Below, one piece after another: positions 1 to 50,912 of a stretch of 50,912 nucleotides of DNA. The position numbers and the translations under genes are program-made. The stretch lies in IMG/VR virus record IMGVR_UViG_3300037137_001575, positions 1 through 50,912 of that record; one strand, written 5' to 3'. This stretch comes from a virus. The notes under the pieces were generated by a model. The model had not been told where the DNA came from. It made no database searches and worked only from the letters and a program-made list of their open reading frames with translations. How positions within the stretch are numbered: the first letter of the stretch is position 1; the number at the start of each line of letters is the position of its first letter.

Positions 1-392
1 GTTTTGCCGACATGTTTAAGACCACCAGATTGACACTTCTCTATCAGTGGCAATAATTCTTTCTTATAGAAGTTATAACAGTTTCCACAACCGATCTTGC
101 CAGCTATTAATATTTCTTCTATAGTATATCCACAGGTCGGACAGCCTGTTGGTTTTGGCTGAATAACAACTTTAGCTTCCTGCCCAACAGCGTGTTTAAT
201 GGCAGAATTAATCATTTGAAAGACTTGCTGTGCGTCAAGATTAAATTCTGGCCCGCCTTCTTCAGCAATAAAAGGCAAGCCACAGAAATTGCACATATCT
301 TTGCTTTCTGTGGCTTGGTAATTAGATACTTCCGTTACATGGATGTATTTTCTGTGTGGGCAAGGCTGACCAGAAATAGGACATTTATCCAT
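1..392 (-). CDS. McsA-like zinc-finger protein (3' end cut by window)
   Basis: Read directly from the minus strand; the C-terminus lies beyond the window start. It has CxxC-type cysteine pairs (CPISGQPC, CNFCG, CPTCG, CGNCY) and ends in the window with LKHVGK. The segment CPTCG...GKIGCGNCY...LPLIEK...KHVGK matches the core of McsA, the zinc-binding adaptor of the McsB arginine kinase / Clp system, which in many phyla occurs as a stand-alone protein with a UvrB/UvrC motif. The start ATG overlaps the stop of the upstream gene as TAATG, suggesting translational coupling. Family likeness is clear; the function in a phage is unknown. Confidence 0.7.
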   Translation of the reverse strand, partial: MDKCPISGQPCPHRKYIHVTEVSNYQATESKDMCNFCGLPFIAEEGGPEFNLDAQQVFQMINSAIKHAVGQEAKVVIQPKPTGCPTCGYTIEEILIAGKIGCGNCYNFYKKELLPLIEKCQSGGLKHVGK

Positions 393-922
393 TATTTATC
401 CCTTTTAATAAGATTACTCTTATCGTGGTATTCTTTCATCGTCTTTATAACTTGGTCTTTCTCTTCTTTCGTGAACTTGTCTGGAAACTTTTTGAATAAG
501 CCGTTCGCCAATTCTTCTGTTTTTTCGGCATTTTGCTTCCTTAATGCCAGCAGTTTTTCCAGATATACAGTTACGTCTTTTTTACTGGCTTCATTCGCGT
601 CATCAGGAGTTTCTTCTGCATTCTTTAATTCTTCTTTCCACTTACTATGTAGGTCTTCCAACTGACGACTTAGAAGATCAAGTTGCATTAGGATATAAAC
701 GCGACGATCCACCTCATCAAAATCAGCGAATTGCTTTTTTTCATTAGTTTTCTTATTGGTAAATTCCATTTTACCATAATGGGCTTCGGTGGGATAATTT
801 GCCACATTGTCGGTGGCAGTCTTCAAGAATTTATCGAAATCTGCTTTACTCCTAGCAAATGCAAAGCTCGCCATTAACAAAAGAGCTAACATTCCAATGG
901 AGGCTCTGAATAAGTTTCTCAT
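392..922 (-). CDS. secreted hypothetical protein
   Basis: 176 residues. The N-terminus has the form of a Sec signal peptide: basic residues, a hydrophobic stretch, then an AFA-R cleavage-like site near residue 23. The remainder is highly charged, rich in Lys, Glu and Asp, and probably alpha-helical. A strong ribosome binding site (AAAGGAG) lies about six bases before the ATG. The stop overlaps the start of the McsA-like gene. No family was recognised; an exported helical protein made in the infected cell is the most that can be said. Confidence 0.65.
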   Translation of the reverse strand: MRNLFRASIGMLALLLMASFAFARSKADFDKFLKTATDNVANYPTEAHYGKMEFTNKKTNEKKQFADFDEVDRRVYILMQLDLLSRQLEDLHSKWKEELKNAEETPDDANEASKKDVTVYLEKLLALRKQNAEKTEELANGLFKKFPDKFTKEEKDQVIKTMKEYHDKSNLIKRDK

Positions 923-951
923 TTATGTCTCCTTTATCTTAATATAGTAAA

Positions 952-1977
952 TCATGGAGAAGTTGCGTCAACAACAATTTCAAATGTGTCTAAAAGTTTT
1001 GACATTTGACCGTTACGAGCAAGCGCTCCATAATAAGGGTCAACAATAGGCAATGTTCTTCTAATCCAAAGTGGCAAATATTCATTTGGCCGTAAATCAC
1101 CAATACGGATTGGATTACCCCTAAAGTAATAATCAAATATAATACCAGATGGTGGAGTGATTTCATCGGGAATGACTTCTGCAATCGTGTTCACAGGGCT
1201 GCCATCTTTTACAGGCATTGGCACTACTGGTATTATGCCATCTAACAAAGTATTCTTAACCACTTTTACCAACTTGATTTGATGCCGTGCTGCTTGCATC
1301 CAACGCGCATGTTCGTCCATGCCTTTATGCCCTAAATTACGACTGACATGCCCTCCGTAGTTAATAGTGAAGGTTACATTAACAGCAGGATCAGCTAGTG
1401 TTGTACCAATTTTACCTTCTCCTGTCACTACCACTTCTGGCAATCCTTCAACTGCACGAATCGCTGTTTGGAAATTACCAATCCATTTTGTAATATTTGG
1501 ATCGTAGAACACTTTGAATGAAGGTTCATAACATGGAACCTGTAGTTCAAAATATTCTCCTTCTCTTGGCGGTACGGGATAACTGATAACTACTTTTTGA
1601 ATTTCATCTTGTAGTTTTACCCCAATAGCGACATAAGTACCGCTTCTTTTTCCTGGTACTTGGCGACCTGTTCCATCCAGAAAAATAACTACATTTCTGA
1701 GTGTGGCTACAGGATGACTATTCCATATATAAAAACAACGATAGTCTTCATGTCCTCTCCTGCTAAGTTTCGGTCCAATTGAGTGAAATAGATTATCTAA
1801 CCCTTCAGAAATAGGGCAATTAGAAGGTGGTCCACCTAAATCTTCACAGGGACCAGCACAGGGCGGTCCAGGCACAATAATCTGGTCGTCTGGAGGACAA
1901 GTTATTACAGTGCCTCCACCACAATGCAGAAAGACTACACAGCTATCGTCGCAACAAACATTAAGACAATCAGACAT
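952..1977 (-). CDS. probable virion structural protein, paralog A
   Basis: 341 residues, Cys-rich at the N-terminus. It shares blocks with the adjacent upstream gene: DYRCFYIWN versus DYRCFYFWN, KLQDEIQKV versus KLQNDIQEI, and a C-terminal NEYLPLWIRRTLP versus NEGFFWWTQRTTP. The two are therefore tandem paralogs. Such proteins, with beta-rich predicted character and a Y-R-C-x-Y/F-x-x-N motif, occur among structural genes of large phages, so a tail or baseplate role is inferred. A ribosome binding site (AGGAG) precedes the ATG, eight bases after the neighbour's stop. Confidence 0.55.
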   Translation of the reverse strand: MSDCLNVCCDDSCVVFLHCGGGTVITCPPDDQIIVPGPPCAGPCEDLGGPPSNCPISEGLDNLFHSIGPKLSRRGHEDYRCFYIWNSHPVATLRNVVIFLDGTGRQVPGKRSGTYVAIGVKLQDEIQKVVISYPVPPREGEYFELQVPCYEPSFKVFYDPNITKWIGNFQTAIRAVEGLPEVVVTGEGKIGTTLADPAVNVTFTINYGGHVSRNLGHKGMDEHARWMQAARHQIKLVKVVKNTLLDGIIPVVPMPVKDGSPVNTIAEVIPDEITPPSGIIFDYYFRGNPIRIGDLRPNEYLPLWIRRTLPIVDPYYGALARNGQMSKLLDTFEIVVDATSP

Positions 1978-1984
1978 TCATCTC

Positions 1985-3259
1985 CTAAGGTGTTATAAGC
2001 GGCCAAGTAACTTTTTTACCAACAACGTGAACATCAAAATAATCTCGTAAACAGCAATGCATGGGGGGTGTTGTTCGTTGTGTCCACCAGAAAAACCCTT
2101 CATTTGGCTTTAAGTTACCAACTGCATAAGTCTTTTTTGAAAACTCGGTTACATCTGGCATTATGAACTCAGTAAGGATGGGTTTGGCAATGCTGTTAAT
2201 TGGACTGCCTTCCTTTATTTTCTTAATGCAAACCTGGCAATAATCCTTGTCACAAGGAGCTTCAAGCACACCCCAAGGCACAGGAAGCGGTAGCGGTCCA
2301 GGTGGATTTTGCCCATAATAAATTGGTGTTGGATACCATCGCTGCCAATTTTTAGGATCATTATACAGGTTTATATAAGCATCTGGAGCGGTAGGATCAG
2401 GTTGGTCTGGATTACGCACCGTTCCTGTTGGTGGGCAACTACCTAAAAATCCAACAAGATTGAATTTTAAAGCATCAACAAGATCAAATGTATAGTCATC
2501 ATGGCTGTCATAAGCATAAGCGTCCCAAAGTCCAGTTAATGGATTGTATATTCTCAATATTCCAGACAATGGCACATGGGGGCTAATCGGCTGAACAACC
2601 AAGATTATTTTATCGCCATATCCATTCCAAATATCGCAAGCAAAATAAATTTGAGTGTTATATCTACAAAGACCGTAGTTTACCAAGTCATTTTGGACTA
2701 CTCTTATCATGCGGACATTTCTATTGCCAACGCCGCCTTTAAATTCTACTTTATAAGGATTACATCCAGTAACTGTGACGCTCTCACACCACGGTTGTTC
2801 ATTTAGTCTTGCTTGGAGGTCAACCCCAAATTGACAAAAGCTGCCTTTCCAATAGACTGTAAAAGGAGGACCGAATTCAGTGTCGAAGATCACAAAACCG
2901 TTTTTATCGGGGAGTGATTCATCAGGCTCAAGACCTTCGTTACAAATAATGGTAATCTCTTGAATATCGTTTTGTAATTTGGAACCATAGAGGATATCTG
3001 AACCGCAATCATCGCATTGTGTAAGTTCTAGTTCAATACCTTCCATTGCGACTACAGTGTTTGGGTTCCAAAAATAGAAACAACGATAATCAACCATGCC
3101 ACCTTCTTCTGGCATCACGTCATCGTAGAGGTTATTCATCGTGTTTGGTTCTTCTGGAGGTTCTCCAGAAATTTGAAACTTTGATGGATAGTTACCTAAG
3201 TCATCTTCAGGTTCTTTATTAAAAGCGCCGCCCGAATGCAGCCAGAGTAGTTCACCCAT
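1985..3259 (-). CDS. probable virion structural protein, paralog B
   Basis: 424 residues from the chosen start (MGELLWLHSGG). An in-frame ATG at 3292 would add 11 residues. The start at 3259 is preferred because it overlaps the upstream stop by eight bases and follows AGAAAGGG. It is paralogous to the next gene downstream (DYRCFYFWN, KLQNDIQEI, WWTQRTTP) but carries an insert of about 90 residues with repeated Cys and Pro. No enzyme motif is visible. Likely a virion surface or tail-associated protein; the exact role is unknown. Confidence 0.55.
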   Translation of the reverse strand: MGELLWLHSGGAFNKEPEDDLGNYPSKFQISGEPPEEPNTMNNLYDDVMPEEGGMVDYRCFYFWNPNTVVAMEGIELELTQCDDCGSDILYGSKLQNDIQEITIICNEGLEPDESLPDKNGFVIFDTEFGPPFTVYWKGSFCQFGVDLQARLNEQPWCESVTVTGCNPYKVEFKGGVGNRNVRMIRVVQNDLVNYGLCRYNTQIYFACDIWNGYGDKIILVVQPISPHVPLSGILRIYNPLTGLWDAYAYDSHDDYTFDLVDALKFNLVGFLGSCPPTGTVRNPDQPDPTAPDAYINLYNDPKNWQRWYPTPIYYGQNPPGPLPLPVPWGVLEAPCDKDYCQVCIKKIKEGSPINSIAKPILTEFIMPDVTEFSKKTYAVGNLKPNEGFFWWTQRTTPPMHCCLRDYFDVHVVGKKVTWPLITP

Positions 3260-3650
3260 TAGCCCTTTCTTTTGATAATATATAACGCACATTTCTCTCT
3301 GTATAACCAGTTAGTTGCGCTATCTGTGGTATATCATAGCCAAATTTAGAAAAATTAACTACGTTGTGATGATTTGTCTTTAGTCTATTTGGAGTTACAT
3401 TAAAGTTGTGTAAAATACGATAAATCTCACCAACAGACCTACCAGTAATCTGTGAGATTTCTTTGATCTTCTTGTCTGGATTGTAATTATAAAAAGTAAC
3501 TATTTCTTGGTCTGAAAAGCTTTGTGCATCATCAAACCATTCTCTAAAATTTTCCATATACCTATTTAGGGTATAGATTATTCTTTTAAAGCCATGTTTA
3601 TTTCCGCTTGAGTCAAAAGCTCCACTTTCTTGCGGTTCTTTTGCGCCCAT
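3252..3650 (-). CDS. helix-turn-helix DNA-binding protein
   Basis: 132 residues from ATG 3650 (AAGGT six bases upstream). An alternative ATG at 3557 would give a protein beginning MENFREWFDD. Two helix-turn-helix-like segments are visible: one around KIKEISQITGRSVGEIYRIL and one around DIPQIAQLTGYTERNVRYIL near the C-terminus. This tandem arrangement resembles resolvase/Trp-repressor-type HTH pairs. Likely a small phage regulator. It ends inside the start of the structural gene that follows, so the two are co-transcribed. Confidence 0.6.
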   Translation of the reverse strand: MGAKEPQESGAFDSSGNKHGFKRIIYTLNRYMENFREWFDDAQSFSDQEIVTFYNYNPDKKIKEISQITGRSVGEIYRILHNFNVTPNRLKTNHHNVVNFSKFGYDIPQIAQLTGYTERNVRYILSKERANG

Positions 3651-3737
3651 TGGATTACCTTAAGCAATAGTTTTTCTTTTCTTTTGAGTGTCCAAAAATT
3701 TCTATATCTCATAATGCTAATATATCAATTTACAAAT

Positions 3738-3769
3738 AAAAAGCTAGGTTATTCCTAACCTAGCTTTTT
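3738..3769 (-). terminator. intrinsic terminator
   Basis: A perfect 14-base stem (AAAAAGCTAGGTTA and its complement) with a four-base loop. The flanking A and T runs give a U-tail in both directions. It lies just past the 3' end of the minus-strand acidic-protein gene ending at 3788. Confidence 0.85.
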
Positions 3770-3787
3770 AAAGGTGTTATGACCGAA

Positions 3788-4846
3788 TTACTTTTTCTTT
3801 ACTTGTGAAGCATGATGGGCAGCCCATTCTGCAAAGTTACTTCCTAAAATACCAACTTTAGCCTGTGGTGCAAAACCTACTTCACCTGGCTGTGGCTCAT
3901 TATCCTGAGCAGCTTGCTTCTGTGGCTGAATAAGAACATCTTCGGTAACAGAAACCCAATAACCATATTCATCCTGCTGGAACTTAAGAGAGCCAGCCTG
4001 ACGCATTAAACTGTCATTAAATTCTCGCTGTTCCTTGGTCATCTTGCAGCACTTCTTGCTCTTTTTCATGCCTTTACCGCACTTAGAGCAGCAAGAGTCA
4101 TTAAGACCATCTGCCTTATTCTGAGCCTTCATCTTTTCATCTTGCTCATCAGCAACTTCTCTTACGAAGGTGGTCTTCTTTTGAGCAGTACCCTTACCGT
4201 CATCCTTTTGATCGTTAGCGGCATTCTTTCTATTCTGACCCTTCATCTTGGAATCCTGTGGGTCTGCTGCTGCTTCTTTCTTCATATACATAGCTTTTGG
4301 TTGCATTGAACCCATGCCGCTCATCTTCTTCATCATCATAGGAGGCTTCTTTTTCATAGGTGGGCCACCAAGACCGCCCGCCATGTCAGGACCACCCATA
4401 GGGCCACCCATACCTGGAGGTGGGCTACCTGCACCCATAGGGCCACCCATACCCCCATCATCACCCATGCCGTCGCCCTCTTCGCCGCCTTCTTCGTCGC
4501 CTTCGCCGCCTTCTTCGTCGCCTTCGCCGCCTTCTTCGTCGCCTTCGCCGCCCATGTCTTCATCACCTGTATCATCAGCGTCTTCGTCATCGCCCATGTC
4601 GGTGTCACCCATGTCTTCGCCTTCGTCATCGTGTGGATGATCTTCGTCATCCATATCGTCGTCAGGACCGCCCATGCCTGGGGCTGACTTCTTAGCCAAG
4701 CCAGGAGGTACATCTCCCTTCATATACTTGTGCATCATTAGCTGTGGAGCTTCCGAAAGACCAAGATTGGTCGGCCTTGAAAGACCGATCACACTGTCAA
4801 AGTTTTCTTGGATAAGTTTATACTGCTTATAAGATAACATGCCCAT
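3788..4846 (-). CDS. acidic Gly/Met-rich protein with capsid-targeting-like N-terminus
   Basis: 352 residues from ATG 4846. This start is chosen because GGAG lies nine bases upstream; an ATG at 4861 contains that GGAG. The N-terminus MGMLSYKQYKLIQE resembles the aromatic capsid-targeting sequences of T4 internal proteins. Residues of roughly 65-170 are low complexity: Asp/Glu/Gly with three EGDEEGG repeats, then Pro/Met/Gly. A Cys cluster (CCSKCGKGMKKSKKCC) follows, and the C-terminal 80 residues look folded. Possibly a scaffold or internal head protein, by inference. A terminator follows. Confidence 0.6.
   Translation of the reverse strand: MGMLSYKQYKLIQENFDSVIGLSRPTNLGLSEAPQLMMHKYMKGDVPPGLAKKSAPGMGGPDDDMDDEDHPHDDEGEDMGDTDMGDDEDADDTGDEDMGGEGDEEGGEGDEEGGEGDEEGGEEGDGMGDDGGMGGPMGAGSPPPGMGGPMGGPDMAGGLGGPPMKKKPPMMMKKMSGMGSMQPKAMYMKKEAAADPQDSKMKGQNRKNAANDQKDDGKGTAQKKTTFVREVADEQDEKMKAQNKADGLNDSCCSKCGKGMKKSKKCCKMTKEQREFNDSLMRQAGSLKFQQDEYGYWVSVTEDVLIQPQKQAAQDNEPQPGEVGFAPQAKVGILGSNFAEWAAHHASQVKKK
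4477..4553. repeat. 21-bp tandem repeat in the acidic-protein gene
   Basis: Three to four in-frame copies of a 21-base unit encode EGDEEGG repeats. It is a coding minisatellite and could vary in copy number by slippage. Confidence 0.8.
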
Positions 4847-4897
4847 AATTTTAATCTCCATTAATTGAATTATCTATGCTTCTGATCCTATTTATTT

Positions 4898-5107
4898 TCA
4901 AGGTCTTGCTAAAGCTTTTAATAATTGTTCTCTTTTTAGTCTTTCTACCTTTCTACGTTCGTCAGCTATCTTCTGAATGTTTTGCATTTGCAGAACATTA
5001 GGATGCAATTTAGCTACATTTTCGGTTATTTTTCCAGTTGCAGGCGGCAGTCTTGGAGCCGCTGCTTGGCGTCTCGCACCGCCACCACCACCACATCCAC
5101 ATCCCAT
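4898..5107 (-). CDS. small Gly/Cys-rich-headed protein
   Basis: 69 residues. The N-terminus is MGCGCGGGGG, followed by Ala/Pro-rich sequence and a charged, probably helical C-terminus (IADERRKVERLKREQLLKAL). A strong GGAGGG precedes the ATG, and CATATATATTAC lies about 16 bases further upstream, a candidate late promoter. No family recognised. The Cys-Gly head could bind metal or be lipid-modified, but neither can be shown. Confidence 0.6.
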   Translation of the reverse strand: MGCGCGGGGGARRQAAAPRLPPATGKITENVAKLHPNVLQMQNIQKIADERRKVERLKREQLLKALARP

Positions 5108-5145
5108 AGTACCCTCCTTGTAATATATATGGGAGTCAATAAAAA

Positions 5146-5171
5146 AACCACAGCAACGAATTGCTGTGGTT
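5146..5171 (-). terminator. intrinsic terminator
   Basis: Stem AACCACAGCAA with TTGCTGTGGTT and a four-base loop. On the minus strand it is followed by a run of T, so it ends the transcript of the gene at 5191-5430. Confidence 0.85.
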
Positions 5172-5190
5172 AAGAAGAAGTAAAAAACCT

Positions 5191-5430
5191 TTAGTGTCGA
5201 GTTGTTTTCTTTGCGGCGAATCTCTTAGGTTCTACAAAGTTAAGAGTCGCGTTATACTTCTTTGCAACCGCTACCGCAGCTTGCCTTAAGTTAGAGACGG
5301 TTGTATAGTGAGTACCACCACTTTCCTTCCTCAACTTGTTTTGGGTCAAATTCGGCATTCGAACCGACCCTTCAAAGCTATTCACGTTTGGATTAGCTTG
5401 AATTGCTGTGACTGTCATTACTGGTTTCAT
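5191..5430 (-). CDS. small basic hypothetical protein
   Basis: 79 residues, basic, with an Ala/Val-rich helix (LRQAAVAVAKKYNATLNFV) and a Lys/Arg C-terminus. GGAG lies about eight bases before the ATG, and a terminator follows the stop, so it is a complete single-gene unit. The spacer to its divergent neighbour contains AAGGTTTATTGAAATT, which recurs at 12932. No homolog recognised. Confidence 0.55.
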   Translation of the reverse strand: MKPVMTVTAIQANPNVNSFEGSVRMPNLTQNKLRKESGGTHYTTVSNLRQAAVAVAKKYNATLNFVEPKRFAAKKTTRH

Positions 5431-5464
5431 AATAATTTCTCCTCAGTACATTCACAATAATATC

Positions 5465-5480
5465 AAGGTTTATTGAAATT
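5465..5480. promoter_or_regulatory. 16-base element in divergent spacer (copy 1)
   Basis: AAGGTTTATTGAAATT. The same sequence with one mismatch stands in the divergent spacer at 12932-12947. Both sit upstream of a minus-strand unit and may be a shared promoter or operator; this is inference from two copies. Confidence 0.3.
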
Positions 5481-5519
5481 GTCAATAGATTTTTTCTCCA
5501 CAAAATTGAAGGGTTAGGT

Positions 5520-5527
5520 CTATATAA
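5520..5527 (+). promoter_or_regulatory. candidate late promoter (CTATATAA)
   Basis: CTATATAA lies about 28 bases upstream of the ATG at 5556. It resembles the T4 late promoter octamer TATAAATA recognised by gp55-type sigma factors, one of which is encoded in this window. In an AT-rich genome chance matches are expected. Confidence 0.35.
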
Positions 5528-5555
5528 TAATAAGATTGATCTTAATGGGAGAATT

Positions 5556-5780
5556 ATGGTAACAACATTCATGCAATGGTGCGAATCAAATAAAAGAGAT
5601 TTGAGCTTTGTATTTACAGAAAAAGGGTCTAGAACTGGCCTTCACTACCCAATGCCAACAGGTTATTACATGGCTCACTACCCACACAAATATTTTAACC
5701 CTATTATCGCAACGGCTGATTTAGATGTTAAGAACTTCGGTCAGTACCAAGACAAAGCACCTAGCGACGAGGCACCTTAA
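5556..5780 (+). CDS. small protein with capsid-targeting-like N-terminus
   Basis: 74 residues beginning MVTTFMQWCESNKRD, one of the recurring Met-aromatic-xx-aromatic starts in this window. The rest is Tyr/His/Pro-rich with no recognised domain. It is a monocistronic unit: GGGAGA stands upstream, and a strong terminator follows directly. By analogy with T4 internal proteins it may be packaged in the head; unproven. Confidence 0.6.
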   Translation: MVTTFMQWCESNKRDLSFVFTEKGSRTGLHYPMPTGYYMAHYPHKYFNPIIATADLDVKNFGQYQDKAPSDEAP

Positions 5781-5788
5781 AGCTAATG

Positions 5789-5815
5789 AAAAAGCCACCT
5801 TCGGGTGGCTTTTTT
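5789..5815. terminator. bidirectional intrinsic terminator
   Basis: Stem AAAAAGCCACC / GGTGGCTTTTT with a TTCG tetraloop and T-run, lying between convergent genes. It can serve both. Confidence 0.9.
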
Positions 5816-5816
5816 G

Positions 5817-6317
5817 TTAGCTTTCATGAAATTCTCTAAGTTCTTGCTGGTAAGCCATGTAGCCTTGACCGTGGCCTAAATCACTAAGTCTCGATGATTG
5901 CAGTAATTCTTCACTTTTCATAAACCCACGAAATGTATACTTAGGGAAAACACCAGTCATCAATGCAAAAATATCGACGTTCGTTTTCTTCCACGGAGCA
6001 GCTAACAACTTACCAGTTTCGTATTTTGTGGTTTTAACATCCACCTTTTTTTCATGCAAGGTGCCATCGCCATCATCATTTCCTTGAAATGCTGATCTGA
6101 CGGCAATAGAAAGATCAGGATAGATATTGAACAGTTTACAGAACGCAAACTCTCCACTGATCCCTTCAAGATCAGTAAACTCATCAGATTGAGAACCAAT
6201 CTTGGAGTTCTTTACGCCAGAGTTTCTGGCGTTTTCATATCGCATTTTTGCCAATTGTTTGCAAATAGCTTTTTCTACCGTATTAAGTTCTATTACGGTG
6301 CCAATTTTATTACTCAT
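5817..6317 (-). CDS. probable PD-(D/E)xK-type nuclease-like protein
   Basis: 166 residues. The segment GISGEFAFCKLFNIYPDL, followed by KKVDVKTTKYETGKLL, fits the layout of PD-(D/E)xK-fold phage proteins: a Glu in the first helix, then Asp-x-Lys (DVK) on the core strand. The catalytic acidic residue before it would be one of the Asp in NDDGDG. No specific function can be named. It converges on the gene at 5556 across a shared terminator. A nuclease role is inferred from motif layout only. Confidence 0.45.
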   Translation of the reverse strand: MSNKIGTVIELNTVEKAICKQLAKMRYENARNSGVKNSKIGSQSDEFTDLEGISGEFAFCKLFNIYPDLSIAVRSAFQGNDDGDGTLHEKKVDVKTTKYETGKLLAAPWKKTNVDIFALMTGVFPKYTFRGFMKSEELLQSSRLSDLGHGQGYMAYQQELREFHES

Positions 6318-6359
6318 TACATGAGTTTACAGTGTATGTCAGTTAATTACAAGTCCATT

Positions 6360-6677
6360 TTATTTCTTTTTCATTCTATTTTTCTGATCTTTAGCTACAA
6401 TGCTTTGATAATTTTTCGGGAGCATATCCACGGGGATACGTTCCCAATAGCCCCAATTATCATCATTCTTTGGATGTTGATAAACCATATTCATTTTTAA
6501 ATACTTATCTATAATCTCTTCAACTCTTTCTTTGGTTAGTCCAGTGTCCTGCGCAATTCCAGAAGTAGATCGCCAGACATATTTTGGACTACGGGCAAGT
6601 GAAATAAAGAAGGCTAGTTCTTCATCCCCTTCTTTGGTTCCAAGCGAATATATGTCGGTCCAACGCTTTAATTTCAT
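6360..6677 (-). CDS. small winged-helix-like protein
   Basis: 105 residues. The central region (GIAQDTGLTKERVEEIIDKYLKMNMVY) has the pattern of a winged helix: a helix, a turn after Gly-Leu-Thr, a recognition helix, then an aromatic strand. The C-terminus is Lys-rich. GGAATA lies just upstream of the ATG. Probably a DNA-binding regulator; it is divergent from the gene at 6753, with a 75-base AT-rich spacer between them. Confidence 0.45.
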   Translation of the reverse strand: MKLKRWTDIYSLGTKEGDEELAFFISLARSPKYVWRSTSGIAQDTGLTKERVEEIIDKYLKMNMVYQHPKNDDNWGYWERIPVDMLPKNYQSIVAKDQKNRMKKK

Positions 6678-6715
6678 ATTTATATTCCTTTTAGTTTAAA
6701 ATCGAATCTAAACTA

Positions 6716-6725
6716 TTATATATAT
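6716..6725 (+). promoter_or_regulatory. candidate late promoter (TTATATATAT)
   Basis: An AT octamer of the TATATAT type, about 28 bases upstream of the ATG at 6753 in the divergent spacer. The resemblance to a gp55-type promoter is inferred. Confidence 0.3.
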
Positions 6726-6752
6726 GCAGGTTAAATTAGTAAAGGCTATAAT

Positions 6753-7226
6753 ATGAATTACAGAAAAAAAGTAAAAATCAACAAGTTCACGCTCCGTGAG
6801 ATGAAACGTAAGAAGCGTGAAGATGCTCTTAAGGGTAGTGGCGAATATCTTTTCGTCAATAACACCAGGGGTGAATTAAGTCTTGAGAAGAAACCAATTA
6901 AAAGTCCTATCCCAATGCATCCTTGTTTGATCCCAATGGGACAAACATTCGTCGGTGATAGTTACTTTTTGAACATGATGAGATCAGGTGAAATTAGATT
7001 GATTGAAGTTCTCAAACCAGCCGAAAGCGAAAGGACAGGCATTATGGAAGAAAAGAAACTAATTCTAGATCAGCCAGGCAGATTTACAAATCAGGGGCAG
7101 ACAGAGCATGTTGTTCCAACTGACGCCCCAAAGCCATTGATTGAAAATAAGCCACCTCAACAGCCAACCAAGGACGCTCTTATTACAGAAGACCCAATAG
7201 ACGGCGTTGAAATTTTGTTGGGCTAA
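6753..7226 (+). CDS. hypothetical protein, basic N-terminus and Pro-rich tail
   Basis: 157 residues. The first 30 are very basic (KKVKINKFTLREMKRKKRED), and the middle holds YLFVNNTRGELSLEKK and SYFLNMMRSGEIRLIEVL, which look like a compact beta domain. The last 50 are Pro/Gln-rich. AAAGG precedes the ATG and a terminator follows the stop. No homolog recognised. It could be a minor virion protein, but nothing in the sequence decides this. Confidence 0.5.
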   Translation: MNYRKKVKINKFTLREMKRKKREDALKGSGEYLFVNNTRGELSLEKKPIKSPIPMHPCLIPMGQTFVGDSYFLNMMRSGEIRLIEVLKPAESERTGIMEEKKLILDQPGRFTNQGQTEHVVPTDAPKPLIENKPPQQPTKDALITEDPIDGVEILLG

Positions 7227-7238
7227 GCTCAATACAAT

Positions 7239-7268
7239 AAAAAAAGCCAGGTTAACCTGGCTTTTTTT
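7239..7268. terminator. bidirectional intrinsic terminator
   Basis: Stem AAAAAGCCAGG / CCTGGCTTTTT around TTAA, with A and T runs on both sides. It lies between convergent genes. Confidence 0.9.
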
Positions 7269-7281
7269 ATTTAAGTTTTAA

Positions 7282-7980
7282 TTAACGGCCAACGCGAACC
7301 ACTGTTCGTCCGAAACCGTTTCTAACTACTACATTTGCTCCAAATCCGCGATTTACTACTACATTTGCTCCAAATCCGCGATTTACTACTACATTTGCTC
7401 CAAATCCGCGATTTACTACTACAGCACGGTTTACACCGAAGCCATTATAGCCAAATCCGAATCTGTTGAAGCCAACTCCATAGCCACCAAAACCAACTCC
7501 ATAGCCACCAAAACCAACTCCATAGGAGCTAACGCCAACTCCATAGGAGCTAACGCCATAAACTGGTGCTGCGAAAACTACTGGTGCCGCATAGACTGGT
7601 GCCGCAATTGCTACTGGACACTGTGGGTCTGCGATTGGTGCTTGGTAAGCGATTGGTGCCGCTACTACAGGCGCTGCAACAGGATAAGCTGCCGCAACTG
7701 GATAGGCTACCGCCGCATATGGTACTGCAACAGGATATGCCGCAACACCAACACCGTAACCACCAAAACCAACATTACCATAACCACCAAAGCCAACTCG
7801 GTTAAAGCCGAAATGGTTAAAGCCGAAATTGTTGAAACCAAAACCGAAGTTATGGAAACCAACATGTCCAACTCCAACGTGACCAGCCCCAACACGGACG
7901 ACAACTCTTGCATCTGCTGGCTTAGCTGTTACAAACAACAAAGCAAACGCTGCGATCAAACTGGTTAACCAAATTCTCAT
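7282..7980 (-). CDS. secreted Gly/Val/Ala-rich repeat protein
   Basis: 232 residues with a clear signal peptide of about 24 residues ending A-D-A. The mature part is built of degenerate repeats: NFGFNHFGFN, YPVAAPVVAAP, FGGYGVG, and three to four near-perfect NRGFGANVVV units at the C-terminus. It has no Cys pairs beyond isolated ones and no enzyme motif. Such proteins resemble exported low-complexity proteins of Planctomycetota. GGAGG lies five bases before the ATG. It is the last gene of the minus-strand secreted cluster (53-base gap) and ends at a terminator. Probably a cell-envelope or matrix protein. Confidence 0.65.
   Translation of the reverse strand: MRIWLTSLIAAFALLFVTAKPADARVVVRVGAGHVGVGHVGFHNFGFGFNNFGFNHFGFNRVGFGGYGNVGFGGYGVGVAAYPVAVPYAAVAYPVAAAYPVAAPVVAAPIAYQAPIADPQCPVAIAAPVYAAPVVFAAPVYGVSSYGVGVSSYGVGFGGYGVGFGGYGVGFNRFGFGYNGFGVNRAVVVNRGFGANVVVNRGFGANVVVNRGFGANVVVRNGFGRTVVRVGR
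7326..7423. repeat. 30-bp tandem repeat (three-plus copies)
   Basis: Near-identical 30-base units encode NRGFGANVVV repeats in frame. Recent amplification is likely since the copies are nearly identical in DNA. Confidence 0.9.
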
Positions 7981-8033
7981 ATGCCTCCAATTGTAAGACT
8001 AACCTATATATCCTTAATTAAGCAAAATTTTCA

Positions 8034-8945
8034 TCAATTTACACCAATTGATTGTAGCCACTGTAAAATACCTTGTCTTTCCTGCTGTCCTAGCTGGAAA
8101 TGTACGTCTTTAGGCGGCATTCTGCCACTGGCAACTTCCTCTTTAATTTTCTTCCAATTTGCCTGTTGGTTAATCAAACCAGGCTGTGTAAAAATAATTG
8201 TATCATGTTTTGAGCCAATGCCTGTATGACATTGAGCGCATGTTCTTGCCATCGCAGAAACAGCAAACCTAGCTAAATCAGCATTAGGCTGCGGTTGCTG
8301 CGGTGGCGGAAAAAAAGAGTTTTGTCCTACTGGCTGTTGAGGCTGCTGTGGGAATTGTGGTTGAGTGCCTGGTATAACTGGTGGACCACTATCTAATGGA
8401 CCATCATTAGCCATACGATTCATCTCTTCAAGCAATGCTCTAGCAAGCTCACGAATCTTATCTTTGTTGTTCAACCCAAACTGCTGTGATTGACCAAACT
8501 GCTGTGATTGACCAAACTGCTGTGGTTGACCAAACTGCTGTGGTTGACCAAACTGCTGTTGGGCCATCGCTTGCTGTTGATAAGTAAGGGGTGTTTGGCC
8601 AATGCCATTCATGACAGGTGGTGCGCCATAGCCACCATAACCTATAGGTTGAACCACTGGAGTAGCAACAGGATAACCTGTTACTGGAACCACTGGTATT
8701 GTTGGGGCATAAGCCTGTGGTACATACTGGAATTGGAAAGCGGGAACCAAGACAGGATAGGCCAAAACTGGCACCGCCACTGGAATTTCTACGACTGGTG
8801 TATAACAAGGTGTATAACAAGACGAGGTGCAACACCTGCCGCCAAAAAATCTGCCGCCACACCTTCTTCCAAACGCCTGAGCGTCGGATGCAGCAAATAA
8901 ACTAACAACTGTTGCAAAAATAGCTATAATCCAACATTTCTTCAT
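8034..8945 (-). CDS. secreted c-type cytochrome-domain protein
   Basis: 303 residues. A signal peptide ending A-Q-A is followed by a Cys-rich segment (CGGRFFGGRCC), a Pro/Val/Tyr-rich linker and QFGQPQ/QFGQSQ repeats. The C-terminal domain of about 70 residues holds the haem motif CAQCH (236-240) and a likely distal Met in GRMPPKD (276), then ERQGILQWL. That last domain has the form of the small cytochrome c domains abundant in Planctomycetota. The mature protein would act outside the inner membrane and needs host haem ligation. AAGGAG precedes the start. A cytochrome carried by a phage is unusual. Confidence 0.7.
   Translation of the reverse strand: MKKCWIIAIFATVVSLFAASDAQAFGRRCGGRFFGGRCCTSSCYTPCYTPVVEIPVAVPVLAYPVLVPAFQFQYVPQAYAPTIPVVPVTGYPVATPVVQPIGYGGYGAPPVMNGIGQTPLTYQQQAMAQQQFGQPQQFGQPQQFGQSQQFGQSQQFGLNNKDKIRELARALLEEMNRMANDGPLDSGPPVIPGTQPQFPQQPQQPVGQNSFFPPPQQPQPNADLARFAVSAMARTCAQCHTGIGSKHDTIIFTQPGLINQQANWKKIKEEVASGRMPPKDVHFQLGQQERQGILQWLQSIGVN
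8476..8559. repeat. 18-bp tandem repeat (four to five copies)
   Basis: In-frame 18-base units encode QFGQ(P/S)Q repeats in the linker before the cytochrome domain. Confidence 0.85.
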
Positions 8946-8953
8946 ATTACTCC

Positions 8954-10825
8954 TTAATGGGGCCGATACTTCGGCAAGTGCAAATCAATAAGTGGCCCAA
9001 CAGGGTATGGATCAGCATGATCCAGCCCTTGCTTCCTTGCGCCTATAAGTATTTCGAATCTTCCGAAACAGGTTTCCCACTGGTCACGTCTAATGGGACG
9101 AGTTGGGGTTTTGAGTAAACCTAAAACTACATTGTCTTTGCTTGCCTTTATATATGCATCTAAACCATTTACGTTAATTCCAACTTCTCTACAAATATCT
9201 TCTACAGTAAGTAGTCTTTCTACATACTGATTATATATTTCACCTAGCGTTTTAGAAACTACTTCAGACTGTAATCCTGTAGCCTTCGCAACCGCTGCTC
9301 TATAATAGTTCTGATCTTTAATTATTTGCTCATCTAAATCAGAACTAAATAAGTCTTCTATTCTATAAGCATCTTCTTTTCTAGTTATAAGGAGTTGAAC
9401 CTGTCTTGGGTCTTGTAATTTCCTAGTCAAACTTCTAATTTCATCATTAATTGGACGAATACCGTCTGCATGGCAAACCATACAACTTCTGCCAGTTCTT
9501 ATAGTCCTGTCATTTGCTGTGTTATCAATAGCGATATCGGTATTTGCGGCATCAATTCTGGCACCCTTACCGTCAGTAAGGAAATAGGCTTGTAAGCCGT
9601 TAGGCAGACTACCGATATCTTCTGTAGCATCAAATTTACCATCTAATATAAATTTAGCATAATCCCTATCATCAACGCTTTTCAAAGCGTCGTTGCTACT
9701 CCAAAGATAACCGCCTGTAAATGTAGGACTTCTTATAAGAGTTCTATTGTTTCTTGCCACAATAGAAGCTATAACAACAGCTTTATCTTGGGATCGAGCT
9801 TTTTTCGCTAGGTCTTCATTTGCAAAAACTAAATTTTCAAAATCCTTGATATTCTTGCCTAAGCCCAACATGTCATAATAAACTGGTGGTAATATAACAT
9901 TAGCCATAAACCAATCAGCCCTGAACATAGGAAAACTGGTGCAGCATTGCGTATAAAGTGTTCCATTACCGAGTGGATCAAGCCAAGGTGCTATTTGTGG
10001 ACAATATTCACGCTTATTAGCTACAAGTTCCTCTACTTCAACTTCTTTTTCTACATCCTTAAAAGCTGGTTTACCATCTTTAGTCACATATTGAATACCG
10101 CGTTCGTCTTTCCAAGGCACTTTCTCCATTACCTTTTTCTTGACTTTCACTTTTTCAAGAATTGGTTTATCAATAACATGATGAAAATAAGGCTCTGGAA
10201 ATGGTCTTACACCACTGCCTTTTAAACCTAATTTCTCTAAAGCTTCAGGCTTCCATTCATAATGACGTATATCCACTCGTATAACTGTTTCGTCCGATGC
10301 CCCGACGAAAGCTGGTATATACATCTTTTTCCTTGTGCTTAATGAATTGCAAACAAAGGAAAAAGTTGCTGCATATGCTTTTCTTTTGTCTTTAGGAATA
10401 TTGTATAGAGAAAAGTATCGCATGTAGAGACGGTCTTCTGGTGGTAATGTCAGAAGATCACCTACGGCGAACTTAATCGAACTATCGGCTGTGTAAAGAA
10501 TTTCTGGTGGTTGTGCCTGTATGGGTTGATTTGGCCCTACAATTGGCTGCGACGAGACTGGTTGTACTGGTGGCTCTGCTCTTGGCAATGGTTGTGGAGC
10601 GATAAAAGGGACTTTAATCTCTTCTTTTGGCTCAAATACTACATGTCCTGTTTGAACATTAGTCTTTATGTCTAGAGGATTAGCACTAGAAACGATTTTC
10701 TTCGTCTCCAATGCACGTTCTACGGGCGTAGGTGATAATCCTTTATCGCGGTAAACGGCAAGTCCGAACACGGCTCCTGCCGCCAATACTGCGATAAAGG
10801 ACATGACAATACTGACATTCTTCAT
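8954..10825 (-). CDS. membrane-anchored planctomycete-type protein with CxxCH haem motif
   Basis: 623 residues. An N-terminal hydrophobic segment (residues 5-25) looks like an uncleaved signal anchor. A Pro-rich linker follows, then a large domain with the blocks VARNNRTLIRSPTFTGGYLW, LPNGLQAYFLTDGKG and GRSCMVCHADG (CMVCH at 448-452). The combination of LPNGLQAYFL and a single CM-x-CH site is familiar from large exported proteins of Planctomycetota and related bacteria. Function is not established. A Lys/Glu-rich insert lies near residues 225-265. It is six bases downstream of the preceding gene, so part of an operon. Confidence 0.65.
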   Translation of the reverse strand: MKNVSIVMSFIAVLAAGAVFGLAVYRDKGLSPTPVERALETKKIVSSANPLDIKTNVQTGHVVFEPKEEIKVPFIAPQPLPRAEPPVQPVSSQPIVGPNQPIQAQPPEILYTADSSIKFAVGDLLTLPPEDRLYMRYFSLYNIPKDKRKAYAATFSFVCNSLSTRKKMYIPAFVGASDETVIRVDIRHYEWKPEALEKLGLKGSGVRPFPEPYFHHVIDKPILEKVKVKKKVMEKVPWKDERGIQYVTKDGKPAFKDVEKEVEVEELVANKREYCPQIAPWLDPLGNGTLYTQCCTSFPMFRADWFMANVILPPVYYDMLGLGKNIKDFENLVFANEDLAKKARSQDKAVVIASIVARNNRTLIRSPTFTGGYLWSSNDALKSVDDRDYAKFILDGKFDATEDIGSLPNGLQAYFLTDGKGARIDAANTDIAIDNTANDRTIRTGRSCMVCHADGIRPINDEIRSLTRKLQDPRQVQLLITRKEDAYRIEDLFSSDLDEQIIKDQNYYRAAVAKATGLQSEVVSKTLGEIYNQYVERLLTVEDICREVGINVNGLDAYIKASKDNVVLGLLKTPTRPIRRDQWETCFGRFEILIGARKQGLDHADPYPVGPLIDLHLPKYRPH

Positions 10826-10831
10826 AGGCCA

Positions 10832-11305
10832 TTACTGCTTTGATTTTAAATTACCCAAAATTAATTGCAAGATCATTTGAACGATTTCTGGCCCAAATTT
10901 ATCAAAAAGGGACTGCATATTATTCTTTATAAACTCCATAATCATTGGACCAAATTTTTCAAAAATAGTCGGTAGATATTTCTCAATAATAATTGGAAGA
11001 TACTTTTGGATAATCACATCCAAAATTCCAGTATTAATCCCTTCAATTACATCCCCTGTAACCACATCACCCCCCACTTCACCCACAGCTTGATGATGGT
11101 TAAACAAATCTAAAATAAATTTCAAAAGTGCTGGGCCAAACTTTTGTATAACTTCCATAATGAAAGATACTGAAAATCCATTTCTAGCAGCTTCAATAAT
11201 CATTGCCAGAACGTCTTGTCCATATTTCTGTAAAATATCAGTAATCCACGTTGGATCGAAACCGAAGTTTTCAGCACTCGATTTCATTACATTTACATCA
11301 CTCAT
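10832..11305 (-). CDS. helical repeat hypothetical protein
   Basis: 157 residues made of amphipathic helices with a recurring K-F/Y-G/L-P unit: QKFGPALLKFIL, QKYLPIIIEKYLP, EKFGPMIMEFI, DKFGPEIVQMIL. These suggest a solenoid or coiled arrangement, possibly membrane-associating because the helices are very hydrophobic. There is no signal peptide. GGAG precedes the ATG. It sits between the papain-like protease and the haem protein in the same operon. No family recognised. Confidence 0.55.
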   Translation of the reverse strand: MSDVNVMKSSAENFGFDPTWITDILQKYGQDVLAMIIEAARNGFSVSFIMEVIQKFGPALLKFILDLFNHHQAVGEVGGDVVTGDVIEGINTGILDVIIQKYLPIIIEKYLPTIFEKFGPMIMEFIKNNMQSLFDKFGPEIVQMILQLILGNLKSKQ

Positions 11306-11313
11306 TTTATCTC

Positions 11314-12159
11314 CTAATTAGTTACTACTGGAACATCATCCACAGGATTGTCGTCTTGTGGATCATCAGCTATTGCTTGAATAGCAAAGGCATCAGTATT
11401 CATTCTTGTAAAATGCTGCGACTGGAGATAAGCGTGACCATTTCTACCGAAATTACTTCCCCAGCTATTTTGAATCTTAATTAACCAGCCATATTTGGTT
11501 GATTTCTTAAGACCCATCCCTAAAATACAATGCCCACCACCACGACTTCCATTAGGAAGTCCTGCAATACCTTCGCTATCAAGATTTGCAAAATTTTGAT
11601 CTACATAAAGTCCTAAAGGACAAACAAATCCTAAAGAAATTGCAGAACAAATTTCACTGAAATTAGCACACTTATAAGCTTGTATTAGCTTAAACCTTGC
11701 CGCATCAGTAAAAGCTTTTTGTGGGAATTGATTCTGAAACATCATTCCAGGTTGAAGATCATTATGCGGACAAGTTCCATATTGCATTAATGATTTCAAA
11801 CAGTCGGAAATCATTGCCCCAGCATCCCGCCCACCATTCACTAAACCATATGTAAAGAATGGATTAAACTCTACTAACTTTCTGCCAGACTGCATATAAC
11901 ACATCTGCATTCCAGAATTTGTTCCATGTCCAGTGCAACTTGAAGTCATCCCTTGGTTCCAAACGGGATTATTATACCACTCCATATCAATTTCTTGCCA
12001 TTGAGAAGGGTCTAATACTCCTGCTGCCCTCAATGAATATAAAGGTGGGAATGCTGCAACAGATTGTTCTGTCTCTGGAATACAGGCTAATACAAAATAG
12101 GTTCCATTGAAAAATACAGATGGCAAATTACTTACAGATGCTTTTCCAATTGCGTACAT
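11314..12159 (-). CDS. papain-like (C1A) cysteine protease
   Basis: 281 residues. The catalytic set is visible in order: oxyanion Gln in VWNQG (Q69), nucleophile Cys in SSCTGHG (C75), His in GGGHCILGMG (H210) and Asn in IQNSWGSNFGRNG (N231). This is the peptidase family C1 layout. There is no signal peptide and no propeptide. The start overlaps the upstream stop as TAATG. The protease may act on host envelope or on virion proteins. It shares the fold with a second protease at 43936 but only its motifs, so the two were probably acquired separately. Confidence 0.85.
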   Translation of the reverse strand: MYAIGKASVSNLPSVFFNGTYFVLACIPETEQSVAAFPPLYSLRAAGVLDPSQWQEIDMEWYNNPVWNQGMTSSCTGHGTNSGMQMCYMQSGRKLVEFNPFFTYGLVNGGRDAGAMISDCLKSLMQYGTCPHNDLQPGMMFQNQFPQKAFTDAARFKLIQAYKCANFSEICSAISLGFVCPLGLYVDQNFANLDSEGIAGLPNGSRGGGHCILGMGLKKSTKYGWLIKIQNSWGSNFGRNGHAYLQSQHFTRMNTDAFAIQAIADDPQDDNPVDDVPVVTN

Positions 12160-12884
12160 TATTTACCCCCTAATATCTGAGTTAAATATTGAAGCACCTC
12201 GGCTTCCGTTCCAGGTATCTTTATAACGCTTACAAGATTCCCGTTAGCCGCTTGTACTATAATCATTGGCGGTCCACCCTTCTCCGCTACCACTTTATCC
12301 AATCCTTTTTCCTTAAGAACGGATGAATTAACATCATAGAGCCTATAATAAGCGCCCCTTGTTGTAATCGCTTCCCTTACTTTTTGCGAGTTTAATATCT
12401 GACCTAACGTTGGGTTAGTATTGTTTAAATCTACCACAAACGTCACATGTGCCTGAGCAACAGGTGCAGGTCCAGGTGGATTGGGGCCAGGCGGTGTTAC
12501 TGGACTAGAACCGCCACTTACCGTAATACTTGTTCTGGCAAAATCCGTTAATTTCCCATCCACTAATCCAACAGCAAAAACCGTAATTAAACCGCCTTGC
12601 GGTGGAATGGATATTATTATAGTGTTACCTGTTGGCAAAGTAAAGTATTTAATTTTAGTAGCACTAATTACTAGCCACTTTACATCACCTTTACATACAG
12701 CTTGAAGTGTTACAAAACCTTCATCAAATTTTACATTCTGGTCTGCGGGCAACTCGATGCCCGTAGCTTTGTTACTACTCGCTCCAACAGCATCAGATGT
12801 GGTTGGAGGACTGGTTGGAACTTGCGAAAAAGACGGAAGGGCCAAGCCTAGTAACAACACAAAGCTCAATAATTTTCTAATCAC
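12159..12884 (-). CDS. secreted two-domain hypothetical protein, planctomycete-like
   Basis: 241 residues, with a GTG start (AAGGTG just upstream) and a signal peptide of about 20 residues. An immunoglobulin-like beta domain (residues about 45-125) is followed by a Pro/Gly linker (PPGPNPPGP) and a thioredoxin-like segment beginning HVTFVVDLNN, which has no CxxC. This architecture is familiar from exported proteins of Gemmata-type Planctomycetota. It is the first gene of the minus-strand operon running to 7282. Its role in infection is unknown. Confidence 0.65.
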   Translation of the reverse strand: MIRKLLSFVLLLGLALPSFSQVPTSPPTTSDAVGASSNKATGIELPADQNVKFDEGFVTLQAVCKGDVKWLVISATKIKYFTLPTGNTIIISIPPQGGLITVFAVGLVDGKLTDFARTSITVSGGSSPVTPPGPNPPGPAPVAQAHVTFVVDLNNTNPTLGQILNSQKVREAITTRGAYYRLYDVNSSVLKEKGLDKVVAEKGGPPMIIVQAANGNLVSVIKIPGTEAEVLQYLTQILGGK

Positions 12885-12931
12885 AATATCACCTTCTATT
12901 TTGTTACTTGACAGATTGTTTTAATATTAGT

Positions 12932-12947
12932 AAGGTTTATTAAAATT
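12932..12947. promoter_or_regulatory. 16-base element in divergent spacer (copy 2)
   Basis: AAGGTTTATTAAAATT, one mismatch from the element at 5465-5480, again upstream of a minus-strand unit. Confidence 0.3.
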
Positions 12948-13019
12948 TGCATAATCCAAAAAAAGATTTGCCGCGAACCTCCCGAAACCCTGTGTGTCAT
13001 CTCTCAATGGAACGTCACC

Positions 13020-13229
13020 ATGACCTTTTTGCAATCCTACAAACGTTATATGGTCCCCATGTATGAGCGAGGGGATACGTTTATCCCTAATCCTTACAAA
13101 TATACTGAATCGCATTTTGTAGAATGGATAGATGAACTACAATCTGTAAAAGAAGAACCACTGGCAAGGTTTTTGATTAAACAACTTAACTATTACATCG
13201 AACAGAAAAAGATTGGAGCATTCAAATGA
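13020..13229 (+). CDS. small hypothetical protein
   Basis: 69 residues from ATG 13020; ATGs at 13050 and 13059 are also possible because the ribosome binding site is weak. The C-terminal part (HFVEWIDELQSVKEEPLARFLIKQLNYYIEQKK) is a good amphipathic helical sequence. The first 20 codons are ambiguous because the opposite strand is also open there. No family recognised. Confidence 0.5.
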   Translation: MTFLQSYKRYMVPMYERGDTFIPNPYKYTESHFVEWIDELQSVKEEPLARFLIKQLNYYIEQKKIGAFK

Positions 13230-13276
13230 AAGACAACTTTGGCGACCGATTTAATTGAAAAAATTTAATTCAATCG

Positions 13277-13285
13277 CCTATATAT
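13277..13285 (+). promoter_or_regulatory. CTATATAT element before the HNH gene
   Basis: CCTATATAT ends four bases before the ATG. If it works as a gp55-type promoter the transcript would be leaderless or start at a later codon. Confidence 0.25.
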
Positions 13286-13288
13286 CAT

Positions 13289-13996
13289 ATGAGTTACTTA
13301 AAAAATCAATGCCTTAAATATTCCAATAAAATACCAATAACAGTAATTTGTGATTTCTGTAAAAACAAATTTGATATATTGTATAAAAGCGCAGAAAAAA
13401 ATTACAAAAAGAATAATGGTCATAAATGTGCAGAATGTTCAGGACAGCCTATACGCCCGCAAAACACAACGGGCTACTGGACTAAAACTCGTCGTAGAGC
13501 GATTGGGGAAGCTGTTAAAAATAGTGAATCATATAGACAATCTCTAAACTCTCGACCTAGTGTAGTTGGAAATAACAATCCTATGTTTGGCAAAAAAGTG
13601 AGTGCTGAAACACGGGCAAAAATGTCTAAAAGCAGAATGGGGAAAATTGGTACAAGAGCTACGGCATGGAAAGGTGGAAAATGCACAATAACAAAAAGAG
13701 TTAAAGGTATTATTCATGGTCGATATAACTGGTATTACAAAGTATTTAAGAGAGATAAATGGCAATGCGTGAATTGTGGAGATAAAAGGAAATTAGACGC
13801 ACATCATATTGAACCAATTAATCAAATAATTAAAAAGTTGTGTAGAGATAATAAATTTTCCAACGATGACGAAAAAGTGAATTGGTTAATACGGCAACCT
13901 GAAATTATAAACGAAGACCTGGGTAATGGCATAACACTTTGTAGAGAATGCCACAAAAAAAGACACAAGAATTGGGGAAGCCATGACTGCAAATAA
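13289..13996 (+). CDS. HNH homing-type endonuclease with NUMOD3 motif
   Basis: 235 residues. The N-terminal zinc-finger-like pairs (CDFCKNKF, CAEC) are followed by NNPMFGKKVSAETRAKMSKS, a NUMOD3 DNA-binding motif typical of intron- or phage-encoded homing endonucleases. The C-terminal HNH domain has CVNCG, the His pair in LDAHHIEP, and TLCRECHKKRH. It is free-standing with no intron or intein around it. It ends 14 bases inside the start of the Thg1-like gene, so the two genes are coupled. It cuts DNA and may spread itself among related phages. Confidence 0.85.
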   Translation: MSYLKNQCLKYSNKIPITVICDFCKNKFDILYKSAEKNYKKNNGHKCAECSGQPIRPQNTTGYWTKTRRRAIGEAVKNSESYRQSLNSRPSVVGNNNPMFGKKVSAETRAKMSKSRMGKIGTRATAWKGGKCTITKRVKGIIHGRYNWYYKVFKRDKWQCVNCGDKRKLDAHHIEPINQIIKKLCRDNKFSNDDEKVNWLIRQPEIINEDLGNGITLCRECHKKRHKNWGSHDCK

Positions 13997-14804
13997 AGAC
14001 TCTATGGGAACAAGAATGAAGTTCTATGAGAGCTTCGAAACTGAAAGACGGCTTATGCCGCTTCTCCCTGTTTATTGCAGGGTTGACGGTATTTGCTTCC
14101 ACAGTTTCTGCCGCAAGTTAAAACGACCTTATGACGAAAGACTGTCGGCGCTAATGATCCAACTAACTATTGAATTAGCTAAAGAATTTAATGTGAATGC
14201 GGCTTATACGCAGAGCGACGAAATCAGTTTGGGTTGGAATATTGAAGACCATGAAAGCGAAATGTTCTGCAATGGCCGAATTCTTAAACTTAACTCTCAC
14301 TTAGCATCTAAAACTTCAGTTAAGTTCAATCGTCTTTTACCAGACTTCCTTCCTGAAAAAGTGAAAGACGAAGCCTATTTCGATGCCCGTGTAATGAATC
14401 TGCCTAATACGGTCGAAGCGGCCAATATGTTCCTATGGAGGGAATTTGACGCAACCCGTAATTCTATCCAGATGGCGGGGCGGGCTTACTTCTCGCACAA
14501 GCAATTGCACGGTAAAAACGGATCAGTGATTCAGGAAATGTTATTCCAAGAAAAAAAGATCAATTGGAATGACTATCCTGCATTTTTTCGCAGAGGAACA
14601 TTTATTCTGCGCAGGAAGGTCAAGCAACCGCCTGATTTGAGTAAAGTGCCTGAAAAATACCGAAATACTGTTGATCCAAATATACTGATTGAAAAAAGCG
14701 AGTTTATCAAGTATGATATGCCGCCGTTCACGAAAGTCGCCAATCGTGACCGCGTACTATTTTTTGGCGAAGAACCTGTGTTAAGTCAAGCAATTCCTGC
14801 TTAA
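13983..14804 (+). CDS. tRNA-His guanylyltransferase (Thg1-like)
   Basis: 273 residues. N-terminal family blocks are all present: MGTRMKFYESFE, VYCRVDGICFHSF (metal ligand D35, G36), RPYDERLSALM, and AYTQSDEISLGW (D79, E80). Thg1 and Thg1-like proteins add nucleotides in the 3'-5' direction to tRNA 5' ends; Thg1-like forms repair truncated tRNAs. The Arg of the usual VDGR block is Ile here. GGGGAAG stands before the ATG. A phage copy could maintain host tRNA-His or repair tRNAs cut by host defences; that is inference. Confidence 0.85.
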   Translation: MTANKDSMGTRMKFYESFETERRLMPLLPVYCRVDGICFHSFCRKLKRPYDERLSALMIQLTIELAKEFNVNAAYTQSDEISLGWNIEDHESEMFCNGRILKLNSHLASKTSVKFNRLLPDFLPEKVKDEAYFDARVMNLPNTVEAANMFLWREFDATRNSIQMAGRAYFSHKQLHGKNGSVIQEMLFQEKKINWNDYPAFFRRGTFILRRKVKQPPDLSKVPEKYRNTVDPNILIEKSEFIKYDMPPFTKVANRDRVLFFGEEPVLSQAIPA

Positions 14805-14812
14805 TTACAATT

Positions 14813-15022
14813 ATGGATATTGCATTTATAATGGGAATGATCTTAGGGTTCTTGCTTGGAATAGGTTTTGCTATCTTTTTAACCCATATAGTCACTAGGC
14901 GAGTGATCCTCGTCCTTACCACCTCATATGGCAAGAAGATGAAAAAGAAGTTAGAAGACAATGAAGAACCTGCCGATTGGTGGAAAGACGAGGACTACGA
15001 CCCTAGAAGGCATAGAGATTAA
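14813..15022 (+). CDS. small single-pass membrane protein
   Basis: 69 residues. Residues about 3-26 form one strongly hydrophobic helix (AFIMGMILGFLLGIGFAIFL), followed by a charged cytoplasmic tail rich in Lys, Glu and Asp (NEEPADWWKDEDYDPRRH). There is no clear ribosome binding site. Its stop overlaps the next start as TAATG, so it is co-translated with the glycosylase. No family recognised; a holin is possible by size but a single helix with an acidic tail does not prove it. Confidence 0.6.
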   Translation: MDIAFIMGMILGFLLGIGFAIFLTHIVTRRVILVLTTSYGKKMKKKLEDNEEPADWWKDEDYDPRRHRD

Positions 15023-15615
15023 TGGTCACTAAATTAGACCTATTGAACAGACTTAATGAAAAAGTATGCAACTGTGAGAAGTGTCCCGATCTAGTAGCCA
15101 ATAGAACGAAAACCGTATTCTCAAGCGGAAACCCTAACGCCAAAATTCTTTTCCTGGGTGAAGCACCAGGGCAAGATGAAGACGAACAAGGTGAAGCGTT
15201 TGTTGGTAGAGCGGGCCAGCTTCTGACCAGTATAATTGCGGCTTGTGGATGGGAACGAGAGAAGGATGTTTATATATGCAACATCGTAAAATGTCGTCCT
15301 CCCAAGAATCGCACGCCCACTGAAGTTGAAGCTAAGAATTGTGAGCCATATCTAAAGCTTCAAATCAAGATCATTAATCCAAGATATATTATTTGCCTTG
15401 GGGCTACTGCTACGCGCTATCTATTGGGCGTTCAACATCCAATGGGATACATGCGTGGTAAATGGTTTAAGTATGAAGATGCGCATGTTAATGCTGATGT
15501 GCTTTGTACTTATCATCCTTCATATCTATTAAGAAATCCTGCTGCAAAAGTAGATGTTGCAGAAGATATGCAATCTTTGGTGGAAGCAATCAATGAAACA
15601 GTACACAGTAGGTGA
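15022..15615 (+). CDS. family-4 uracil-DNA glycosylase (Fe-S)
   Basis: 197 residues, full length for the family. Motif A GEAPGQDEDEQGEAFVG (46-62) and motif B HPSYLL (H165) bind and excise uracil. Cysteines C18, C21, C91 and C107 match the four ligands of the 4Fe-4S cluster (CEKC, VKCRPP, NCEPYL). It removes deaminated cytosine from DNA. This family was once annotated as a phage DNA-polymerase-related protein. It stands with Nudix, RNR and CTP synthase genes in the same genome. Confidence 0.9.
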   Translation: MVTKLDLLNRLNEKVCNCEKCPDLVANRTKTVFSSGNPNAKILFLGEAPGQDEDEQGEAFVGRAGQLLTSIIAACGWEREKDVYICNIVKCRPPKNRTPTEVEAKNCEPYLKLQIKIINPRYIICLGATATRYLLGVQHPMGYMRGKWFKYEDAHVNADVLCTYHPSYLLRNPAAKVDVAEDMQSLVEAINETVHSR

Positions 15616-15781
15616 TAAAGTCCATATAACAGGAAAGCCTGAGGACGTATTTACGATAGCTGAGGTTGTCTGCCCAAATTTCTATAGTCTTAATGAAGAG
15701 GAAATTGCCCATTTCTATCTTATGAAAGATAATTATGAAAATATTTATTTTGGCACAGATTTAGTCCAAGTTTCTATATAA
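15593..15781 (+). CDS. small hypothetical protein
   Basis: 62 residues from ATG 15593 (MKQYTVGDKVHITG). The gene overlaps the last 23 bases of the glycosylase gene. The pattern YTVGDKVHITGKPEDVFTIAEV resembles a small SH3-like or KOW-type beta barrel, a form common in phage modulators. No function can be named. Confidence 0.55.
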   Translation: MKQYTVGDKVHITGKPEDVFTIAEVVCPNFYSLNEEEIAHFYLMKDNYENIYFGTDLVQVSI

Positions 15782-15785
15782 GGAT

Positions 15786-16049
15786 ATGAAAACATGGACT
15801 AAATTTCTAGAAGATAAGCAAAATGAAGCGGACGCAATGGCTCCTCAGCAGCCACCAGGCACGGGCGGTTTTGGAGCGGGTGTACAACCAGCAGTTACCA
15901 CTCGTAGAAAAGCAATGTTAGCTCCTCAGCAGCCACCAACGGCAGGCACGGGTGGTTACGGCCCTAATGACCAAAGAGCAGCCTTAGCTGCGCAGCAACA
16001 GGCAGCAGCCGTAGCAGCACAACAACAAAGAATGGGTCAGCGTGTTTAA
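15786..16049 (+). CDS. Gln/Ala/Pro-rich protein with capsid-targeting-like N-terminus
   Basis: 87 residues. It begins MKTWTKFLEDKQNEAD, close to the T4 internal-protein leader in pattern. The rest is low complexity with two APQQPP blocks, Gly-rich turns and a Gln/Ala tract. AAGG lies just upstream, next to a CTATATA element at 15774. It converges on the Nudix gene, overlapping its end by four bases. It may be an internal head protein by analogy. Confidence 0.6.
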   Translation: MKTWTKFLEDKQNEADAMAPQQPPGTGGFGAGVQPAVTTRRKAMLAPQQPPTAGTGGYGPNDQRAALAAQQQAAAVAAQQQRMGQRV

Positions 16050-16459
16050 AGTTTACTAATCCATTCACTGAACGAGTGATTATTTTTTTCAATGGCCCGA
16101 AGATATTTAGGCCATTCTTTTTTGAAATTAGGGTGTAGTTTATAGTCTTCCACTTTATCTAAATCTACCCACTCAGACTTGGTATGTTCGTGATTTAGTT
16201 TAACATCAAATGGTTTATTAACCTTGAAAATATACATTACAAAGGGATCACCAACAAATTGCGCCACCTTCCTACCTTTTACAGAGCCTATTTCTTCTTG
16301 GGCTTCCCGTTTCGCAGTTTGAAAAAGACTCTCTCCATCTTCCATCCCGCCACCTGCGCAAGCCCAAGTAAAAGGATGCTCTCTGGTATCTTTTGAACGA
16401 TAGAGAAGCAAGACTTTTTTGCCATCTGTGTGTAAAATTCCAGCACCTAGATGTTTCAT
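16046..16459 (-). CDS. Nudix hydrolase
   Basis: 137 residues. The Nudix box is complete: G37, E43, then REAQEEIGS (R51, E52, E55, E56, G58), which binds the metal and hydrolyses nucleoside diphosphates linked to another moiety. The substrate cannot be told from sequence; dNTP or NADH sanitising, or RNA cap removal, are all known for phage Nudix enzymes. Its start overlaps the preceding stop as TAATG, so it follows the gene at 16459-16971 in one transcript. Confidence 0.9.
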   Translation of the reverse strand: MKHLGAGILHTDGKKVLLLYRSKDTREHPFTWACAGGGMEDGESLFQTAKREAQEEIGSVKGRKVAQFVGDPFVMYIFKVNKPFDVKLNHEHTKSEWVDLDKVEDYKLHPNFKKEWPKYLRAIEKNNHSFSEWISKL

Positions 16460-16971
16460 TAACCTTTTGGACCTCTCTTTAATGGGACTGGTTTGAGTTT
16501 TTCAAGGTGGCGATCAGGCTTGCTTTTCAGATCATGCATCATATTATACACTTGTTTGGTAATTTCGAAAGCATTTTCGCCCTTGCACTTCTCACTTGCT
16601 TGAACACTTATTGTGTTGCGGTCTTTATTATAAAAGCCTTTTGAAATAACAAAACATTTGTGTTCATGATTCCAGGTAACGACAACCACCCATTCACCAT
16701 CATCCCAATTTCTGCTGGATACCAATATACGAATAGGTTTGTCGGTATAAACATGCTTGACGTGGAAGTTGTGTTGTTTGATTCCAGCAGAAACATATCC
16801 CAAAGCTATTTTAGCAAAAGAGTCTAAAACTTCGTCTGGTTTTGAACGGAAATTTACTTCAACGCTATAGCGAGTTGAGTCTGCGGTTTCTGTCAAATCT
16901 ATGAATGGCCGTACCATGACAAGAAACTCGCCTGCTTCTGGTTCACTAAAATAATCTTTGAAGTTTAGCAT
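16459..16971 (-). CDS. hypothetical protein with capsid-targeting-like N-terminus
   Basis: 170 residues beginning MLNFKDYFSEPEAGEF, matching the recurrent aromatic leader with a Ser-Glu that could serve as a protease site. The body alternates beta strands (GEWVVVVTWNHEHKCFVISKGF) with helices. The C-terminus is basic (KPVPLKRGPKG). No domain recognised. It is coupled to the Nudix gene. Confidence 0.55.
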   Translation of the reverse strand: MLNFKDYFSEPEAGEFLVMVRPFIDLTETADSTRYSVEVNFRSKPDEVLDSFAKIALGYVSAGIKQHNFHVKHVYTDKPIRILVSSRNWDDGEWVVVVTWNHEHKCFVISKGFYNKDRNTISVQASEKCKGENAFEITKQVYNMMHDLKSKPDRHLEKLKPVPLKRGPKG

Positions 16972-16991
16972 ATCTTAGTTATATATATGGT

Positions 16992-17339
16992 ATGGTAGTA
17001 ACATTTCGCCAATGGTTGAAAGATAAAGAATTGCATGAACTTGCATTATCCCCACTACAGATACGACAGATTATGGGGAACGCAACTGCTGCCACCAATC
17101 CCAGCGATGTAAACCAAGTTGCAAAAGGCATAGTAAGAATGAGCGGCGATAAGCAATTGGTAGGCGCACTAGCAATAGACCCACTATTAAGACAAATAGG
17201 CGATAAATTAATGGCTGGATCAGCAGCCCAGACTCAGAAAAAGGGTGCTAGCGGAATTAACACAAATACAGTTGGCAACGCAATTAATCAAGCATCAATG
17301 GCAGGTAGCGGGCCTGGCGGTCTTGGTGGCGCACTTTAA
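16992..17339 (+). CDS. small Ala/Gly-rich protein with capsid-targeting-like N-terminus
   Basis: 115 residues beginning MVVTFRQWLKDKELHE. The remainder is Ala/Gly/Gln-rich, with helices (LQIRQIMGNATAA) and a Gly-rich end (GSGPGGLGGAL). TTATATATATGG lies directly upstream. No family recognised. Grouped with other leader-carrying proteins here. Confidence 0.6.
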   Translation: MVVTFRQWLKDKELHELALSPLQIRQIMGNATAATNPSDVNQVAKGIVRMSGDKQLVGALAIDPLLRQIGDKLMAGSAAQTQKKGASGINTNTVGNAINQASMAGSGPGGLGGAL

Positions 17340-17414
17340 TCCAGAATTATAATAATGCCTTACCTGGCACATAAATTTAATTACTTGAAATTTTCAATCT
17401 AAAGTAATGAAGCC

Positions 17415-18323
17415 TCAGTCCATAGTTATTATGCCTTGAGGACCGTCGCCCCAGCGCCAAATCAAATCTTCACGCCACTTCTGCAATCCTTCTTTAGCTT
17501 CTTGAAGTAATGCTGGACCGTCTAACTGTAGACCACCAGCAGGACCAGGAATATTGGTCCACTTGCCACGAATTCTACCAAGGATAGTCATTGCGTGATA
17601 ATATGCGCCTTCAATCATAACGGTTGTAACTCGCTTAAAGTCAGGCAGTTTAGGAAGATAATGGACCATCACTGAATGGCAACGGCAAGGAGTAGGATAG
17701 AGTTTAATGTTGCAATAACCATCAACCCACTCCCATCCGCCTAATTGACTTGCTAATCGGTTATACATTTGTTCGTACTGCTTATAAAGAACCCATTCGC
17801 CTGCATGTCCGTAAATGGGCGTATTCGGGTCCATTAAACCGCCTTGGATGGATGAATAGCTGCCACCTGGATAATAATACTCAATAGGGAGTACACCGCC
17901 TAGATCAGAAGCGTTAAAAGTAAGTTGTGGTTGTTCGCGGTAATAAACCATACGAATGAAACCAACGTCGGGCGGCATAGTATACACGCTCTTGCCTGGC
18001 TGTGTGTTAAATACATAGTATGTGAAGTGTTCACGGCCAGCGAATTCTTCAAACTCCAGTAACGCTAATTCTACCGCAGCATCGAGATTTTGTTCATTTA
18101 GTTCTATTTTAACTACAGGCGCACCAAGCCTTAAAAGAACTAAGTCTTTAATTTGCTCAATAATTTTTTCTCGGCAGGGTCGCTTACCTATCTTGCCACA
18201 GCAACCAGCAGGAGGTGCTATTAAGCCATTATCTGTGCATCCACCATTGGCACAACAGGCGTTTGCTGCTTGCTGAGAAGGTCGATTAAGAAAGAGGGTG
18301 TTATTACTACATACAGTTGACAT
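17415..18323 (-). CDS. neck-protein-like (T4 gp13-type candidate)
   Basis: 302 residues from ATG 18323 (MSTVCSNN); an upstream in-frame start at 18350 would add nine. After a Cys-rich head it has KDLVLLRLGAPVVKIELNEQ and LDAAVELALLEFEEF, a block found in neck or connector proteins of T4-like cyanophages. Further on, YHAMTILGRIRGKW and a segment with LDGPALLQEAKEGLQKWRED match the C-terminal part of the same proteins. It likely helps close the head or join head to tail. The gene runs opposite to the rest of the tail module. Confidence 0.5.
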   Translation of the reverse strand: MSTVCSNNTLFLNRPSQQAANACCANGGCTDNGLIAPPAGCCGKIGKRPCREKIIEQIKDLVLLRLGAPVVKIELNEQNLDAAVELALLEFEEFAGREHFTYYVFNTQPGKSVYTMPPDVGFIRMVYYREQPQLTFNASDLGGVLPIEYYYPGGSYSSIQGGLMDPNTPIYGHAGEWVLYKQYEQMYNRLASQLGGWEWVDGYCNIKLYPTPCRCHSVMVHYLPKLPDFKRVTTVMIEGAYYHAMTILGRIRGKWTNIPGPAGGLQLDGPALLQEAKEGLQKWREDLIWRWGDGPQGIITMD

Positions 18324-18392
18324 AAGTGTATTTATCCAAACCAATGTCAAAACTTGAGATGTGTTAATATATATTTAAAAGGTAAAGAAGCC

Positions 18393-21300
18393 ATGAGATT
18401 TAGTCAATATGTAAACGACAATTTGGACTGGAAGGAATATTGCCATTCCCTAGCAATTGCTGCTCAAGCGAGAGTTACCCGTTTGGTAGAAATGGCGATG
18501 GGTACACAAGAAATTAATGACCCAAAACAGATGATCTTCCATGACGCAGACGACTACAAGTTTTTAAGTCAGTTTCCATATCAAGTTGGTACGAACGCAA
18601 TCTGGACAGCAGCCCTTAACTGGAGATACAACCAGGGTTTGAGAGAAATGATGAGAAAATCAAAAAGTTTAACTCACATTCCTCAAGGCAAAGATTGGAC
18701 TAATCATCTTGTTATTCCTTTAGGGAATGGGAAGCACTTTATTCTCGGTAGTCCAAATAATCCAGAACAAACCGATCCAAACCATCAACAGAATATTTTC
18801 ATTGGGCTAACTCGCTTGGCACACAAGCTTACAAAGCCAGCGAAAGGTGATCCTGATAGTTTCACGAGCGATCCAGAGCATCCAGAGGAACCAACTAAAC
18901 CTCACCCACATTGGGCAGGGCGGGGTCCAAGTTTGCAAGAAATTGATCCTAAACAAACCGATCCAAACCATCATCAACACACAAAGAACTACAGACATGG
19001 TTTGTACAATTTTGACTTGAGTGACATGGCAGAAGTTACTGACGAAGATATTGATGAAATTCCAGATGTAGAAATACAGCAATGGCTAGATTACCCTCTT
19101 ACTGAATATCCAGTCAATGCTCCACAAGTTCAAGAGGCAATTAAGAAAGAGCGCGCAAAAATGAGAAAGGTTAAAAAGCACACTTTCTCAGGATACGATG
19201 TGCCACAGAAAGAAGTCACTGCAACAAACATATCTGACTGGATAACCGCGAATTCAATGCCAACCACGACGGGCAAGCCTGGTGTTGGGTTGTTTGGGGA
19301 ACACCCAACAGAGTATAGAGACACGCTAAACGTAGATGAGAAAACTGGCCATCCTCAAAATTATAAGGTCCATTACTTGAATCCACAAGAAGCAGGTAAA
19401 GCAGAAGAAGCGTATCTCGTTCATGCAACCGCACCGAAGAGTGGCTGGGAGTTCAGCGCGGATTATTTCCCCCACAAAGTTTATGATAAGGAAGAGGCGC
19501 GCGGACTGGCTAAAAAAGCTAGAGACAAAGGCGCTACCAAAGTCAAGGTGGAGAAAATCCAAAGTGGTACTAATGTTGGTCACTTCTTAAGCAAAGCTGA
19601 TACGGAAACTGGAGAGCAGAGCAGAAAACACAGCATACCAGTTATTACTAAGCACATGCAGTTCTCTATTATTGATGAAAAACATCAGGACAAGGAGGGC
19701 AACGCCAAAAAGACAAACTACGATCAGGATTACACAATCCCTGTTCTTAACCCTCAAAAAGCTATACCGCAGTTGCCAGGACAACCTAAGAGAGTATCAA
19801 AGAAGGGTGGACAAGAAGCAGAAGCCGTTGAACCAACTCCTGAGGAATTAGAACAAGAAAGAGAAGAGTTGGCACTAAGCAAAGAAGATTTTAGTGCGCT
19901 AAGATTATCAGATGTACAACAGGCTGAATTTGCGCGTAGAACCAAGCGCAAGAGCGGCGGCGTCTTTGACTGGAATCCTGCGGTTGAAAGAAAAGAACAA
20001 GCCAAGAAAAGATTTGGCACAGATGGGGCTGCGTTCATTAACGCAACCAGACCAGGAACATTACAGAGATTTTTAAACAATTGGGATATATTGACCCCAC
20101 AGCAGCAAGAATGGATTGAAAAGAACATGAAAACTGCGCATGACGTAGCAAAGTACGTCCATTCAGGTGACAAAAGTGACAAACTTGCAAAACCACAAAA
20201 TTTATATGGAGCCGCACCACGACCAAATTACAAGTCAGTAGCGCAGGGCAACCTACAGGTGCCGCCAAGTAAGATGGAAGACTTTCTTAAGAAGTATAAG
20301 GGAAAAGTCTATTCAGAACTTATGGGTGACTGGACGCCTGACACTGGACAAGGGTATCAAAGTAATTCTCCAATGGAGAGATATCTTCGTGGAATGGCGG
20401 CAACTGGTAAGATTCCAGCCCAAGTAGTTATGGCTTTAAGAGATAATTTGGATAAATTAGCAGAATTTGCTACTTATAACATCCTTACTTTCCTTAATGA
20501 CAAACGATTTGCATTCGGGCAGGATGAGGAATTTAACTTGCTCAACAATGTTCGTGATCCAGACATAAATGAGGATGAAAACAGAGAGAGACGATTGGAA
20601 AAAGGTAAAGTGTTCCTTTGGAATGCTGGTGCAATTGGCATGAAAGACTCAATTTCTAGAAGAAACAGAGAAAAGCATGGAGTTCATACAGTTGGTGATA
20701 TTGATGCGCCAACCAAAAGTGGGAAAAGCGGTGCAGGAGAAGTCGCTGAAGGATCACAAAAAGACAGAATTCAACACATTAATTTACATGCTACCAGACG
20801 TTGGCTTAATTCTGACCACGGGACCGAAGAAGAAAAGGAAGACGTATCACCATTCGCCCGTGCAGGACACAAAGTACATACAGGTATTGTGCAAACCTCA
20901 AAAGCACCTGAGTTCTTCAGAATGAGAAGAAACCAAATTTTAGCTAAATTGGGCGGCTCACCTACAGCCGCAGCAGCGTTAAATTCGGCTCAAAAGAAGC
21001 TTACTGATGGCATGGAAATAGCTATTGAAGTATATAACAAATACGACACAGACCTTGCTTCAAGTATTCCTGATGCGAAGAAGCGAGAAGCAGCGGTTCT
21101 TCAGCATGTTCACGATGCTTTGAAGCAGGGTGGCACCTACACTGATAGAGAAGTAGAAGATATTGCACAAAGAGCAAGAACATTGGCAACTGCTGATAAA
21201 CCATCTGAGTATGATAACTACATCAGGCGCGAAATGGATGCCTTTATGGATAAGTTTATTAAAACAGATGAACCTATGTCTGTGCCACACTACAACCCAA

Positions 21301-21917
21301 TGTCTAATGAAATTGAAGAAACTCCAACAAAGTTAAGTCCAGCAATATTGCATCCAGACCCAAGAATGGCAGCTATCTTTATCAAAGGTTTGTATGTATA
21401 CAACAACTTGACAAGAGAAGCATTAAAGAAATGGGGATATCAACTCTATGATGCAATAGTAAACAGCCATAACATAGATAAGAGGGAGGAAAAGGTCCGC
21501 GAAGAGTGGGAAACAGAAGAACAGAAGCAATTAGCTGGCTTGGCTGGCCCAGGTACTACCCAAGCACAAGAGAAACCATCGACGCCAGGCCCACAGCGAT
21601 TGTCTCCACAGCAACAGCAGGCACAAAGTCAAGCTGATGCTGCAAGACTTATGGCAGAACCATTGCCAACATTGCTTAGCATGGCTAACTCGATTAGCAA
21701 CTTAGATGATATGGTAAGACTTGGATCAGCGTTATTAGGCAAGCGCAAAGATTTAATGGCAATGCCAGGGTCGGCCCATGTATTGCAAACTGCACTCACT
21801 ACGTTAAGGCAGCGTAGAATGAAGTTCATGCACGAACCATCTACGTCAGAGGAAACGGAGCTATTCCTTAGACAGTTGCCAGCTTTGGTTAAAGAACTTG
21901 GCCAGGCGCACCAGTAA
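18393..21917 (+). CDS. giant probable internal virion protein
   Basis: 1,174 residues from ATG 18393 (MRFSQYVNDNLDWKEY); an in-frame ATG at 18354 lies upstream of the AAAAGGTAAAG ribosome binding site, so it is not chosen. The leader belongs to the aromatic set. Two copies of a QTDPNHxQ block (near residues 129 and 189) flank Pro/His-rich sequence. The rest is mostly charged and helical with a Gln/Pro-rich segment near residue 1040. No enzyme motif recognised. Size, leader and place next to the neck gene suggest a protein packaged in the head or ejected with DNA; this is inference. Confidence 0.55.
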   Translation: MRFSQYVNDNLDWKEYCHSLAIAAQARVTRLVEMAMGTQEINDPKQMIFHDADDYKFLSQFPYQVGTNAIWTAALNWRYNQGLREMMRKSKSLTHIPQGKDWTNHLVIPLGNGKHFILGSPNNPEQTDPNHQQNIFIGLTRLAHKLTKPAKGDPDSFTSDPEHPEEPTKPHPHWAGRGPSLQEIDPKQTDPNHHQHTKNYRHGLYNFDLSDMAEVTDEDIDEIPDVEIQQWLDYPLTEYPVNAPQVQEAIKKERAKMRKVKKHTFSGYDVPQKEVTATNISDWITANSMPTTTGKPGVGLFGEHPTEYRDTLNVDEKTGHPQNYKVHYLNPQEAGKAEEAYLVHATAPKSGWEFSADYFPHKVYDKEEARGLAKKARDKGATKVKVEKIQSGTNVGHFLSKADTETGEQSRKHSIPVITKHMQFSIIDEKHQDKEGNAKKTNYDQDYTIPVLNPQKAIPQLPGQPKRVSKKGGQEAEAVEPTPEELEQEREELALSKEDFSALRLSDVQQAEFARRTKRKSGGVFDWNPAVERKEQAKKRFGTDGAAFINATRPGTLQRFLNNWDILTPQQQEWIEKNMKTAHDVAKYVHSGDKSDKLAKPQNLYGAAPRPNYKSVAQGNLQVPPSKMEDFLKKYKGKVYSELMGDWTPDTGQGYQSNSPMERYLRGMAATGKIPAQVVMALRDNLDKLAEFATYNILTFLNDKRFAFGQDEEFNLLNNVRDPDINEDENRERRLEKGKVFLWNAGAIGMKDSISRRNREKHGVHTVGDIDAPTKSGKSGAGEVAEGSQKDRIQHINLHATRRWLNSDHGTEEEKEDVSPFARAGHKVHTGIVQTSKAPEFFRMRRNQILAKLGGSPTAAAALNSAQKKLTDGMEIAIEVYNKYDTDLASSIPDAKKREAAVLQHVHDALKQGGTYTDREVEDIAQRARTLATADKPSEYDNYIRREMDAFMDKFIKTDEPMSVPHYNPMSNEIEETPTKLSPAILHPDPRMAAIFIKGLYVYNNLTREALKKWGYQLYDAIVNSHNIDKREEKVREEWETEEQKQLAGLAGPGTTQAQEKPSTPGPQRLSPQQQQAQSQADAARLMAEPLPTLLSMANSISNLDDMVRLGSALLGKRKDLMAMPGSAHVLQTALTTLRQRRMKFMHEPSTSEETELFLRQLPALVKELGQAHQ

Positions 21918-21926
21918 AGGGTTTTT

Positions 21927-22076
21927 ATGAAACTATCCTTTAAAGAATGGTTCAAGAAGGTAACGGAAATGGTGGGAACATCAGCTATTGTAGGCAGTTG
22001 TAAACCCACCGCCGATTACCAAGTATGGGGTGCGTGCAGCGATCTAAAACCTAGAAAGAAACTAAAGAAAAAATGA
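21927..22076 (+). CDS. 49-residue protein with capsid-targeting-like N-terminus
   Basis: Read directly from the sequence. It begins MKLSFKEWFKKVTEMVG and ends in a Lys-rich tail (KPRKKLKKK), with two Cys between. The start is 9 bases after the preceding stop, and its stop overlaps the next start as ATGA. Its leader is among the clearest copies of the recurrent motif, and the short basic body recalls DNA-bound internal head proteins. Confidence 0.65.
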   Translation: MKLSFKEWFKKVTEMVGTSAIVGSCKPTADYQVWGACSDLKPRKKLKKK

Positions 22077-22339
22077 ACAATCAGTTTGCACAAATGATGC
22101 AAAACCCTAAGAGCATCGCACTTAAGAAGTTCATGTCTCATGTTATAGGTGAAAAAGTTGGTCTTTACGATGATATTTTGACCAGACTTAGTGTTTCTAT
22201 AGTTACGGATAGTGACTTTAAGATATTTGGCGAGATGATTAATGATGTTCTAGGAACAGGTTATCGTAAGGCTGTTGATGATTATAGAAGTCAGTTAAAT
22301 AAACTAGGCATAGAAGTCAGCTTGATATCTAAAGATTAG
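22073..22339 (+). CDS. small helical hypothetical protein
   Basis: 88 residues, predominantly helical, with no signal peptide or membrane segment. Starts in an ATGA overlap with the preceding gene, so translation is coupled. It ends convergently, overlapping the next gene by four bases. No family recognised. Confidence 0.55.
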   Translation: MNNQFAQMMQNPKSIALKKFMSHVIGEKVGLYDDILTRLSVSIVTDSDFKIFGEMINDVLGTGYRKAVDDYRSQLNKLGIEVSLISKD

Positions 22340-22920
22340 CCACCAAAATTAGGTTGGTAGTCACTAATCATACCAAGATATACATTGTAGCCTTGAATTT
22401 CTTTGGAATCTTTTATTTTCCACCATCTACGGTTCTTCATTTTGGGGAAGATAACTGATTCTGGTTGGAGTTTCACATCTCTTTCTGTAACGAATTCAAT
22501 ATGCAAATCTTCCAATTCTAATAACTTTGCCCTAAACGTAAACTTCTCTCCATACTTGACATTGGCATAACTTTCATTATAGAGGGGATCAATATTTTCT
22601 GTATATTCAAGACAAGGTAAACACCACACTTCAACAATGTCTTCACTAATAGGTTTGGACTTTTTTGATTCCTCAATAGCCTGAACAATTTTAATTTCAT
22701 CATCGTGTTGTTTTGCAATATCTTTGAAATCAATAATTTTAATCTCTTTAGGAGGAATGGGTGTAGGTTCTGGTACTTTTAGGGTTGCTCTGAAAAATTT
22801 CTCACCAAACTTATTATGAAATATAATCTTTTCGGTTTTGTCCCAAAAGGATTGTTGCTCCATTACTGGCGCTGGTTTAGGCAAACTGTATGTTGAACCG
22901 TCTTTGTTTTTGATAGCCAT
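22336..22920 (-). CDS. diverged paralog of the neck-like protein
   Basis: 194 residues. The N-terminus MAIKNKDGSTYSL matches MTIRNCDGTPYKL of the divergent neighbour, and NIDPLYNES matches TIDPLYRED. Later blocks (FTFRAKLLEL, VIFPKMKNRRWWKI, YNVYLGMISDY) align with the same places there. It is thus a diverged duplicate, with a Lys/Glu linker inserted. Probable head-tail joining protein. Its start is only 15 bases from the neighbour's. Confidence 0.5.
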   Translation of the reverse strand: MAIKNKDGSTYSLPKPAPVMEQQSFWDKTEKIIFHNKFGEKFFRATLKVPEPTPIPPKEIKIIDFKDIAKQHDDEIKIVQAIEESKKSKPISEDIVEVWCLPCLEYTENIDPLYNESYANVKYGEKFTFRAKLLELEDLHIEFVTERDVKLQPESVIFPKMKNRRWWKIKDSKEIQGYNVYLGMISDYQPNFGG

Positions 22921-22935
22921 AACCTATATATTGTT

Positions 22936-23541
22936 ATGACAATTAGGAATTGTGACGGAACACCTTACAAGCTATCTGGATCGTTGAACACTTTTGATCC
23001 GACCAATCCAGAGCATTTCCTGCTTAATTCTTTTGATGCTGAGTTAGTTGAAATAGCAGGTACACCAATACTCTACTTTGAAGTCTTTATACAAAGTCAA
23101 ACTATTGACCCACTTTATCGTGAAGACCGTGGTAAGTTATTCTCAAACAATCCGATTACTTTGAGTGGTTACTATGAACCAATACCATCACAGAACTATA
23201 TGAATATGTTTGGTATAGACGCACCTGATGAAGTCCAGTTTCAGTTTAACTACAGGGCTGTGCTAAAAGCGATTGGCCATCCACCAAGGATAGGCTCTCG
23301 TCTTTATACGCCACACAAAGGAGAAAATTGGGTTGTAATTCAGCGCAACGTTGGCGATTTCTTCCTATGGGGTGAATTAAGATTAACAATTATTGCTCAG
23401 AGATTTCAGGAATCTGTTACTACTGGCGAAGGTCGTGTTACTCAAGCCACGTCCGCAGCACAGAAAAAGATTAATCCTAATGAGGGACCAATATTTGGGA
23501 CACTGCCAGGCGACAATAGTGCTAAACCTTGCCCACAATAA
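22936..23541 (+). CDS. neck protein, T4 gp14-like candidate
   Basis: 201 residues. Key blocks in order are TIDPLYREDRGKLF, MNMFGIDAPDEVQFQFN, RIGSRLYTPHKGENWVVI and a C-terminal LRLTIIAQRFQESVTTGEG. This order (D-x-L-Y-x-E-D, then F-G-x-x-x-x-D-E, then a Tyr-x-P strand and a final E-x-F-like block) is that of gp14-type neck proteins of T4-like phages. A CTATATATT element ends four bases before the ATG. It opens the plus-strand tail run with gp15, sheath and tube genes. Confidence 0.5.
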   Translation: MTIRNCDGTPYKLSGSLNTFDPTNPEHFLLNSFDAELVEIAGTPILYFEVFIQSQTIDPLYREDRGKLFSNNPITLSGYYEPIPSQNYMNMFGIDAPDEVQFQFNYRAVLKAIGHPPRIGSRLYTPHKGENWVVIQRNVGDFFLWGELRLTIIAQRFQESVTTGEGRVTQATSAAQKKINPNEGPIFGTLPGDNSAKPCPQ

Positions 23542-23568
23542 CTCAAATAGTTATTGGAGATATTAATT

Positions 23569-24624
23569 ATGACAAATATGAAAGACGTAAACACGGAGAA
23601 GTCATTGGTAGACTGTAATCCGCGTGATGGTATAAATCCAGATAACATCGACCCTGTACCAAAGATGTGCGATGACGATTGTTGGCCATCGCAAAAGCGT
23701 GTTCCAGTTCAACCGCCCAAGGATTGGAACAGGAGAAAGACTTTCAACAAGCTTGGTTTAGGTCAACATTGGCTTTGTGACCCGATCCAAACAGGCCAAA
23801 TCATTAATGATCTGGATACACCGAACCGAGACGTAATTTATCGTTACTCAAGATCAATTCGGGCATGTGATGAAGCGATGCTCGATATGTTTCGCAACGT
23901 TATGGTTTTAGATGAGCAAGGCAAGCAGCACACGGTTCCTATCATATGGGCAAGCCAGGAGAAAGCTGTTGCAGCTATTCTCCAAGATAATGTGAGAAAA
24001 GACAATTCGCTTGTTGTGGATCGCATTAGGTTGCCAATTATATCTATCTGGAATAGTGGAATGCAGTTCGATCAAAGCCGCTTCACTTATCAAAAAGCAT
24101 ATACTTTGCTGCCGTGGCTAAGTCAAGATGGTAAATCGCCAGGTTTTACCAAACAGGAAAAATACATCAAGGATACGTTCTTCGGTGTTACACGGGGTAT
24201 TCCAGTAAATATAAGTTATACACTATATATGTGGACCCTTTATGAAGAGGACATGAATCAAATACTAGAGCAAGCGTTTCAGAAGTTCTCTCCAATTGCA
24301 CAATTGCAGATAAAGGGTATTTGGTGGGATGTAATTGTTACTTTAGATAGCACTACAAATAACATTGATCTAGAGCCTGGGGATGCCAAAGTTAGAGTTC
24401 TAAAGTATCAATTTAATATGACGGTAAAAAGCTATATCGCCCAGCCTATTTATAGGATTAAAAAACTTCCAGAAAGCATTTGTGAAGAACGTGATCCAAT
24501 GGAAGAAAAAGACCCGAATGAGGAAAACGATAGGCCAGACTTCATGACAGATGAAGAAATTAGCAACTCAATTGAGGAATTAAAGAAAAGTGTAATGGAA
24601 CTAGAAGAATCAATGAAGAAGTAA
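23569..24624 (+). CDS. tail sheath stabiliser / terminator, gp15-like
   Basis: 351 residues from ATG 23569, with GGAGA eight bases upstream. After a Cys/Pro-rich head it shows the gp15 pattern: YSRSIRACDEAMLDMFRNV, then VPIIWASQEKAVAAIL, LPIISIWNSGMQFDQSR, NISYTLYMWTLYEEDMNQIL, and a late beta segment. T4 gp15 caps the sheath and tube end that joins the neck. The C-terminus adds an acidic helix (Glu-rich, 50 residues) not expected from T4. It directly precedes the sheath gene, the same order as in T4. Confidence 0.7.
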   Translation: MTNMKDVNTEKSLVDCNPRDGINPDNIDPVPKMCDDDCWPSQKRVPVQPPKDWNRRKTFNKLGLGQHWLCDPIQTGQIINDLDTPNRDVIYRYSRSIRACDEAMLDMFRNVMVLDEQGKQHTVPIIWASQEKAVAAILQDNVRKDNSLVVDRIRLPIISIWNSGMQFDQSRFTYQKAYTLLPWLSQDGKSPGFTKQEKYIKDTFFGVTRGIPVNISYTLYMWTLYEEDMNQILEQAFQKFSPIAQLQIKGIWWDVIVTLDSTTNNIDLEPGDAKVRVLKYQFNMTVKSYIAQPIYRIKKLPESICEERDPMEEKDPNEENDRPDFMTDEEISNSIEELKKSVMELEESMKK

Positions 24625-24627
24625 AAT

Positions 24628-25869
24628 ATGAGATCAGCAGCAATTATAGGTTATACAGGAAAAGGATTATTCAATACACCTATTAAAACAGATAACGTAA
24701 AGGATTTACATACAACTTTTGGAAAGAAATCAAACCTGACAGCAGTGGCGGAACAGCTTATCTATGGCGAGTTCAGTCCACTTATAGTTAGAGTAGAAGA
24801 AGATGCTGAAACAGCAAGTTGTTGCTTAGTAGACGAGGATGACACAATTTGCATGGTGGTAAGTGCAGATTCACCAGGATTAGTTGGTAGTTTAACCGTT
24901 GTTGAAATTGCAAAAGAAAACAATGACACGTTTAGTATTTTAGTAACGAACAATGGTGAAATGACAGAGTTTTGGGGTAATTTAACACCAGCCAATGCAG
25001 AAGAGACGGTCAATTTAGCTTCCAAGTGGATTACAGTTTCGGGCATGACTAAAGCTGTTCCAGCAGTAGGAAGGACAGAGCTACTCCTAGATAATAAAAA
25101 GCCATCAGAAATTAAATTAAAAGCAATCCTAGACGCAGTTAAATCGGTGGATGATGCAGACATTGAGTTTATATCTCTGCCAGACTGTGATTCGCCAGAG
25201 ATAATTAATGTTGTATTGCAGTATTTGGAAGAGAATAGACCAGACGTAATATTAGTGATTGACCCCCCTTGGGAGTGTGATCTTTTGCAGACTTACAAAT
25301 GGTGTAAAGGGCTAATTCCATCTGAACAAGGTGTAATATTTTGGCCTTGGTTAAATTATGAGAGAAAGAGTATCCCGCCATCGGGTCCAATCCTTACAGC
25401 ACTTTTGAACTGGCCGTTCATTTGGAAGCCAGTTAGGACTAAGCTTGCAGGCGTTTCTAGTGCTGCATTTAGCATCCATCACGATGAACTAGCCTATCTG
25501 TCAAAGCAAGAACATTTTATTAATATAGCCACTAAGAAAAATGATTCTCTTTTGCTAGAAACTAGGATTTTGACTCTCGCTGGGTCGAAACTGTCTGATA
25601 GAAGGTTGTTTAATTACATAAAGAACAAAATTAGTAAGGTTGGTAAGGAATTATTAAGATCGCATAATCCCGTAAGCAACAAGTTTAGGCATAATTTTAT
25701 CGAATGCAGTGAATATATACTTCAACCTATTAGGGAAGATCAAGGTGTTAATAGCTATGTACTTCAAATTAACGAGTTGACGAAACCAGAAGAGTTTGAA
25801 GTTAACTTAGAGTTGGCAATTAGGGACAGTGCTGAAATTGTAAATATATGTTTTAAATTTACAAAGTGA
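24628..25869 (+). CDS. contractile tail sheath protein (gp18-like), short
   Basis: 413 residues. The N-terminus begins directly at AAIIGYTGKGLF, a sheath start block. The centre has VIFWPWLNYERKSIPPSGPILTALL, and the C-terminal domain has LSDRRLFNYIKNKI plus NKFRHNFIECSEYILQPI, the family's assembly segments. T4 gp18 is 659 residues, so the outer protrusion domains are reduced. The gene sits between gp15-like and tube genes. The assignment rests on context and these motifs. Confidence 0.7.
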   Translation: MRSAAIIGYTGKGLFNTPIKTDNVKDLHTTFGKKSNLTAVAEQLIYGEFSPLIVRVEEDAETASCCLVDEDDTICMVVSADSPGLVGSLTVVEIAKENNDTFSILVTNNGEMTEFWGNLTPANAEETVNLASKWITVSGMTKAVPAVGRTELLLDNKKPSEIKLKAILDAVKSVDDADIEFISLPDCDSPEIINVVLQYLEENRPDVILVIDPPWECDLLQTYKWCKGLIPSEQGVIFWPWLNYERKSIPPSGPILTALLNWPFIWKPVRTKLAGVSSAAFSIHHDELAYLSKQEHFINIATKKNDSLLLETRILTLAGSKLSDRRLFNYIKNKISKVGKELLRSHNPVSNKFRHNFIECSEYILQPIREDQGVNSYVLQINELTKPEEFEVNLELAIRDSAEIVNICFKFTK

Positions 25870-25897
25870 AGGGTAAATAAATTTAAGGAGAAGTAAG

Positions 25898-26566
25898 ATG
25901 GCAATTTGTAACGAACAACAGCCTTTAAATAAAGCTAATATATTAGAAGACTTGGCTTTTGGTACGCCTTGCGGTGCAGGGACTCAACTCCCAATGGGTC
26001 TTGGGGCTATAGGCAATGGTAAGGTTATTTTCAAAAGGAAGTTTCGTTGGACGTTTGAAGTCGAGTTTTGCTGTGATTCAGGCGTACCGAAAGTAGTTGC
26101 TAGGGAATTTGTTAAAATCGGTGCGCGTCCACAGATTGACTTCGAAGAAGTTGAAATTAATTACTTAAACGGCAAGATGTGGATTCCTGGCAAGGGTACT
26201 TGGCAGACAATGACAGTAACATATTATGATGTTGCGGGTCAGACAGATAATGGTATAAACACATCAACGGTTCTTGCTTGGATCGCTACAATTTACGATT
26301 TTAATGATCCTATATGTTTACAAATGAACAGTGTCCCTGCGAACTACGAGGGCATTGCTCGTCTGGTTCTTTGGGATGGCTGCGGTAATCCACTGGAAGG
26401 TTGGATATTGCGTCACGTTTGGCCACAATCAGTTAATTGGGGCGATTTGGATATGTCAAGCTCCGAAGAATGTACTGTTGAACTTACGTTGCGTTATAGT
26501 GAAGTAAGTTATCAAAACTTCTGCGGTCCAACTGCCTTGAAATGCCCATGCGGTCCATGTGTGTAA
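25898..26566 (+). CDS. tail tube protein, copy A (gp19-like)
   Basis: 222 residues. It shares KRKFRWTFEVEF near the N-terminus and the C-terminal block LWDGCGNPLEGWIL...WGDLDMSSSE...LTLRYSEVSYQNF with two other genes in the window (26635 and 33785). This is the T4 gp19 / contractile tube family layout, with F-R-W and the last strands L-x-L-R-Y. AAGGAG lies upstream. It follows the sheath gene and ends at a terminator, so it may be the major tube subunit. Confidence 0.7.
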   Translation: MAICNEQQPLNKANILEDLAFGTPCGAGTQLPMGLGAIGNGKVIFKRKFRWTFEVEFCCDSGVPKVVAREFVKIGARPQIDFEEVEINYLNGKMWIPGKGTWQTMTVTYYDVAGQTDNGINTSTVLAWIATIYDFNDPICLQMNSVPANYEGIARLVLWDGCGNPLEGWILRHVWPQSVNWGDLDMSSSEECTVELTLRYSEVSYQNFCGPTALKCPCGPCV

Positions 26567-26580
26567 TCAAAATAAAAATC

Positions 26581-26612
26581 AAAAAGAGGGGGATTTCTTC
26601 CCCCTCTTTTTT
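26581..26612 (+). terminator. intrinsic terminator
   Basis: Stem AAAAAGAGGGGGA / TCCCCCTCTTTTT with a five-base loop and further T. It separates the two tube genes and probably sets their relative amounts. Confidence 0.9.
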
Positions 26613-26634
26613 CATATATACATAGAGGTTTATT

Positions 26635-27402
26635 ATGGCTGATTGTAAGGGCGAACCGATGGGATTTTTCCGTCCTGAATGGGGCGGCACAGGCGATGCT
26701 GGAACGGCAAAGAGAAAATTCCGATGGCTTTTCGATATAGAAAACATCACACTTGGTAATGACACCGCATTACCATGCATAAAAGCTGCTCGTCCAAAAC
26801 TTACTTTCAAAGAAATGCAAGCAGAGCATTTAAACGAAACAATTAGTTATCCTAGTAAACCAGAATGGCAACCAATCCAGCTATCTCTTTACGACAGATG
26901 CATTAATGTTCAAAACCCTATTTTCACATGGTTAAAAAAGCAATACAATCCAGTCCCAACGGATGATGATGAGCTTCCTGGTTGTAGCGACTGGTTTCCA
27001 TGCATAGACCCCCTATCATTTAAAGTATGTTGTACGTTGAAATTACTTGATGGTTGCGGAAACAAGTTAGAAGAATGGACATTGGAGCATTGCTATCCCC
27101 AAAATATTGATTGGGGTGACTTAGATATGAGTAGCAGCGAAATTGTCACTGTTGACTTTAGCCTAAGATACGATAGAGCATTTCAGACATTCCCATCAAA
27201 AGATCATAAATTATATACAAAAACAGAATGTGCTAGTTGTACCGATCCTAAAGACTGTGGTGATGATAGTGAAGGTACACTTGCGATAAATTCAATGAAC
27301 ATCACCGCCATGTTAAGAAATGCAACCAGCATGAGTGTGACAGTCCAAAATAATTTAGGAAATATAAAACTCAATGAGCCTGACTTTGTAATGATTATTT
27401 AA
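26635..27402 (+). CDS. tail tube protein, copy B
   Basis: 255 residues, paralogous to copy A: KRKFRWLFDIEN, LLDGCGNKLEEWTL, WGDLDMSSSE, FSLRYDRAFQTF. It has an extra 60-residue C-terminal extension (with CASC and a Ser/Thr/Asn-rich end). GAGG precedes the ATG and CATATATAC lies about 13 bases upstream, so it may have its own promoter after the terminator. It could be a tail-completion or second tube protein. Confidence 0.65.
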   Translation: MADCKGEPMGFFRPEWGGTGDAGTAKRKFRWLFDIENITLGNDTALPCIKAARPKLTFKEMQAEHLNETISYPSKPEWQPIQLSLYDRCINVQNPIFTWLKKQYNPVPTDDDELPGCSDWFPCIDPLSFKVCCTLKLLDGCGNKLEEWTLEHCYPQNIDWGDLDMSSSEIVTVDFSLRYDRAFQTFPSKDHKLYTKTECASCTDPKDCGDDSEGTLAINSMNITAMLRNATSMSVTVQNNLGNIKLNEPDFVMII

Positions 27403-27632
27403 CCTTCGAACAGGTCGGGGAAAATATTGCGGCATTCTTCAATTGCATCCTCTAGCTGTTTGGTTTTCCAGCCAAGAACGCGACAAGCACCGCTTTTATT
27501 AAGTCTACCCTTTTTCGTATAAACTTTGGATTCGTTCATCAACAACGCATCAATTAATTCCCCAAAACCATTGTCAATAAGTTTCTGGATAAGCTCTTGC
27601 TGTTCCAAAACTTCTGTTAAGTTCTTGCTCAT
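27399..27632 (-). CDS. small helix-turn-helix-like protein
   Basis: 77 residues. The C-terminal half (RLNKSGACRVLGWKTKQLEDAIEECRNIF) has the spacing of a helix-turn-helix. It is read on the minus strand with, and after, the late sigma gene. In T4 the sigma gp55 works with a small co-activator (gp33); a link is conceivable from context but no similarity to gp33 is visible. Confidence 0.5.
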   Translation of the reverse strand: MSKNLTEVLEQQELIQKLIDNGFGELIDALLMNESKVYTKKGRLNKSGACRVLGWKTKQLEDAIEECRNIFPDLFEG

Positions 27633-27652
27633 GTTTAAATTATATAATAAGA

Positions 27653-28183
27653 TTACCCTTTTACAACATAATTATTAGTATTTTGCGGTTTGTGTCTCAG
27701 TAAAACCTTCTCCACTTGGTTTTGTAGGAAGTCGTGATACTTTTTCTTAAGTTCATTATAATTTCGAGCGGTTCGATAGAGTTGTCTGTAGTGATTAAGA
27801 ATACAAGTTGTCATGTAATTGAATGCTTTACCTTTCTGTGGGTCAAAACGATCTATTTTCTCAAAACAAATCATTACTCCTTCTTGGATAGCATCATCTA
27901 TATCAATGAGATTAAACTTAGCATACCTTACTATGTTTTCCGACAATGTAAGGAAAGCGAGAGCCAACTGTTGTTGAGCGTCAATATAAGCTGTACTGGC
28001 AAACTTATACATATTTGAAAATCTGTCTAATCGTAGGATGAAATCCACACAATCATTGCCGCGATTAATCGCGCCTTGCAAATCTTCAATACAAATCTCA
28101 TATTTGCTCTTTTCCCTCTTGGACTGTTGAAATCTGGCAATAACTTCTTCAAAAATCTTGTTATTTAAATACTCCGTACTCAA
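27653..28183 (-). CDS. late-gene sigma factor, T4 gp55-like
   Basis: 176 residues with a TTG start, supported by AAGGAG five bases upstream. The centre (residues about 75-145) holds sigma region 2: LALAFLTLSENIVRYAKF, DIDDAIQEGVMICFEKIDRFDP, GKAFNYMTTCILNHYRQLYRT. This matches the -10-reading helix pair of gp55, a reduced sigma that reads only TATAAATA-like octamers. The protein would divert host RNA polymerase to late phage promoters. AT octamers of this kind stand before many genes here. Confidence 0.75.
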   Translation of the reverse strand: MSTEYLNNKIFEEVIARFQQSKREKSKYEICIEDLQGAINRGNDCVDFILRLDRFSNMYKFASTAYIDAQQQLALAFLTLSENIVRYAKFNLIDIDDAIQEGVMICFEKIDRFDPQKGKAFNYMTTCILNHYRQLYRTARNYNELKKKYHDFLQNQVEKVLLRHKPQNTNNYVVKG

Positions 28184-28207
28184 AGCACTCCTTAGAAAAA
28201 TAGAATC

Positions 28208-29086
28208 TTATCTATGCTCACCGTTTAAAGATTTTTTATAATCTTCTATTCGCCACGCCGCTATTCTTTCAAGTGCCTCGTTTCTCGCATCTCCAAACCA
28301 TTCTTTCGCTTTCTTAAAATACTCTGGACTATAAAGCTTTCCAGAAGTGTAACTCCTTATATGATCTATGTTTTCGTCAGTTTGCCTTGAAAAGTTTGCT
28401 TCATGTCCAATAAGGTGTGGTTTAATTTTTTGATATCGGAGTATGTAATTCCCTAGAATTTCGGTATCTGGCCAATTAGGTCTTAATGGGCTTGGCTTAT
28501 AGTCTCTTATGTTGTACATATTGCACAATCTTCGTAGGCTCCAGCCAAAGCCAATTTTATCCATTGTTGGCATATGATAGATGGTAGCGGTATGAGAAAC
28601 CATGCCTTTCCAGTCACTATGCGCTCTTTCAGACATTTCGTATCCAACAACAGGGGAAATTTCCTTGGCCATAGTCAATAATTCAGACAGAAATGTTCTT
28701 TTTCTAAGGAAACAATCAGCATGTGTAGCAAATATAAATTCTGTTCTACACAGCGCAAAAGCTGTGTCCATAGCCATTGCTGGGAAGTCGGACGGATGTT
28801 GGACCGCATTTAATTGAAGAAAATGTATTTCAACATCAGGAGCTTGCAGCTTTCTCATTTTTTCAAGCTGTTCTCCACGGCTTCCTGTATCAATTATAAG
28901 AATATAAGGACGTTCAGTTTGCAATCTTAATAATTCTATGCAAATTTCAAGTGTTTCAGATGTATCTAAAGCAGGAATGGCAGCAGTGATTTTGTAGTCC
29001 CAAGGTTTCTTTTTTTCACTTCCCTCCCAAGGAGCGGTGGTTGTGTTAACGCCTAACCCACGAAGCGGTGCAATATCTTCTTTCAT
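28208..29086 (-). CDS. family 2-type glycosyltransferase
   Basis: 292 residues, GT-A fold. ITAAIPALDTSETLEICIELLRLQT and LIIDTGSRGEQ (nucleotide-sugar site) are followed by an acidic HADC in FIFATHADCFLRKRTF, standing where the D-x-D metal motif usually is. The C-terminal part has the aromatic acceptor-side sequence GFGWSLRRLCNMY. The sugar and acceptor are unknown; phage DNA bases, the virion or host surface are all possible. No hydrophobic anchor, so cytoplasmic. Confidence 0.75.
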   Translation of the reverse strand: MKEDIAPLRGLGVNTTTAPWEGSEKKKPWDYKITAAIPALDTSETLEICIELLRLQTERPYILIIDTGSRGEQLEKMRKLQAPDVEIHFLQLNAVQHPSDFPAMAMDTAFALCRTEFIFATHADCFLRKRTFLSELLTMAKEISPVVGYEMSERAHSDWKGMVSHTATIYHMPTMDKIGFGWSLRRLCNMYNIRDYKPSPLRPNWPDTEILGNYILRYQKIKPHLIGHEANFSRQTDENIDHIRSYTSGKLYSPEYFKKAKEWFGDARNEALERIAAWRIEDYKKSLNGEHR

Positions 29087-29105
29087 ATTTAACTCACTTA
29101 ACCTT

Positions 29106-29288
29106 ATGCAAATAATTGAACTATTATATAAAATAGTAGAAAACCCTAAGTCTTCCGAGAATTACCTTAAATTAAAAGAACATTTCACTCAAAATAACAT
29201 GGTTCAGTTATCTGAGGCGTTCGACCATCTACTTAAAGTAAAATATGCATCCACTCACAGTAATACTCCTGAACAAGACAAACCCTAA
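29106..29288 (+). CDS. small helical hypothetical protein
   Basis: 60 residues from ATG 29106 (MQIIELLYKIVENPKSS). Earlier in-frame starts would lie in the antisense of the glycosyltransferase. Composed of two or three helices. It overlaps the next gene by 44 bases. No family recognised. Confidence 0.5.
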   Translation: MQIIELLYKIVENPKSSENYLKLKEHFTQNNMVQLSEAFDHLLKVKYASTHSNTPEQDKP

Positions 29289-30183
29289 CAATACCCTAAA
29301 ATCCGTACTTGAGCTTCAACCACAACAAATTCTGTTAGGCACCTTCCTGCCCATCAATATTCACCATAAATCACTAGCTGTTATAAAGCTAGAAGATAAA
29401 AATAATTATAGTCAAGCATTACTTGAGTTGCAAGATTTGGCACAGACAGATTGGATTTTATATCTCAAAGACAATGAAACTATCCTACAATTCAACGAGG
29501 ATTTACACAACCTGCTTGTCAACCCAAAAGAAATTTACGGATTTCAGGTTTTGCAAGAGGACGTTATGCTTAAAGAAGCTAGATTATGGAATAAAAAAGT
29601 TAATAAGGTAATTTTCAAAAATCCAATTTTTGAAAAACCAAATGTAGAACCTACCAAAGTTATAGACATAATTTTATATCAATACAAATTAAATGACCCA
29701 TCTATTGCCAACAAACTCGACCATTGGAGGAAAATAGCTCCATTGTCCGTGGACGCGGCTTATTATAAAGCTTTTAGTGCTTTAGCACATAGGAACTTCA
29801 TAGAGTTTAAAAGAACAATGGCTCAATATCTTTTTAACACTAATAGAAATGATGTGCCAAGCGTCATGGCTCGTTACTATTTAGCTTTGGTTCAAGGTGT
29901 TGTGGAAAACAATGCAAATGAAGCAATCAAGAACATAATAATCTGTCTGGCAGAGAACCCATTGATGGCAGAATTTTGGTGTTTACTTGGCGACATTTAC
30001 ACCAAGGCAGAGAAATTTCAAGAAGCGATTGAGTTTTATGGAAATGCTATCATTTTAGGAGGTAGGCGATTGAATTCAGACCTTTGGCCTATGCATATTT
30101 CAAAATATGAAGCCTATCCAAAGGAAATGATAAATAAGTGTAAACAGGCAATATCAACCGCAGAAGTTTACTCAAACGTCTAA
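29245..30183 (+). CDS. glycosyltransferase-like protein with TPR repeats
   Basis: 312 residues. The N-terminus (LTVILLNKTNPNNTLKSVLELQPQQILLG) has the GT-A first-strand form but lacks an evident D-x-D, so the domain is reduced. Residues about 175-290 form helix pairs of TPR type (AEFWCLLGDIYTKAEKFQEAIEFYGNAI). Glycosyltransferase plus TPR proteins are common in bacteria. It pairs with the divergent glycosyltransferase at 28208. Activity is uncertain, since the catalytic acid is not visible. Confidence 0.55.
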   Translation: MHPLTVILLNKTNPNNTLKSVLELQPQQILLGTFLPINIHHKSLAVIKLEDKNNYSQALLELQDLAQTDWILYLKDNETILQFNEDLHNLLVNPKEIYGFQVLQEDVMLKEARLWNKKVNKVIFKNPIFEKPNVEPTKVIDIILYQYKLNDPSIANKLDHWRKIAPLSVDAAYYKAFSALAHRNFIEFKRTMAQYLFNTNRNDVPSVMARYYLALVQGVVENNANEAIKNIIICLAENPLMAEFWCLLGDIYTKAEKFQEAIEFYGNAIILGGRRLNSDLWPMHISKYEAYPKEMINKCKQAISTAEVYSNV

Positions 30184-30543
30184 ATCATTGATAATTACCG
30201 TAGCTTGTTCTTCATGACGAGCAACAAAAATTTGTTTTCGACCTGGCCCCGCCTTCTTCAAATGTCCTTCAATTTCATGAACAGTGCAATTGATTACAGT
30301 CCAGCTATTTTCCTGCAAAGGGGGTAACTCCGTATCTGGATTTATAATTTCCTTATCAGGATAATACTCTTTAAGTTGTTTGGCCCCCAACTTTAAAATG
30401 TTACGATAAACGTCCAAATTGCATGGACAATTTGGATTTTGTTCATATTTCTTAATGTCATCGTTAAGTTCAGGTGGCAGAGAAAGTCTAAATTTAGAGT
30501 CTCTCAAAGCCTCCTTGACCTCCTGTAGTGATATCTTTGTCAT
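30172..30543 (-). CDS. conserved phage hypothetical protein
   Basis: 123 residues from ATG 30543 (MTKISLQ). An in-frame ATG at 30567 would add eight residues. It has the block LPPELNDDIKKYEQNPNCPC and a C-terminal PGRKQIFVARHEEQATVIIN. This combination recurs in T4-like cyanophages near baseplate genes, without known function. Starts inside the 3' end of the zinc-ribbon gene. Confidence 0.55.
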   Translation of the reverse strand: MTKISLQEVKEALRDSKFRLSLPPELNDDIKKYEQNPNCPCNLDVYRNILKLGAKQLKEYYPDKEIINPDTELPPLQENSWTVINCTVHEIEGHLKKAGPGRKQIFVARHEEQATVIINDLDV

Positions 30544-30802
30544 AAGTGATCTTGGTTTTATCTTCAAGCTCTGGTTCCTTAAGTTTTCTAGGAGAAATTA
30601 GTCTGCCACATTTTGGACATTTGTATTTCTTAGGCAATGTAAGCCAAGTGGACTCGACCATTTTTCCCGTTGCTGGGTCTAGTTTCGGTATTTCTTTCTG
30701 AACTTTAGACCGCTTGTATTCAACTAAATTAGTATTAGCACCATCTGTTATTGAGTTATATCCACAAATTTCACAATTTAATCTATAGTATTTTAGAGCC
30801 AT
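30494..30802 (-). CDS. zinc-ribbon protein
   Basis: 102 residues. Two CxxC pairs (CEICG near residue 10, CPKCGR near residue 60) make a split zinc ribbon, with a Lys/Glu-rich C-terminus ending GGQGGFERL. GAGG precedes the ATG, which overlaps the preceding stop. Likely nucleic-acid or protein binding; not assigned to a family. Confidence 0.6.
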   Translation of the reverse strand: MALKYYRLNCEICGYNSITDGANTNLVEYKRSKVQKEIPKLDPATGKMVESTWLTLPKKYKCPKCGRLISPRKLKEPELEDKTKITYDKDITTGGQGGFERL

Positions 30803-31113
30803 TATTCCTCTTTCTGTTCTAAACTAATTATTGTTTTAGCTTCCAAATAATTCATGTAAATAGCCATGAAGTTCGCCAGGAGGCTACCAGCGCAGCCAGC
30901 TAAAAACATTTGGGGCAAAGTTATGTTGGTAAATGCGGCCCAACCACAAAATGCACCACACCAAAATCCAGTACACTGATAACAGTGTATCAATTTAGAT
31001 ACCTTTTCTGGTAACTTGGCATCCATGTAATCACGAAGCCATTGGAAAATACTCGCATCCACAATAATGTGAGTCATGCCTGCAACACCCAAAACAAATA
31101 AAATAATTTCCAT
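30802..31113 (-). CDS. membrane protein, DUF1360-like
   Basis: 103 residues from ATG 31113, with a strong GGAGGTG upstream; the GTG at 31128 is that site itself. Sequence GVAGMTHIIVDASIFQWLRD is followed by KLIHCYQCTGFWCGAFCGW, the Cys-x-x-Cys-T-G-F-W block of DUF1360 membrane proteins. Two to three membrane helices are predicted. The role is unknown, perhaps in lysis or envelope binding. Confidence 0.6.
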   Translation of the reverse strand: MEIILFVLGVAGMTHIIVDASIFQWLRDYMDAKLPEKVSKLIHCYQCTGFWCGAFCGWAAFTNITLPQMFLAGCAGSLLANFMAIYMNYLEAKTIISLEQKEE

Positions 31114-31118
31114 AAAAA

Positions 31119-31487
31119 TCACCTCCACATGGTTATATACATTTGATTAGCACTTCTGCTCAAAGCAATATTAGTATAACTACCATGTTTTGTCAATTCT
31201 CCCCCGATGGAATCATTAATAGAAAAATTTAAATTCCTCACGATATGGTAATCAAGTTTTTCAACGGATATCATGTCACCGAATAACCTTGCTAGTTTTT
31301 CTACATGTGGTCCATCGAGAGAGTTTAACAAATCCAACATTGCTTGCTTACGCATTGTATCCAGGGCAGAGAACCGATAGCTCAGTAGCCATTGGTCAAA
31401 CAAGTGTCGTAAATCTGGAAATAGAGATTTTGCCAGAGGATTCTTTAATACTAACTCTTCTATGTTTTTCAGATTTATATTAATCAT
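31119..31487 (-). CDS. hypothetical protein, baseplate neighbourhood
   Basis: 122 residues, helical N-terminus (NIEELVLKNPLAKSLFPDLRHLFDQWLL), Leu-rich. It is divergent from the gp26-like gene with a 29-base spacer. No motif identifies it. Its position suggests a tail-assembly role but nothing further. Confidence 0.5.
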   Translation of the reverse strand: MININLKNIEELVLKNPLAKSLFPDLRHLFDQWLLSYRFSALDTMRKQAMLDLLNSLDGPHVEKLARLFGDMISVEKLDYHIVRNLNFSINDSIGGELTKHGSYTNIALSRSANQMYITMWR

Positions 31488-31516
31488 ACTCAGTTATTTA
31501 AGTTAAAGGAGATAAT

Positions 31517-32608
31517 ATGTCAGAAGAAATTATTCGTCAAGAAAATCGTGACCCTGCCGCTATGAGCGAGAATGCAATCAAATTCATGGGAAAAGTACCG
31601 CCACAGTTCCATGATGCTCTAAAACAAGTAAAACAAGAAAAAACAACAGGTACGGCGGATGCCAAACTAGCGAACCAAAAAGACCCGTTTGCAGACTTGG
31701 GGCCAGTTGAACCAGCGGTTGAACAGCCCAAAGTGCGGCCACAAACCGCCAAGCTGCAAGGTAAGGTTCGTTCCGTGGGCAGTCCTCAATTAGAAGGAAT
31801 TCTTGAACAACTACGCGGACAAGCTTTTATTTATGACGAAATAACATTACCGTCTAAGGGTACATTCTATAATGGTGGTGATGGTCCAACGGATGGTGTT
31901 ATCCACGTTCGTCCGATGACAGGCGAAGAGGAACAAATTCTAGCTACACCAAGATATGTTAAGAGGGGTACGGCTATTAACATGATCTTCCAGCGATGTA
32001 TTAAAGAAACCATCAAGGCTGACGAACTCCTTTCCATTGACAGAACTTATCTTCTCATTGCATTAAGAAGTATTTCATACGGTCACGAATATGAAGTAGA
32101 GATTAAATGTCCAGACTGCGACAAGAAATTTAACTATACAATCAGGCTCGATCAATTGATAGTAAATTATTGTCCTGCTGACCTACAAACACCTTTAACT
32201 GATGTATTGCCTAAATCCAACCTTAATTTTGTCTGGCATTTCCCACGGGGCAAAGATGAAATAGCGGTTACAGATTATCGTGAGAAAAGAGTGAAGGAAT
32301 ATAGTGATGCTACAATAGACGATAGTTTGTTATATCGAATTGCCTTAATGTTGGATAGTATTGAAGGAGTTAGTGATAAAATAGAGTTAATGATTTTACT
32401 GAAGAAGCTTCCAATTCAGGATGTTTCTTACTTAAGGGGTCTGGCTGTTGATCCTCCATTCGGCGTAGATACTAAGTGCGAAATCACTTGTCCTTTGTGC
32501 TTCCATGATTTTGACGTTGATTTGCCACTTGAAGCAGGTTTTTTCTTCCCACGGCACAAGAAAAAGAAGGAGGGGCCGACGAGGGACTCGGATTCTGGTA
32601 CTACCTAA
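31517..32608 (+). CDS. baseplate hub protein, T4 gp26-like
   Basis: 363 residues. After a 90-residue variable N-terminus it shows the family core: ITLPSKGTFYNGG, VIHVRPMTGEEEQIL, the Cys pair CPDCDKKF, and CPLCFHDFDVDLPLEAGFFFP. These match the T4-type baseplate protein family (gp26-like) of cyanophages. AAAGGAG precedes the ATG. The stop overlaps the next start as TAATG. Confidence 0.7.
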   Translation: MSEEIIRQENRDPAAMSENAIKFMGKVPPQFHDALKQVKQEKTTGTADAKLANQKDPFADLGPVEPAVEQPKVRPQTAKLQGKVRSVGSPQLEGILEQLRGQAFIYDEITLPSKGTFYNGGDGPTDGVIHVRPMTGEEEQILATPRYVKRGTAINMIFQRCIKETIKADELLSIDRTYLLIALRSISYGHEYEVEIKCPDCDKKFNYTIRLDQLIVNYCPADLQTPLTDVLPKSNLNFVWHFPRGKDEIAVTDYREKRVKEYSDATIDDSLLYRIALMLDSIEGVSDKIELMILLKKLPIQDVSYLRGLAVDPPFGVDTKCEITCPLCFHDFDVDLPLEAGFFFPRHKKKKEGPTRDSDSGTT

Positions 32609-32763
32609 TGGATGAGCAATTCTTTTTCCTGTACCATCTTCAGGTAGGGCGTCGTGAATTCTTACAATATCCTATTAACGAGCGTAAATACTTAATTAAG
32701 AAATTCATAGACCAGAAAGAGAAAGAAAATGAGTATATCGAGAAAGCAAAACGCGGAAAATAA
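32608..32763 (+). CDS. small baseplate-associated protein
   Basis: 51 residues, read directly: begins MDEQFFFLYHLQVGRREFLQ and holds YPINERKYLIKKFIDQKEKENE. A short protein with this P-x-x-x-R-x-x-L-I...EKENE pattern follows gp26-like genes in T4-like cyanophages. Starts in TAATG coupling with the gp26-like gene. Likely a baseplate assembly factor. Confidence 0.6.
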   Translation: MDEQFFFLYHLQVGRREFLQYPINERKYLIKKFIDQKEKENEYIEKAKRGK

Positions 32764-32995
32764 TTGGTTATTAATGGAGGAAAAGTTCGCCCTACAGTAT
32801 CACTTGGGCTGGACTAATCAGCAATGTAATGAGTTTTTCAATGCGTTTTTTGAAGAAAAAAGAAGCCTTAAAAACCACTGGCTTCAAAAGAAGGAAATCA
32901 AAGATCAAGCTAAAGAGCGAAGTGCCAAAATTGATGATATTGTCAAGTTTGTTACTAAATACATAAACAGTAGAAAATCTCAAGGCAAAGGGTAA
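32729..32995 (+). CDS. small helical hypothetical protein
   Basis: 88 residues from ATG 32729, overlapping the previous gene by 35 bases. An ATG at 32774 (MEEKFALQYHLGW) is a possible alternative start. Helical, Lys-rich, no recognised domain. Placed between baseplate genes, so probably tail assembly. Confidence 0.5.
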   Translation: MSISRKQNAENNWLLMEEKFALQYHLGWTNQQCNEFFNAFFEEKRSLKNHWLQKKEIKDQAKERSAKIDDIVKFVTKYINSRKSQGKG

Positions 32996-32999
32996 AAGT

Positions 33000-33749
33000 G
33001 TGGCTGCATTAAAAGACCGATATCAAAACCCAACAATTGGTGATACAGTAAGACTAAAGTTCTTTGTCTTAAACTCCAATATGACCGCCGAAGTGCAAGC
33101 TATTAATGAAATAAGAATATACTATTTAGATCAAGATGTTTGCAAGTGCGATCCTGTTACGATGGGAAGAGTATTAGTACAAACCATTCCAGCATCAAGC
33201 GTTGTTAACCCTACTCAGGGTGAATATTACATTGATTTGTATTTAGACCCAACAATTTACACTAAATTAGGTCGCTATGTAGATGAATGGGAAGTTGTGT
33301 TTCAGCCTGGCGATACACCCGCCAATCATGACCAGCTATTTCAAGTTTTTTCTGAATTATGGTACACAACGCCTATCCCTATAGTTTATGACTTTAGTTT
33401 CTATTTCCAGCCAAATAAGATGAGATTTGGTGAAGTAAAATCAATTGAAATAGAAATTATACCTAATGTGCCAAGAGCTACAGATTTATGTGCCTATTAT
33501 GAGAATTTGGCTATTTCAGCCCAACTTTTCGTATTTATAAGTCAGCGATGCGGTGATTGTCTGCCTTGCGAAAGTGATTTGAGGTTAGTGGTCGATAGAC
33601 AACCAACAGATTATAGAGAAAAAAATAGAGGTTTTTATAAGATAGATACTAGGAAGTTTGATTGCGGGATATATGACATATGGTTTGAGTTAGATTTTGG
33701 CACAAATATCTATATATCGGACACAAACCAATTTCAAATTTATTCTTAG
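33000..33749 (+). CDS. virion structural protein of the tail module
   Basis: 249 residues with a GTG start (AAAGGGTAAAA before it). Blocks IGDTVRLKFFVLNSN, GEYYIDLYLDPTIYTKLGRYVDEWEVVF, PIPIVYDFSFYFQPNKMR and DCGIYDIWFELDFGTNIY indicate two Ig-like beta domains. Very similar block order is familiar in structural proteins of T4-like phages. Two Cys pairs (CKC, CGDCLPC) lie in loops. Located between baseplate and tube-like genes, so likely a tail or baseplate component. Confidence 0.6.
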   Translation: MAALKDRYQNPTIGDTVRLKFFVLNSNMTAEVQAINEIRIYYLDQDVCKCDPVTMGRVLVQTIPASSVVNPTQGEYYIDLYLDPTIYTKLGRYVDEWEVVFQPGDTPANHDQLFQVFSELWYTTPIPIVYDFSFYFQPNKMRFGEVKSIEIEIIPNVPRATDLCAYYENLAISAQLFVFISQRCGDCLPCESDLRLVVDRQPTDYREKNRGFYKIDTRKFDCGIYDIWFELDFGTNIYISDTNQFQIYS

Positions 33750-33784
33750 GTCACTCATATACACACAAAATTTAAAGGAGACAA

Positions 33785-34240
33785 ATGGACAGAGAGGTAA
33801 GATGCAGTATTAAGGAAAAGAAAATTGAAAAACCAAAAGTTGACATGCAAGGACACCCAGCACACTCACCAAACATAGTAATTCCAAGGACTTTTAGATG
33901 GACGTTAACTAATGAAAATTATCCAGACATTCACTATTGGATGAAATCTATAAAAACTGAATACGCTAGAAAAAGAATTATTATTGAAGTCTTTGACGAC
34001 GCTAAAGGCGCAGTTTTTACCTGGATGCAAGCCTTAGTAGATGAGGACAAAAACGCCGCCAGCGCCACCCTAACACATTTAGATGGATGTGGAACCCCAA
34101 TTTCATTAATTAATTTCATGGGGTTGAAGATCGAAGATCACTCCACCGCATATGATTACGGAAGCAGCGAAATTCTCACACACAAAGTCGTAATCACATA
34201 CAACAAAGTAAAAAGAGTCAACCAACTTAACTTGGCTTAA
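33785..34240 (+). CDS. tail tube-like protein, copy C
   Basis: 151 residues. It shares the family block TLTHLDGCGTPIS, then DYGSSEILTHKVVITY with copies A and B (LDGCGN, WGDLDMSSSE, LRY), and an early RTFRWTL matching KFRWTF. It is shorter, without the N-terminal extension. AAAGGAG precedes the ATG. It may be a tail-tube cap, initiator or T4 gp54-type component; the choice cannot be made from sequence. Confidence 0.6.
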   Translation: MDREVRCSIKEKKIEKPKVDMQGHPAHSPNIVIPRTFRWTLTNENYPDIHYWMKSIKTEYARKRIIIEVFDDAKGAVFTWMQALVDEDKNAASATLTHLDGCGTPISLINFMGLKIEDHSTAYDYGSSEILTHKVVITYNKVKRVNQLNLA

Positions 34241-34249
34241 GCCTAAGCT

Positions 34250-34321
34250 TTACGTCAAAATCCGCCATTGAAAAAGCAAATTCTACAGTTTCCTGCTTAC
34301 CAATGGCGGATTTTGACGTAA
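34250..34321. repeat. 21-bp perfect inverted repeat with inner stem
   Basis: Arms 34250-34270 and 34301-34321 are perfect complements (key half TTACGTCAAAATCC). An inner AAGCA/TGCTT pair (34274-34278 with 34294-34298) lengthens it to one hairpin of about 72 bases. There is no U-tract after it. It stands before the ParB-like gene. Confidence 0.9.
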
Positions 34322-34442
34322 GATAGGGAGTCAGTTGTGGCTGAAACTAAAATTTCTGCAAAAATGATTTTGCGGTTTCACAAAAAAGTAGTAAATTAAC
34401 ATGGCAACTAAGCCAGACGGACCAAAAGACTTTGGAGGTACA

Positions 34443-35690
34443 ATGTCTAAGAAGTCCCGACAGCGGAAGTGGCGGCGGGTTGAAGCACAGAAACGTCAGC
34501 TTGCGCTAAATCCAGACGTAAGCGATGGTGGGATGAGTGAAAACACCATCGGTGATCTTAGGCTGCTACTGACGAAGATGGGGGGCGCTAAGTCTATTGA
34601 GGTTGCGCCGACCGTCCCAAGTCAGATTGCTCTTGCCACATCGAACCTTCCTGTTGCCCCCGTTCCTGTTACGCCACCTGCTCCGCAAGTGGTCCTTTTG
34701 CCTGGGCCTGCGCATTGGCCAGCCTGTCCTGTAAACTGTGATGCCGCCGAATGGCGGCGAGCGATGGAACACCACGACTACTACTTGCAATGCGCTGAGA
34801 AGGATAATAACGCAAAACCGTGGTTCCAGTACCCTCGCGTGGTCCATCAGTATAGCGAATTCGTCTACATCACGCCTGAAATGGCTCAGAAATTGCTGGA
34901 CTACAACCCCATTAACCGCAAGATTAAGATGGGGCATGTGGAAGGTCTAAAGCGGGATATTCAGAATCACCGCTGGCTGCAAACGCATGAGTCCATTGCC
35001 GTTAATAAGCTCGGCAATATGCACGATGGGCAGCATCGTGCGCTGGCTATTATCAAGGCGTGGACTGGCTGGCCAATCTATCTGACGTGGAACGTGCCGC
35101 CAGAAGGCATCTACGCGACTGACAGCGGCGACAAGCGGCCCATCAACGAAAAGCTGGGTTTCCTGTTCCCCGACCTGAAGATGACCAACAAGACGGCGGC
35201 TCTTTGCCGTTCCATGATGTGGGGACTGAGTAATCGCGGCCTCCGCTATACGGAGTCTGAGATTGCTTCGTTCATGCTCAAGCATCAGCGTGTTATTAAC
35301 TGGATCATGACTAACGTGCGCAGCAAGTACGTTAATTACCGTGCTGACTTGCAAGCCGTTATCGGCAAGGGTATGTTGTGGTGGGGTGAAGAAATCGTTG
35401 GACCATTCGTGGAACGACTCCGCACGGTGCAATTCTGCGGTGAAGGTGATCCCGCAAAGGCACTGTATCTCTGGCTGCAAAATTCCAAGAAACAAAAAAG
35501 CAACGTTCCGCCAGTCATCTACTACAAGAAGGCACTGGCTGCTATCCATGCACACGCTCTGAAGCGTGACGCCAAGCGTATCATCTCGAAAGAACAGGAT
35601 ATCTTCGAGTGGTTGCCTGGATGGAATATTCCAGATGACGCGCTTTGCGCGGGCAAGGTTTTCATCCATAGTGACGAAAACCAACCCTGA
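34443..35690 (+). CDS. ParB-like nuclease-domain protein, GC-richer than its neighbours
   Basis: 415 residues from ATG 34443, with GGAGGTAC directly upstream; an ATG at 34401 would add 14 residues. A basic head and Pro-rich linker lead to the ParB/sulfiredoxin-like domain: YITPEMAQKLLDYNPINRKI, then MHDGQHRALAII (DGQHR at 195-199), then DSGDKRPIN. The C-terminal domain (about 295-395) has GKGMLWWG, PFVERLR, FCGEGDPAKALYLWL and DIFEW, and recurs alone in the gene at 38548. GC content is visibly higher than elsewhere, suggesting recent acquisition. Long inverted repeats lie on both sides. Confidence 0.7.
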   Translation: MSKKSRQRKWRRVEAQKRQLALNPDVSDGGMSENTIGDLRLLLTKMGGAKSIEVAPTVPSQIALATSNLPVAPVPVTPPAPQVVLLPGPAHWPACPVNCDAAEWRRAMEHHDYYLQCAEKDNNAKPWFQYPRVVHQYSEFVYITPEMAQKLLDYNPINRKIKMGHVEGLKRDIQNHRWLQTHESIAVNKLGNMHDGQHRALAIIKAWTGWPIYLTWNVPPEGIYATDSGDKRPINEKLGFLFPDLKMTNKTAALCRSMMWGLSNRGLRYTESEIASFMLKHQRVINWIMTNVRSKYVNYRADLQAVIGKGMLWWGEEIVGPFVERLRTVQFCGEGDPAKALYLWLQNSKKQKSNVPPVIYYKKALAAIHAHALKRDAKRIISKEQDIFEWLPGWNIPDDALCAGKVFIHSDENQP

Positions 35691-35699
35691 ATGTAACTA

Positions 35700-35757
35700 A
35701 AACGAAAAAGGAAAATAATGGTGGACATAAATTCACCATTATTTTCCTTTTTCGTTT
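35700..35757. repeat. 24-bp perfect inverted repeat
   Basis: Arms 35700-35723 and 35734-35757 are perfect complements around a 10-base loop (arm begins AAACGAAAAAGG, ends AATGGTG). It follows the ParB-like stop by nine bases. It may act as a terminator, though T's are inside the stem rather than after it. Confidence 0.9.
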
Positions 35758-35812
35758 CGCCTAATTTGTAGTATAGTAAGGGAGAACCACCAAACAAAAT
35801 CGGAGCATGGCC

Positions 35813-37294
35813 ATGCAAGTTGTGCGGGAATTGAGGGATGAAAAACTTGATTTCTGGATTAAGAACAATCTCAACGTTCTTTTTGTTGGTCATTATGGCG
35901 CAGGCAAAACGACACGAATCATAGAAGCCTTTAAGAGAAATAATCTAAAGTTTAAGCCTTACAGCGCCGCCACAATGGACCCTTGGTGCGACTTCATCGG
36001 TGTACCGAAGGTTGTCACCGATGACAAAGGTTCATATCTAGATTACATCCTCCCCCGCGACCTACGCGACGATACCATTGAAGCAATCTTTATGGATGAA
36101 TTCAACCGCTCCCACAAGAAAGTGCGGAATGCGGTCATGGAATTGCTTCAGTATAAAAGCATCAATGGAAGACCATTCAAAAATCTCCGCTTCATTTGGG
36201 CCGCAATTAATCCAGAAGATGAAGGCGATTATCAAGTCGAGGCTTTAGATAAAGCACAAAAGGACCGCTTTGAAGTCCAGGTTGGTATTCCTTATGAACC
36301 AAAGTTAGCCTATTTTGTAAGTAAATTTGATAATCGTCAAGCCAAAGCAGCGGTCGGTTGGTGGCAATCGCTAACTCCTGAACAACAGATGGAAGTAAGT
36401 CCGCGTCGTCTTGAATATGCCCTCAAGATGTTCAACATCCCTGGCGGCGATATCAAAGACGTGCTGCCGCATTCTACAAACCCTTCCAAACTAAGTAATT
36501 TACTCAAGACTGGTCCCATTGATGATCGCTTGAAGGATTTGTTCAGTAAAAATGATCTGGATGCCGCTAAAAAGTATCTGCAAGTTGAAAACAACTATGC
36601 GGCAGCGGCAAGGTATCTTGTTGCTCATATTCCAGAAGATGTAGACGCGGACGATTGGATGCTGTTCTTCTTACAGTCCGTCACCACAGAAAAGTTGGCA
36701 TCCATGTTGGCTAGCAATGAAGCTGCCTATAACTTCATTGTTGCCAACTGTGATAAGGTGCCAATCTTCTCGCGTCTAATCAGAGACGCTTTGAAGACGA
36801 ACACCGATAAGGTTCTGGTTCGAAGATTGAAGAAGGAGATTGACAATAACAAGCTGCTAACAGCGGTGTTCGGAAGCGCCTCCGCAACTAGCACGCCAGA
36901 GAAACCTTATTGTAGCCACCGTATCACAGCGGTCCAGTGGTCAACTCGTATCGCTGGCTGGCTCTCTCAGCCGCTAGATACAACGCCACAGCGTACTAAA
37001 GTCTACGATGATCTTATGGAAAATATTCCGCAGACTCTGACGCTCAATGAAGCGGTTGATACTTTGGAAATGATTAACATGCTGGCAACTCGCTCACATG
37101 CAGATACAATTACAAAATTCCGTCATTTGGCTGGTGTTGTTAATCATTGTATTGACAGGATCAATCAGGCAAGTGGGTTATCTTGGAATGAAATTTTGAC
37201 TAACTATGGTCAAAAATTCAGCAGTCTTTTGGACAAGATGCGGGATAATGGCTTAGAAAAGAAGCTATATTGTCCTGTAAAAAAGGCTAACTAA
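35813..37294 (+). CDS. MoxR-like AAA+ ATPase
   Basis: 493 residues from ATG 35813, chosen because GGAG lies seven bases upstream; ATG 35807 is too close to it. Walker A GHYGAGKTT (26-34), Walker B AIFMDEFNR (D95, E96), and a sensor-like WAAINPEDEG follow. The remaining 300 residues are helical and specific to this group. MoxR ATPases act as chaperones for partners holding VWA domains, and a VWA protein is the next gene (TAATG overlap). The two probably form one complex. Confidence 0.8.
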   Translation: MQVVRELRDEKLDFWIKNNLNVLFVGHYGAGKTTRIIEAFKRNNLKFKPYSAATMDPWCDFIGVPKVVTDDKGSYLDYILPRDLRDDTIEAIFMDEFNRSHKKVRNAVMELLQYKSINGRPFKNLRFIWAAINPEDEGDYQVEALDKAQKDRFEVQVGIPYEPKLAYFVSKFDNRQAKAAVGWWQSLTPEQQMEVSPRRLEYALKMFNIPGGDIKDVLPHSTNPSKLSNLLKTGPIDDRLKDLFSKNDLDAAKKYLQVENNYAAAARYLVAHIPEDVDADDWMLFFLQSVTTEKLASMLASNEAAYNFIVANCDKVPIFSRLIRDALKTNTDKVLVRRLKKEIDNNKLLTAVFGSASATSTPEKPYCSHRITAVQWSTRIAGWLSQPLDTTPQRTKVYDDLMENIPQTLTLNEAVDTLEMINMLATRSHADTITKFRHLAGVVNHCIDRINQASGLSWNEILTNYGQKFSSLLDKMRDNGLEKKLYCPVKKAN

Positions 37295-38538
37295 TGATTA
37301 CTCATGCCGAATGGATGGAGATTAGTCTTGCCCTAGAAGATCACCATGCCATATTCTATGAATTATGGCACATGGGTCGTCCATTCTTTACTGATGACAT
37401 TGAAACCGCTGCCGTCCGTTTTGCGGGTGATAGCGGTGAATTCGTTGAATTCCTATTCAACCCCGAATATTGGAACAACCTCACCCCTTACGAACGCCTG
37501 TTTGTGATCTCCCATGAATGCCTGCACGTCATTTTAAATCACGGTATCCGAACCACAAAAGGCAAGGATGCACCACGAATCAATACGGCGCTGGATATCG
37601 TCGTGAATCATCTGTTGGTAAATGCATTCGGGTTTGACCGTTCACGAATCAGGGATGAAGACGTGCTGTGCTGGACGGACACAACTTTCAAGGATGATCC
37701 CAAAATGGCCGAGATACCAACAAACGAATCGTATGAATATTATTATCAGAAAATACCAGAGTCAATGGTAATTGATGTCTTCACAATTGACGATCATTCC
37801 TTCCTGAATGGGGAAGTAGATACCATTATAGACAAATTGGACAGCAGACTTACCCAAGAAGAAAAAGGTACTATTAAAGACGTAATTAAAAAACATTACG
37901 CTAAAGAGAAAACGGAATATGAGGACGAACGCGGTGGGTACGGTTGTGGCCACTGGTCTTTCATTAACGTAGCTCCAGTTACAGCGAAAAAAAAATGGGA
38001 GACGGTGATATTCAAATGGAGTCAGAAGTACATGCGGGCGGGGCTGGATGAACACGAACAGTGGGCGCGAGTGGCTCGCCGCTTTGAATTGCTGCCTCAA
38101 GAAATCATCCTGCCAAGCGAAATGGAAGATGAATCAAAGGACTTTGATCGTATACCTATCCATTTGTACATGGACACATCTGGTTCTTGTGTAAAATACA
38201 AGGACCGATTTTTTCGAGCGGCTATGTCCTTACCAAAGGACAGATTCGTGGTAAGATTGTTTTGTTTCGACGTTGCGGTTCACGAAACAACGCTTGTCTC
38301 CCGTAAAATTTACGGTGGAGGTGGCACTTGTTTCGATATTATTGAACAGAACGTTCAGAAGGTCATGAAGGCGGAAAAATCCGCCTATCCAGAAGCTGTT
38401 TTCTTAATTACAGATGGGAAGGGAAGTCCTGTTGTGCCAAAATTTCCTGAACGTTGGCACTGGTTCATGACTAGGAATGCTTCATCTGCTTACATTCCAG
38501 ACAAAAGCAAAACCTACAAACTCGACAACTTTGAATAG
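37294..38538 (+). CDS. metallopeptidase-like plus VWA domain protein, MoxR partner
   Basis: 414 residues. The N-terminal domain has the zinc motif HECLH (74-78) followed by NH and ALDIVVNHLLV, as in the putative metallopeptidase domain DUF2201. The C-terminal VWA-like domain has a MIDAS: DTSGS (294-298), GGGGTCFD (T345), LITDGKG (D374). Start overlaps the ATPase stop, so a fixed ratio is likely. Such ATPase/VWA pairs occur in bacteria and phages without settled function. Confidence 0.8.
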   Translation: MITHAEWMEISLALEDHHAIFYELWHMGRPFFTDDIETAAVRFAGDSGEFVEFLFNPEYWNNLTPYERLFVISHECLHVILNHGIRTTKGKDAPRINTALDIVVNHLLVNAFGFDRSRIRDEDVLCWTDTTFKDDPKMAEIPTNESYEYYYQKIPESMVIDVFTIDDHSFLNGEVDTIIDKLDSRLTQEEKGTIKDVIKKHYAKEKTEYEDERGGYGCGHWSFINVAPVTAKKKWETVIFKWSQKYMRAGLDEHEQWARVARRFELLPQEIILPSEMEDESKDFDRIPIHLYMDTSGSCVKYKDRFFRAAMSLPKDRFVVRLFCFDVAVHETTLVSRKIYGGGGTCFDIIEQNVQKVMKAEKSAYPEAVFLITDGKGSPVVPKFPERWHWFMTRNASSAYIPDKSKTYKLDNFE

Positions 38539-38547
38539 GAGGGAATG

Positions 38548-39126
38548 ATGGGTCGCGTTACAGCCAGAGGCAACCGATTTGACAGCATTGCAAACCAAAT
38601 GATGAAGGGGTGCAACGGCAAAGTTAAGGCCAACAACGTTGCTGGAACCCAGCAAGAAATGGATGACTTCAAGAGAGTTTATAACGACACAATAACTTAT
38701 CTTGAAAATACATTGCCAAAGGATTTGAGTGTGGCTGTCTGTGGCGCACTTGGCAAGGCAATCCTTTGGCATGGTAAGAAAACCATGCACCCGTTTGTAG
38801 AAGCGGTTGCAAGGCGTGAATTCAAAGGTCATGGCGATCCATGCCTGGCACTGTGGGAATGGCTTGTTCGATATAACAAACGTAATAACACGGAAGAAAT
38901 TTACCGTCGAACCGTCACGGCCATTCGTATCTTTTTGCGCAGTGGAACCTTCAAAGGTCATTTGAAACCTGCCCTGGACGACTTTTTTGAGTGGCAGAGT
39001 AATTATCGCGTTATGTGTCAGCCAAAAAGGAATCAGGTTGGTACAAGTCTAAAATCACCAACGAAACAATCCGATGAAGCGATCTTGGCCGACGTGGAAG
39101 ATGCGCTCAGTGGTTCACCTACTTAA
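38548..39126 (+). CDS. stand-alone copy of the ParB-like protein's C-terminal domain
   Basis: 192 residues from ATG 38548, with GGAGG five to six bases upstream; ATG 38545 is too near. The core matches the C-terminal domain of the gene at 34443: GALGKAILWHG, HPFVEAV, FKGHGDPCLALWEWL, IYRRTVTAIRIFL, DDFFEW. It lacks the ParB-like part. The gene directly follows the VWA gene, so the domain appears at both ends of one cluster. It may be an adaptor or a regulator of the ParB-like protein. Confidence 0.7.
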   Translation: MGRVTARGNRFDSIANQMMKGCNGKVKANNVAGTQQEMDDFKRVYNDTITYLENTLPKDLSVAVCGALGKAILWHGKKTMHPFVEAVARREFKGHGDPCLALWEWLVRYNKRNNTEEIYRRTVTAIRIFLRSGTFKGHLKPALDDFFEWQSNYRVMCQPKRNQVGTSLKSPTKQSDEAILADVEDALSGSPT

Positions 39127-39149
39127 AATTTACAGAATGTTACTGTAAT

Positions 39150-39175
39150 AGTAATGAGGACAACCCCTCATTACT
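39150..39175 (+). promoter_or_regulatory. 10-bp perfect hairpin just before the bS21-like start
   Basis: AGTAATGAGG pairs fully with CCTCATTACT around a six-base loop. It ends two bases before the ATG and buries the only purine-rich GAGG. It could control translation of the bS21-like gene, or end the upstream transcript. Confidence 0.6.
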
Positions 39176-39177
39176 AA

Positions 39178-39405
39178 ATGGCAAATATAGTTAGGTTAAG
39201 AGTAGAGCGTAAGGATGGACCTGACGCTTTCAAAAACATGCTCAAAGCATGGAAACGACAAAAGAAATGGATTGATAAGGAACACAAAATTCATAGTTCC
39301 TTTGAAACTGAATCCCAAAAGAAACGACGCCGACGAAGGCGAAACTGGATTAAGAAACAACAAGAATTAAACTGTAAACCAGAAAGCGTTATCCTCCTTG
39401 AGTAA
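39178..39405 (+). CDS. rpsU: probable ribosomal protein bS21
   Basis: 75 residues, very basic. Layout fits bS21: a first strand with VRLRVERKDGPDAF, a helix NMLKAWKRQKKWI, the aromatic F near SSFETESQKKRRRRRR, then a basic helix. Length (bS21 is about 70) agrees. bS21 genes are known from several large phages, where they may replace the host protein in the small subunit and bias initiation. Similarity is by pattern, so another basic protein is possible. The 3' end overlaps the converging nuclease gene by 39 bases. Confidence 0.55.
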   Translation: MANIVRLRVERKDGPDAFKNMLKAWKRQKKWIDKEHKIHSSFETESQKKRRRRRRNWIKKQQELNCKPESVILLE

Positions 39406-39921
39406 CTTATCAAGATGAACAATCGCCCAATCTTTATAAATTAAGAGATAATCCCATTCTCTGAGGACCAGTGCGCCTTCTGCGTGGAACTTGGGCAAGT
39501 GTTCTATTTTCAAAATGGCAAGCAATGGCTTGCGGGACTTCTTCCACACAACCATCGGTTTACGTTTACAGCGGTCGGCATCAAATTGTGCTTGCTCCAA
39601 GAATTCATTAATTTGTGAATGGCCACCGTCAAATACGGATACCAAATCAACGTCGTCGTAACCGCCCTTACTTTCAATCGTGAAACCAAAATTTTCAGGG
39701 GTAACTAAATCACCTGAAAAAGTATCCTGTGCGTGCTTCGGCAAGTTAGCGACCTGGGACCAGCGATTACCTGACCCTACTGACCTGGAAAATCCACCTC
39801 CAAATCGGTCATTAAATACTTTCGCCACTTCACGTTCACGTCGCTTACCTTTACGGCCTGTGTTTAATTTCTTTTTCTTTGGCATAAGAAAACTGTCTTC
39901 TACAAAAAAATCTTCATCCAT
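39367..39921 (-). CDS. PD-(D/E)xK endonuclease, Holliday-junction-resolvase-like
   Basis: 184 residues; a later ATG at residue 13 (MPKKKKLNTGRKGK) is also possible. It has GRKGKRREREVAKVFNDRFGG, FSRSVGSGNR, GDLVTPENFGFTIESKGGY, where the Asp in GDL and E-S-K give the D...ExK core, and a C-terminal strand set. This is the form of phage resolvase-like nucleases. It would cut branched DNA in recombination or packaging, in agreement with the gp46-like gene. Exact substrate is inferred. Confidence 0.65.
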   Translation of the reverse strand: MDEDFFVEDSFLMPKKKKLNTGRKGKRREREVAKVFNDRFGGGFSRSVGSGNRWSQVANLPKHAQDTFSGDLVTPENFGFTIESKGGYDDVDLVSVFDGGHSQINEFLEQAQFDADRCKRKPMVVWKKSRKPLLAILKIEHLPKFHAEGALVLREWDYLLIYKDWAIVHLDKLLKEDNAFWFTV

Positions 39922-39968
39922 ATGAAGTTATTTAGTAAATATAACCAATATTAAAAGGTTTGTCAATC

Positions 39969-39976
39969 TATAAATA
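39969..39976 (+). promoter_or_regulatory. exact T4 late promoter octamer TATAAATA
   Basis: TATAAATA ends five bases before the GTG of the DUF1003 gene. It equals the T4 gp55 recognition octamer. The distance would leave no untranslated leader, so its use is uncertain. Confidence 0.35.
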
Positions 39977-39980
39977 ACAA

Positions 39981-40472
39981 GTGGTGCAAAATGATGATAG
40001 GACATTCGGAGAAAGAGTAGCAGATGACGTAGCGACCTTCGCAGGATCGTGGAAGTTCATCATTTTGTTCGGCGCTATACTTGCGTGCTGGGTTGTGTTC
40101 AACTCATTGGATGTAACTAAACCATATCATTTTGACCAATTCCCCTTCATCTTGCTTAATTTGCTTCTGAGCTTTGTGGCCGCATTTCAGGCTCCATTCA
40201 TTATGATGAGCCAAAATAGATCAGAAAAGAAGCAAGATATAGCCTACCGTGCTATTTTCATAGAATTGAAAGAGCTAGTAGAACAGGATATAGCCCACGA
40301 AGAAGAGATTAAAGGGCTAGAAAGACAAATACAGACAGATTTGGAAAGATTAATAGCCACGCAAAATAAATTGCTGGAAGCTCTCAGTCAAGCAATTAAG
40401 TTAGGACAGATGACCAGTGAAGGCGTTGCAGAAGTATTGGAACACCTAGAAGATGAGACTACCGAGCAGTAA
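39981..40472 (+). CDS. DUF1003 membrane protein
   Basis: 163 residues with a GTG start (a second GTG follows). The block GERVADDVATFAGSWKFIILFG, then FPFILLNLLLSFVAAFQAPFIMMSQNR and a Lys/Glu helix, are the features of DUF1003, with two membrane helices. No Shine-Dalgarno sequence is visible. The role of the family is unknown; a phage copy may alter the host inner membrane. Converges with the next gene over 14 bases. Confidence 0.8.
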   Translation: MVQNDDRTFGERVADDVATFAGSWKFIILFGAILACWVVFNSLDVTKPYHFDQFPFILLNLLLSFVAAFQAPFIMMSQNRSEKKQDIAYRAIFIELKELVEQDIAHEEEIKGLERQIQTDLERLIATQNKLLEALSQAIKLGQMTSEGVAEVLEHLEDETTEQ

Positions 40473-40896
40473 TTTCTTCTTGAAGCCACTTATCTAATCT
40501 TTTGAACGCACCTGGAAAACTTCGCTTCGTAAAATAAGAGTCTATGACTTTATACATGTCATCATAGTCCATTTTTACTTCCTCGAAGCTGGGCTTCTCC
40601 ATTTTCCCAAACACACTCTCCAGCAATTTCATAGCTTCTGCTACTTCCTTATTACTTTTCTTTTTCTTGCGACTGCCCATATCCTGATAATATAGATCGT
40701 CCCAATATTTAGGGAAAACTATACCCGCTAATGTACTATCCATATATCTTAGTTGATGGAGAAGACCACAACTGCAAAACGGATGCTGAGCAGAGTAAAT
40801 TTCACAATCCCCATAGTGAAGGAATTGCTTTCTTGACTCAACCCAATACCGCTTAATTAGAATGCCTAATTTATGTACCTCTGAGGTAATTCGCAT
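40459..40896 (-). CDS. hypothetical protein with Cys cluster
   Basis: 145 residues from ATG 40896, one base after the upstream stop; longer in-frame readings run through that gene. It has CSCG in an aromatic region (YSAQHPFCSCGLLHQLRYMD), then a charged, Lys-rich helical half. No family recognised. Co-transcribed with the gene at 40898. Confidence 0.5.
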   Translation of the reverse strand: MRITSEVHKLGILIKRYWVESRKQFLHYGDCEIYSAQHPFCSCGLLHQLRYMDSTLAGIVFPKYWDDLYYQDMGSRKKKKSNKEVAEAMKLLESVFGKMEKPSFEEVKMDYDDMYKVIDSYFTKRSFPGAFKRLDKWLQEEITAR

Positions 40897-40897
40897 A

Positions 40898-41371
40898 TTA
40901 TTGTCCCAATGATCCCATATCAGCCATTTGCTGATTGATTGGTGGACTCTGCGGTTCAGGTGGCGGGCCTTCTTCCTTTGCGCCAGGTGGCGGGCCTTCG
41001 GGCCGCTTTGGAGTCTCTTCCTTGCCTGTACCAAGCTTATTAGCAGGTACGCGGAGTTGATGACTTAATTTTTCCAATTCTGCACGAACACTGTTGAACA
41101 CATCAGGCAAATCACCTTTATCCTCGATGGCCTTCATCAAAGCAACGCCACACTGCTGCAACACCTTGAGGTATTTATGCTCAGATCGTGGCCAGCTAGT
41201 ATGAAGGACTTTGCGAATTTGATTTGCAACATCTTCTGCACTCCTTACCATCTGCTTTGCACCCATTTGTTTTTTGGCTGCAAGCAATTCATGAATGCCC
41301 GTAAGTATATTATTGACTCTATTAGCGAAATACTCTTTCTGTTCTGTAAGTAAAAAACTCTTAAATTTCAT
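40898..41371 (-). CDS. helical protein with capsid-targeting-like N-terminus
   Basis: 157 residues beginning MKFKSFLLTEQKEYF, the closest here to the T4 internal-protein leader ending in hydrophobic-Thr-Glu. The centre is helical (LAAKKQMGAKQMVRSAEDVANQI) and the C-terminal 45 residues are Pro/Glu/Gly-rich (APRPPPG-like repeats). No family recognised. It follows CTP synthase by four bases in the same direction, so belongs to that transcript. Confidence 0.6.
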   Translation of the reverse strand: MKFKSFLLTEQKEYFANRVNNILTGIHELLAAKKQMGAKQMVRSAEDVANQIRKVLHTSWPRSEHKYLKVLQQCGVALMKAIEDKGDLPDVFNSVRAELEKLSHQLRVPANKLGTGKEETPKRPEGPPPGAKEEGPPPEPQSPPINQQMADMGSLGQ

Positions 41372-41375
41372 AAAC

Positions 41376-43016
41376 TTATGTAGTATTTGGAAGATTTTTT
41401 TCCGATTTCGATTTAATGGCTGCTTGAATTAAACCATTAAACAAAGGGGCAGGACTACCTAATCTGCTCTTAAATTCAGGATGTGCCTGTGTAGCAACAA
41501 AGAATGGATGGGCAGCACGATCTAATTCCATCATTTCAATTAGCTTGGTTTCAGGATTAACTCCAGAAGTTACAAATTTTTCTTTCTCAAGATGACTGAC
41601 ATAATCTGCATTTACTTCATAGCGATGGCGGTGCCTTTCGCTAATCGTAGTCTTCTTATACAATTCGTGTATAATGCTACCTTTAACCAATTCGCAATCA
41701 AACGCACCCAACCGCATTGTCCCTGACTTCTTCCTGATCTTTTCCTGGCCTTCTACAAAGTGAATTACAGGATGTTTAGTTTCCTTATCGAATTCAACGC
41801 TATTTGCACCTTCTAGGTGACAAAGATTACGAGCAATCTCAATAACAGCACATTGTAAACCTAAGCAAATGCCCAGGAAAGGAATTTTCTTCTCTCTTAC
41901 ATAACGAATAGCCCTAATCTTGCCTTCTACGCCAGATGAATCAAAACCCCCTGGGACAATAACACCATCAATATCTTCAAAATACTTCCAAACACCACGC
42001 ATATCCTTCGCTTGTTCAAGTTCCTTGGCATTAATCCACTTGATATCAGCCCTGACTTCATGCTCAACCGCAGCATGATATACAGCCTCTTTTAAAGACA
42101 AATAGGCTTCATCACAGTTATCGTACTTACCAACAATGGCGATATTAACTACTGGCATATCGGCATGATCGACGTATTTCTCTACTAACTCGCGGTATTT
42201 GTGGATACGACAGCCATTGCGTTTCAGGTGGAACTTATCGGCAATGAGGTCGTCAATATGGCGGTTATAGAACTCAATAGGCACTTGATAGATGGTCTTA
42301 ACGTCAGGAGCGTCGAAGACGGCTTCGCGTGGGACATTGGTTAGATTGGCGATTTTATCTAACATTTTGGTAGGCATTTCACGATCAATACGACAAAGCA
42401 AAATATCGGGCTGTAGCCCGAATGATTGCATTTCCTTAACGCTATTTTGGAGTGGCTTTGTCTTAAACTCTTTGATTGTTGGAATCCATAGGATAGGAGC
42501 AACCAACATAATTAATACGTCGTCCCAATTCTTCTGTTTGAATTGGCGAATAGCTTCCAAATAAGGGCCACTTTCTAGATCGCCAACGGTCCCGCCAATC
42601 TCACAAATTACAATTTCTGCATCTTTGCCTAGTTCTTTTAAGCGATTTTGTATTTTGTCTGTAAGATGTGGTATAACTTGGACTGTCTGGCCGAGATATT
42701 TGCCCTCTTCTTCTTCGGCTAAAAGTTCTTTATAAAGTGTGCCGCTAGTCATAATGTTCTTGCCTGATACTGGCACACCGATAATACGTTCATAATGGCC
42801 TAAGTCTAAATCTGTTTCGCTGCCGTCATCGCAGAGAAACACTTCGCCATGTTCTCTAGGCGCGAGGACGCCTGCGTTTGTATTGAAATAAGGATCGAAC
42901 TTAATAGGCTGAACCTTATGCCCACGCAAACTCAACAGGAATCCAATAGAAGCGGCTGAAATGCCTTTTCCAGTGCCGCTTATAACACCGCCAAGAATTG
43001 CTATGTATTTTGCCAT
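41376..43016 (-). CDS. pyrG: CTP synthase
   Basis: 546 residues from ATG 43016, full length. It makes CTP from UTP, ATP and glutamine. Synthetase P-loop GGVISGTGKGIS (9-20); glutaminase domain Cys in GICLGLQ (C384), His and Glu in AHPEF (H512, E514). The P-loop reads V-I-S-G-x-G-K-G like eukaryotic and some archaeal enzymes, rather than the bacterial V-V-S-S-L-G-K-G. The start overlaps the upstream stop by one base (TGATG). It complements RNR in feeding dCTP for an AT-rich phage. Confidence 0.95.
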   Translation of the reverse strand: MAKYIAILGGVISGTGKGISAASIGFLLSLRGHKVQPIKFDPYFNTNAGVLAPREHGEVFLCDDGSETDLDLGHYERIIGVPVSGKNIMTSGTLYKELLAEEEEGKYLGQTVQVIPHLTDKIQNRLKELGKDAEIVICEIGGTVGDLESGPYLEAIRQFKQKNWDDVLIMLVAPILWIPTIKEFKTKPLQNSVKEMQSFGLQPDILLCRIDREMPTKMLDKIANLTNVPREAVFDAPDVKTIYQVPIEFYNRHIDDLIADKFHLKRNGCRIHKYRELVEKYVDHADMPVVNIAIVGKYDNCDEAYLSLKEAVYHAAVEHEVRADIKWINAKELEQAKDMRGVWKYFEDIDGVIVPGGFDSSGVEGKIRAIRYVREKKIPFLGICLGLQCAVIEIARNLCHLEGANSVEFDKETKHPVIHFVEGQEKIRKKSGTMRLGAFDCELVKGSIIHELYKKTTISERHRHRYEVNADYVSHLEKEKFVTSGVNPETKLIEMMELDRAAHPFFVATQAHPEFKSRLGSPAPLFNGLIQAAIKSKSEKNLPNTT

Positions 43017-43237
43017 CAGTAACTCCACTGATTATAGTTGCCGATAGTCTTCAATTCTTCTATCGTATAAGATTTTTTAGCACAAGAAGGGCAAAACATC
43101 AATGTTCTTAATTTTAAATCAAACTTAATAAGAACTTCAACAAAACCTGCTTCAGCTTTAGTGTAAGCATGGTCACAAATATGGTCTTTTTTTGGCGTTT
43201 CACGGCCACACATACAGCAAATTGAATTATATGTCAT
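43016..43237 (-). CDS. small zinc-finger protein
   Basis: 73 residues with two Cys pairs, CCMCGRE (with a following C and H) and CPSCAKK. Its Cys4-type spacing suggests one zinc site. It lies between the methyltransferase and CTP synthase, overlapping both ends. No function assigned. Confidence 0.6.
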   Translation of the reverse strand: MTYNSICCMCGRETPKKDHICDHAYTKAEAGFVEVLIKFDLKLRTLMFCPSCAKKSYTIEELKTIGNYNQWSY

Positions 43238-43904
43238 TCATTAATTGAGTTTCTTCTATTCGCTTTTTGGTAATTGCCACATATTCTTCACTAAGGTCAA
43301 AAGCCAGGTAATTGCGTCCCTCCATCTTTGCCGCTACTGGAGTCGTGCCGCTACCAACACATGGATCGAAAACAGTATCTCCCGCATTGGAACTCACTTT
43401 AACAAGATATCGAAATAGATCAAGTGGTTTCTGTGTAGGATGTAACTGTTTTCTTACCACGGGGTAACGCCATACCGTGTTTTTACAGTGTTCATTGAAT
43501 ACCGCCTTCTTCTTTTTGCCGTATACACAGCATTCTACGCCAGAAAGCCATATGTATTGCCCATTTACTGGTGAAGGATTGGTTTTTTCATAAATACACA
43601 ATCTCGTTGAAAGACCATGTTTAATTAATTCCGCTCGCAGAAAGCTAACTTGTTCCGTCGAACAAAAAATGTAAATACTACCTTTAGTCACTCGGACGAC
43701 TTCAGCAACAAATACATCCAAATCAAATGTTTTAGAATCTGCATCTGTTTTATCAAAGTTTCGAAGTCCATTTGAATCACGATTAACAACATCGTAAGGA
43801 ATATCAGTCAATGTCATTTCCACAGCGTCATTTGGCAACAATTTCATCAATTGGATGCAATCACCACAAGTTATTGTATTCATTGGGTTTACGACTATAA
43901 CCAT
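43227..43904 (-). CDS. orphan DNA methyltransferase, beta class
   Basis: 225 residues (an ATG at 43883 gives 218 and the common MNTITCGDC start). Order is motif IV (TDIPYD, with Ile in place of the usual Pro) before motif I (FDPCVGSGTTPVAA), the beta-class arrangement that makes N4-cytosine or N6-adenine methylation. A target domain with HPTQKP precedes motif I. No restriction partner is near, so it probably protects phage DNA. The target site is unknown. Confidence 0.85.
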   Translation of the reverse strand: MVIVVNPMNTITCGDCIQLMKLLPNDAVEMTLTDIPYDVVNRDSNGLRNFDKTDADSKTFDLDVFVAEVVRVTKGSIYIFCSTEQVSFLRAELIKHGLSTRLCIYEKTNPSPVNGQYIWLSGVECCVYGKKKKAVFNEHCKNTVWRYPVVRKQLHPTQKPLDLFRYLVKVSSNAGDTVFDPCVGSGTTPVAAKMEGRNYLAFDLSEEYVAITKKRIEETQLMNDI

Positions 43905-43935
43905 TAAAAAATAGATAGTAACACTAGATAATTAC

Positions 43936-44718
43936 ATGAGTAAAGAATTCTATCAGAAAGCTAGAAAAATAAAAAGGTATGGTTGGAAAAGGAGTGCGCC
44001 AGACTTCAGAGACTTCTACTATGCCCCGCCACATTCATTGGCGGCGCTAGCACCTGTCGTGGATTTACGACCAGGATGCCCTGCTATTTACGATCAAGGA
44101 GACTTGGGTTCATGTACGGCACAAGCAATTGGTGGCCTGGGTGAATTCCTTCTCAAAAAAGAAGCTAAAGCTTCGTTCACACCTTCAAGACTTTTCGTTT
44201 ACTACAATGAACGTGTTCTTGAAAATTCAGTTAACTCGGATGCAGGTGCGGAAATTAGAGATGGTTTTAAGGTTGTTTCTCAACTTGGATGTCCTAACGA
44301 AAAATTATGGTGGTATAATATTGCCAAGTTCAGGATGCGGCCAAACAAAGCGGTTTATGCTGATGCTTTGAAGCACCGTATTGTTCGTTACAGCCGTGTA
44401 AATAACGCCGATCTTTACGCTATGCGATCTTGTTTGGCAAGTGGCTATCCAATCGTCGGTGGTTTCACAGTTTATAGCTCATTTGAAAGTAATACTGTGG
44501 CTCGCACTGGTATTGTACCAATGCCAACACGAAACGAAAGTGTGCTTGGTGGTCACGCTATTATGGTTGTTGGTTATGATGATACAAAGCAAATGTTTAT
44601 AGTTCGTAATAGTTGGGGTAAAAATTGGGGGTTAGGTGGCTATTTTATGATGCCATACCTTTACCTCACAAATGTACAGTTGTCCGACGATTTCTGGACT
44701 GGAACATTCATAGAGTAA
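43936..44718 (+). CDS. papain-like (C1A) cysteine protease, second copy
   Basis: 260 residues. Catalytic residues: Gln in AIYDQGD (Q54), Cys in GSCTAQA (C60), His in GGHAIMVVGYDD (H207), Asn in FIVRNSWGKNWGLGGY (N225). The N-terminal 40 residues are basic and may precede the mature domain. No signal peptide. No clear ribosome binding site. A strong terminator follows, so it is a single-gene unit. It may act on host or virion proteins, or on lysis. Confidence 0.85.
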   Translation: MSKEFYQKARKIKRYGWKRSAPDFRDFYYAPPHSLAALAPVVDLRPGCPAIYDQGDLGSCTAQAIGGLGEFLLKKEAKASFTPSRLFVYYNERVLENSVNSDAGAEIRDGFKVVSQLGCPNEKLWWYNIAKFRMRPNKAVYADALKHRIVRYSRVNNADLYAMRSCLASGYPIVGGFTVYSSFESNTVARTGIVPMPTRNESVLGGHAIMVVGYDDTKQMFIVRNSWGKNWGLGGYFMMPYLYLTNVQLSDDFWTGTFIE

Positions 44719-44722
44719 TATA

Positions 44723-44752
44723 AAAGGGCGGCTTAAAGCCGCCCTTTCTTTT
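44723..44752. terminator. bidirectional intrinsic terminator
   Basis: Stem AAAGGGCGGC / GCCGCCCTTT around TTAAA, followed by CTTTTT. It ends the protease gene and, on the other strand, the HNH gene. Confidence 0.92.
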
Positions 44753-45195
44753 TATACAACAACATAAAACTCAGCTTGCGGTTTTAATTCTATAGGTTCA
44801 ATTAATATAGGTTCTGAGGAGAATCCGTACCAGTTATTAAAATATGCAACATCATTATATTTTTGTAGTCGATAAAATGGGTTCTCGTCAAAATTTAATT
44901 CCACGTCACATATCTTGCATAACACCCTACACTTTCTTATTTCCGCTATCAATTCTCTAATTGTATGTGGTGGTCGGGCCAAGTTAAAGAAGCCACCGCC
45001 CTTCATTCCATTCTTGGCACGACCATTCTTTATTACTAACGCTTTATCGGCTGGGTTCAAATGATCTAATACCAACGCCATAGGATGATGATTATACCCG
45101 CAATGAGAACACCCTATCTTTATTTTGTAACTTTGCAGGTGCCTCATCCTATTTAGATGTTTCTCACTTACATTCCAATTTCTTGCTTTTTTCAT
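44752..45195 (-). CDS. HNH-type endonuclease, reduced
   Basis: 147 residues. It has GCSHCGYN, then VLDHLNPADKAL, then CRVLCKIC, the layout of small phage HNH nucleases, but the last Cys pair is followed by D where the HNH His would stand (CKICD). Activity may therefore be lost or altered. It is next to the intein-bearing NrdA gene, a usual site for selfish nucleases. Weak ribosome binding site. Confidence 0.65.
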   Translation of the reverse strand: MKKARNWNVSEKHLNRMRHLQSYKIKIGCSHCGYNHHPMALVLDHLNPADKALVIKNGRAKNGMKGGGFFNLARPPHTIRELIAEIRKCRVLCKICDVELNFDENPFYRLQKYNDVAYFNNWYGFSSEPILIEPIELKPQAEFYVVV

Positions 45196-45212
45196 TTATT
45201 AGTTCAACCTTT

Positions 45213-47957
45213 CTATGCTTCACAACTTGCACATGCTAAAATATTTCTAGCAAAATTTTGGGCTGCATTGATGCTGTACTGATAATAAAATGATTTAATT
45301 TTCATCTGCCAGCCTTCTATAATCAAAGCATTTACATCTTTAATCGGAATTGAAGGATGAATCATTATGTTTAAACTTTGTCCTTGGTCAATATATTTCT
45401 GACGCTGAGCAGCTTGAATTATAATTTCTCTAGGCGTAATCTCACCAAACGTTTTAAATACATCCTTCTCATATTTGGTAAGGAAATCTAAATGCTGCAC
45501 ACTGCCGCCATTCTTCAATATGTTAGACCAAGTTACTTCATCATTCTTACCTTTAGTCTCAAGTAGTGACTCAAGATAAGTGTTCTTCATTGTGTATTTG
45601 CCCTTCTGTAAATCCTTAATGACAATATTGGTGCGATTAGGCTCTGTGTTCTCCGAAACTTGACCCATGATGAATGCAGAAGACTTAGTTGGTGCAATAG
45701 CCAGCAATGTAGAATTCCTACGACCATAGCCCTTCAATACTTCTGGTTCACCATATTCCTGCGCAAGCTTGGCTGATGCTTTATAGGCAGCTTCCTTTAT
45801 ATTCTTGGCAATGGTAACATTGGCATACTTAGCTTCCATACTCTCGAATGGAATCATTTTACTTTGTAGATAGCTGTGGTAGCCAAGCCAACCAATACCA
45901 AGTGCGCGGTGCCGCTCTGCAAAACGTACAGGCCGCGACATAAACTCGACCTTCTTGCCCTTCTCAATGAATTCCGTCATTACAGCATCAAGGAAATAAG
46001 TTAACAACTCAACAGCATCAGTGTCTTTCCATTCATCAAAATAGAGGATATTCATACTGGATAAATCGCATACGAAAGATTCATCTTCACTGTCTGGCAA
46101 AAAAATTTCTGTGCAGTTAGATGTAACAAAACTATTACATACCCACATATGCTCATCAGATTGAACAGTAGTGCAATATACATCTTCCTTACCAACATAT
46201 TTAACTTCTTTTACAGTATCAAATTTTTTAGTGTTATCTCTGTAAATTCTGTCTTCTAATTGCACGTTTTTCCTTGAAAGAAAACCAGTAGCTTTTTCCA
46301 CAGTGATTGCGTCTGGTTTATTAGATATAATTAAACGATATTTTGCTTTACAAAGGTATTGTTTTCTGCCGCCGTGACCATCTGGGAGAAGTTGTCTGCC
46401 TTCTTCTCCAGACAAATGAATTGAAGGCTTTAGTCCCAAGTTAGACATTAATATTTGGATTTCTTGGAGCCATTCAAAATTCGTAGATGTAATTGAAACT
46501 TGAATTGGGTTTCCTTTTGAGTTCCCAAGTTCCACTGTCCCATCTGTAAATAACAAACCGCGCAGATATTGCCATTGTGTGACTTCATCAGCGGCCCAAA
46601 TCCAATCTGGAATGTGTCCTTTCTGAAATCCATCCTGTTTTAACTTAGCACTTTGAAGTCGTAATTTCTTCACACCACCTTCAGATGGCAATTGGTCAAA
46701 AAAAGTAGGGATGGTTGTTGATCGCTCGTATTCTCCTCGATTTGGAACATTTACTTTATAATTAAGCCAGTTATTCTGCTTATAAACGGTCTTAACACAT
46801 GCCTCGATTTCTGATTTTAAATCAAAATCATTTTCCCACAAATCAATAAAAACATTTTCATCTGTTTGCGTTCCATCACCTTGATATAGACCAAATAAGA
46901 AAGCTTTTTCAGGTGCATGATTACTGCCGAATAAACCTTTTTTCTGTTGAACACAAATTTTGACACCTGGGGATAATGAATTGCATTCAATCATCCCCTT
47001 ATCCGTTTTAACTTTATGATATCCAGTTACTTTATGAGAACGACCTGCTTCAGTAATAATTTCATATACATCAACTGACTTTTCTATTAACTTCATTGGC
47101 GATGCGGAAACTGATTTTTCCCCATCAAACAAAGTCAAAAATGCTTGGGTTTTGAATAAGTCATAAACCCTTTTCATACCAGTAGATGTTACAACAAGTT
47201 GGTCGCCAGTAATGCAGAGGTTTGAGTGTGTGATAGGCAAATTTTTATAACAATCTGGTTTATTGTTGTTTACATTGTCTGTAAAAAAGATATAGGGATA
47301 GCCCTTATTTGCACGGCTCTCTAACACTTTAGCCCAAATCACTCGCTTGTCTTTATCGCCATCAACCATTGACTGCATCCACGCATCAGAAACACAGACG
47401 CCGAAAGACAAATCTTGAATCATATGGCCTTCATTACGAATACCAATAAATTCAACAATGTCTTTATGGTCAATGGGAAGGTAAGCAGCAAAATTACCCC
47501 TCCTGGTAGTCCCTTGACTGACAACATTAATTAGATTCTCGAACATGGACATAAAATGAACGGAGCCAGAACTTTGCCCATTCTGCCTAATTGATTCTCC
47601 ACGCCCACGCAAGTTGCCAAAATACGCACTGGTCCCACCGCCATGTTTTGTCATCATGCCAACTTCAGCATGAGTATACAAAATAGATTCCATAGAATCA
47701 CATATATAACTTCCAAAGCAACTGATCGGCAAACCTCTAGCTGTGCCAAAATTAGACCATATTGGACTACTGAGAGAATACCAACCCTTTTTCAAATTCT
47801 CTTTGAACTTGTTGGCAAAACCAGGCTTCTTCAAGATTCGTTCTGCTGTATCACATATTATATCAACTCTCTCTTCTACGCTTTGACCATCTACTAGATA
47901 ATCTCTTTCTAAAAACTGTCTGGAAAGATCGGTTAGCCATCTATATTCATTGCTCAT
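45213..47957 (-). CDS. nrdA: class I ribonucleotide reductase alpha chain, intein-containing
   Basis: 914 residues as translated; about 547 after splicing. The extein begins EYRWLTDLSRQFLERDYL without an ATP-cone, a short RNR form seen in phages and some bacteria. It includes SLSSPIWSNFGTARGLPISCFGSYI and KHGGGTSAYFG, the radical-site block NL-CTEI split by the intein, and a C-terminal CASCEA redox pair. It reduces NDPs to dNDPs with NrdB. Missing ATP-cone means no classic dATP shut-off. AAGGA and AGGA precede the ATG. NrdB lies just upstream in one operon. Confidence 0.95.
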   Translation of the reverse strand: MSNEYRWLTDLSRQFLERDYLVDGQSVEERVDIICDTAERILKKPGFANKFKENLKKGWYSLSSPIWSNFGTARGLPISCFGSYICDSMESILYTHAEVGMMTKHGGGTSAYFGNLRGRGESIRQNGQSSGSVHFMSMFENLINVVSQGTTRRGNFAAYLPIDHKDIVEFIGIRNEGHMIQDLSFGVCVSDAWMQSMVDGDKDKRVIWAKVLESRANKGYPYIFFTDNVNNNKPDCYKNLPITHSNLCITGDQLVVTSTGMKRVYDLFKTQAFLTLFDGEKSVSASPMKLIEKSVDVYEIITEAGRSHKVTGYHKVKTDKGMIECNSLSPGVKICVQQKKGLFGSNHAPEKAFLFGLYQGDGTQTDENVFIDLWENDFDLKSEIEACVKTVYKQNNWLNYKVNVPNRGEYERSTTIPTFFDQLPSEGGVKKLRLQSAKLKQDGFQKGHIPDWIWAADEVTQWQYLRGLLFTDGTVELGNSKGNPIQVSITSTNFEWLQEIQILMSNLGLKPSIHLSGEEGRQLLPDGHGGRKQYLCKAKYRLIISNKPDAITVEKATGFLSRKNVQLEDRIYRDNTKKFDTVKEVKYVGKEDVYCTTVQSDEHMWVCNSFVTSNCTEIFLPDSEDESFVCDLSSMNILYFDEWKDTDAVELLTYFLDAVMTEFIEKGKKVEFMSRPVRFAERHRALGIGWLGYHSYLQSKMIPFESMEAKYANVTIAKNIKEAAYKASAKLAQEYGEPEVLKGYGRRNSTLLAIAPTKSSAFIMGQVSENTEPNRTNIVIKDLQKGKYTMKNTYLESLLETKGKNDEVTWSNILKNGGSVQHLDFLTKYEKDVFKTFGEITPREIIIQAAQRQKYIDQGQSLNIMIHPSIPIKDVNALIIEGWQMKIKSFYYQYSINAAQNFARNILACASCEA
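46116..47216 (-). other. intein with LAGLIDADG endonuclease inside NrdA
   Basis: Residues 248-614 of the precursor (367 residues). It starts with Cys (CITGDQLVV), has a TxxH block (TGYH near 311-314), two LAGLIDADG blocks (FLFGLYQGDG near 353, YLRGLLFTDG near 464), and ends VTSN before Cys615. The insertion is directly before the catalytic thiyl-radical Cys (NL|CTEI), the residue equivalent to E. coli C439. The penultimate residue is Ser instead of the usual His. Confidence 0.93.
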
Positions 47958-47969
47958 TATCCTATTTCC

Positions 47970-48944
47970 TTAAAAAATATCATCTGCTTTTATTGATTTC
48001 GTTTTCTTGGAGTAAGTCACTGGCTTCTTGTGAAAGAAATCAGTGTTTACTTCTGCATAAATTTCATCGTTAAACCATTTAACTTGTTCTAATTTTGCTT
48101 CATCAACCTCAAACACTTTCTTACCACCTATCATTTCAATACTTTCATTGAATCTATTTTTTATGAACTCTTTAACAACATCTTTTGGCAGAAATGCTAA
48201 TTCTCCTTGCTCAAAAATCCAATCAATGATATTGCATTCTGCGTTATATGCCTTCTTACATGCCCTATACAACTTGTCATAAAAATGTTCGTTAAACCAA
48301 TCAGGATATTCTTTTTCTACAATCTTAATTAACGCGACACCAAACAGTGCATGTACCAACTCTTCCTTTTGCGTTGCCTGAACAACGTTGTCAATGTCTT
48401 TCAAAATGTTCATATGCTTGTTGAAAGCTTTAATAATCAAAAACTGTGAGAATAAACTTACATTTTCAATAAAAATAGCAAACAAGGTTAAGGTTAAAGT
48501 ATAATTTTCATTGCTATTTTCCGCTGCACCTTTAAGGTACTTGGTTAGATAATCAACGCGACCTTGGATCACTGGATTCTCCAGTAAAAGTGCAAAATCG
48601 TCATTTAGACCCAGGACTTCTAACAGGTGAGAATAAGCATCACTATGGCGAACTTCACTCTCACCGAAGGTTACTCCAACTTGCTCAAACTCAGCTTTAG
48701 GGAATCGGTCCCCTAGTTTGGTCCAGAACTTTTTCACAGATACTTCAATCTGTGAAATAGCTAGCATAGCGTTCTTAATAGCATTCTTTTCCACGTCCCC
48801 CAACTTGACATTAAAATCATGTACATCACCTATGAAATTCCATTCACTAACCAGCCAATAGCTATGATTTATTGAATTCTTATATTCTAGAATTTCTGGA
48901 TACTCAAACGGCTTAAAAGCGACACGTTTATCGAAGACGCCCAT
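47970..48944 (-). CDS. nrdB: class I ribonucleotide reductase beta chain
   Basis: 324 residues. Metal ligands stand at E67 (ISQIEVSVKKFW), E97 and H100 (ESEVRH), E160 (FIENVSLFSQF), E195 and H198 (EELVH). The radical Tyr is Y104, four residues after H100. The first ligand is Glu, not Asp as in E. coli. It makes the radical that NrdA uses. AGGAG precedes the ATG; NrdA follows 12 bases later. The C-terminal tail (IKADDIF) is acidic and should bind NrdA. Confidence 0.93.
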   Translation of the reverse strand: MGVFDKRVAFKPFEYPEILEYKNSINHSYWLVSEWNFIGDVHDFNVKLGDVEKNAIKNAMLAISQIEVSVKKFWTKLGDRFPKAEFEQVGVTFGESEVRHSDAYSHLLEVLGLNDDFALLLENPVIQGRVDYLTKYLKGAAENSNENYTLTLTLFAIFIENVSLFSQFLIIKAFNKHMNILKDIDNVVQATQKEELVHALFGVALIKIVEKEYPDWFNEHFYDKLYRACKKAYNAECNIIDWIFEQGELAFLPKDVVKEFIKNRFNESIEMIGGKKVFEVDEAKLEQVKWFNDEIYAEVNTDFFHKKPVTYSKKTKSIKADDIF

Positions 48945-49029
48945 TCTGGACTCCTAATCTGTAGAGGGACTATATGTAAGTCTCATGAACTAAATTTTTC
49001 TGGCTATTAATTTAGGGAGGAAGATATTA

Positions 49030-50912
49030 TCAATTACTGCCAGAAGTTTCAACAACTTTTTGGCTGATTTCATCCTGCATTTCCAGACAAATTGTATCAC
49101 ATCCATCCAACATTTGTAACAAATTCTCGTTGTGGTCAATTACAAACACCTGTTTCTCTTTTGCTAACTCACAAATCATCCTGAAGATACCTTGAATACC
49201 AACAATATCCATGTTCATTGTAACTTCATCAAGGAAAATAGTCGATGGAGATGCGCCAGAATTAAGCGCAGAAATAAACGCCCATGCCGCTGCCACAGTC
49301 AAATTCAAACGACGCCGCTGACCGCCCGACATACCATGATAAACGTAAGGTCTGCCATTGAAAGGATATCGGTCAATCGTCTCATTTAACTCATTGTCAA
49401 ACGTCAGTTTGATTTTATTATCAATCAAGAATTGCAACCAGTATTCAATGCGATCATTTAGTGTCGGAATAATACCGTCAATAACATACTTTCTAATGCC
49501 GCTGTCACCAAATGCCTTTACCCAAAATTCGTAATAAGAAACATCCTTCTCAACCTTTTTAATTTCTTCCTTCTTGGCATCACAGTCTATAATTTTTTGT
49601 GCCAGGTCCGAAACAGCAGTCCTCTTAATATCAACAAAAGGCGTATCTCCGTCTAACTGCTCCTGTTTTTCAACAGACTGCTTCTTCAATGATTCAATTT
49701 GTTCACCAATAATCAATTCAGTCACATCTATATCTGGCTTCTGAATTTTGGATAGCTTAGAAATTTCAAAATGAACATCGCTCAACTCTTTAGTTGCAGC
49801 GTTTAACTTGTTTTTACGCTCTACAAACGCACTATCTAGTTTCTTTTTAAGATCAGAAAAACTAGACTTTTTGGTTTTTAATGCCTCATATTGACCTTTC
49901 AAATCTTCGAAACCTACGGATTTATCATCAATGATACCTCTTGCCTTATTGATGATATCTGCAAAATTCGCTTCATCTACCAAACTGTAACAATAAGGAC
50001 ATTCCTTCCCTGTTTTGTTTTCAACGTCCTCAATTATCTTCTTATTTTTACTTACGATACTGTCACGTTCTAAATACTGTTGCTCCACTGACTTATATTC
50101 AGTGTCACAATCCAAAGTTAATTTATCAAGCTCCACAGCCTTATTTTTTAAGAAATCTATGGAAGTATTGGCTGCTTGTTGCGCACCTTCCAATGTCTTA
50201 GCTTTATCTTGTAACTCAACAATCTGTTCTTGAGCATCCTGATAAATCATCAGGGCAGTGCCAGTCTTGGATTTCTCCAATTCGTCTCGTTTCTTCTTGA
50301 TTTCACTTAGGAGGCTGGTAAGCTCTTTCTTCCTGGCGTCATACCAATCCTTTTCTTGCTTCTCTATCTGAATGATCCGCGCCGTCACTGCATCCTTCTG
50401 TGTTACGAAAGACTCGTAATCTTTTGTCAGGTCTTTAATCTTGTCTTTAAGGTCTTTTGATAAGTCTTTGGCGGATTGTGAATAGTTACGATACTTCTCA
50501 AGTGAAAGTAAATTCTCAACTATCTCCCTTTTGGTTGGACCATCACATTCCAAAAATGGCAACGTATTATCATCACTGAATATGAAAATGTTTATAAATG
50601 CTTCATAGGTCAAACCAATCTTCCTCTCGACTTCTTTCTGCGTAGTAGGCATACCACCTACAGTAATTTCAGTATCTTTATTCCAGATGCCTTTCTCGCT
50701 CTCCCAAAGTCTTAAAGTACCTTTGTTATTAGTATCCCTGGTGCGAACCAAACGATACTTGTCCCAAATGAATTCAACCATTAAGTTGTTGCCAGACTTG
50801 TTGTTGATAATATCAGGGTGGGAGAGCTTCTTGGGCTTCTTGATGGTCTTACCAAACAATGCATATACAATAATTTCTGGTATGCTGCTCTTGCCACTGC
50901 CGTTGCTTGCAA
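49030..50912 (-). CDS. recombination ATPase, gp46/SbcC/Rad50-like (5' end cut)
   Basis: More than 620 residues; the frame stays open to the window edge. Walker A SNGSGKSS lies near 50880-50910, so a TTG at 50859 is internal. Two long coiled-coil arms flank the zinc hook ECPYCYSL. The ABC signature MSGGQRRRLNLTVAAAWA and Walker B STIFLDEV follow, then VIDHN. With gp47 it forms the MR complex for end resection and recombination-dependent replication. The partner gp47 is expected upstream but not in view. Confidence 0.93.
   Translation of the reverse strand, partial: ASNGSGKSSIPEIIVYALFGKTIKKPKKLSHPDIINNKSGNNLMVEFIWDKYRLVRTRDTNNKGTLRLWESEKGIWNKDTEITVGGMPTTQKEVERKIGLTYEAFINIFIFSDDNTLPFLECDGPTKREIVENLLSLEKYRNYSQSAKDLSKDLKDKIKDLTKDYESFVTQKDAVTARIIQIEKQEKDWYDARKKELTSLLSEIKKKRDELEKSKTGTALMIYQDAQEQIVELQDKAKTLEGAQQAANTSIDFLKNKAVELDKLTLDCDTEYKSVEQQYLERDSIVSKNKKIIEDVENKTGKECPYCYSLVDEANFADIINKARGIIDDKSVGFEDLKGQYEALKTKKSSFSDLKKKLDSAFVERKNKLNAATKELSDVHFEISKLSKIQKPDIDVTELIIGEQIESLKKQSVEKQEQLDGDTPFVDIKRTAVSDLAQKIIDCDAKKEEIKKVEKDVSYYEFWVKAFGDSGIRKYVIDGIIPTLNDRIEYWLQFLIDNKIKLTFDNELNETIDRYPFNGRPYVYHGMSGGQRRRLNLTVAAAWAFISALNSGASPSTIFLDEVTMNMDIVGIQGIFRMICELAKEKQVFVIDHNENLLQMLDGCDTICLEMQDEISQKVVETSGSN

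Follow-up and report, generated by a model that had tools for sequence, protein, structure and literature searches.

A common N-terminal leader on unrelated proteins of a huge T4-related phage group is likely a capsid-targeting sequence

In bacteriophage T4 the internal proteins IPI, IPII and IPIII carry a capsid-targeting sequence (Mullaney and Black 1996, as recounted in PMC3012670 and PMC9958956; see also PMC12373910). It is a leader of the type M-x-x-[F/Y]-x-x-F with a hydrophobic-x-Glu site, borne by otherwise unrelated proteins and processed by a gp21-type protease. Since the IPI ORF comprises 95 aa and its mature form 76 residues (PMC3012670), the cut is placed after ITE19. T4 packages three such proteins plus the ADP-ribosyltransferase Alt, and at least 10 internal proteins have been described across T4 relatives (PMC12373910). 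In the heads of SPN3US and phiKZ many proteins are packaged and N-terminal propeptides are cut after Glu by a prohead protease; only eight such substrates are known in SPN3US, most with propeptides of 111-254 residues and two of 20-24 (PMC5694885, PMC10052503). These systems are compared here with the window, the whole stretch of viral DNA analysed (50,912 nucleotides).

Leader proteins of the window and its relatives

The window is syntenic with the 595-kb genome LR756511 and represents a 50.9-kb fragment, without head genes, of a huge T4-related phage. An initial annotation had reported eight or nine window proteins with a recurrent aromatic N-terminus, compared them with T4 IPI-III and interpreted them as packaged cargo injected with the DNA. 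All the N-termini listed were found at their positions, the coordinates being the low ends of the ORFs, and the minus strand encodes 3252, 3788, 16459 and 40898. The features are given below, with leader-profile scores in bits and a slash at the candidate cut.

3252..3557, minus strand: leader protein MENFREWFDD..., 101 aa, with an HTH-like region (HTH/sigma-r4-like match); 14.4 bits
3563..3568, minus strand: TAAATA late-promoter-like box, 5 nt from the ATG at 3557
3788..4846, minus strand: acidic protein with a weak leader, MGMLSYKQYKLIQE/N...; low profile score, LR756511 orthologue leader MISYKQWKILSE/N
5556..5780, plus strand: leader protein MVTTFMQWCESNK..., 74 aa, candidate cut FTE/K; 14.9 bits
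15775..15780, plus strand: TATATA box, 5 nt from the ATG of 15786
15786..16049, plus strand: leader protein MKTWTKFLE/D..., 87 aa, Pro/Gln-rich; 6.0 bits (at threshold)
16046..16459, minus strand: NUDIX protein without leader (PF00293, 1.7e-16)
16459..16971, minus strand: leader protein MLNFKDYFSE...LTE/TADST-RYSVEVNF, conserved domain of unknown function; 8.3 bits
16980..16987, no strand assigned: TATATATA, common to the divergent leader genes 16459 (minus) and 16992 (plus), within their 20-bp intergenic gap
16992..17339, plus strand: leader protein MVVTFRQWLKDKELHE/L..., 115 aa; 16.0 bits, held out
18368..18373, plus strand: TATATA box, 19 nt from the ATG of 18393
18393..21917, plus strand: leader protein MRFSQYVNDN..., 1174 aa; 6.5 bits
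21927..22076, plus strand: leader protein MKLSFKEWFKKVTE/MVGTSAIVG, 49 aa; 15.3 bits
40898..41371, minus strand: leader protein MKFKSFLLTE/QKEY..., 157 aa; 9.7 bits
41377..41382, minus strand: TACATA box, 5 nt from the ATG of 40898

Only LR756511 genes from beyond the syntenic block were used to train the leader profile, the window genes being held out. The bare aromatic-x-x-aromatic pattern was rejected as too loose (105 N-termini in LR756511 against 47 expected), and an unconstrained first mixture model was dropped after it drifted toward general N-terminal composition. The final mixture model was restricted to aromatic pairs, with the chance level taken from N-terminal shuffling. The refined pattern is M, one to four residues, F (more rarely W or Y), x, [EQD], [W/F/Y], [L/F/V/I], often E, and a hydrophobic-x-Glu site.

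Of the 67 held-out window genes, seven reached 6 bits or more, where 0.25 were expected and at most 3 were seen in 1000 shuffles; the claim of a leader recurring on unrelated proteins beyond chance therefore held. Gene 37294 (MITHAEWME), included in the seven, is probably a false positive, as it lacks the first aromatic and its LR756511 orthologue has a different start. The genome-scale profile scan that the annotation had proposed was run in LR756511 and was passed, with 59 leaders at ≥10 bits against 0.45 expected; with about 60 leader genes in this genome, the original count of eight or nine was too low. The same excess was found in 54 loci from related phages (98 leaders at ≥10 bits, 0.5 expected) and in four additional large contigs (21-31 leaders at ≥8 bits, 0.2-1.0 expected). 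Clustering of 327 leader proteins gave 197 unrelated groups, 140 of them singletons. The leader and its number are thereby shown at the sequence level. Two other high scorers are false: the sulfatase L032, whose domain begins at residue 7, and the NADAR protein G014.

The annotation had let 3252 join the group on the condition that it starts at 3557. This start is very likely right, and not 3650, because of the score of 14.4 bits, the orthologous N-terminus MDGFKEFFAEN in LR756511 and the TAAATA box 5 nt upstream. Its P1 residue is Asp in the window copy and Glu in the orthologues. Gene 3788 scored only -0.8 to -4.0 (N-terminus MGMLSYKQYKLIQEN, against MISYKQWKILSEN in LR756511) and was kept as a weak member because the orthologue retains the leader. 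The LR756511 orthologue of 18393 begins MLLKFKEFLDN (11.2 bits), and the counterparts of 40898 begin MEFKKFLITE/QKEY in LR756511 and MDFKEFLLLE/QRAY in a second relative. The divergent 16459/16992 arrangement has its LR756511 counterpart between 473239 (minus) and 473554 (plus). The LR756511 gene in the place of 16992, MKTFMQWLDDKRLTE/I, gave no tblastn match to it at 1e-3. Protein 18393 was also considered as a portal and rejected, the LR756511 portal being encoded elsewhere (531014-533587).

Presence or absence of the leader varies among relatives. The NUDIX protein of the window is leaderless, whereas its counterparts in three related loci (L044, L056 and L066) bear one, PF00293 being matched in L044 and L056; HAD and C39 peptidase proteins are further examples of leaderless relatives. 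Pfam and PHROG scans of the window leader proteins gave no function beyond weak HTH matches (3252) and DUF hits that stayed below threshold (18393, 40898). Among the relatives, leader cargo includes candidate enzymes for the repair of cleaved tRNA (a tRNA nucleotidyltransferase, an RNA-repair HAD phosphatase and a cyclic-phosphodiesterase-like protein) and an Acb1-like phosphoesterase. ADP-ribosyltransferase-like leader proteins gave a weak PARP match (1.8e-4) and a DUF3990 match (3.4e-6), both below curated cut-offs; the single-sequence model of one ADP-ribosyltransferase-like protein (L036) was unusable (pLDDT 36).

Promoter-like boxes, candidate cleavage sites and head genes

The initial annotation had overlooked the promoter half of the pattern. 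A TANATA box lies within 20 nt of the start codon in 48 of 61 leader genes (79%) versus 88 of 979 others (9%; Fisher p about 2e-34), usually at 4-5 nt, and a Shine-Dalgarno sequence precedes 33% of leader genes versus 59% of other genes. From this box placed nearly on the start codon, late transcription of the leader genes as leaderless mRNAs is predicted; there are no transcript data. The window encodes a gp55-like late sigma factor and two T4-like neck and tail proteins:

27653..28183, minus strand: gp55-like late sigma factor (phrog_234 late sigma transcription factor, 3.9e-7)
17415..18350, minus strand: T4 gp13-like neck/head-tail adaptor (phrog_211, 1.2e-9; T4 gp13 phmmer, 8.2e-5)
23554..24624, plus strand: T4 gp15-like tail sheath stabilizer (phrog_227, 2.4e-20)

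In the 16459 family a hydrophobic-x-Glu site stands just before the conserved domain (RYS) in 34/34 distinct relatives, as compared with a mean of 5.9 and a maximum of 15 in 5000 shuffles. P1' is mostly A, S or G. The predicted structure has a mostly disordered leader and an ordered domain (pLDDT 77); neither PDB nor viral libraries yielded a match to it at E ≤ 0.001. In the 5556 family the candidate cut falls directly before the RTG/RAG domain in 8/8 anchored relatives, and LxE is retained in the relatives of 16992. Most relatives of 21927 have, as judged by eye, the leader and an x-x-Glu boundary followed by [M/V/D]xG; an anchored regular expression was too strict (7/21), and no count is claimed. 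Among the LR756511 leaders, 55/61 have a hydrophobic-x-Glu site nearby versus 32 when shuffled. Protein 18393 has a leader and no clear cleavage site.

A search for a gp21-like protease, also proposed by the annotation, found none in the window, unsurprisingly for a fragment. LR756511 encodes a Peptidase_S77 protein (6.7e-28) whose best PDB match is the T4 protease (5jbl, 1.7e-18), and 9/14 related contigs also encode an S77 protease. The His in G-E-L-[N/D]-H-P and the Ser in S-S-R-G are common to T4, LR756511 and three relatives; a fourth relative has SSLDHP and STRG. LR756511 also encodes a T4-like portal (1.2e-74) and a gp23 capsid protein (5e-87), the genes running portal, protease, coiled scaffold candidate, capsid. 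Head genes are likewise present in the related contig G001, which has a 91% identical adaptor.

Relation to known systems and alternative explanations

The comparison with T4 IPI-III proved well supported by sequence. The huge-phage leaders share with them the aromatic leader on unrelated proteins, the hydrophobic-x-Glu site and a gp21-type protease encoded by relatives, and among 259 T4 genes the huge-phage profile ranked gp61.1, IPI, IPII and IPIII 1, 2, 7 and 8. They differ in number (about 60 proteins in one genome), in a frequent Trp at the second aromatic, in the promoter nearly on the start codon and in enzyme-sized cargo. As with Alt, ADP-ribosyltransferase-like proteins occur among the leader cargo, with both matches below curated cut-offs, and no sequence similarity to Alt was detectable; the Alt leader (MELITELFDE) is not of the F..W type and was missed by the profile in the same T4 scan. 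No phmmer match was obtained between T4 57B, Alt or the IPs and the leader proteins. Unlike SPN3US, the huge-phage group has one common short leader on dozens of proteins, and the pre-domain segments of the 16459 family, at 8 to 56 residues, do not reach the 111-254 residues of the long phiKZ/SPN3US-type propeptides. The box resembles TATAAATA of the gp55-dependent T4 late promoters, without a -35 element, but is usually 4-5 nt from the start codon and often without a Shine-Dalgarno sequence. Nor do the leaders look like secretion signal peptides: in the profile, judged by eye and without a dedicated predictor, K/R/N and E/Q/D separate the aromatics and Glu follows.

We consider it likely that the leader serves, across the genome, as a T4-type capsid-targeting sequence. 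The leader genes would be transcribed late from a TANATA promoter almost at the start codon; each protein would dock onto the prohead core by its first 10-25 residues (M..F..W..), and the S77 protease would cut after hydrophobic-x-Glu, so that the mature protein is set free within the head. The mature cargo may then enter the host together with the DNA, where many members would probably counter defence or repair RNA. The sequences themselves establish, besides the leader and its number, its link to the promoter box, the head and protease genes, where the candidate cut lies and which relatives have or lack a leader. Docking, cleavage, packaging and injection are inferred, without virion proteomics, and the claim of injected cargo remains unproven. 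Set against the T4-type reading are the absence of head genes from the 50.9-kb window, the missing cut site of 18393, the Asp in 3252 where Glu is expected, the few false high scorers and the missed Alt leader.

An origin by chance or from N-terminal composition (start-codon context, low complexity) can be all but discarded. The aromatic-x-x-aromatic pair is indeed common by itself, but the full profile stands about 100-fold above shuffled and internal-Met controls, held-out data included, and the 16459-family shuffles never approached the observed cut-site count. It is very improbable that the leader's destination is not the head but some other phage-built site, for example the cell membrane or a replication compartment. 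Short N-terminal tags can have many destinations and there are no localisation data; against this, the similarity to T4 IP leaders, the late-promoter link, the gp21-type cut before the domain and the T4-type protease and head genes point to the prohead, and the leader, charged and amphipathic, lacks the extended hydrophobic stretch that a secretion signal would have. It is less improbable, though still unlikely, that the leader proteins are in the virion mostly as fixed head or tail parts. Genes 16459, 16992, 18393 and 21927 lie in the neck/tail region with synteny kept across many contigs, and 18393 has 1174 aa. Most leader genes, however, are scattered, their mature parts are unrelated, and many carry enzymatic domains that would be surprising in components of a shell.

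With the T4-type capsid-targeting reading preferred, a bolder form of it is one towards which we lean only slightly: leaderless late promoter, targeting leader and protease site would together form a mobile cassette making any gene head cargo. Some 60 injected proteins per virion (RNA repair, anti-signalling, ADP-ribosylation, chaperone, helicase) would then be similar in breadth to the effector sets of bacterial secretion systems. A 2026 review (PMC13282480) names no described anti-defence protein of jumbo phages other than Tad1; the Acb1-like phosphoesterase, tRNA nucleotidyltransferase, RNA-repair HAD phosphatase and cyclic-phosphodiesterase-like protein all bear the leader here. The leader may also serve as a handle to load proteins into large phage heads. 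If the interpretation is correct, the set of injected T4-type proteins would grow from a few to dozens per genome, and the virion cargo of uncultured huge phages would become readable from sequence alone, giving function hints for many hypothetical genes.

Distribution of the leader in the window and its relatives

The sole near match to the window (a 50,912-base fragment of a virus record) among phage records was LR756511.1, an uncultured phage genome of 595,163 bases, and synteny between the two was near-complete. The head of LR756511 is of the T4 type (portal, PF07230, 1.2e-74; gp23, PF07068, 5e-87), with a coiled scaffold candidate, a prohead protease (PF03420 Peptidase_S77, 6.7e-28; top PDB match the T4 protease 5jbl, 1.7e-18) and head genes following the T4 order 20-21-22-23. 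The window corresponds to the neck-tail region, with gp13-like adaptor, gp15-like stabilizer, and sheath-, tube- and hub-like proteins, as well as a gp55-like late sigma factor at 27653 (phrog_234, 3.9e-7). The 914-aa protein at 45213-47957 is taken to be probably a ribonucleotide reductase large subunit (no family-library check); its LR756511 counterpart is split, residues 3-80 matching about 1.1 kb from the remainder, with an additional out-of-order match between the two pieces, suggesting an insertion.

Genes were called by a simple codon/ribosome-site model blind to the leader motif, and the leader profile was trained on those LR756511 genes that do not belong to the block syntenic with the window, the window being held out. 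The initial annotation had proposed an aromatic leader, as a candidate capsid-targeting code, on eight or nine window proteins, and a genome-scale scan for it. In LR756511 the motif was far above shuffled N-termini, 59 of 1061 genes scoring at least 10 bits versus 0.45 when residues 2-20 were shuffled (maximum 2 in 100 shuffles); an internal-methionine control gave 0.4 expected at 10 bits. Seven genes of the held-out window reached 6 bits, where N-terminal shuffling predicts 0.25 and gave at most 3 in 1000 rounds. The clear window members were thereby recovered, 15786 exactly at threshold; the tentative 3252 held if its start is 3557 (score 14.4, agreeing LR756511 orthologue, TAAATA box 5 nt upstream), and 3788 held in part, as a weak member retained on the strength of its orthologue.

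Among related phages, 54 loci located via the neck adaptor contained 98 genes of at least 10 bits versus 0.5 expected, and four more large contigs carried 21-31 leader genes each at 8 bits or above versus 0.2-1.0 expected; at this threshold T4 gave 2, Pelagibacter phage HTVC008M 3 and cyanophage S-PM2 2. False high scorers exist (window 37294, a sulfatase in locus L032 and a NADAR protein in contig G014), start codons depend on the simple caller, and the leader counts come from contigs of unknown completeness. Outside the counted set, a SpoVR protein (3.9e-98) of LR756511 (343529; piece L007, 43529-45142, minus strand) has a leader-like start, MSYSRFMRGSALLEGG, with LLE before a candidate cut and G after it.

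The leader behaves as a module, relatives occurring both with and without it. Clustering of 327 leader proteins by their mature part gave 197 clusters, 140 of them singletons. NUDIX proteins have the leader in loci L044, L056 and L066 and lack it at window 16046; HAD phosphatases have it at LR756511 582920 and lack it at 22679 of contig G012; C39 peptidases have it at LR756511 429897 and lack it at 105356 of contig G001.

Candidate cut site, S77 protease and likeness to T4 internal proteins

In the window 16459 family a hydrophobic-x-Glu site lies directly before the conserved domain in 34/34 distinct relatives (shuffled 5.9, maximum 15 in 5000). The pre-domain stretch, 8 to 56 residues long, is variable apart from this site, whose Glu is mostly followed by Ala, Ser or Gly. 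A cut-like site also precedes the domain in 8/8 anchored relatives of 5556. In the predicted structure of 16459, residues 11-33 and 35-37 are disordered and the domain is confident from about residue 45. Of the sequence evidence, this placement argues most strongly for processing; cutting itself is inferred from sequence alone and remains unproven. Tyr-Pro-rich tails (YPPLY, LYPxxY) are common to several small leader proteins (window 5556-5780; LR756511 71311, 502604 and 588507; contig G007 136128).

The gp21-like protease, a search for which the initial annotation had suggested, was found by S77 matches in LR756511 and 9 of 14 related contigs; those without a match are partial records. On alignment to T4 gp21 (GELNHP, GVSSRG), GELDHP and SSRG were kept in LR756511 and three relatives, and the protease of a fourth, G014, has SSLDHP and STRG; the His and Ser of these motifs are taken to be catalytic. 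A second, more distant S77-like protein (297 aa, 3.5e-9) lies far from the head genes at LR756511 242240 (piece L005, 42240-43133, minus strand).

When the huge-phage profile, trained without T4, was applied to 259 T4 genes, gp61.1 ranked first and IPI, IPII and IPIII second, seventh and eighth. Since the IPI ORF has 95 residues and the mature form 76 (PMC3012670), the cut falls after TITE19, a hydrophobic-x-Glu site as in the relatives of window 16459. The top T4 match, gp61.1 (MKTFKEFIKEDMVAGDSGG; piece L077, 18966-19130, minus strand), is possibly an unrecognised internal protein. T4 57B, taken to be the Acb1 anti-CBASS protein, adjoins ipI (piece L078, 23952-24410, minus strand); its start, MMEFKDFSTG, is leader-like but weak (4.9 bits); the leader on an Acb1-like protein of G007 is clear. 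T4 internal proteins and their capsid-targeting sequences (PMC3012670, PMC9958956, PMC12373910) and giant-phage propeptides (PMC5694885, PMC10052503) have been described earlier; a search of open-licence papers found no report of a leader of this type in huge phages.

Promoter-like box upstream of leader genes

A link to a promoter-like box, beyond the initial annotation, was also seen. In LR756511 a TANATA box ends no more than 20 nt from the start codon in 48/61 leader genes versus 88/979 others (Fisher p ~2e-34), most often at 4-5 nt. The consensus, [A/C]TAAATA-A, without other conserved element around it, resembles the T4 late promoter TATAAATA. The upstream neighbour is oppositely oriented in 30/61 leader genes versus 162/999 others. 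The upstream signals in the window are as follows.

3252 (start 3557), 15786 and 40898: box 5 nt from the start
16459 and 16992: one TATATATA common to both, in a 20-bp divergent gap
18393: box 19 nt from the start
5556 and 3788: Shine-Dalgarno in place of the box
21927: no box

Should the box act as a -10 element, the inferred transcription start would coincide with the ATG or lie no more than one or two bases from it, and the mRNAs of leader genes would be leaderless. Similar boxes also occur at late neck and tail genes without the leader peptide, suggesting that the box is a feature of late genes in general, only a subset of which carry the leader.

Domains carried by leader proteins

Besides NUDIX domains, the following were assigned to leader proteins.

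LR756511 580680: tRNA nucleotidyltransferase (PF01743, 9.8e-26; PHROG, 2e-42)
LR756511 582920: RNA-repair HAD domain (1.6e-15)
LR756511 411779 and G001 76074: tRNA-ligase phosphodiesterase domain
LR756511 429897: C39/C70-like peptidase
G001 90749: P-loop kinase of zeta-toxin/polynucleotide-kinase type
G014 490246: RelA/SpoT-like
Locus L036: DnaJ and SNF2-type helicase
G007 262132: 2H phosphoesterase (PF13563, 1.3e-11) with Acb1 match (PF23474, 3e-9)

ADP-ribosyltransferase-like leader proteins were recurrent, with sub-threshold matches only (PARP, 1.8e-4; DUF3990, 3.4e-6). The initial proposal of packaged cargo injected with DNA is supported by the sequence evidence, but neither packaging nor injection is shown by any of it, and both are inferred. 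Since T4 Alt is annotated as a packaged ADP-ribosyltransferase and T4 Ip1-3 block restriction enzymes (PMC12373910), the mix of domains fits, and the cargo may represent, injected counter-defence and repair proteins.

Follow-up and report, generated by a model that had tools for sequence, protein, structure and literature searches.

A ParB-like gene and a solo copy of its C-terminal domain flank a MoxR ATPase/metallopeptidase-VWA pair next to tail genes in a clade of huge phages

Pairs of a MoxR ATPase and a VWA-peptidase belong to the core gene set of N4-like phages and are also found repeatedly in jumbo phages. The group 2.2 jumbo-phage pair, a MoxR AAA+ protein with an N-terminal metallopeptidase-vWA fusion, was described by Iyer et al. 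in 2021, who proposed that it acts in virion assembly with peptidolysis (PMC7824862). The vWFA gene of N4, gp25, counts among the core genes (PMC4193335, Table 3). A chaperone role in tail development was reported for ATV p618/p892, a viral MoxR ATPase and its VWA partner (PMC4124505), while MoxR-vWA ternary conflict systems, whose third component is a VMAP, inactive STAND, FtsH or beta-propeller protein, were reported from bacteria (PMC7159879). No report on the clients of phage MoxR/VWA-peptidase pairs was found. Here, we describe such a pair within a four-gene cluster on a 50,912-nucleotide stretch of viral DNA (the window).

Cluster layout and hairpins

The four genes lie on the plus strand where the earlier note placed them: a putative ParB/sulfiredoxin (Srx)-type protein (34401..35690), a MoxR-type AAA+ ATPase (35807..37294), a metallopeptidase (HECLH)-VWA fusion (37294..38538) and a solo paralogue of the ParB-like C-terminal domain (38545..39126), hereafter solo. 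Tail sheath, tube, sheath-stabilizer and baseplate genes adjoin the cluster. Upstream on the same strand, neighbors whose position is conserved in the clade occupy 31517..34240, including a T4 baseplate protein (31517) and a conserved unknown (33000-33749); a tail-tube-like gene (33785, plus strand; weak match) is not retained in every clade member. A PDDEXK_15 nuclease gene on the minus strand (39367..39921; E 9.4e-22) forms the far-side boundary of the slot.

The MoxR stop TAA and the VWA start ATG have one base in common (TAATG, 37292-37296), confirming the overlap described previously. The tight spacing claimed for the whole cluster applies from MoxR through solo, but not from the ParB-like gene to MoxR, which are 116 nt apart with a 24-bp hairpin in between. 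The MoxR-to-solo run is also near-contiguous in L004, L005 and L014. A single TAG separates VWA from solo, which share a reading frame; recoding of TAG to fuse the two was considered and rejected, as TAG is an ordinary stop in the window. It ends 6 of 51 window ORFs, the other five of which would extend just 2-20 codons past it, and the VWA's TAG overlaps the solo ribosome-binding sequence (TAGGAGG). No RNA family was detected in 33000-40500, and the exact T4 late promoter TATAAATA occurs 1 + 3 times in the window, never ahead of the four genes. Scans for sigma-70 promoters and terminators gave chance-level results with a scanner blind to loops >8 nt.

A perfect 21-bp inverted repeat with a 30-nt loop lies upstream of the ParB-like gene (34250..34321), and a perfect 24-bp inverted repeat directly follows its stop codon as a terminator-like hairpin (35700..35757). 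Each is self-complementary and unlike the other, and they flank the ParB-like gene only, so the cluster is not bounded by inverted repeats as the earlier note had it. The upstream hairpin also occurs in L004; a different hairpin is present in L007, a weak one in L005, and none in L014, L009 or L010. In 9/9 lineages where MoxR follows the ParB-like gene, a hairpin of different sequence occupies the downstream site, which identifies it as an intergenic hairpin rather than the end of an element; it may act as a terminator. Perfect repeats on either side of a gene would suit a mobile element with terminal inverted repeats, but the ends of such a transposon are inverted copies of each other, and these hairpins are unrelated. 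As the left hairpin is missing from three lineages and the right one varies in sequence with its fold retained, we rejected a mobile element as extremely improbable.

Proteins of the cluster

The MoxR ATPase matched phrog_1297 (E 4.6e-13), and alignments showed intact Walker A/B, sensor-1, arginine finger and sensor-2 motifs. Walker A is retained in 11/11 aligned rows; a pattern-only search, outside the alignment, gave no match in L071, L072, L078 or L079. The match to Pfam AAA_3 fell below the curated cut-off (E 0.0023), and sequence comparison with solved structures gave one weak match (2r44, E 6e-4). The N-terminal part of the VWA protein is an HExxH zincin domain, followed by a VWA domain whose MIDAS (DTSGS, TDG) is intact; HExxH, DxSxS and (T/S)DG are present in all 13 aligned full-length members. 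DUF2201_N was matched in 5/5 members, above cut-off in the window protein (E 2.2e-8), which also matched phrog_1314 (E 3.3e-32); its VWA domain itself scored below the Pfam cut-off, and its one sequence match among solved structures was irrelevant. The two genes are adjacent in every clade member possessing them. In bacterial genomes, VWA turned up with MoxR and without ParB-like on two short Myxococcales-binned contigs, and a ParB-like profile search found none.

The ParB-like protein matched phrog_5931 (E 6.7e-29) over residues 153-370 (profile 11-235), which covers the ParB domain and the C-domain, and aligned with other phrog_5931 proteins at 99.7% in hhalign. It contains a DGQHR motif (209-213) and a basic seven-helix C-terminal domain (~263-410). 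Sequence searches of solved structures gave no match. Residues 147-244 of its model gave Srx and ParB/Noc/PadC structures as a consistent set of matches, but with weak scores (Z <=4.7, Foldseek E 0.04).

Solo lacks a ParB/Srx domain. The earlier note's observation that one C-terminal domain stands at both cluster ends was borne out by BLASTP (25% identity over 154 columns, E 7e-11), by profile-profile hhalign (99.4%, E 2.1e-21) and by predicted helix order, which is the same across seven helices in each; all three motif pairs it quoted are present, including GKGMLWWG/GKAILWHG and DIFEW/DDFFEW. Aligned with nine phrog_5931 proteins (hhalign 95.7%, E 9.1e-9), solo has the phrog_5931 C-domain, although the phrog_5931 HMM alone gave only E 0.04. 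The solo model had no significant PDB match; its top five of 98 viral-model matches (prob 0.97-1.00, E just 0.03-0.5) are 264-355 aa, and from these lengths we suspect that they are phrog_5931 proteins. Solo is basic (pI 9.4) and under purifying selection (dN/dS 0.08 vs L004). In the tree, a 100/100 branch separates the solo copies from the ParB-like C-domains (9 vs 12 rows); a single ancient duplication gave rise to both. The C-domain occurs exactly twice, both copies within 10 kb, in all four clade records >340 kb (341-595 kb). PADLOC, Pfam and NCBIfam, libraries that may lack suitable models, gave no match for ParB-like or solo, VMAP, inactive STAND, FtsH and beta-propeller components included; a defense system was rejected on the lack of any PADLOC match or useful NCBIfam match.

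Slot states within and outside the clade

The slot beside the tail genes was tallied in 15 lineages of the huge-phage clade. All four genes are present in seven (the window, L004, L005, L014, L007, L037 and L066), on both deep branches, which bears out the set as a conserved neighborhood. ParB-like, MoxR and VWA occur without solo in one lineage (the L064 group; ~23 kb downstream seen in a 56-kb record) and with the record end cut in another (L009). Two lineages (L010, L075) have ParB-like and solo without MoxR/VWA, one (L077; 5 kb downstream seen) has ParB-like only, and three (L040, L068 and the L043 group) have MoxR and VWA only, with solo missing from all three; in L077 and L068, the absence of solo was judged on 4-5 kb of flank. 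Thus, all nine solo-bearing lineages have ParB-like, and 7/9 have MoxR/VWA. Because L040 groups with the four-gene phage L014 in all four gene trees, it lost ParB-like and solo and kept MoxR/VWA. The two pairs were lost independently within the clade.

Near-copies (e.g. L003, L006, L008, L032, L034) were dropped before counting. L044/L045 were counted under L043, and L063, L065 and L073 under L064; L069, L071, L072, L078 and L079, with MoxR/VWA only and no slot genes seen, stand outside the tally. The MoxR profile search on L010, L008, L075 and L077 had no internal positive control; the single-protein search had positive controls (G002, W01), and other profile searches gave matches in L078/L079. 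Many clade records are fragments. As lineages were found by querying the same genes, the counts of presence and absence carry a bias, and no valid test of association can be made from them.

Of 68 records matched by phrog_5931, nine outside the clade were examined, and none of the nine has a VWA gene anywhere. Their phrog_5931 proteins (267-433 aa) occur once per record, with no solo copy seen, and regularly include the C-domain. Conversely, 0/4 MoxR/VWA phages have phrog_5931. Together with the slot states, these counts indicate that the partner of the shared domain is the ParB-like gene rather than MoxR/VWA. The earlier note had suggested that the domain may be a recognition adaptor and held that homologs showing no association with MoxR/VWA genes would refute this; that is the pattern found outside the clade, and with the independent losses the adaptor role is not supported.

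Readings of the cluster and comparison with known systems

We favor, with about an even chance of being right, a reading in which two functional pairs are interleaved in one ancestral slot. The known MoxR ATPase and metallopeptidase-VWA would act as a ring chaperone with a VWA partner that holds on to a client and a zincin domain able to cut it, most likely in virion (tail or baseplate) assembly. The adjoining tail genes and the same-type ATV proteins reported to act in tail development (PMC4124505) are consistent with this role, while the annotated early promoter of the AR9 pair and the middle expression of the N4 pair (PMC4193335) argue against a purely late one. The other pair would be the phrog_5931 ParB/Srx-type protein, which most likely binds nucleotide and DNA, and its old truncated paralogue, keeping only the basic helical C-domain, which most likely restrains that protein, or assembles together with it, via the retained domain. 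Several observations sit less easily with two pairs: the gene order has held together since the clade ancestor and may thus point to some connection of the two; MoxR and VWA lie ~45 kb apart in phiKT1024; and the structural matches of the ParB domain and solo are weak or lacking.

The order of the flanking genes (baseplate, the 33000 gene, PDDEXK, CTP synthase) is similarly conserved, as would be expected if these were merely neighboring late genes in a huge-phage genome that rearranges slowly, and not even ParB-like and solo were functionally linked. That is possible but doubtful, given that solo is never found without ParB-like (0/9), is missing from 3/3 lineages without it, and accounts with it for the sole two C-domain copies, within 10 kb, in records of 341-595 kb. 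At the other extreme, the co-occurrence of all four genes on both deep branches and the near-contiguous MoxR-to-solo run in four lineages could reflect a four-part system, in which the C-domain brings a target, ParB-like on DNA, to the MoxR/VWA-peptidase machine. We consider this unlikely, since either pair is lost independently, the C-domain is a standard feature of phrog_5931 proteins in phages without VWA, unrelated ORFs lie between ParB-like and solo in L075, and a conserved hairpin parts ParB-like from MoxR. A related and quite unlikely proposal would make ParB-like/solo a dedicated DNA-side partner of MoxR/VWA-peptidase in this clade: ParB-like would mark phage DNA or a complex of DNA with protein, solo would compete for its C-domain interface, MoxR/VWA would remodel or cut the complex at packaging or tail joining, and phages that lost one pair would have replaced it with other genes, as perhaps happened in L075 in the interval from ParB-like to solo.

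Nuclease-active ParB/Srx relatives (cited in PMC4619093) raise the prospect that ParB-like is a DNA nuclease against host or rival DNA from which solo protects. No lineage without ParB-like has solo, and L064, the sole lineage with ParB-like but no solo on a long flank, has its motif changed to NGRHR. However, this is one lineage only, L066 keeps solo with a changed motif (NGQHR), and we know of no activity for the ParB-like family, which makes this account very unlikely.

Under the favored two-pair reading, solo likely partners or restrains the full-length protein from which it derives, and the duplication, maintained on deep branches, offers a clear example of a domain copy that was kept. 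Because single-pair phages in the same slot provide natural gene removals in both directions, the mutual dependence of the pairs can be read and tested in this clade.

The closest described system, the group 2.2 jumbo-phage pair, has the same two genes and domain fusion, but its description mentions no ParB-like gene or solo ('parb' occurs 0 times in the main text of PMC7824862). N4-like gp24/gp25 likewise encode an ATPase followed by a metallopeptidase-VWA (PMC4193335), and phrog_1314 matched Erwinia phage Ea9-2 and Roseobacter phage RD-1410W1-01 (E 3.6e-129 and 2.1e-111). Unlike in the window, their neighbors include dCTP/dCMP deaminase and thymidylate synthase, with RNA polymerase genes in RD-1410W1-01, and neither record contains phrog_5931. 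ATV is an archaeal virus, and its vWA partner lacks the peptidase domain (PMC7824862). Ternary conflict systems resemble the window in joining MoxR and vWA to a variable third component, but VMAP-type MoxR has an N-terminal region with conserved motifs before AAA+ (PMC7159879), whereas Walker A of the window MoxR begins at residue 28 and the protein has no extension of this kind. The phrog_5931 proteins of Vibrio phage 11895-B1 and Gordonia phage CaiB share the putative ParB/Srx-type domain, DGQHR and the C-domain, yet none of the nine phages examined showed a solo copy or a VWA family. The earlier note knew of no system of this composition, a statement that is half right: no paper was found on ParB-like/solo beside MoxR/VWA, and that arrangement appears undescribed. 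The MoxR and metallopeptidase-vWA pair, however, was already known (PMC7824862), and the old ParB-like/solo pair alongside it is apparently new.

Duplication of the ParB-like C-terminal domain

The virus record (50.9 kb) carries T4-like tail genes mid-window, encoding a sheath stabiliser, sheath, two tube proteins, a late-sigma-like factor and a baseplate protein. These are followed by a four-gene cluster (34401-39126, plus strand) for a ParB-like protein (34401-35690), a MoxR ATPase (35807-37294), a metallopeptidase-VWA protein (37294-38538) and a stand-alone C-terminal domain, solo (38545-39126). The nearest relative in the phage collection, LR756511.1 (uncultured phage, 595 kb), has the four genes in unchanged order at 58-65% identity. 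Tandem tail-tube paralogues lie at 25898-26566 and 26635-27402, and a third tube-like gene with a weaker match (33785-34240) adjoins the cluster; this third gene was not found beside the cluster in lineages L014, L010 and L040. The minus strand encodes the late-sigma-like transcription factor (27653-28183), a DNA N4/N6-methylase (43227-43904) and a ribonucleotide reductase large subunit (45213-47957) split by an intein in which Pfam identified a LAGLIDADG domain.

The earlier note had claimed that both cluster ends share a C-terminal domain (C-domain), and this was borne out. The solo protein matched ParB-like residues 263-410 (E 7e-11), alignments of six solo and seven ParB-like proteins matched each other at 99.4%, and AlphaFold models predicted seven helices in identical order, with mean pLDDT of 64 (ParB-like) and 75.8 (solo) from shallow alignments of 7 and 11 rows. 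Because a C-domain tree of 21 sequences separated the nine solo copies from the 12 ParB-like ones by a branch supported at 100/100, the sequences indicate a single duplication older than the divergence of the sampled clade. Solo is a maintained gene, since its dN/dS against L004 was 0.08 (0.05-0.11 across the four genes). Each of the four clade records longer than 340 kb (G002, W01, G007, G015) had exactly two matches to the C-domain profile, less than 10 kb apart. In the L037 phage (L058, record G007, ~148.6-150.6 kb), a 155-aa ORF between VWA and solo has the ParB N-domain only, without the ParB-like motif DGQHR; together with solo, it is perhaps the split remnant of a second full-length copy.

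Gene content of the slot and spread of the domain family

The slot between the baseplate (31517) and conserved 33000 (33000-33749) genes and the PDDEXK nuclease gene (39367-39921, minus strand) was traced through related contigs, with near-copies merged into 15 lineages. Since the lineages were recruited using the cluster genes as queries, association statistics are withheld. All four genes occur in the window, L004, L005, L014, L007, L037 (solo ~3-4 kb past VWA) and L066 (solo ~9 kb from the ParB-like gene). L009, whose contig stops inside VWA, and the L064 group have ParB-like, MoxR and VWA genes and no visible solo. DGQHR is altered in L064, likewise without visible solo (NGRHR), L066 and L077 (both NGQHR). 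L010 (over 85 kb of sequence) and L075 have ParB-like and solo but no MoxR/VWA. In L075, four other ORFs (L075:3972-6902) intervene; the two long ones had no Pfam match, and the four are a possible replacement of MoxR/VWA. L077 has ParB-like alone, while L040, L068 and the L043 group have only MoxR and VWA. Within the clade, the ParB-like/solo and MoxR/VWA pairs were lost independently of each other. Among nine solo-bearing lineages, ParB-like was present in 9/9 and MoxR/VWA in 7/9. L040 was sister to L014 in four trees (ultrafast bootstrap 96 for the 33000 protein, 94 baseplate, 85 VWA, 89 MoxR), so its ancestor had all four genes, of which L040 has lost ParB-like and solo; a distant ParB-domain protein is encoded elsewhere in its record.

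The window ParB-like protein belongs to phrog_5931. The C-domain is not specific to the cluster, since the solo profile matched nine further phrog_5931 proteins in their C-terminal part (95.7%, E 9.1e-9). These represent 9 of 68 matched non-clade records and come from phages of Vibrio (three), Gordonia, Brevundimonas (two), Microcystis and Pseudomonas and an uncultured 485-kb phage. Outside the clade, co-occurrence of C-domain and VWA, proposed as a check, was not observed: the VWA family was found nowhere in these nine records (0/9), and phrog_5931 in none of four VWA-family phages (Ea9-2, RD-1410W1-01, phiKT1024, AR9). MoxR was absent from LR745208.1, the one non-clade record of the nine searched for it.

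Hairpins around the ParB-like gene

The inverted repeats had been taken to bound the cluster; both instead flank the ParB-like gene. The downstream hairpin starts 9-19 nt past the stop codon and has counterparts in 9/9 lineages with MoxR next, differing in sequence, with 11-24 perfectly paired bases and z of -2.6 to -6.9 against shuffles; none was found in L010, L040 and L068. We infer that the hairpins are transcript ends or processing sites, and if this is right the ParB-like gene would be a separate transcription unit. A similar hairpin lies between two tube genes (26581-26611; counterpart in L004 and L005), with further perfect intergenic hairpins at 3737-3770 and 7236-7271.

Putative roles and comparison with known systems

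Walker A/B, sensor 1, arginine and sensor 2 were kept in 11/11 aligned MoxR proteins, and HExxH, MIDAS and a downstream aspartate in 13/13 aligned full-length VWA members. A pattern scan alone gave no Walker A match in four further MoxR proteins (L071, L072, L078, L079). RefSeq labels three VWA-family proteins (Ea9-2 L026:5887-6981, RD-1410W1-01 L027:5773-7053, AR9 L029:6919-8343) 'HNH endonuclease', as is phrog_1314. This looks like a propagated misannotation, because the Pfam matches of all three are to a DUF2201_N metallopeptidase and a VWA-like domain, with none to HNH.

With somewhat less than even confidence, we propose that MoxR and VWA act in tail or baseplate assembly, where the VWA domain would grip a client to be remodelled with ATP and possibly cleaved by the zincin domain. 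Tentatively, the ParB/Srx-type protein would bind nucleotide and DNA, and contacts of its basic C-domain could be shared by solo, leading either to mixed complexes or to restraint. It is improbable that the two pairs are directly linked.

The earlier note knew of no described system with this composition. For the four-gene set this stands within open-licence papers on phage MoxR/VWA, ParB-like/DGQHR, N4 gp24/gp25 and tail assembly, where no description was recognised (sources include PMC7159879, PMC2147016, PMC7911831, PMC4619093, PMC12839542); the MoxR and metallopeptidase-vWA pair, by contrast, is already published. Iyer et al. (2021, PMC7824862) describe it in group 2.2 jumbo phages, with an N-terminal metallopeptidase as in the window, and propose virion assembly. 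Other reports note a two-subunit MoxR pair in phage 0305phi8-36 (2007), list N4 gp24 (unknown) and gp25 (vWFA) as core N4-like genes (PMC4193335) and assign ATV p618/p892 a role in tail development (PMC4124505). In Vibrio phage phiKT1024 (OM249648.1), the MoxR-like (128 kb) and VWA-metallopeptidase (82 kb) genes are not adjacent. The location of the window pair beside tail genes fits a virion or tail assembly role, whereas an early promoter precedes the AR9 pair, so MoxR/VWA roles may differ among phages.
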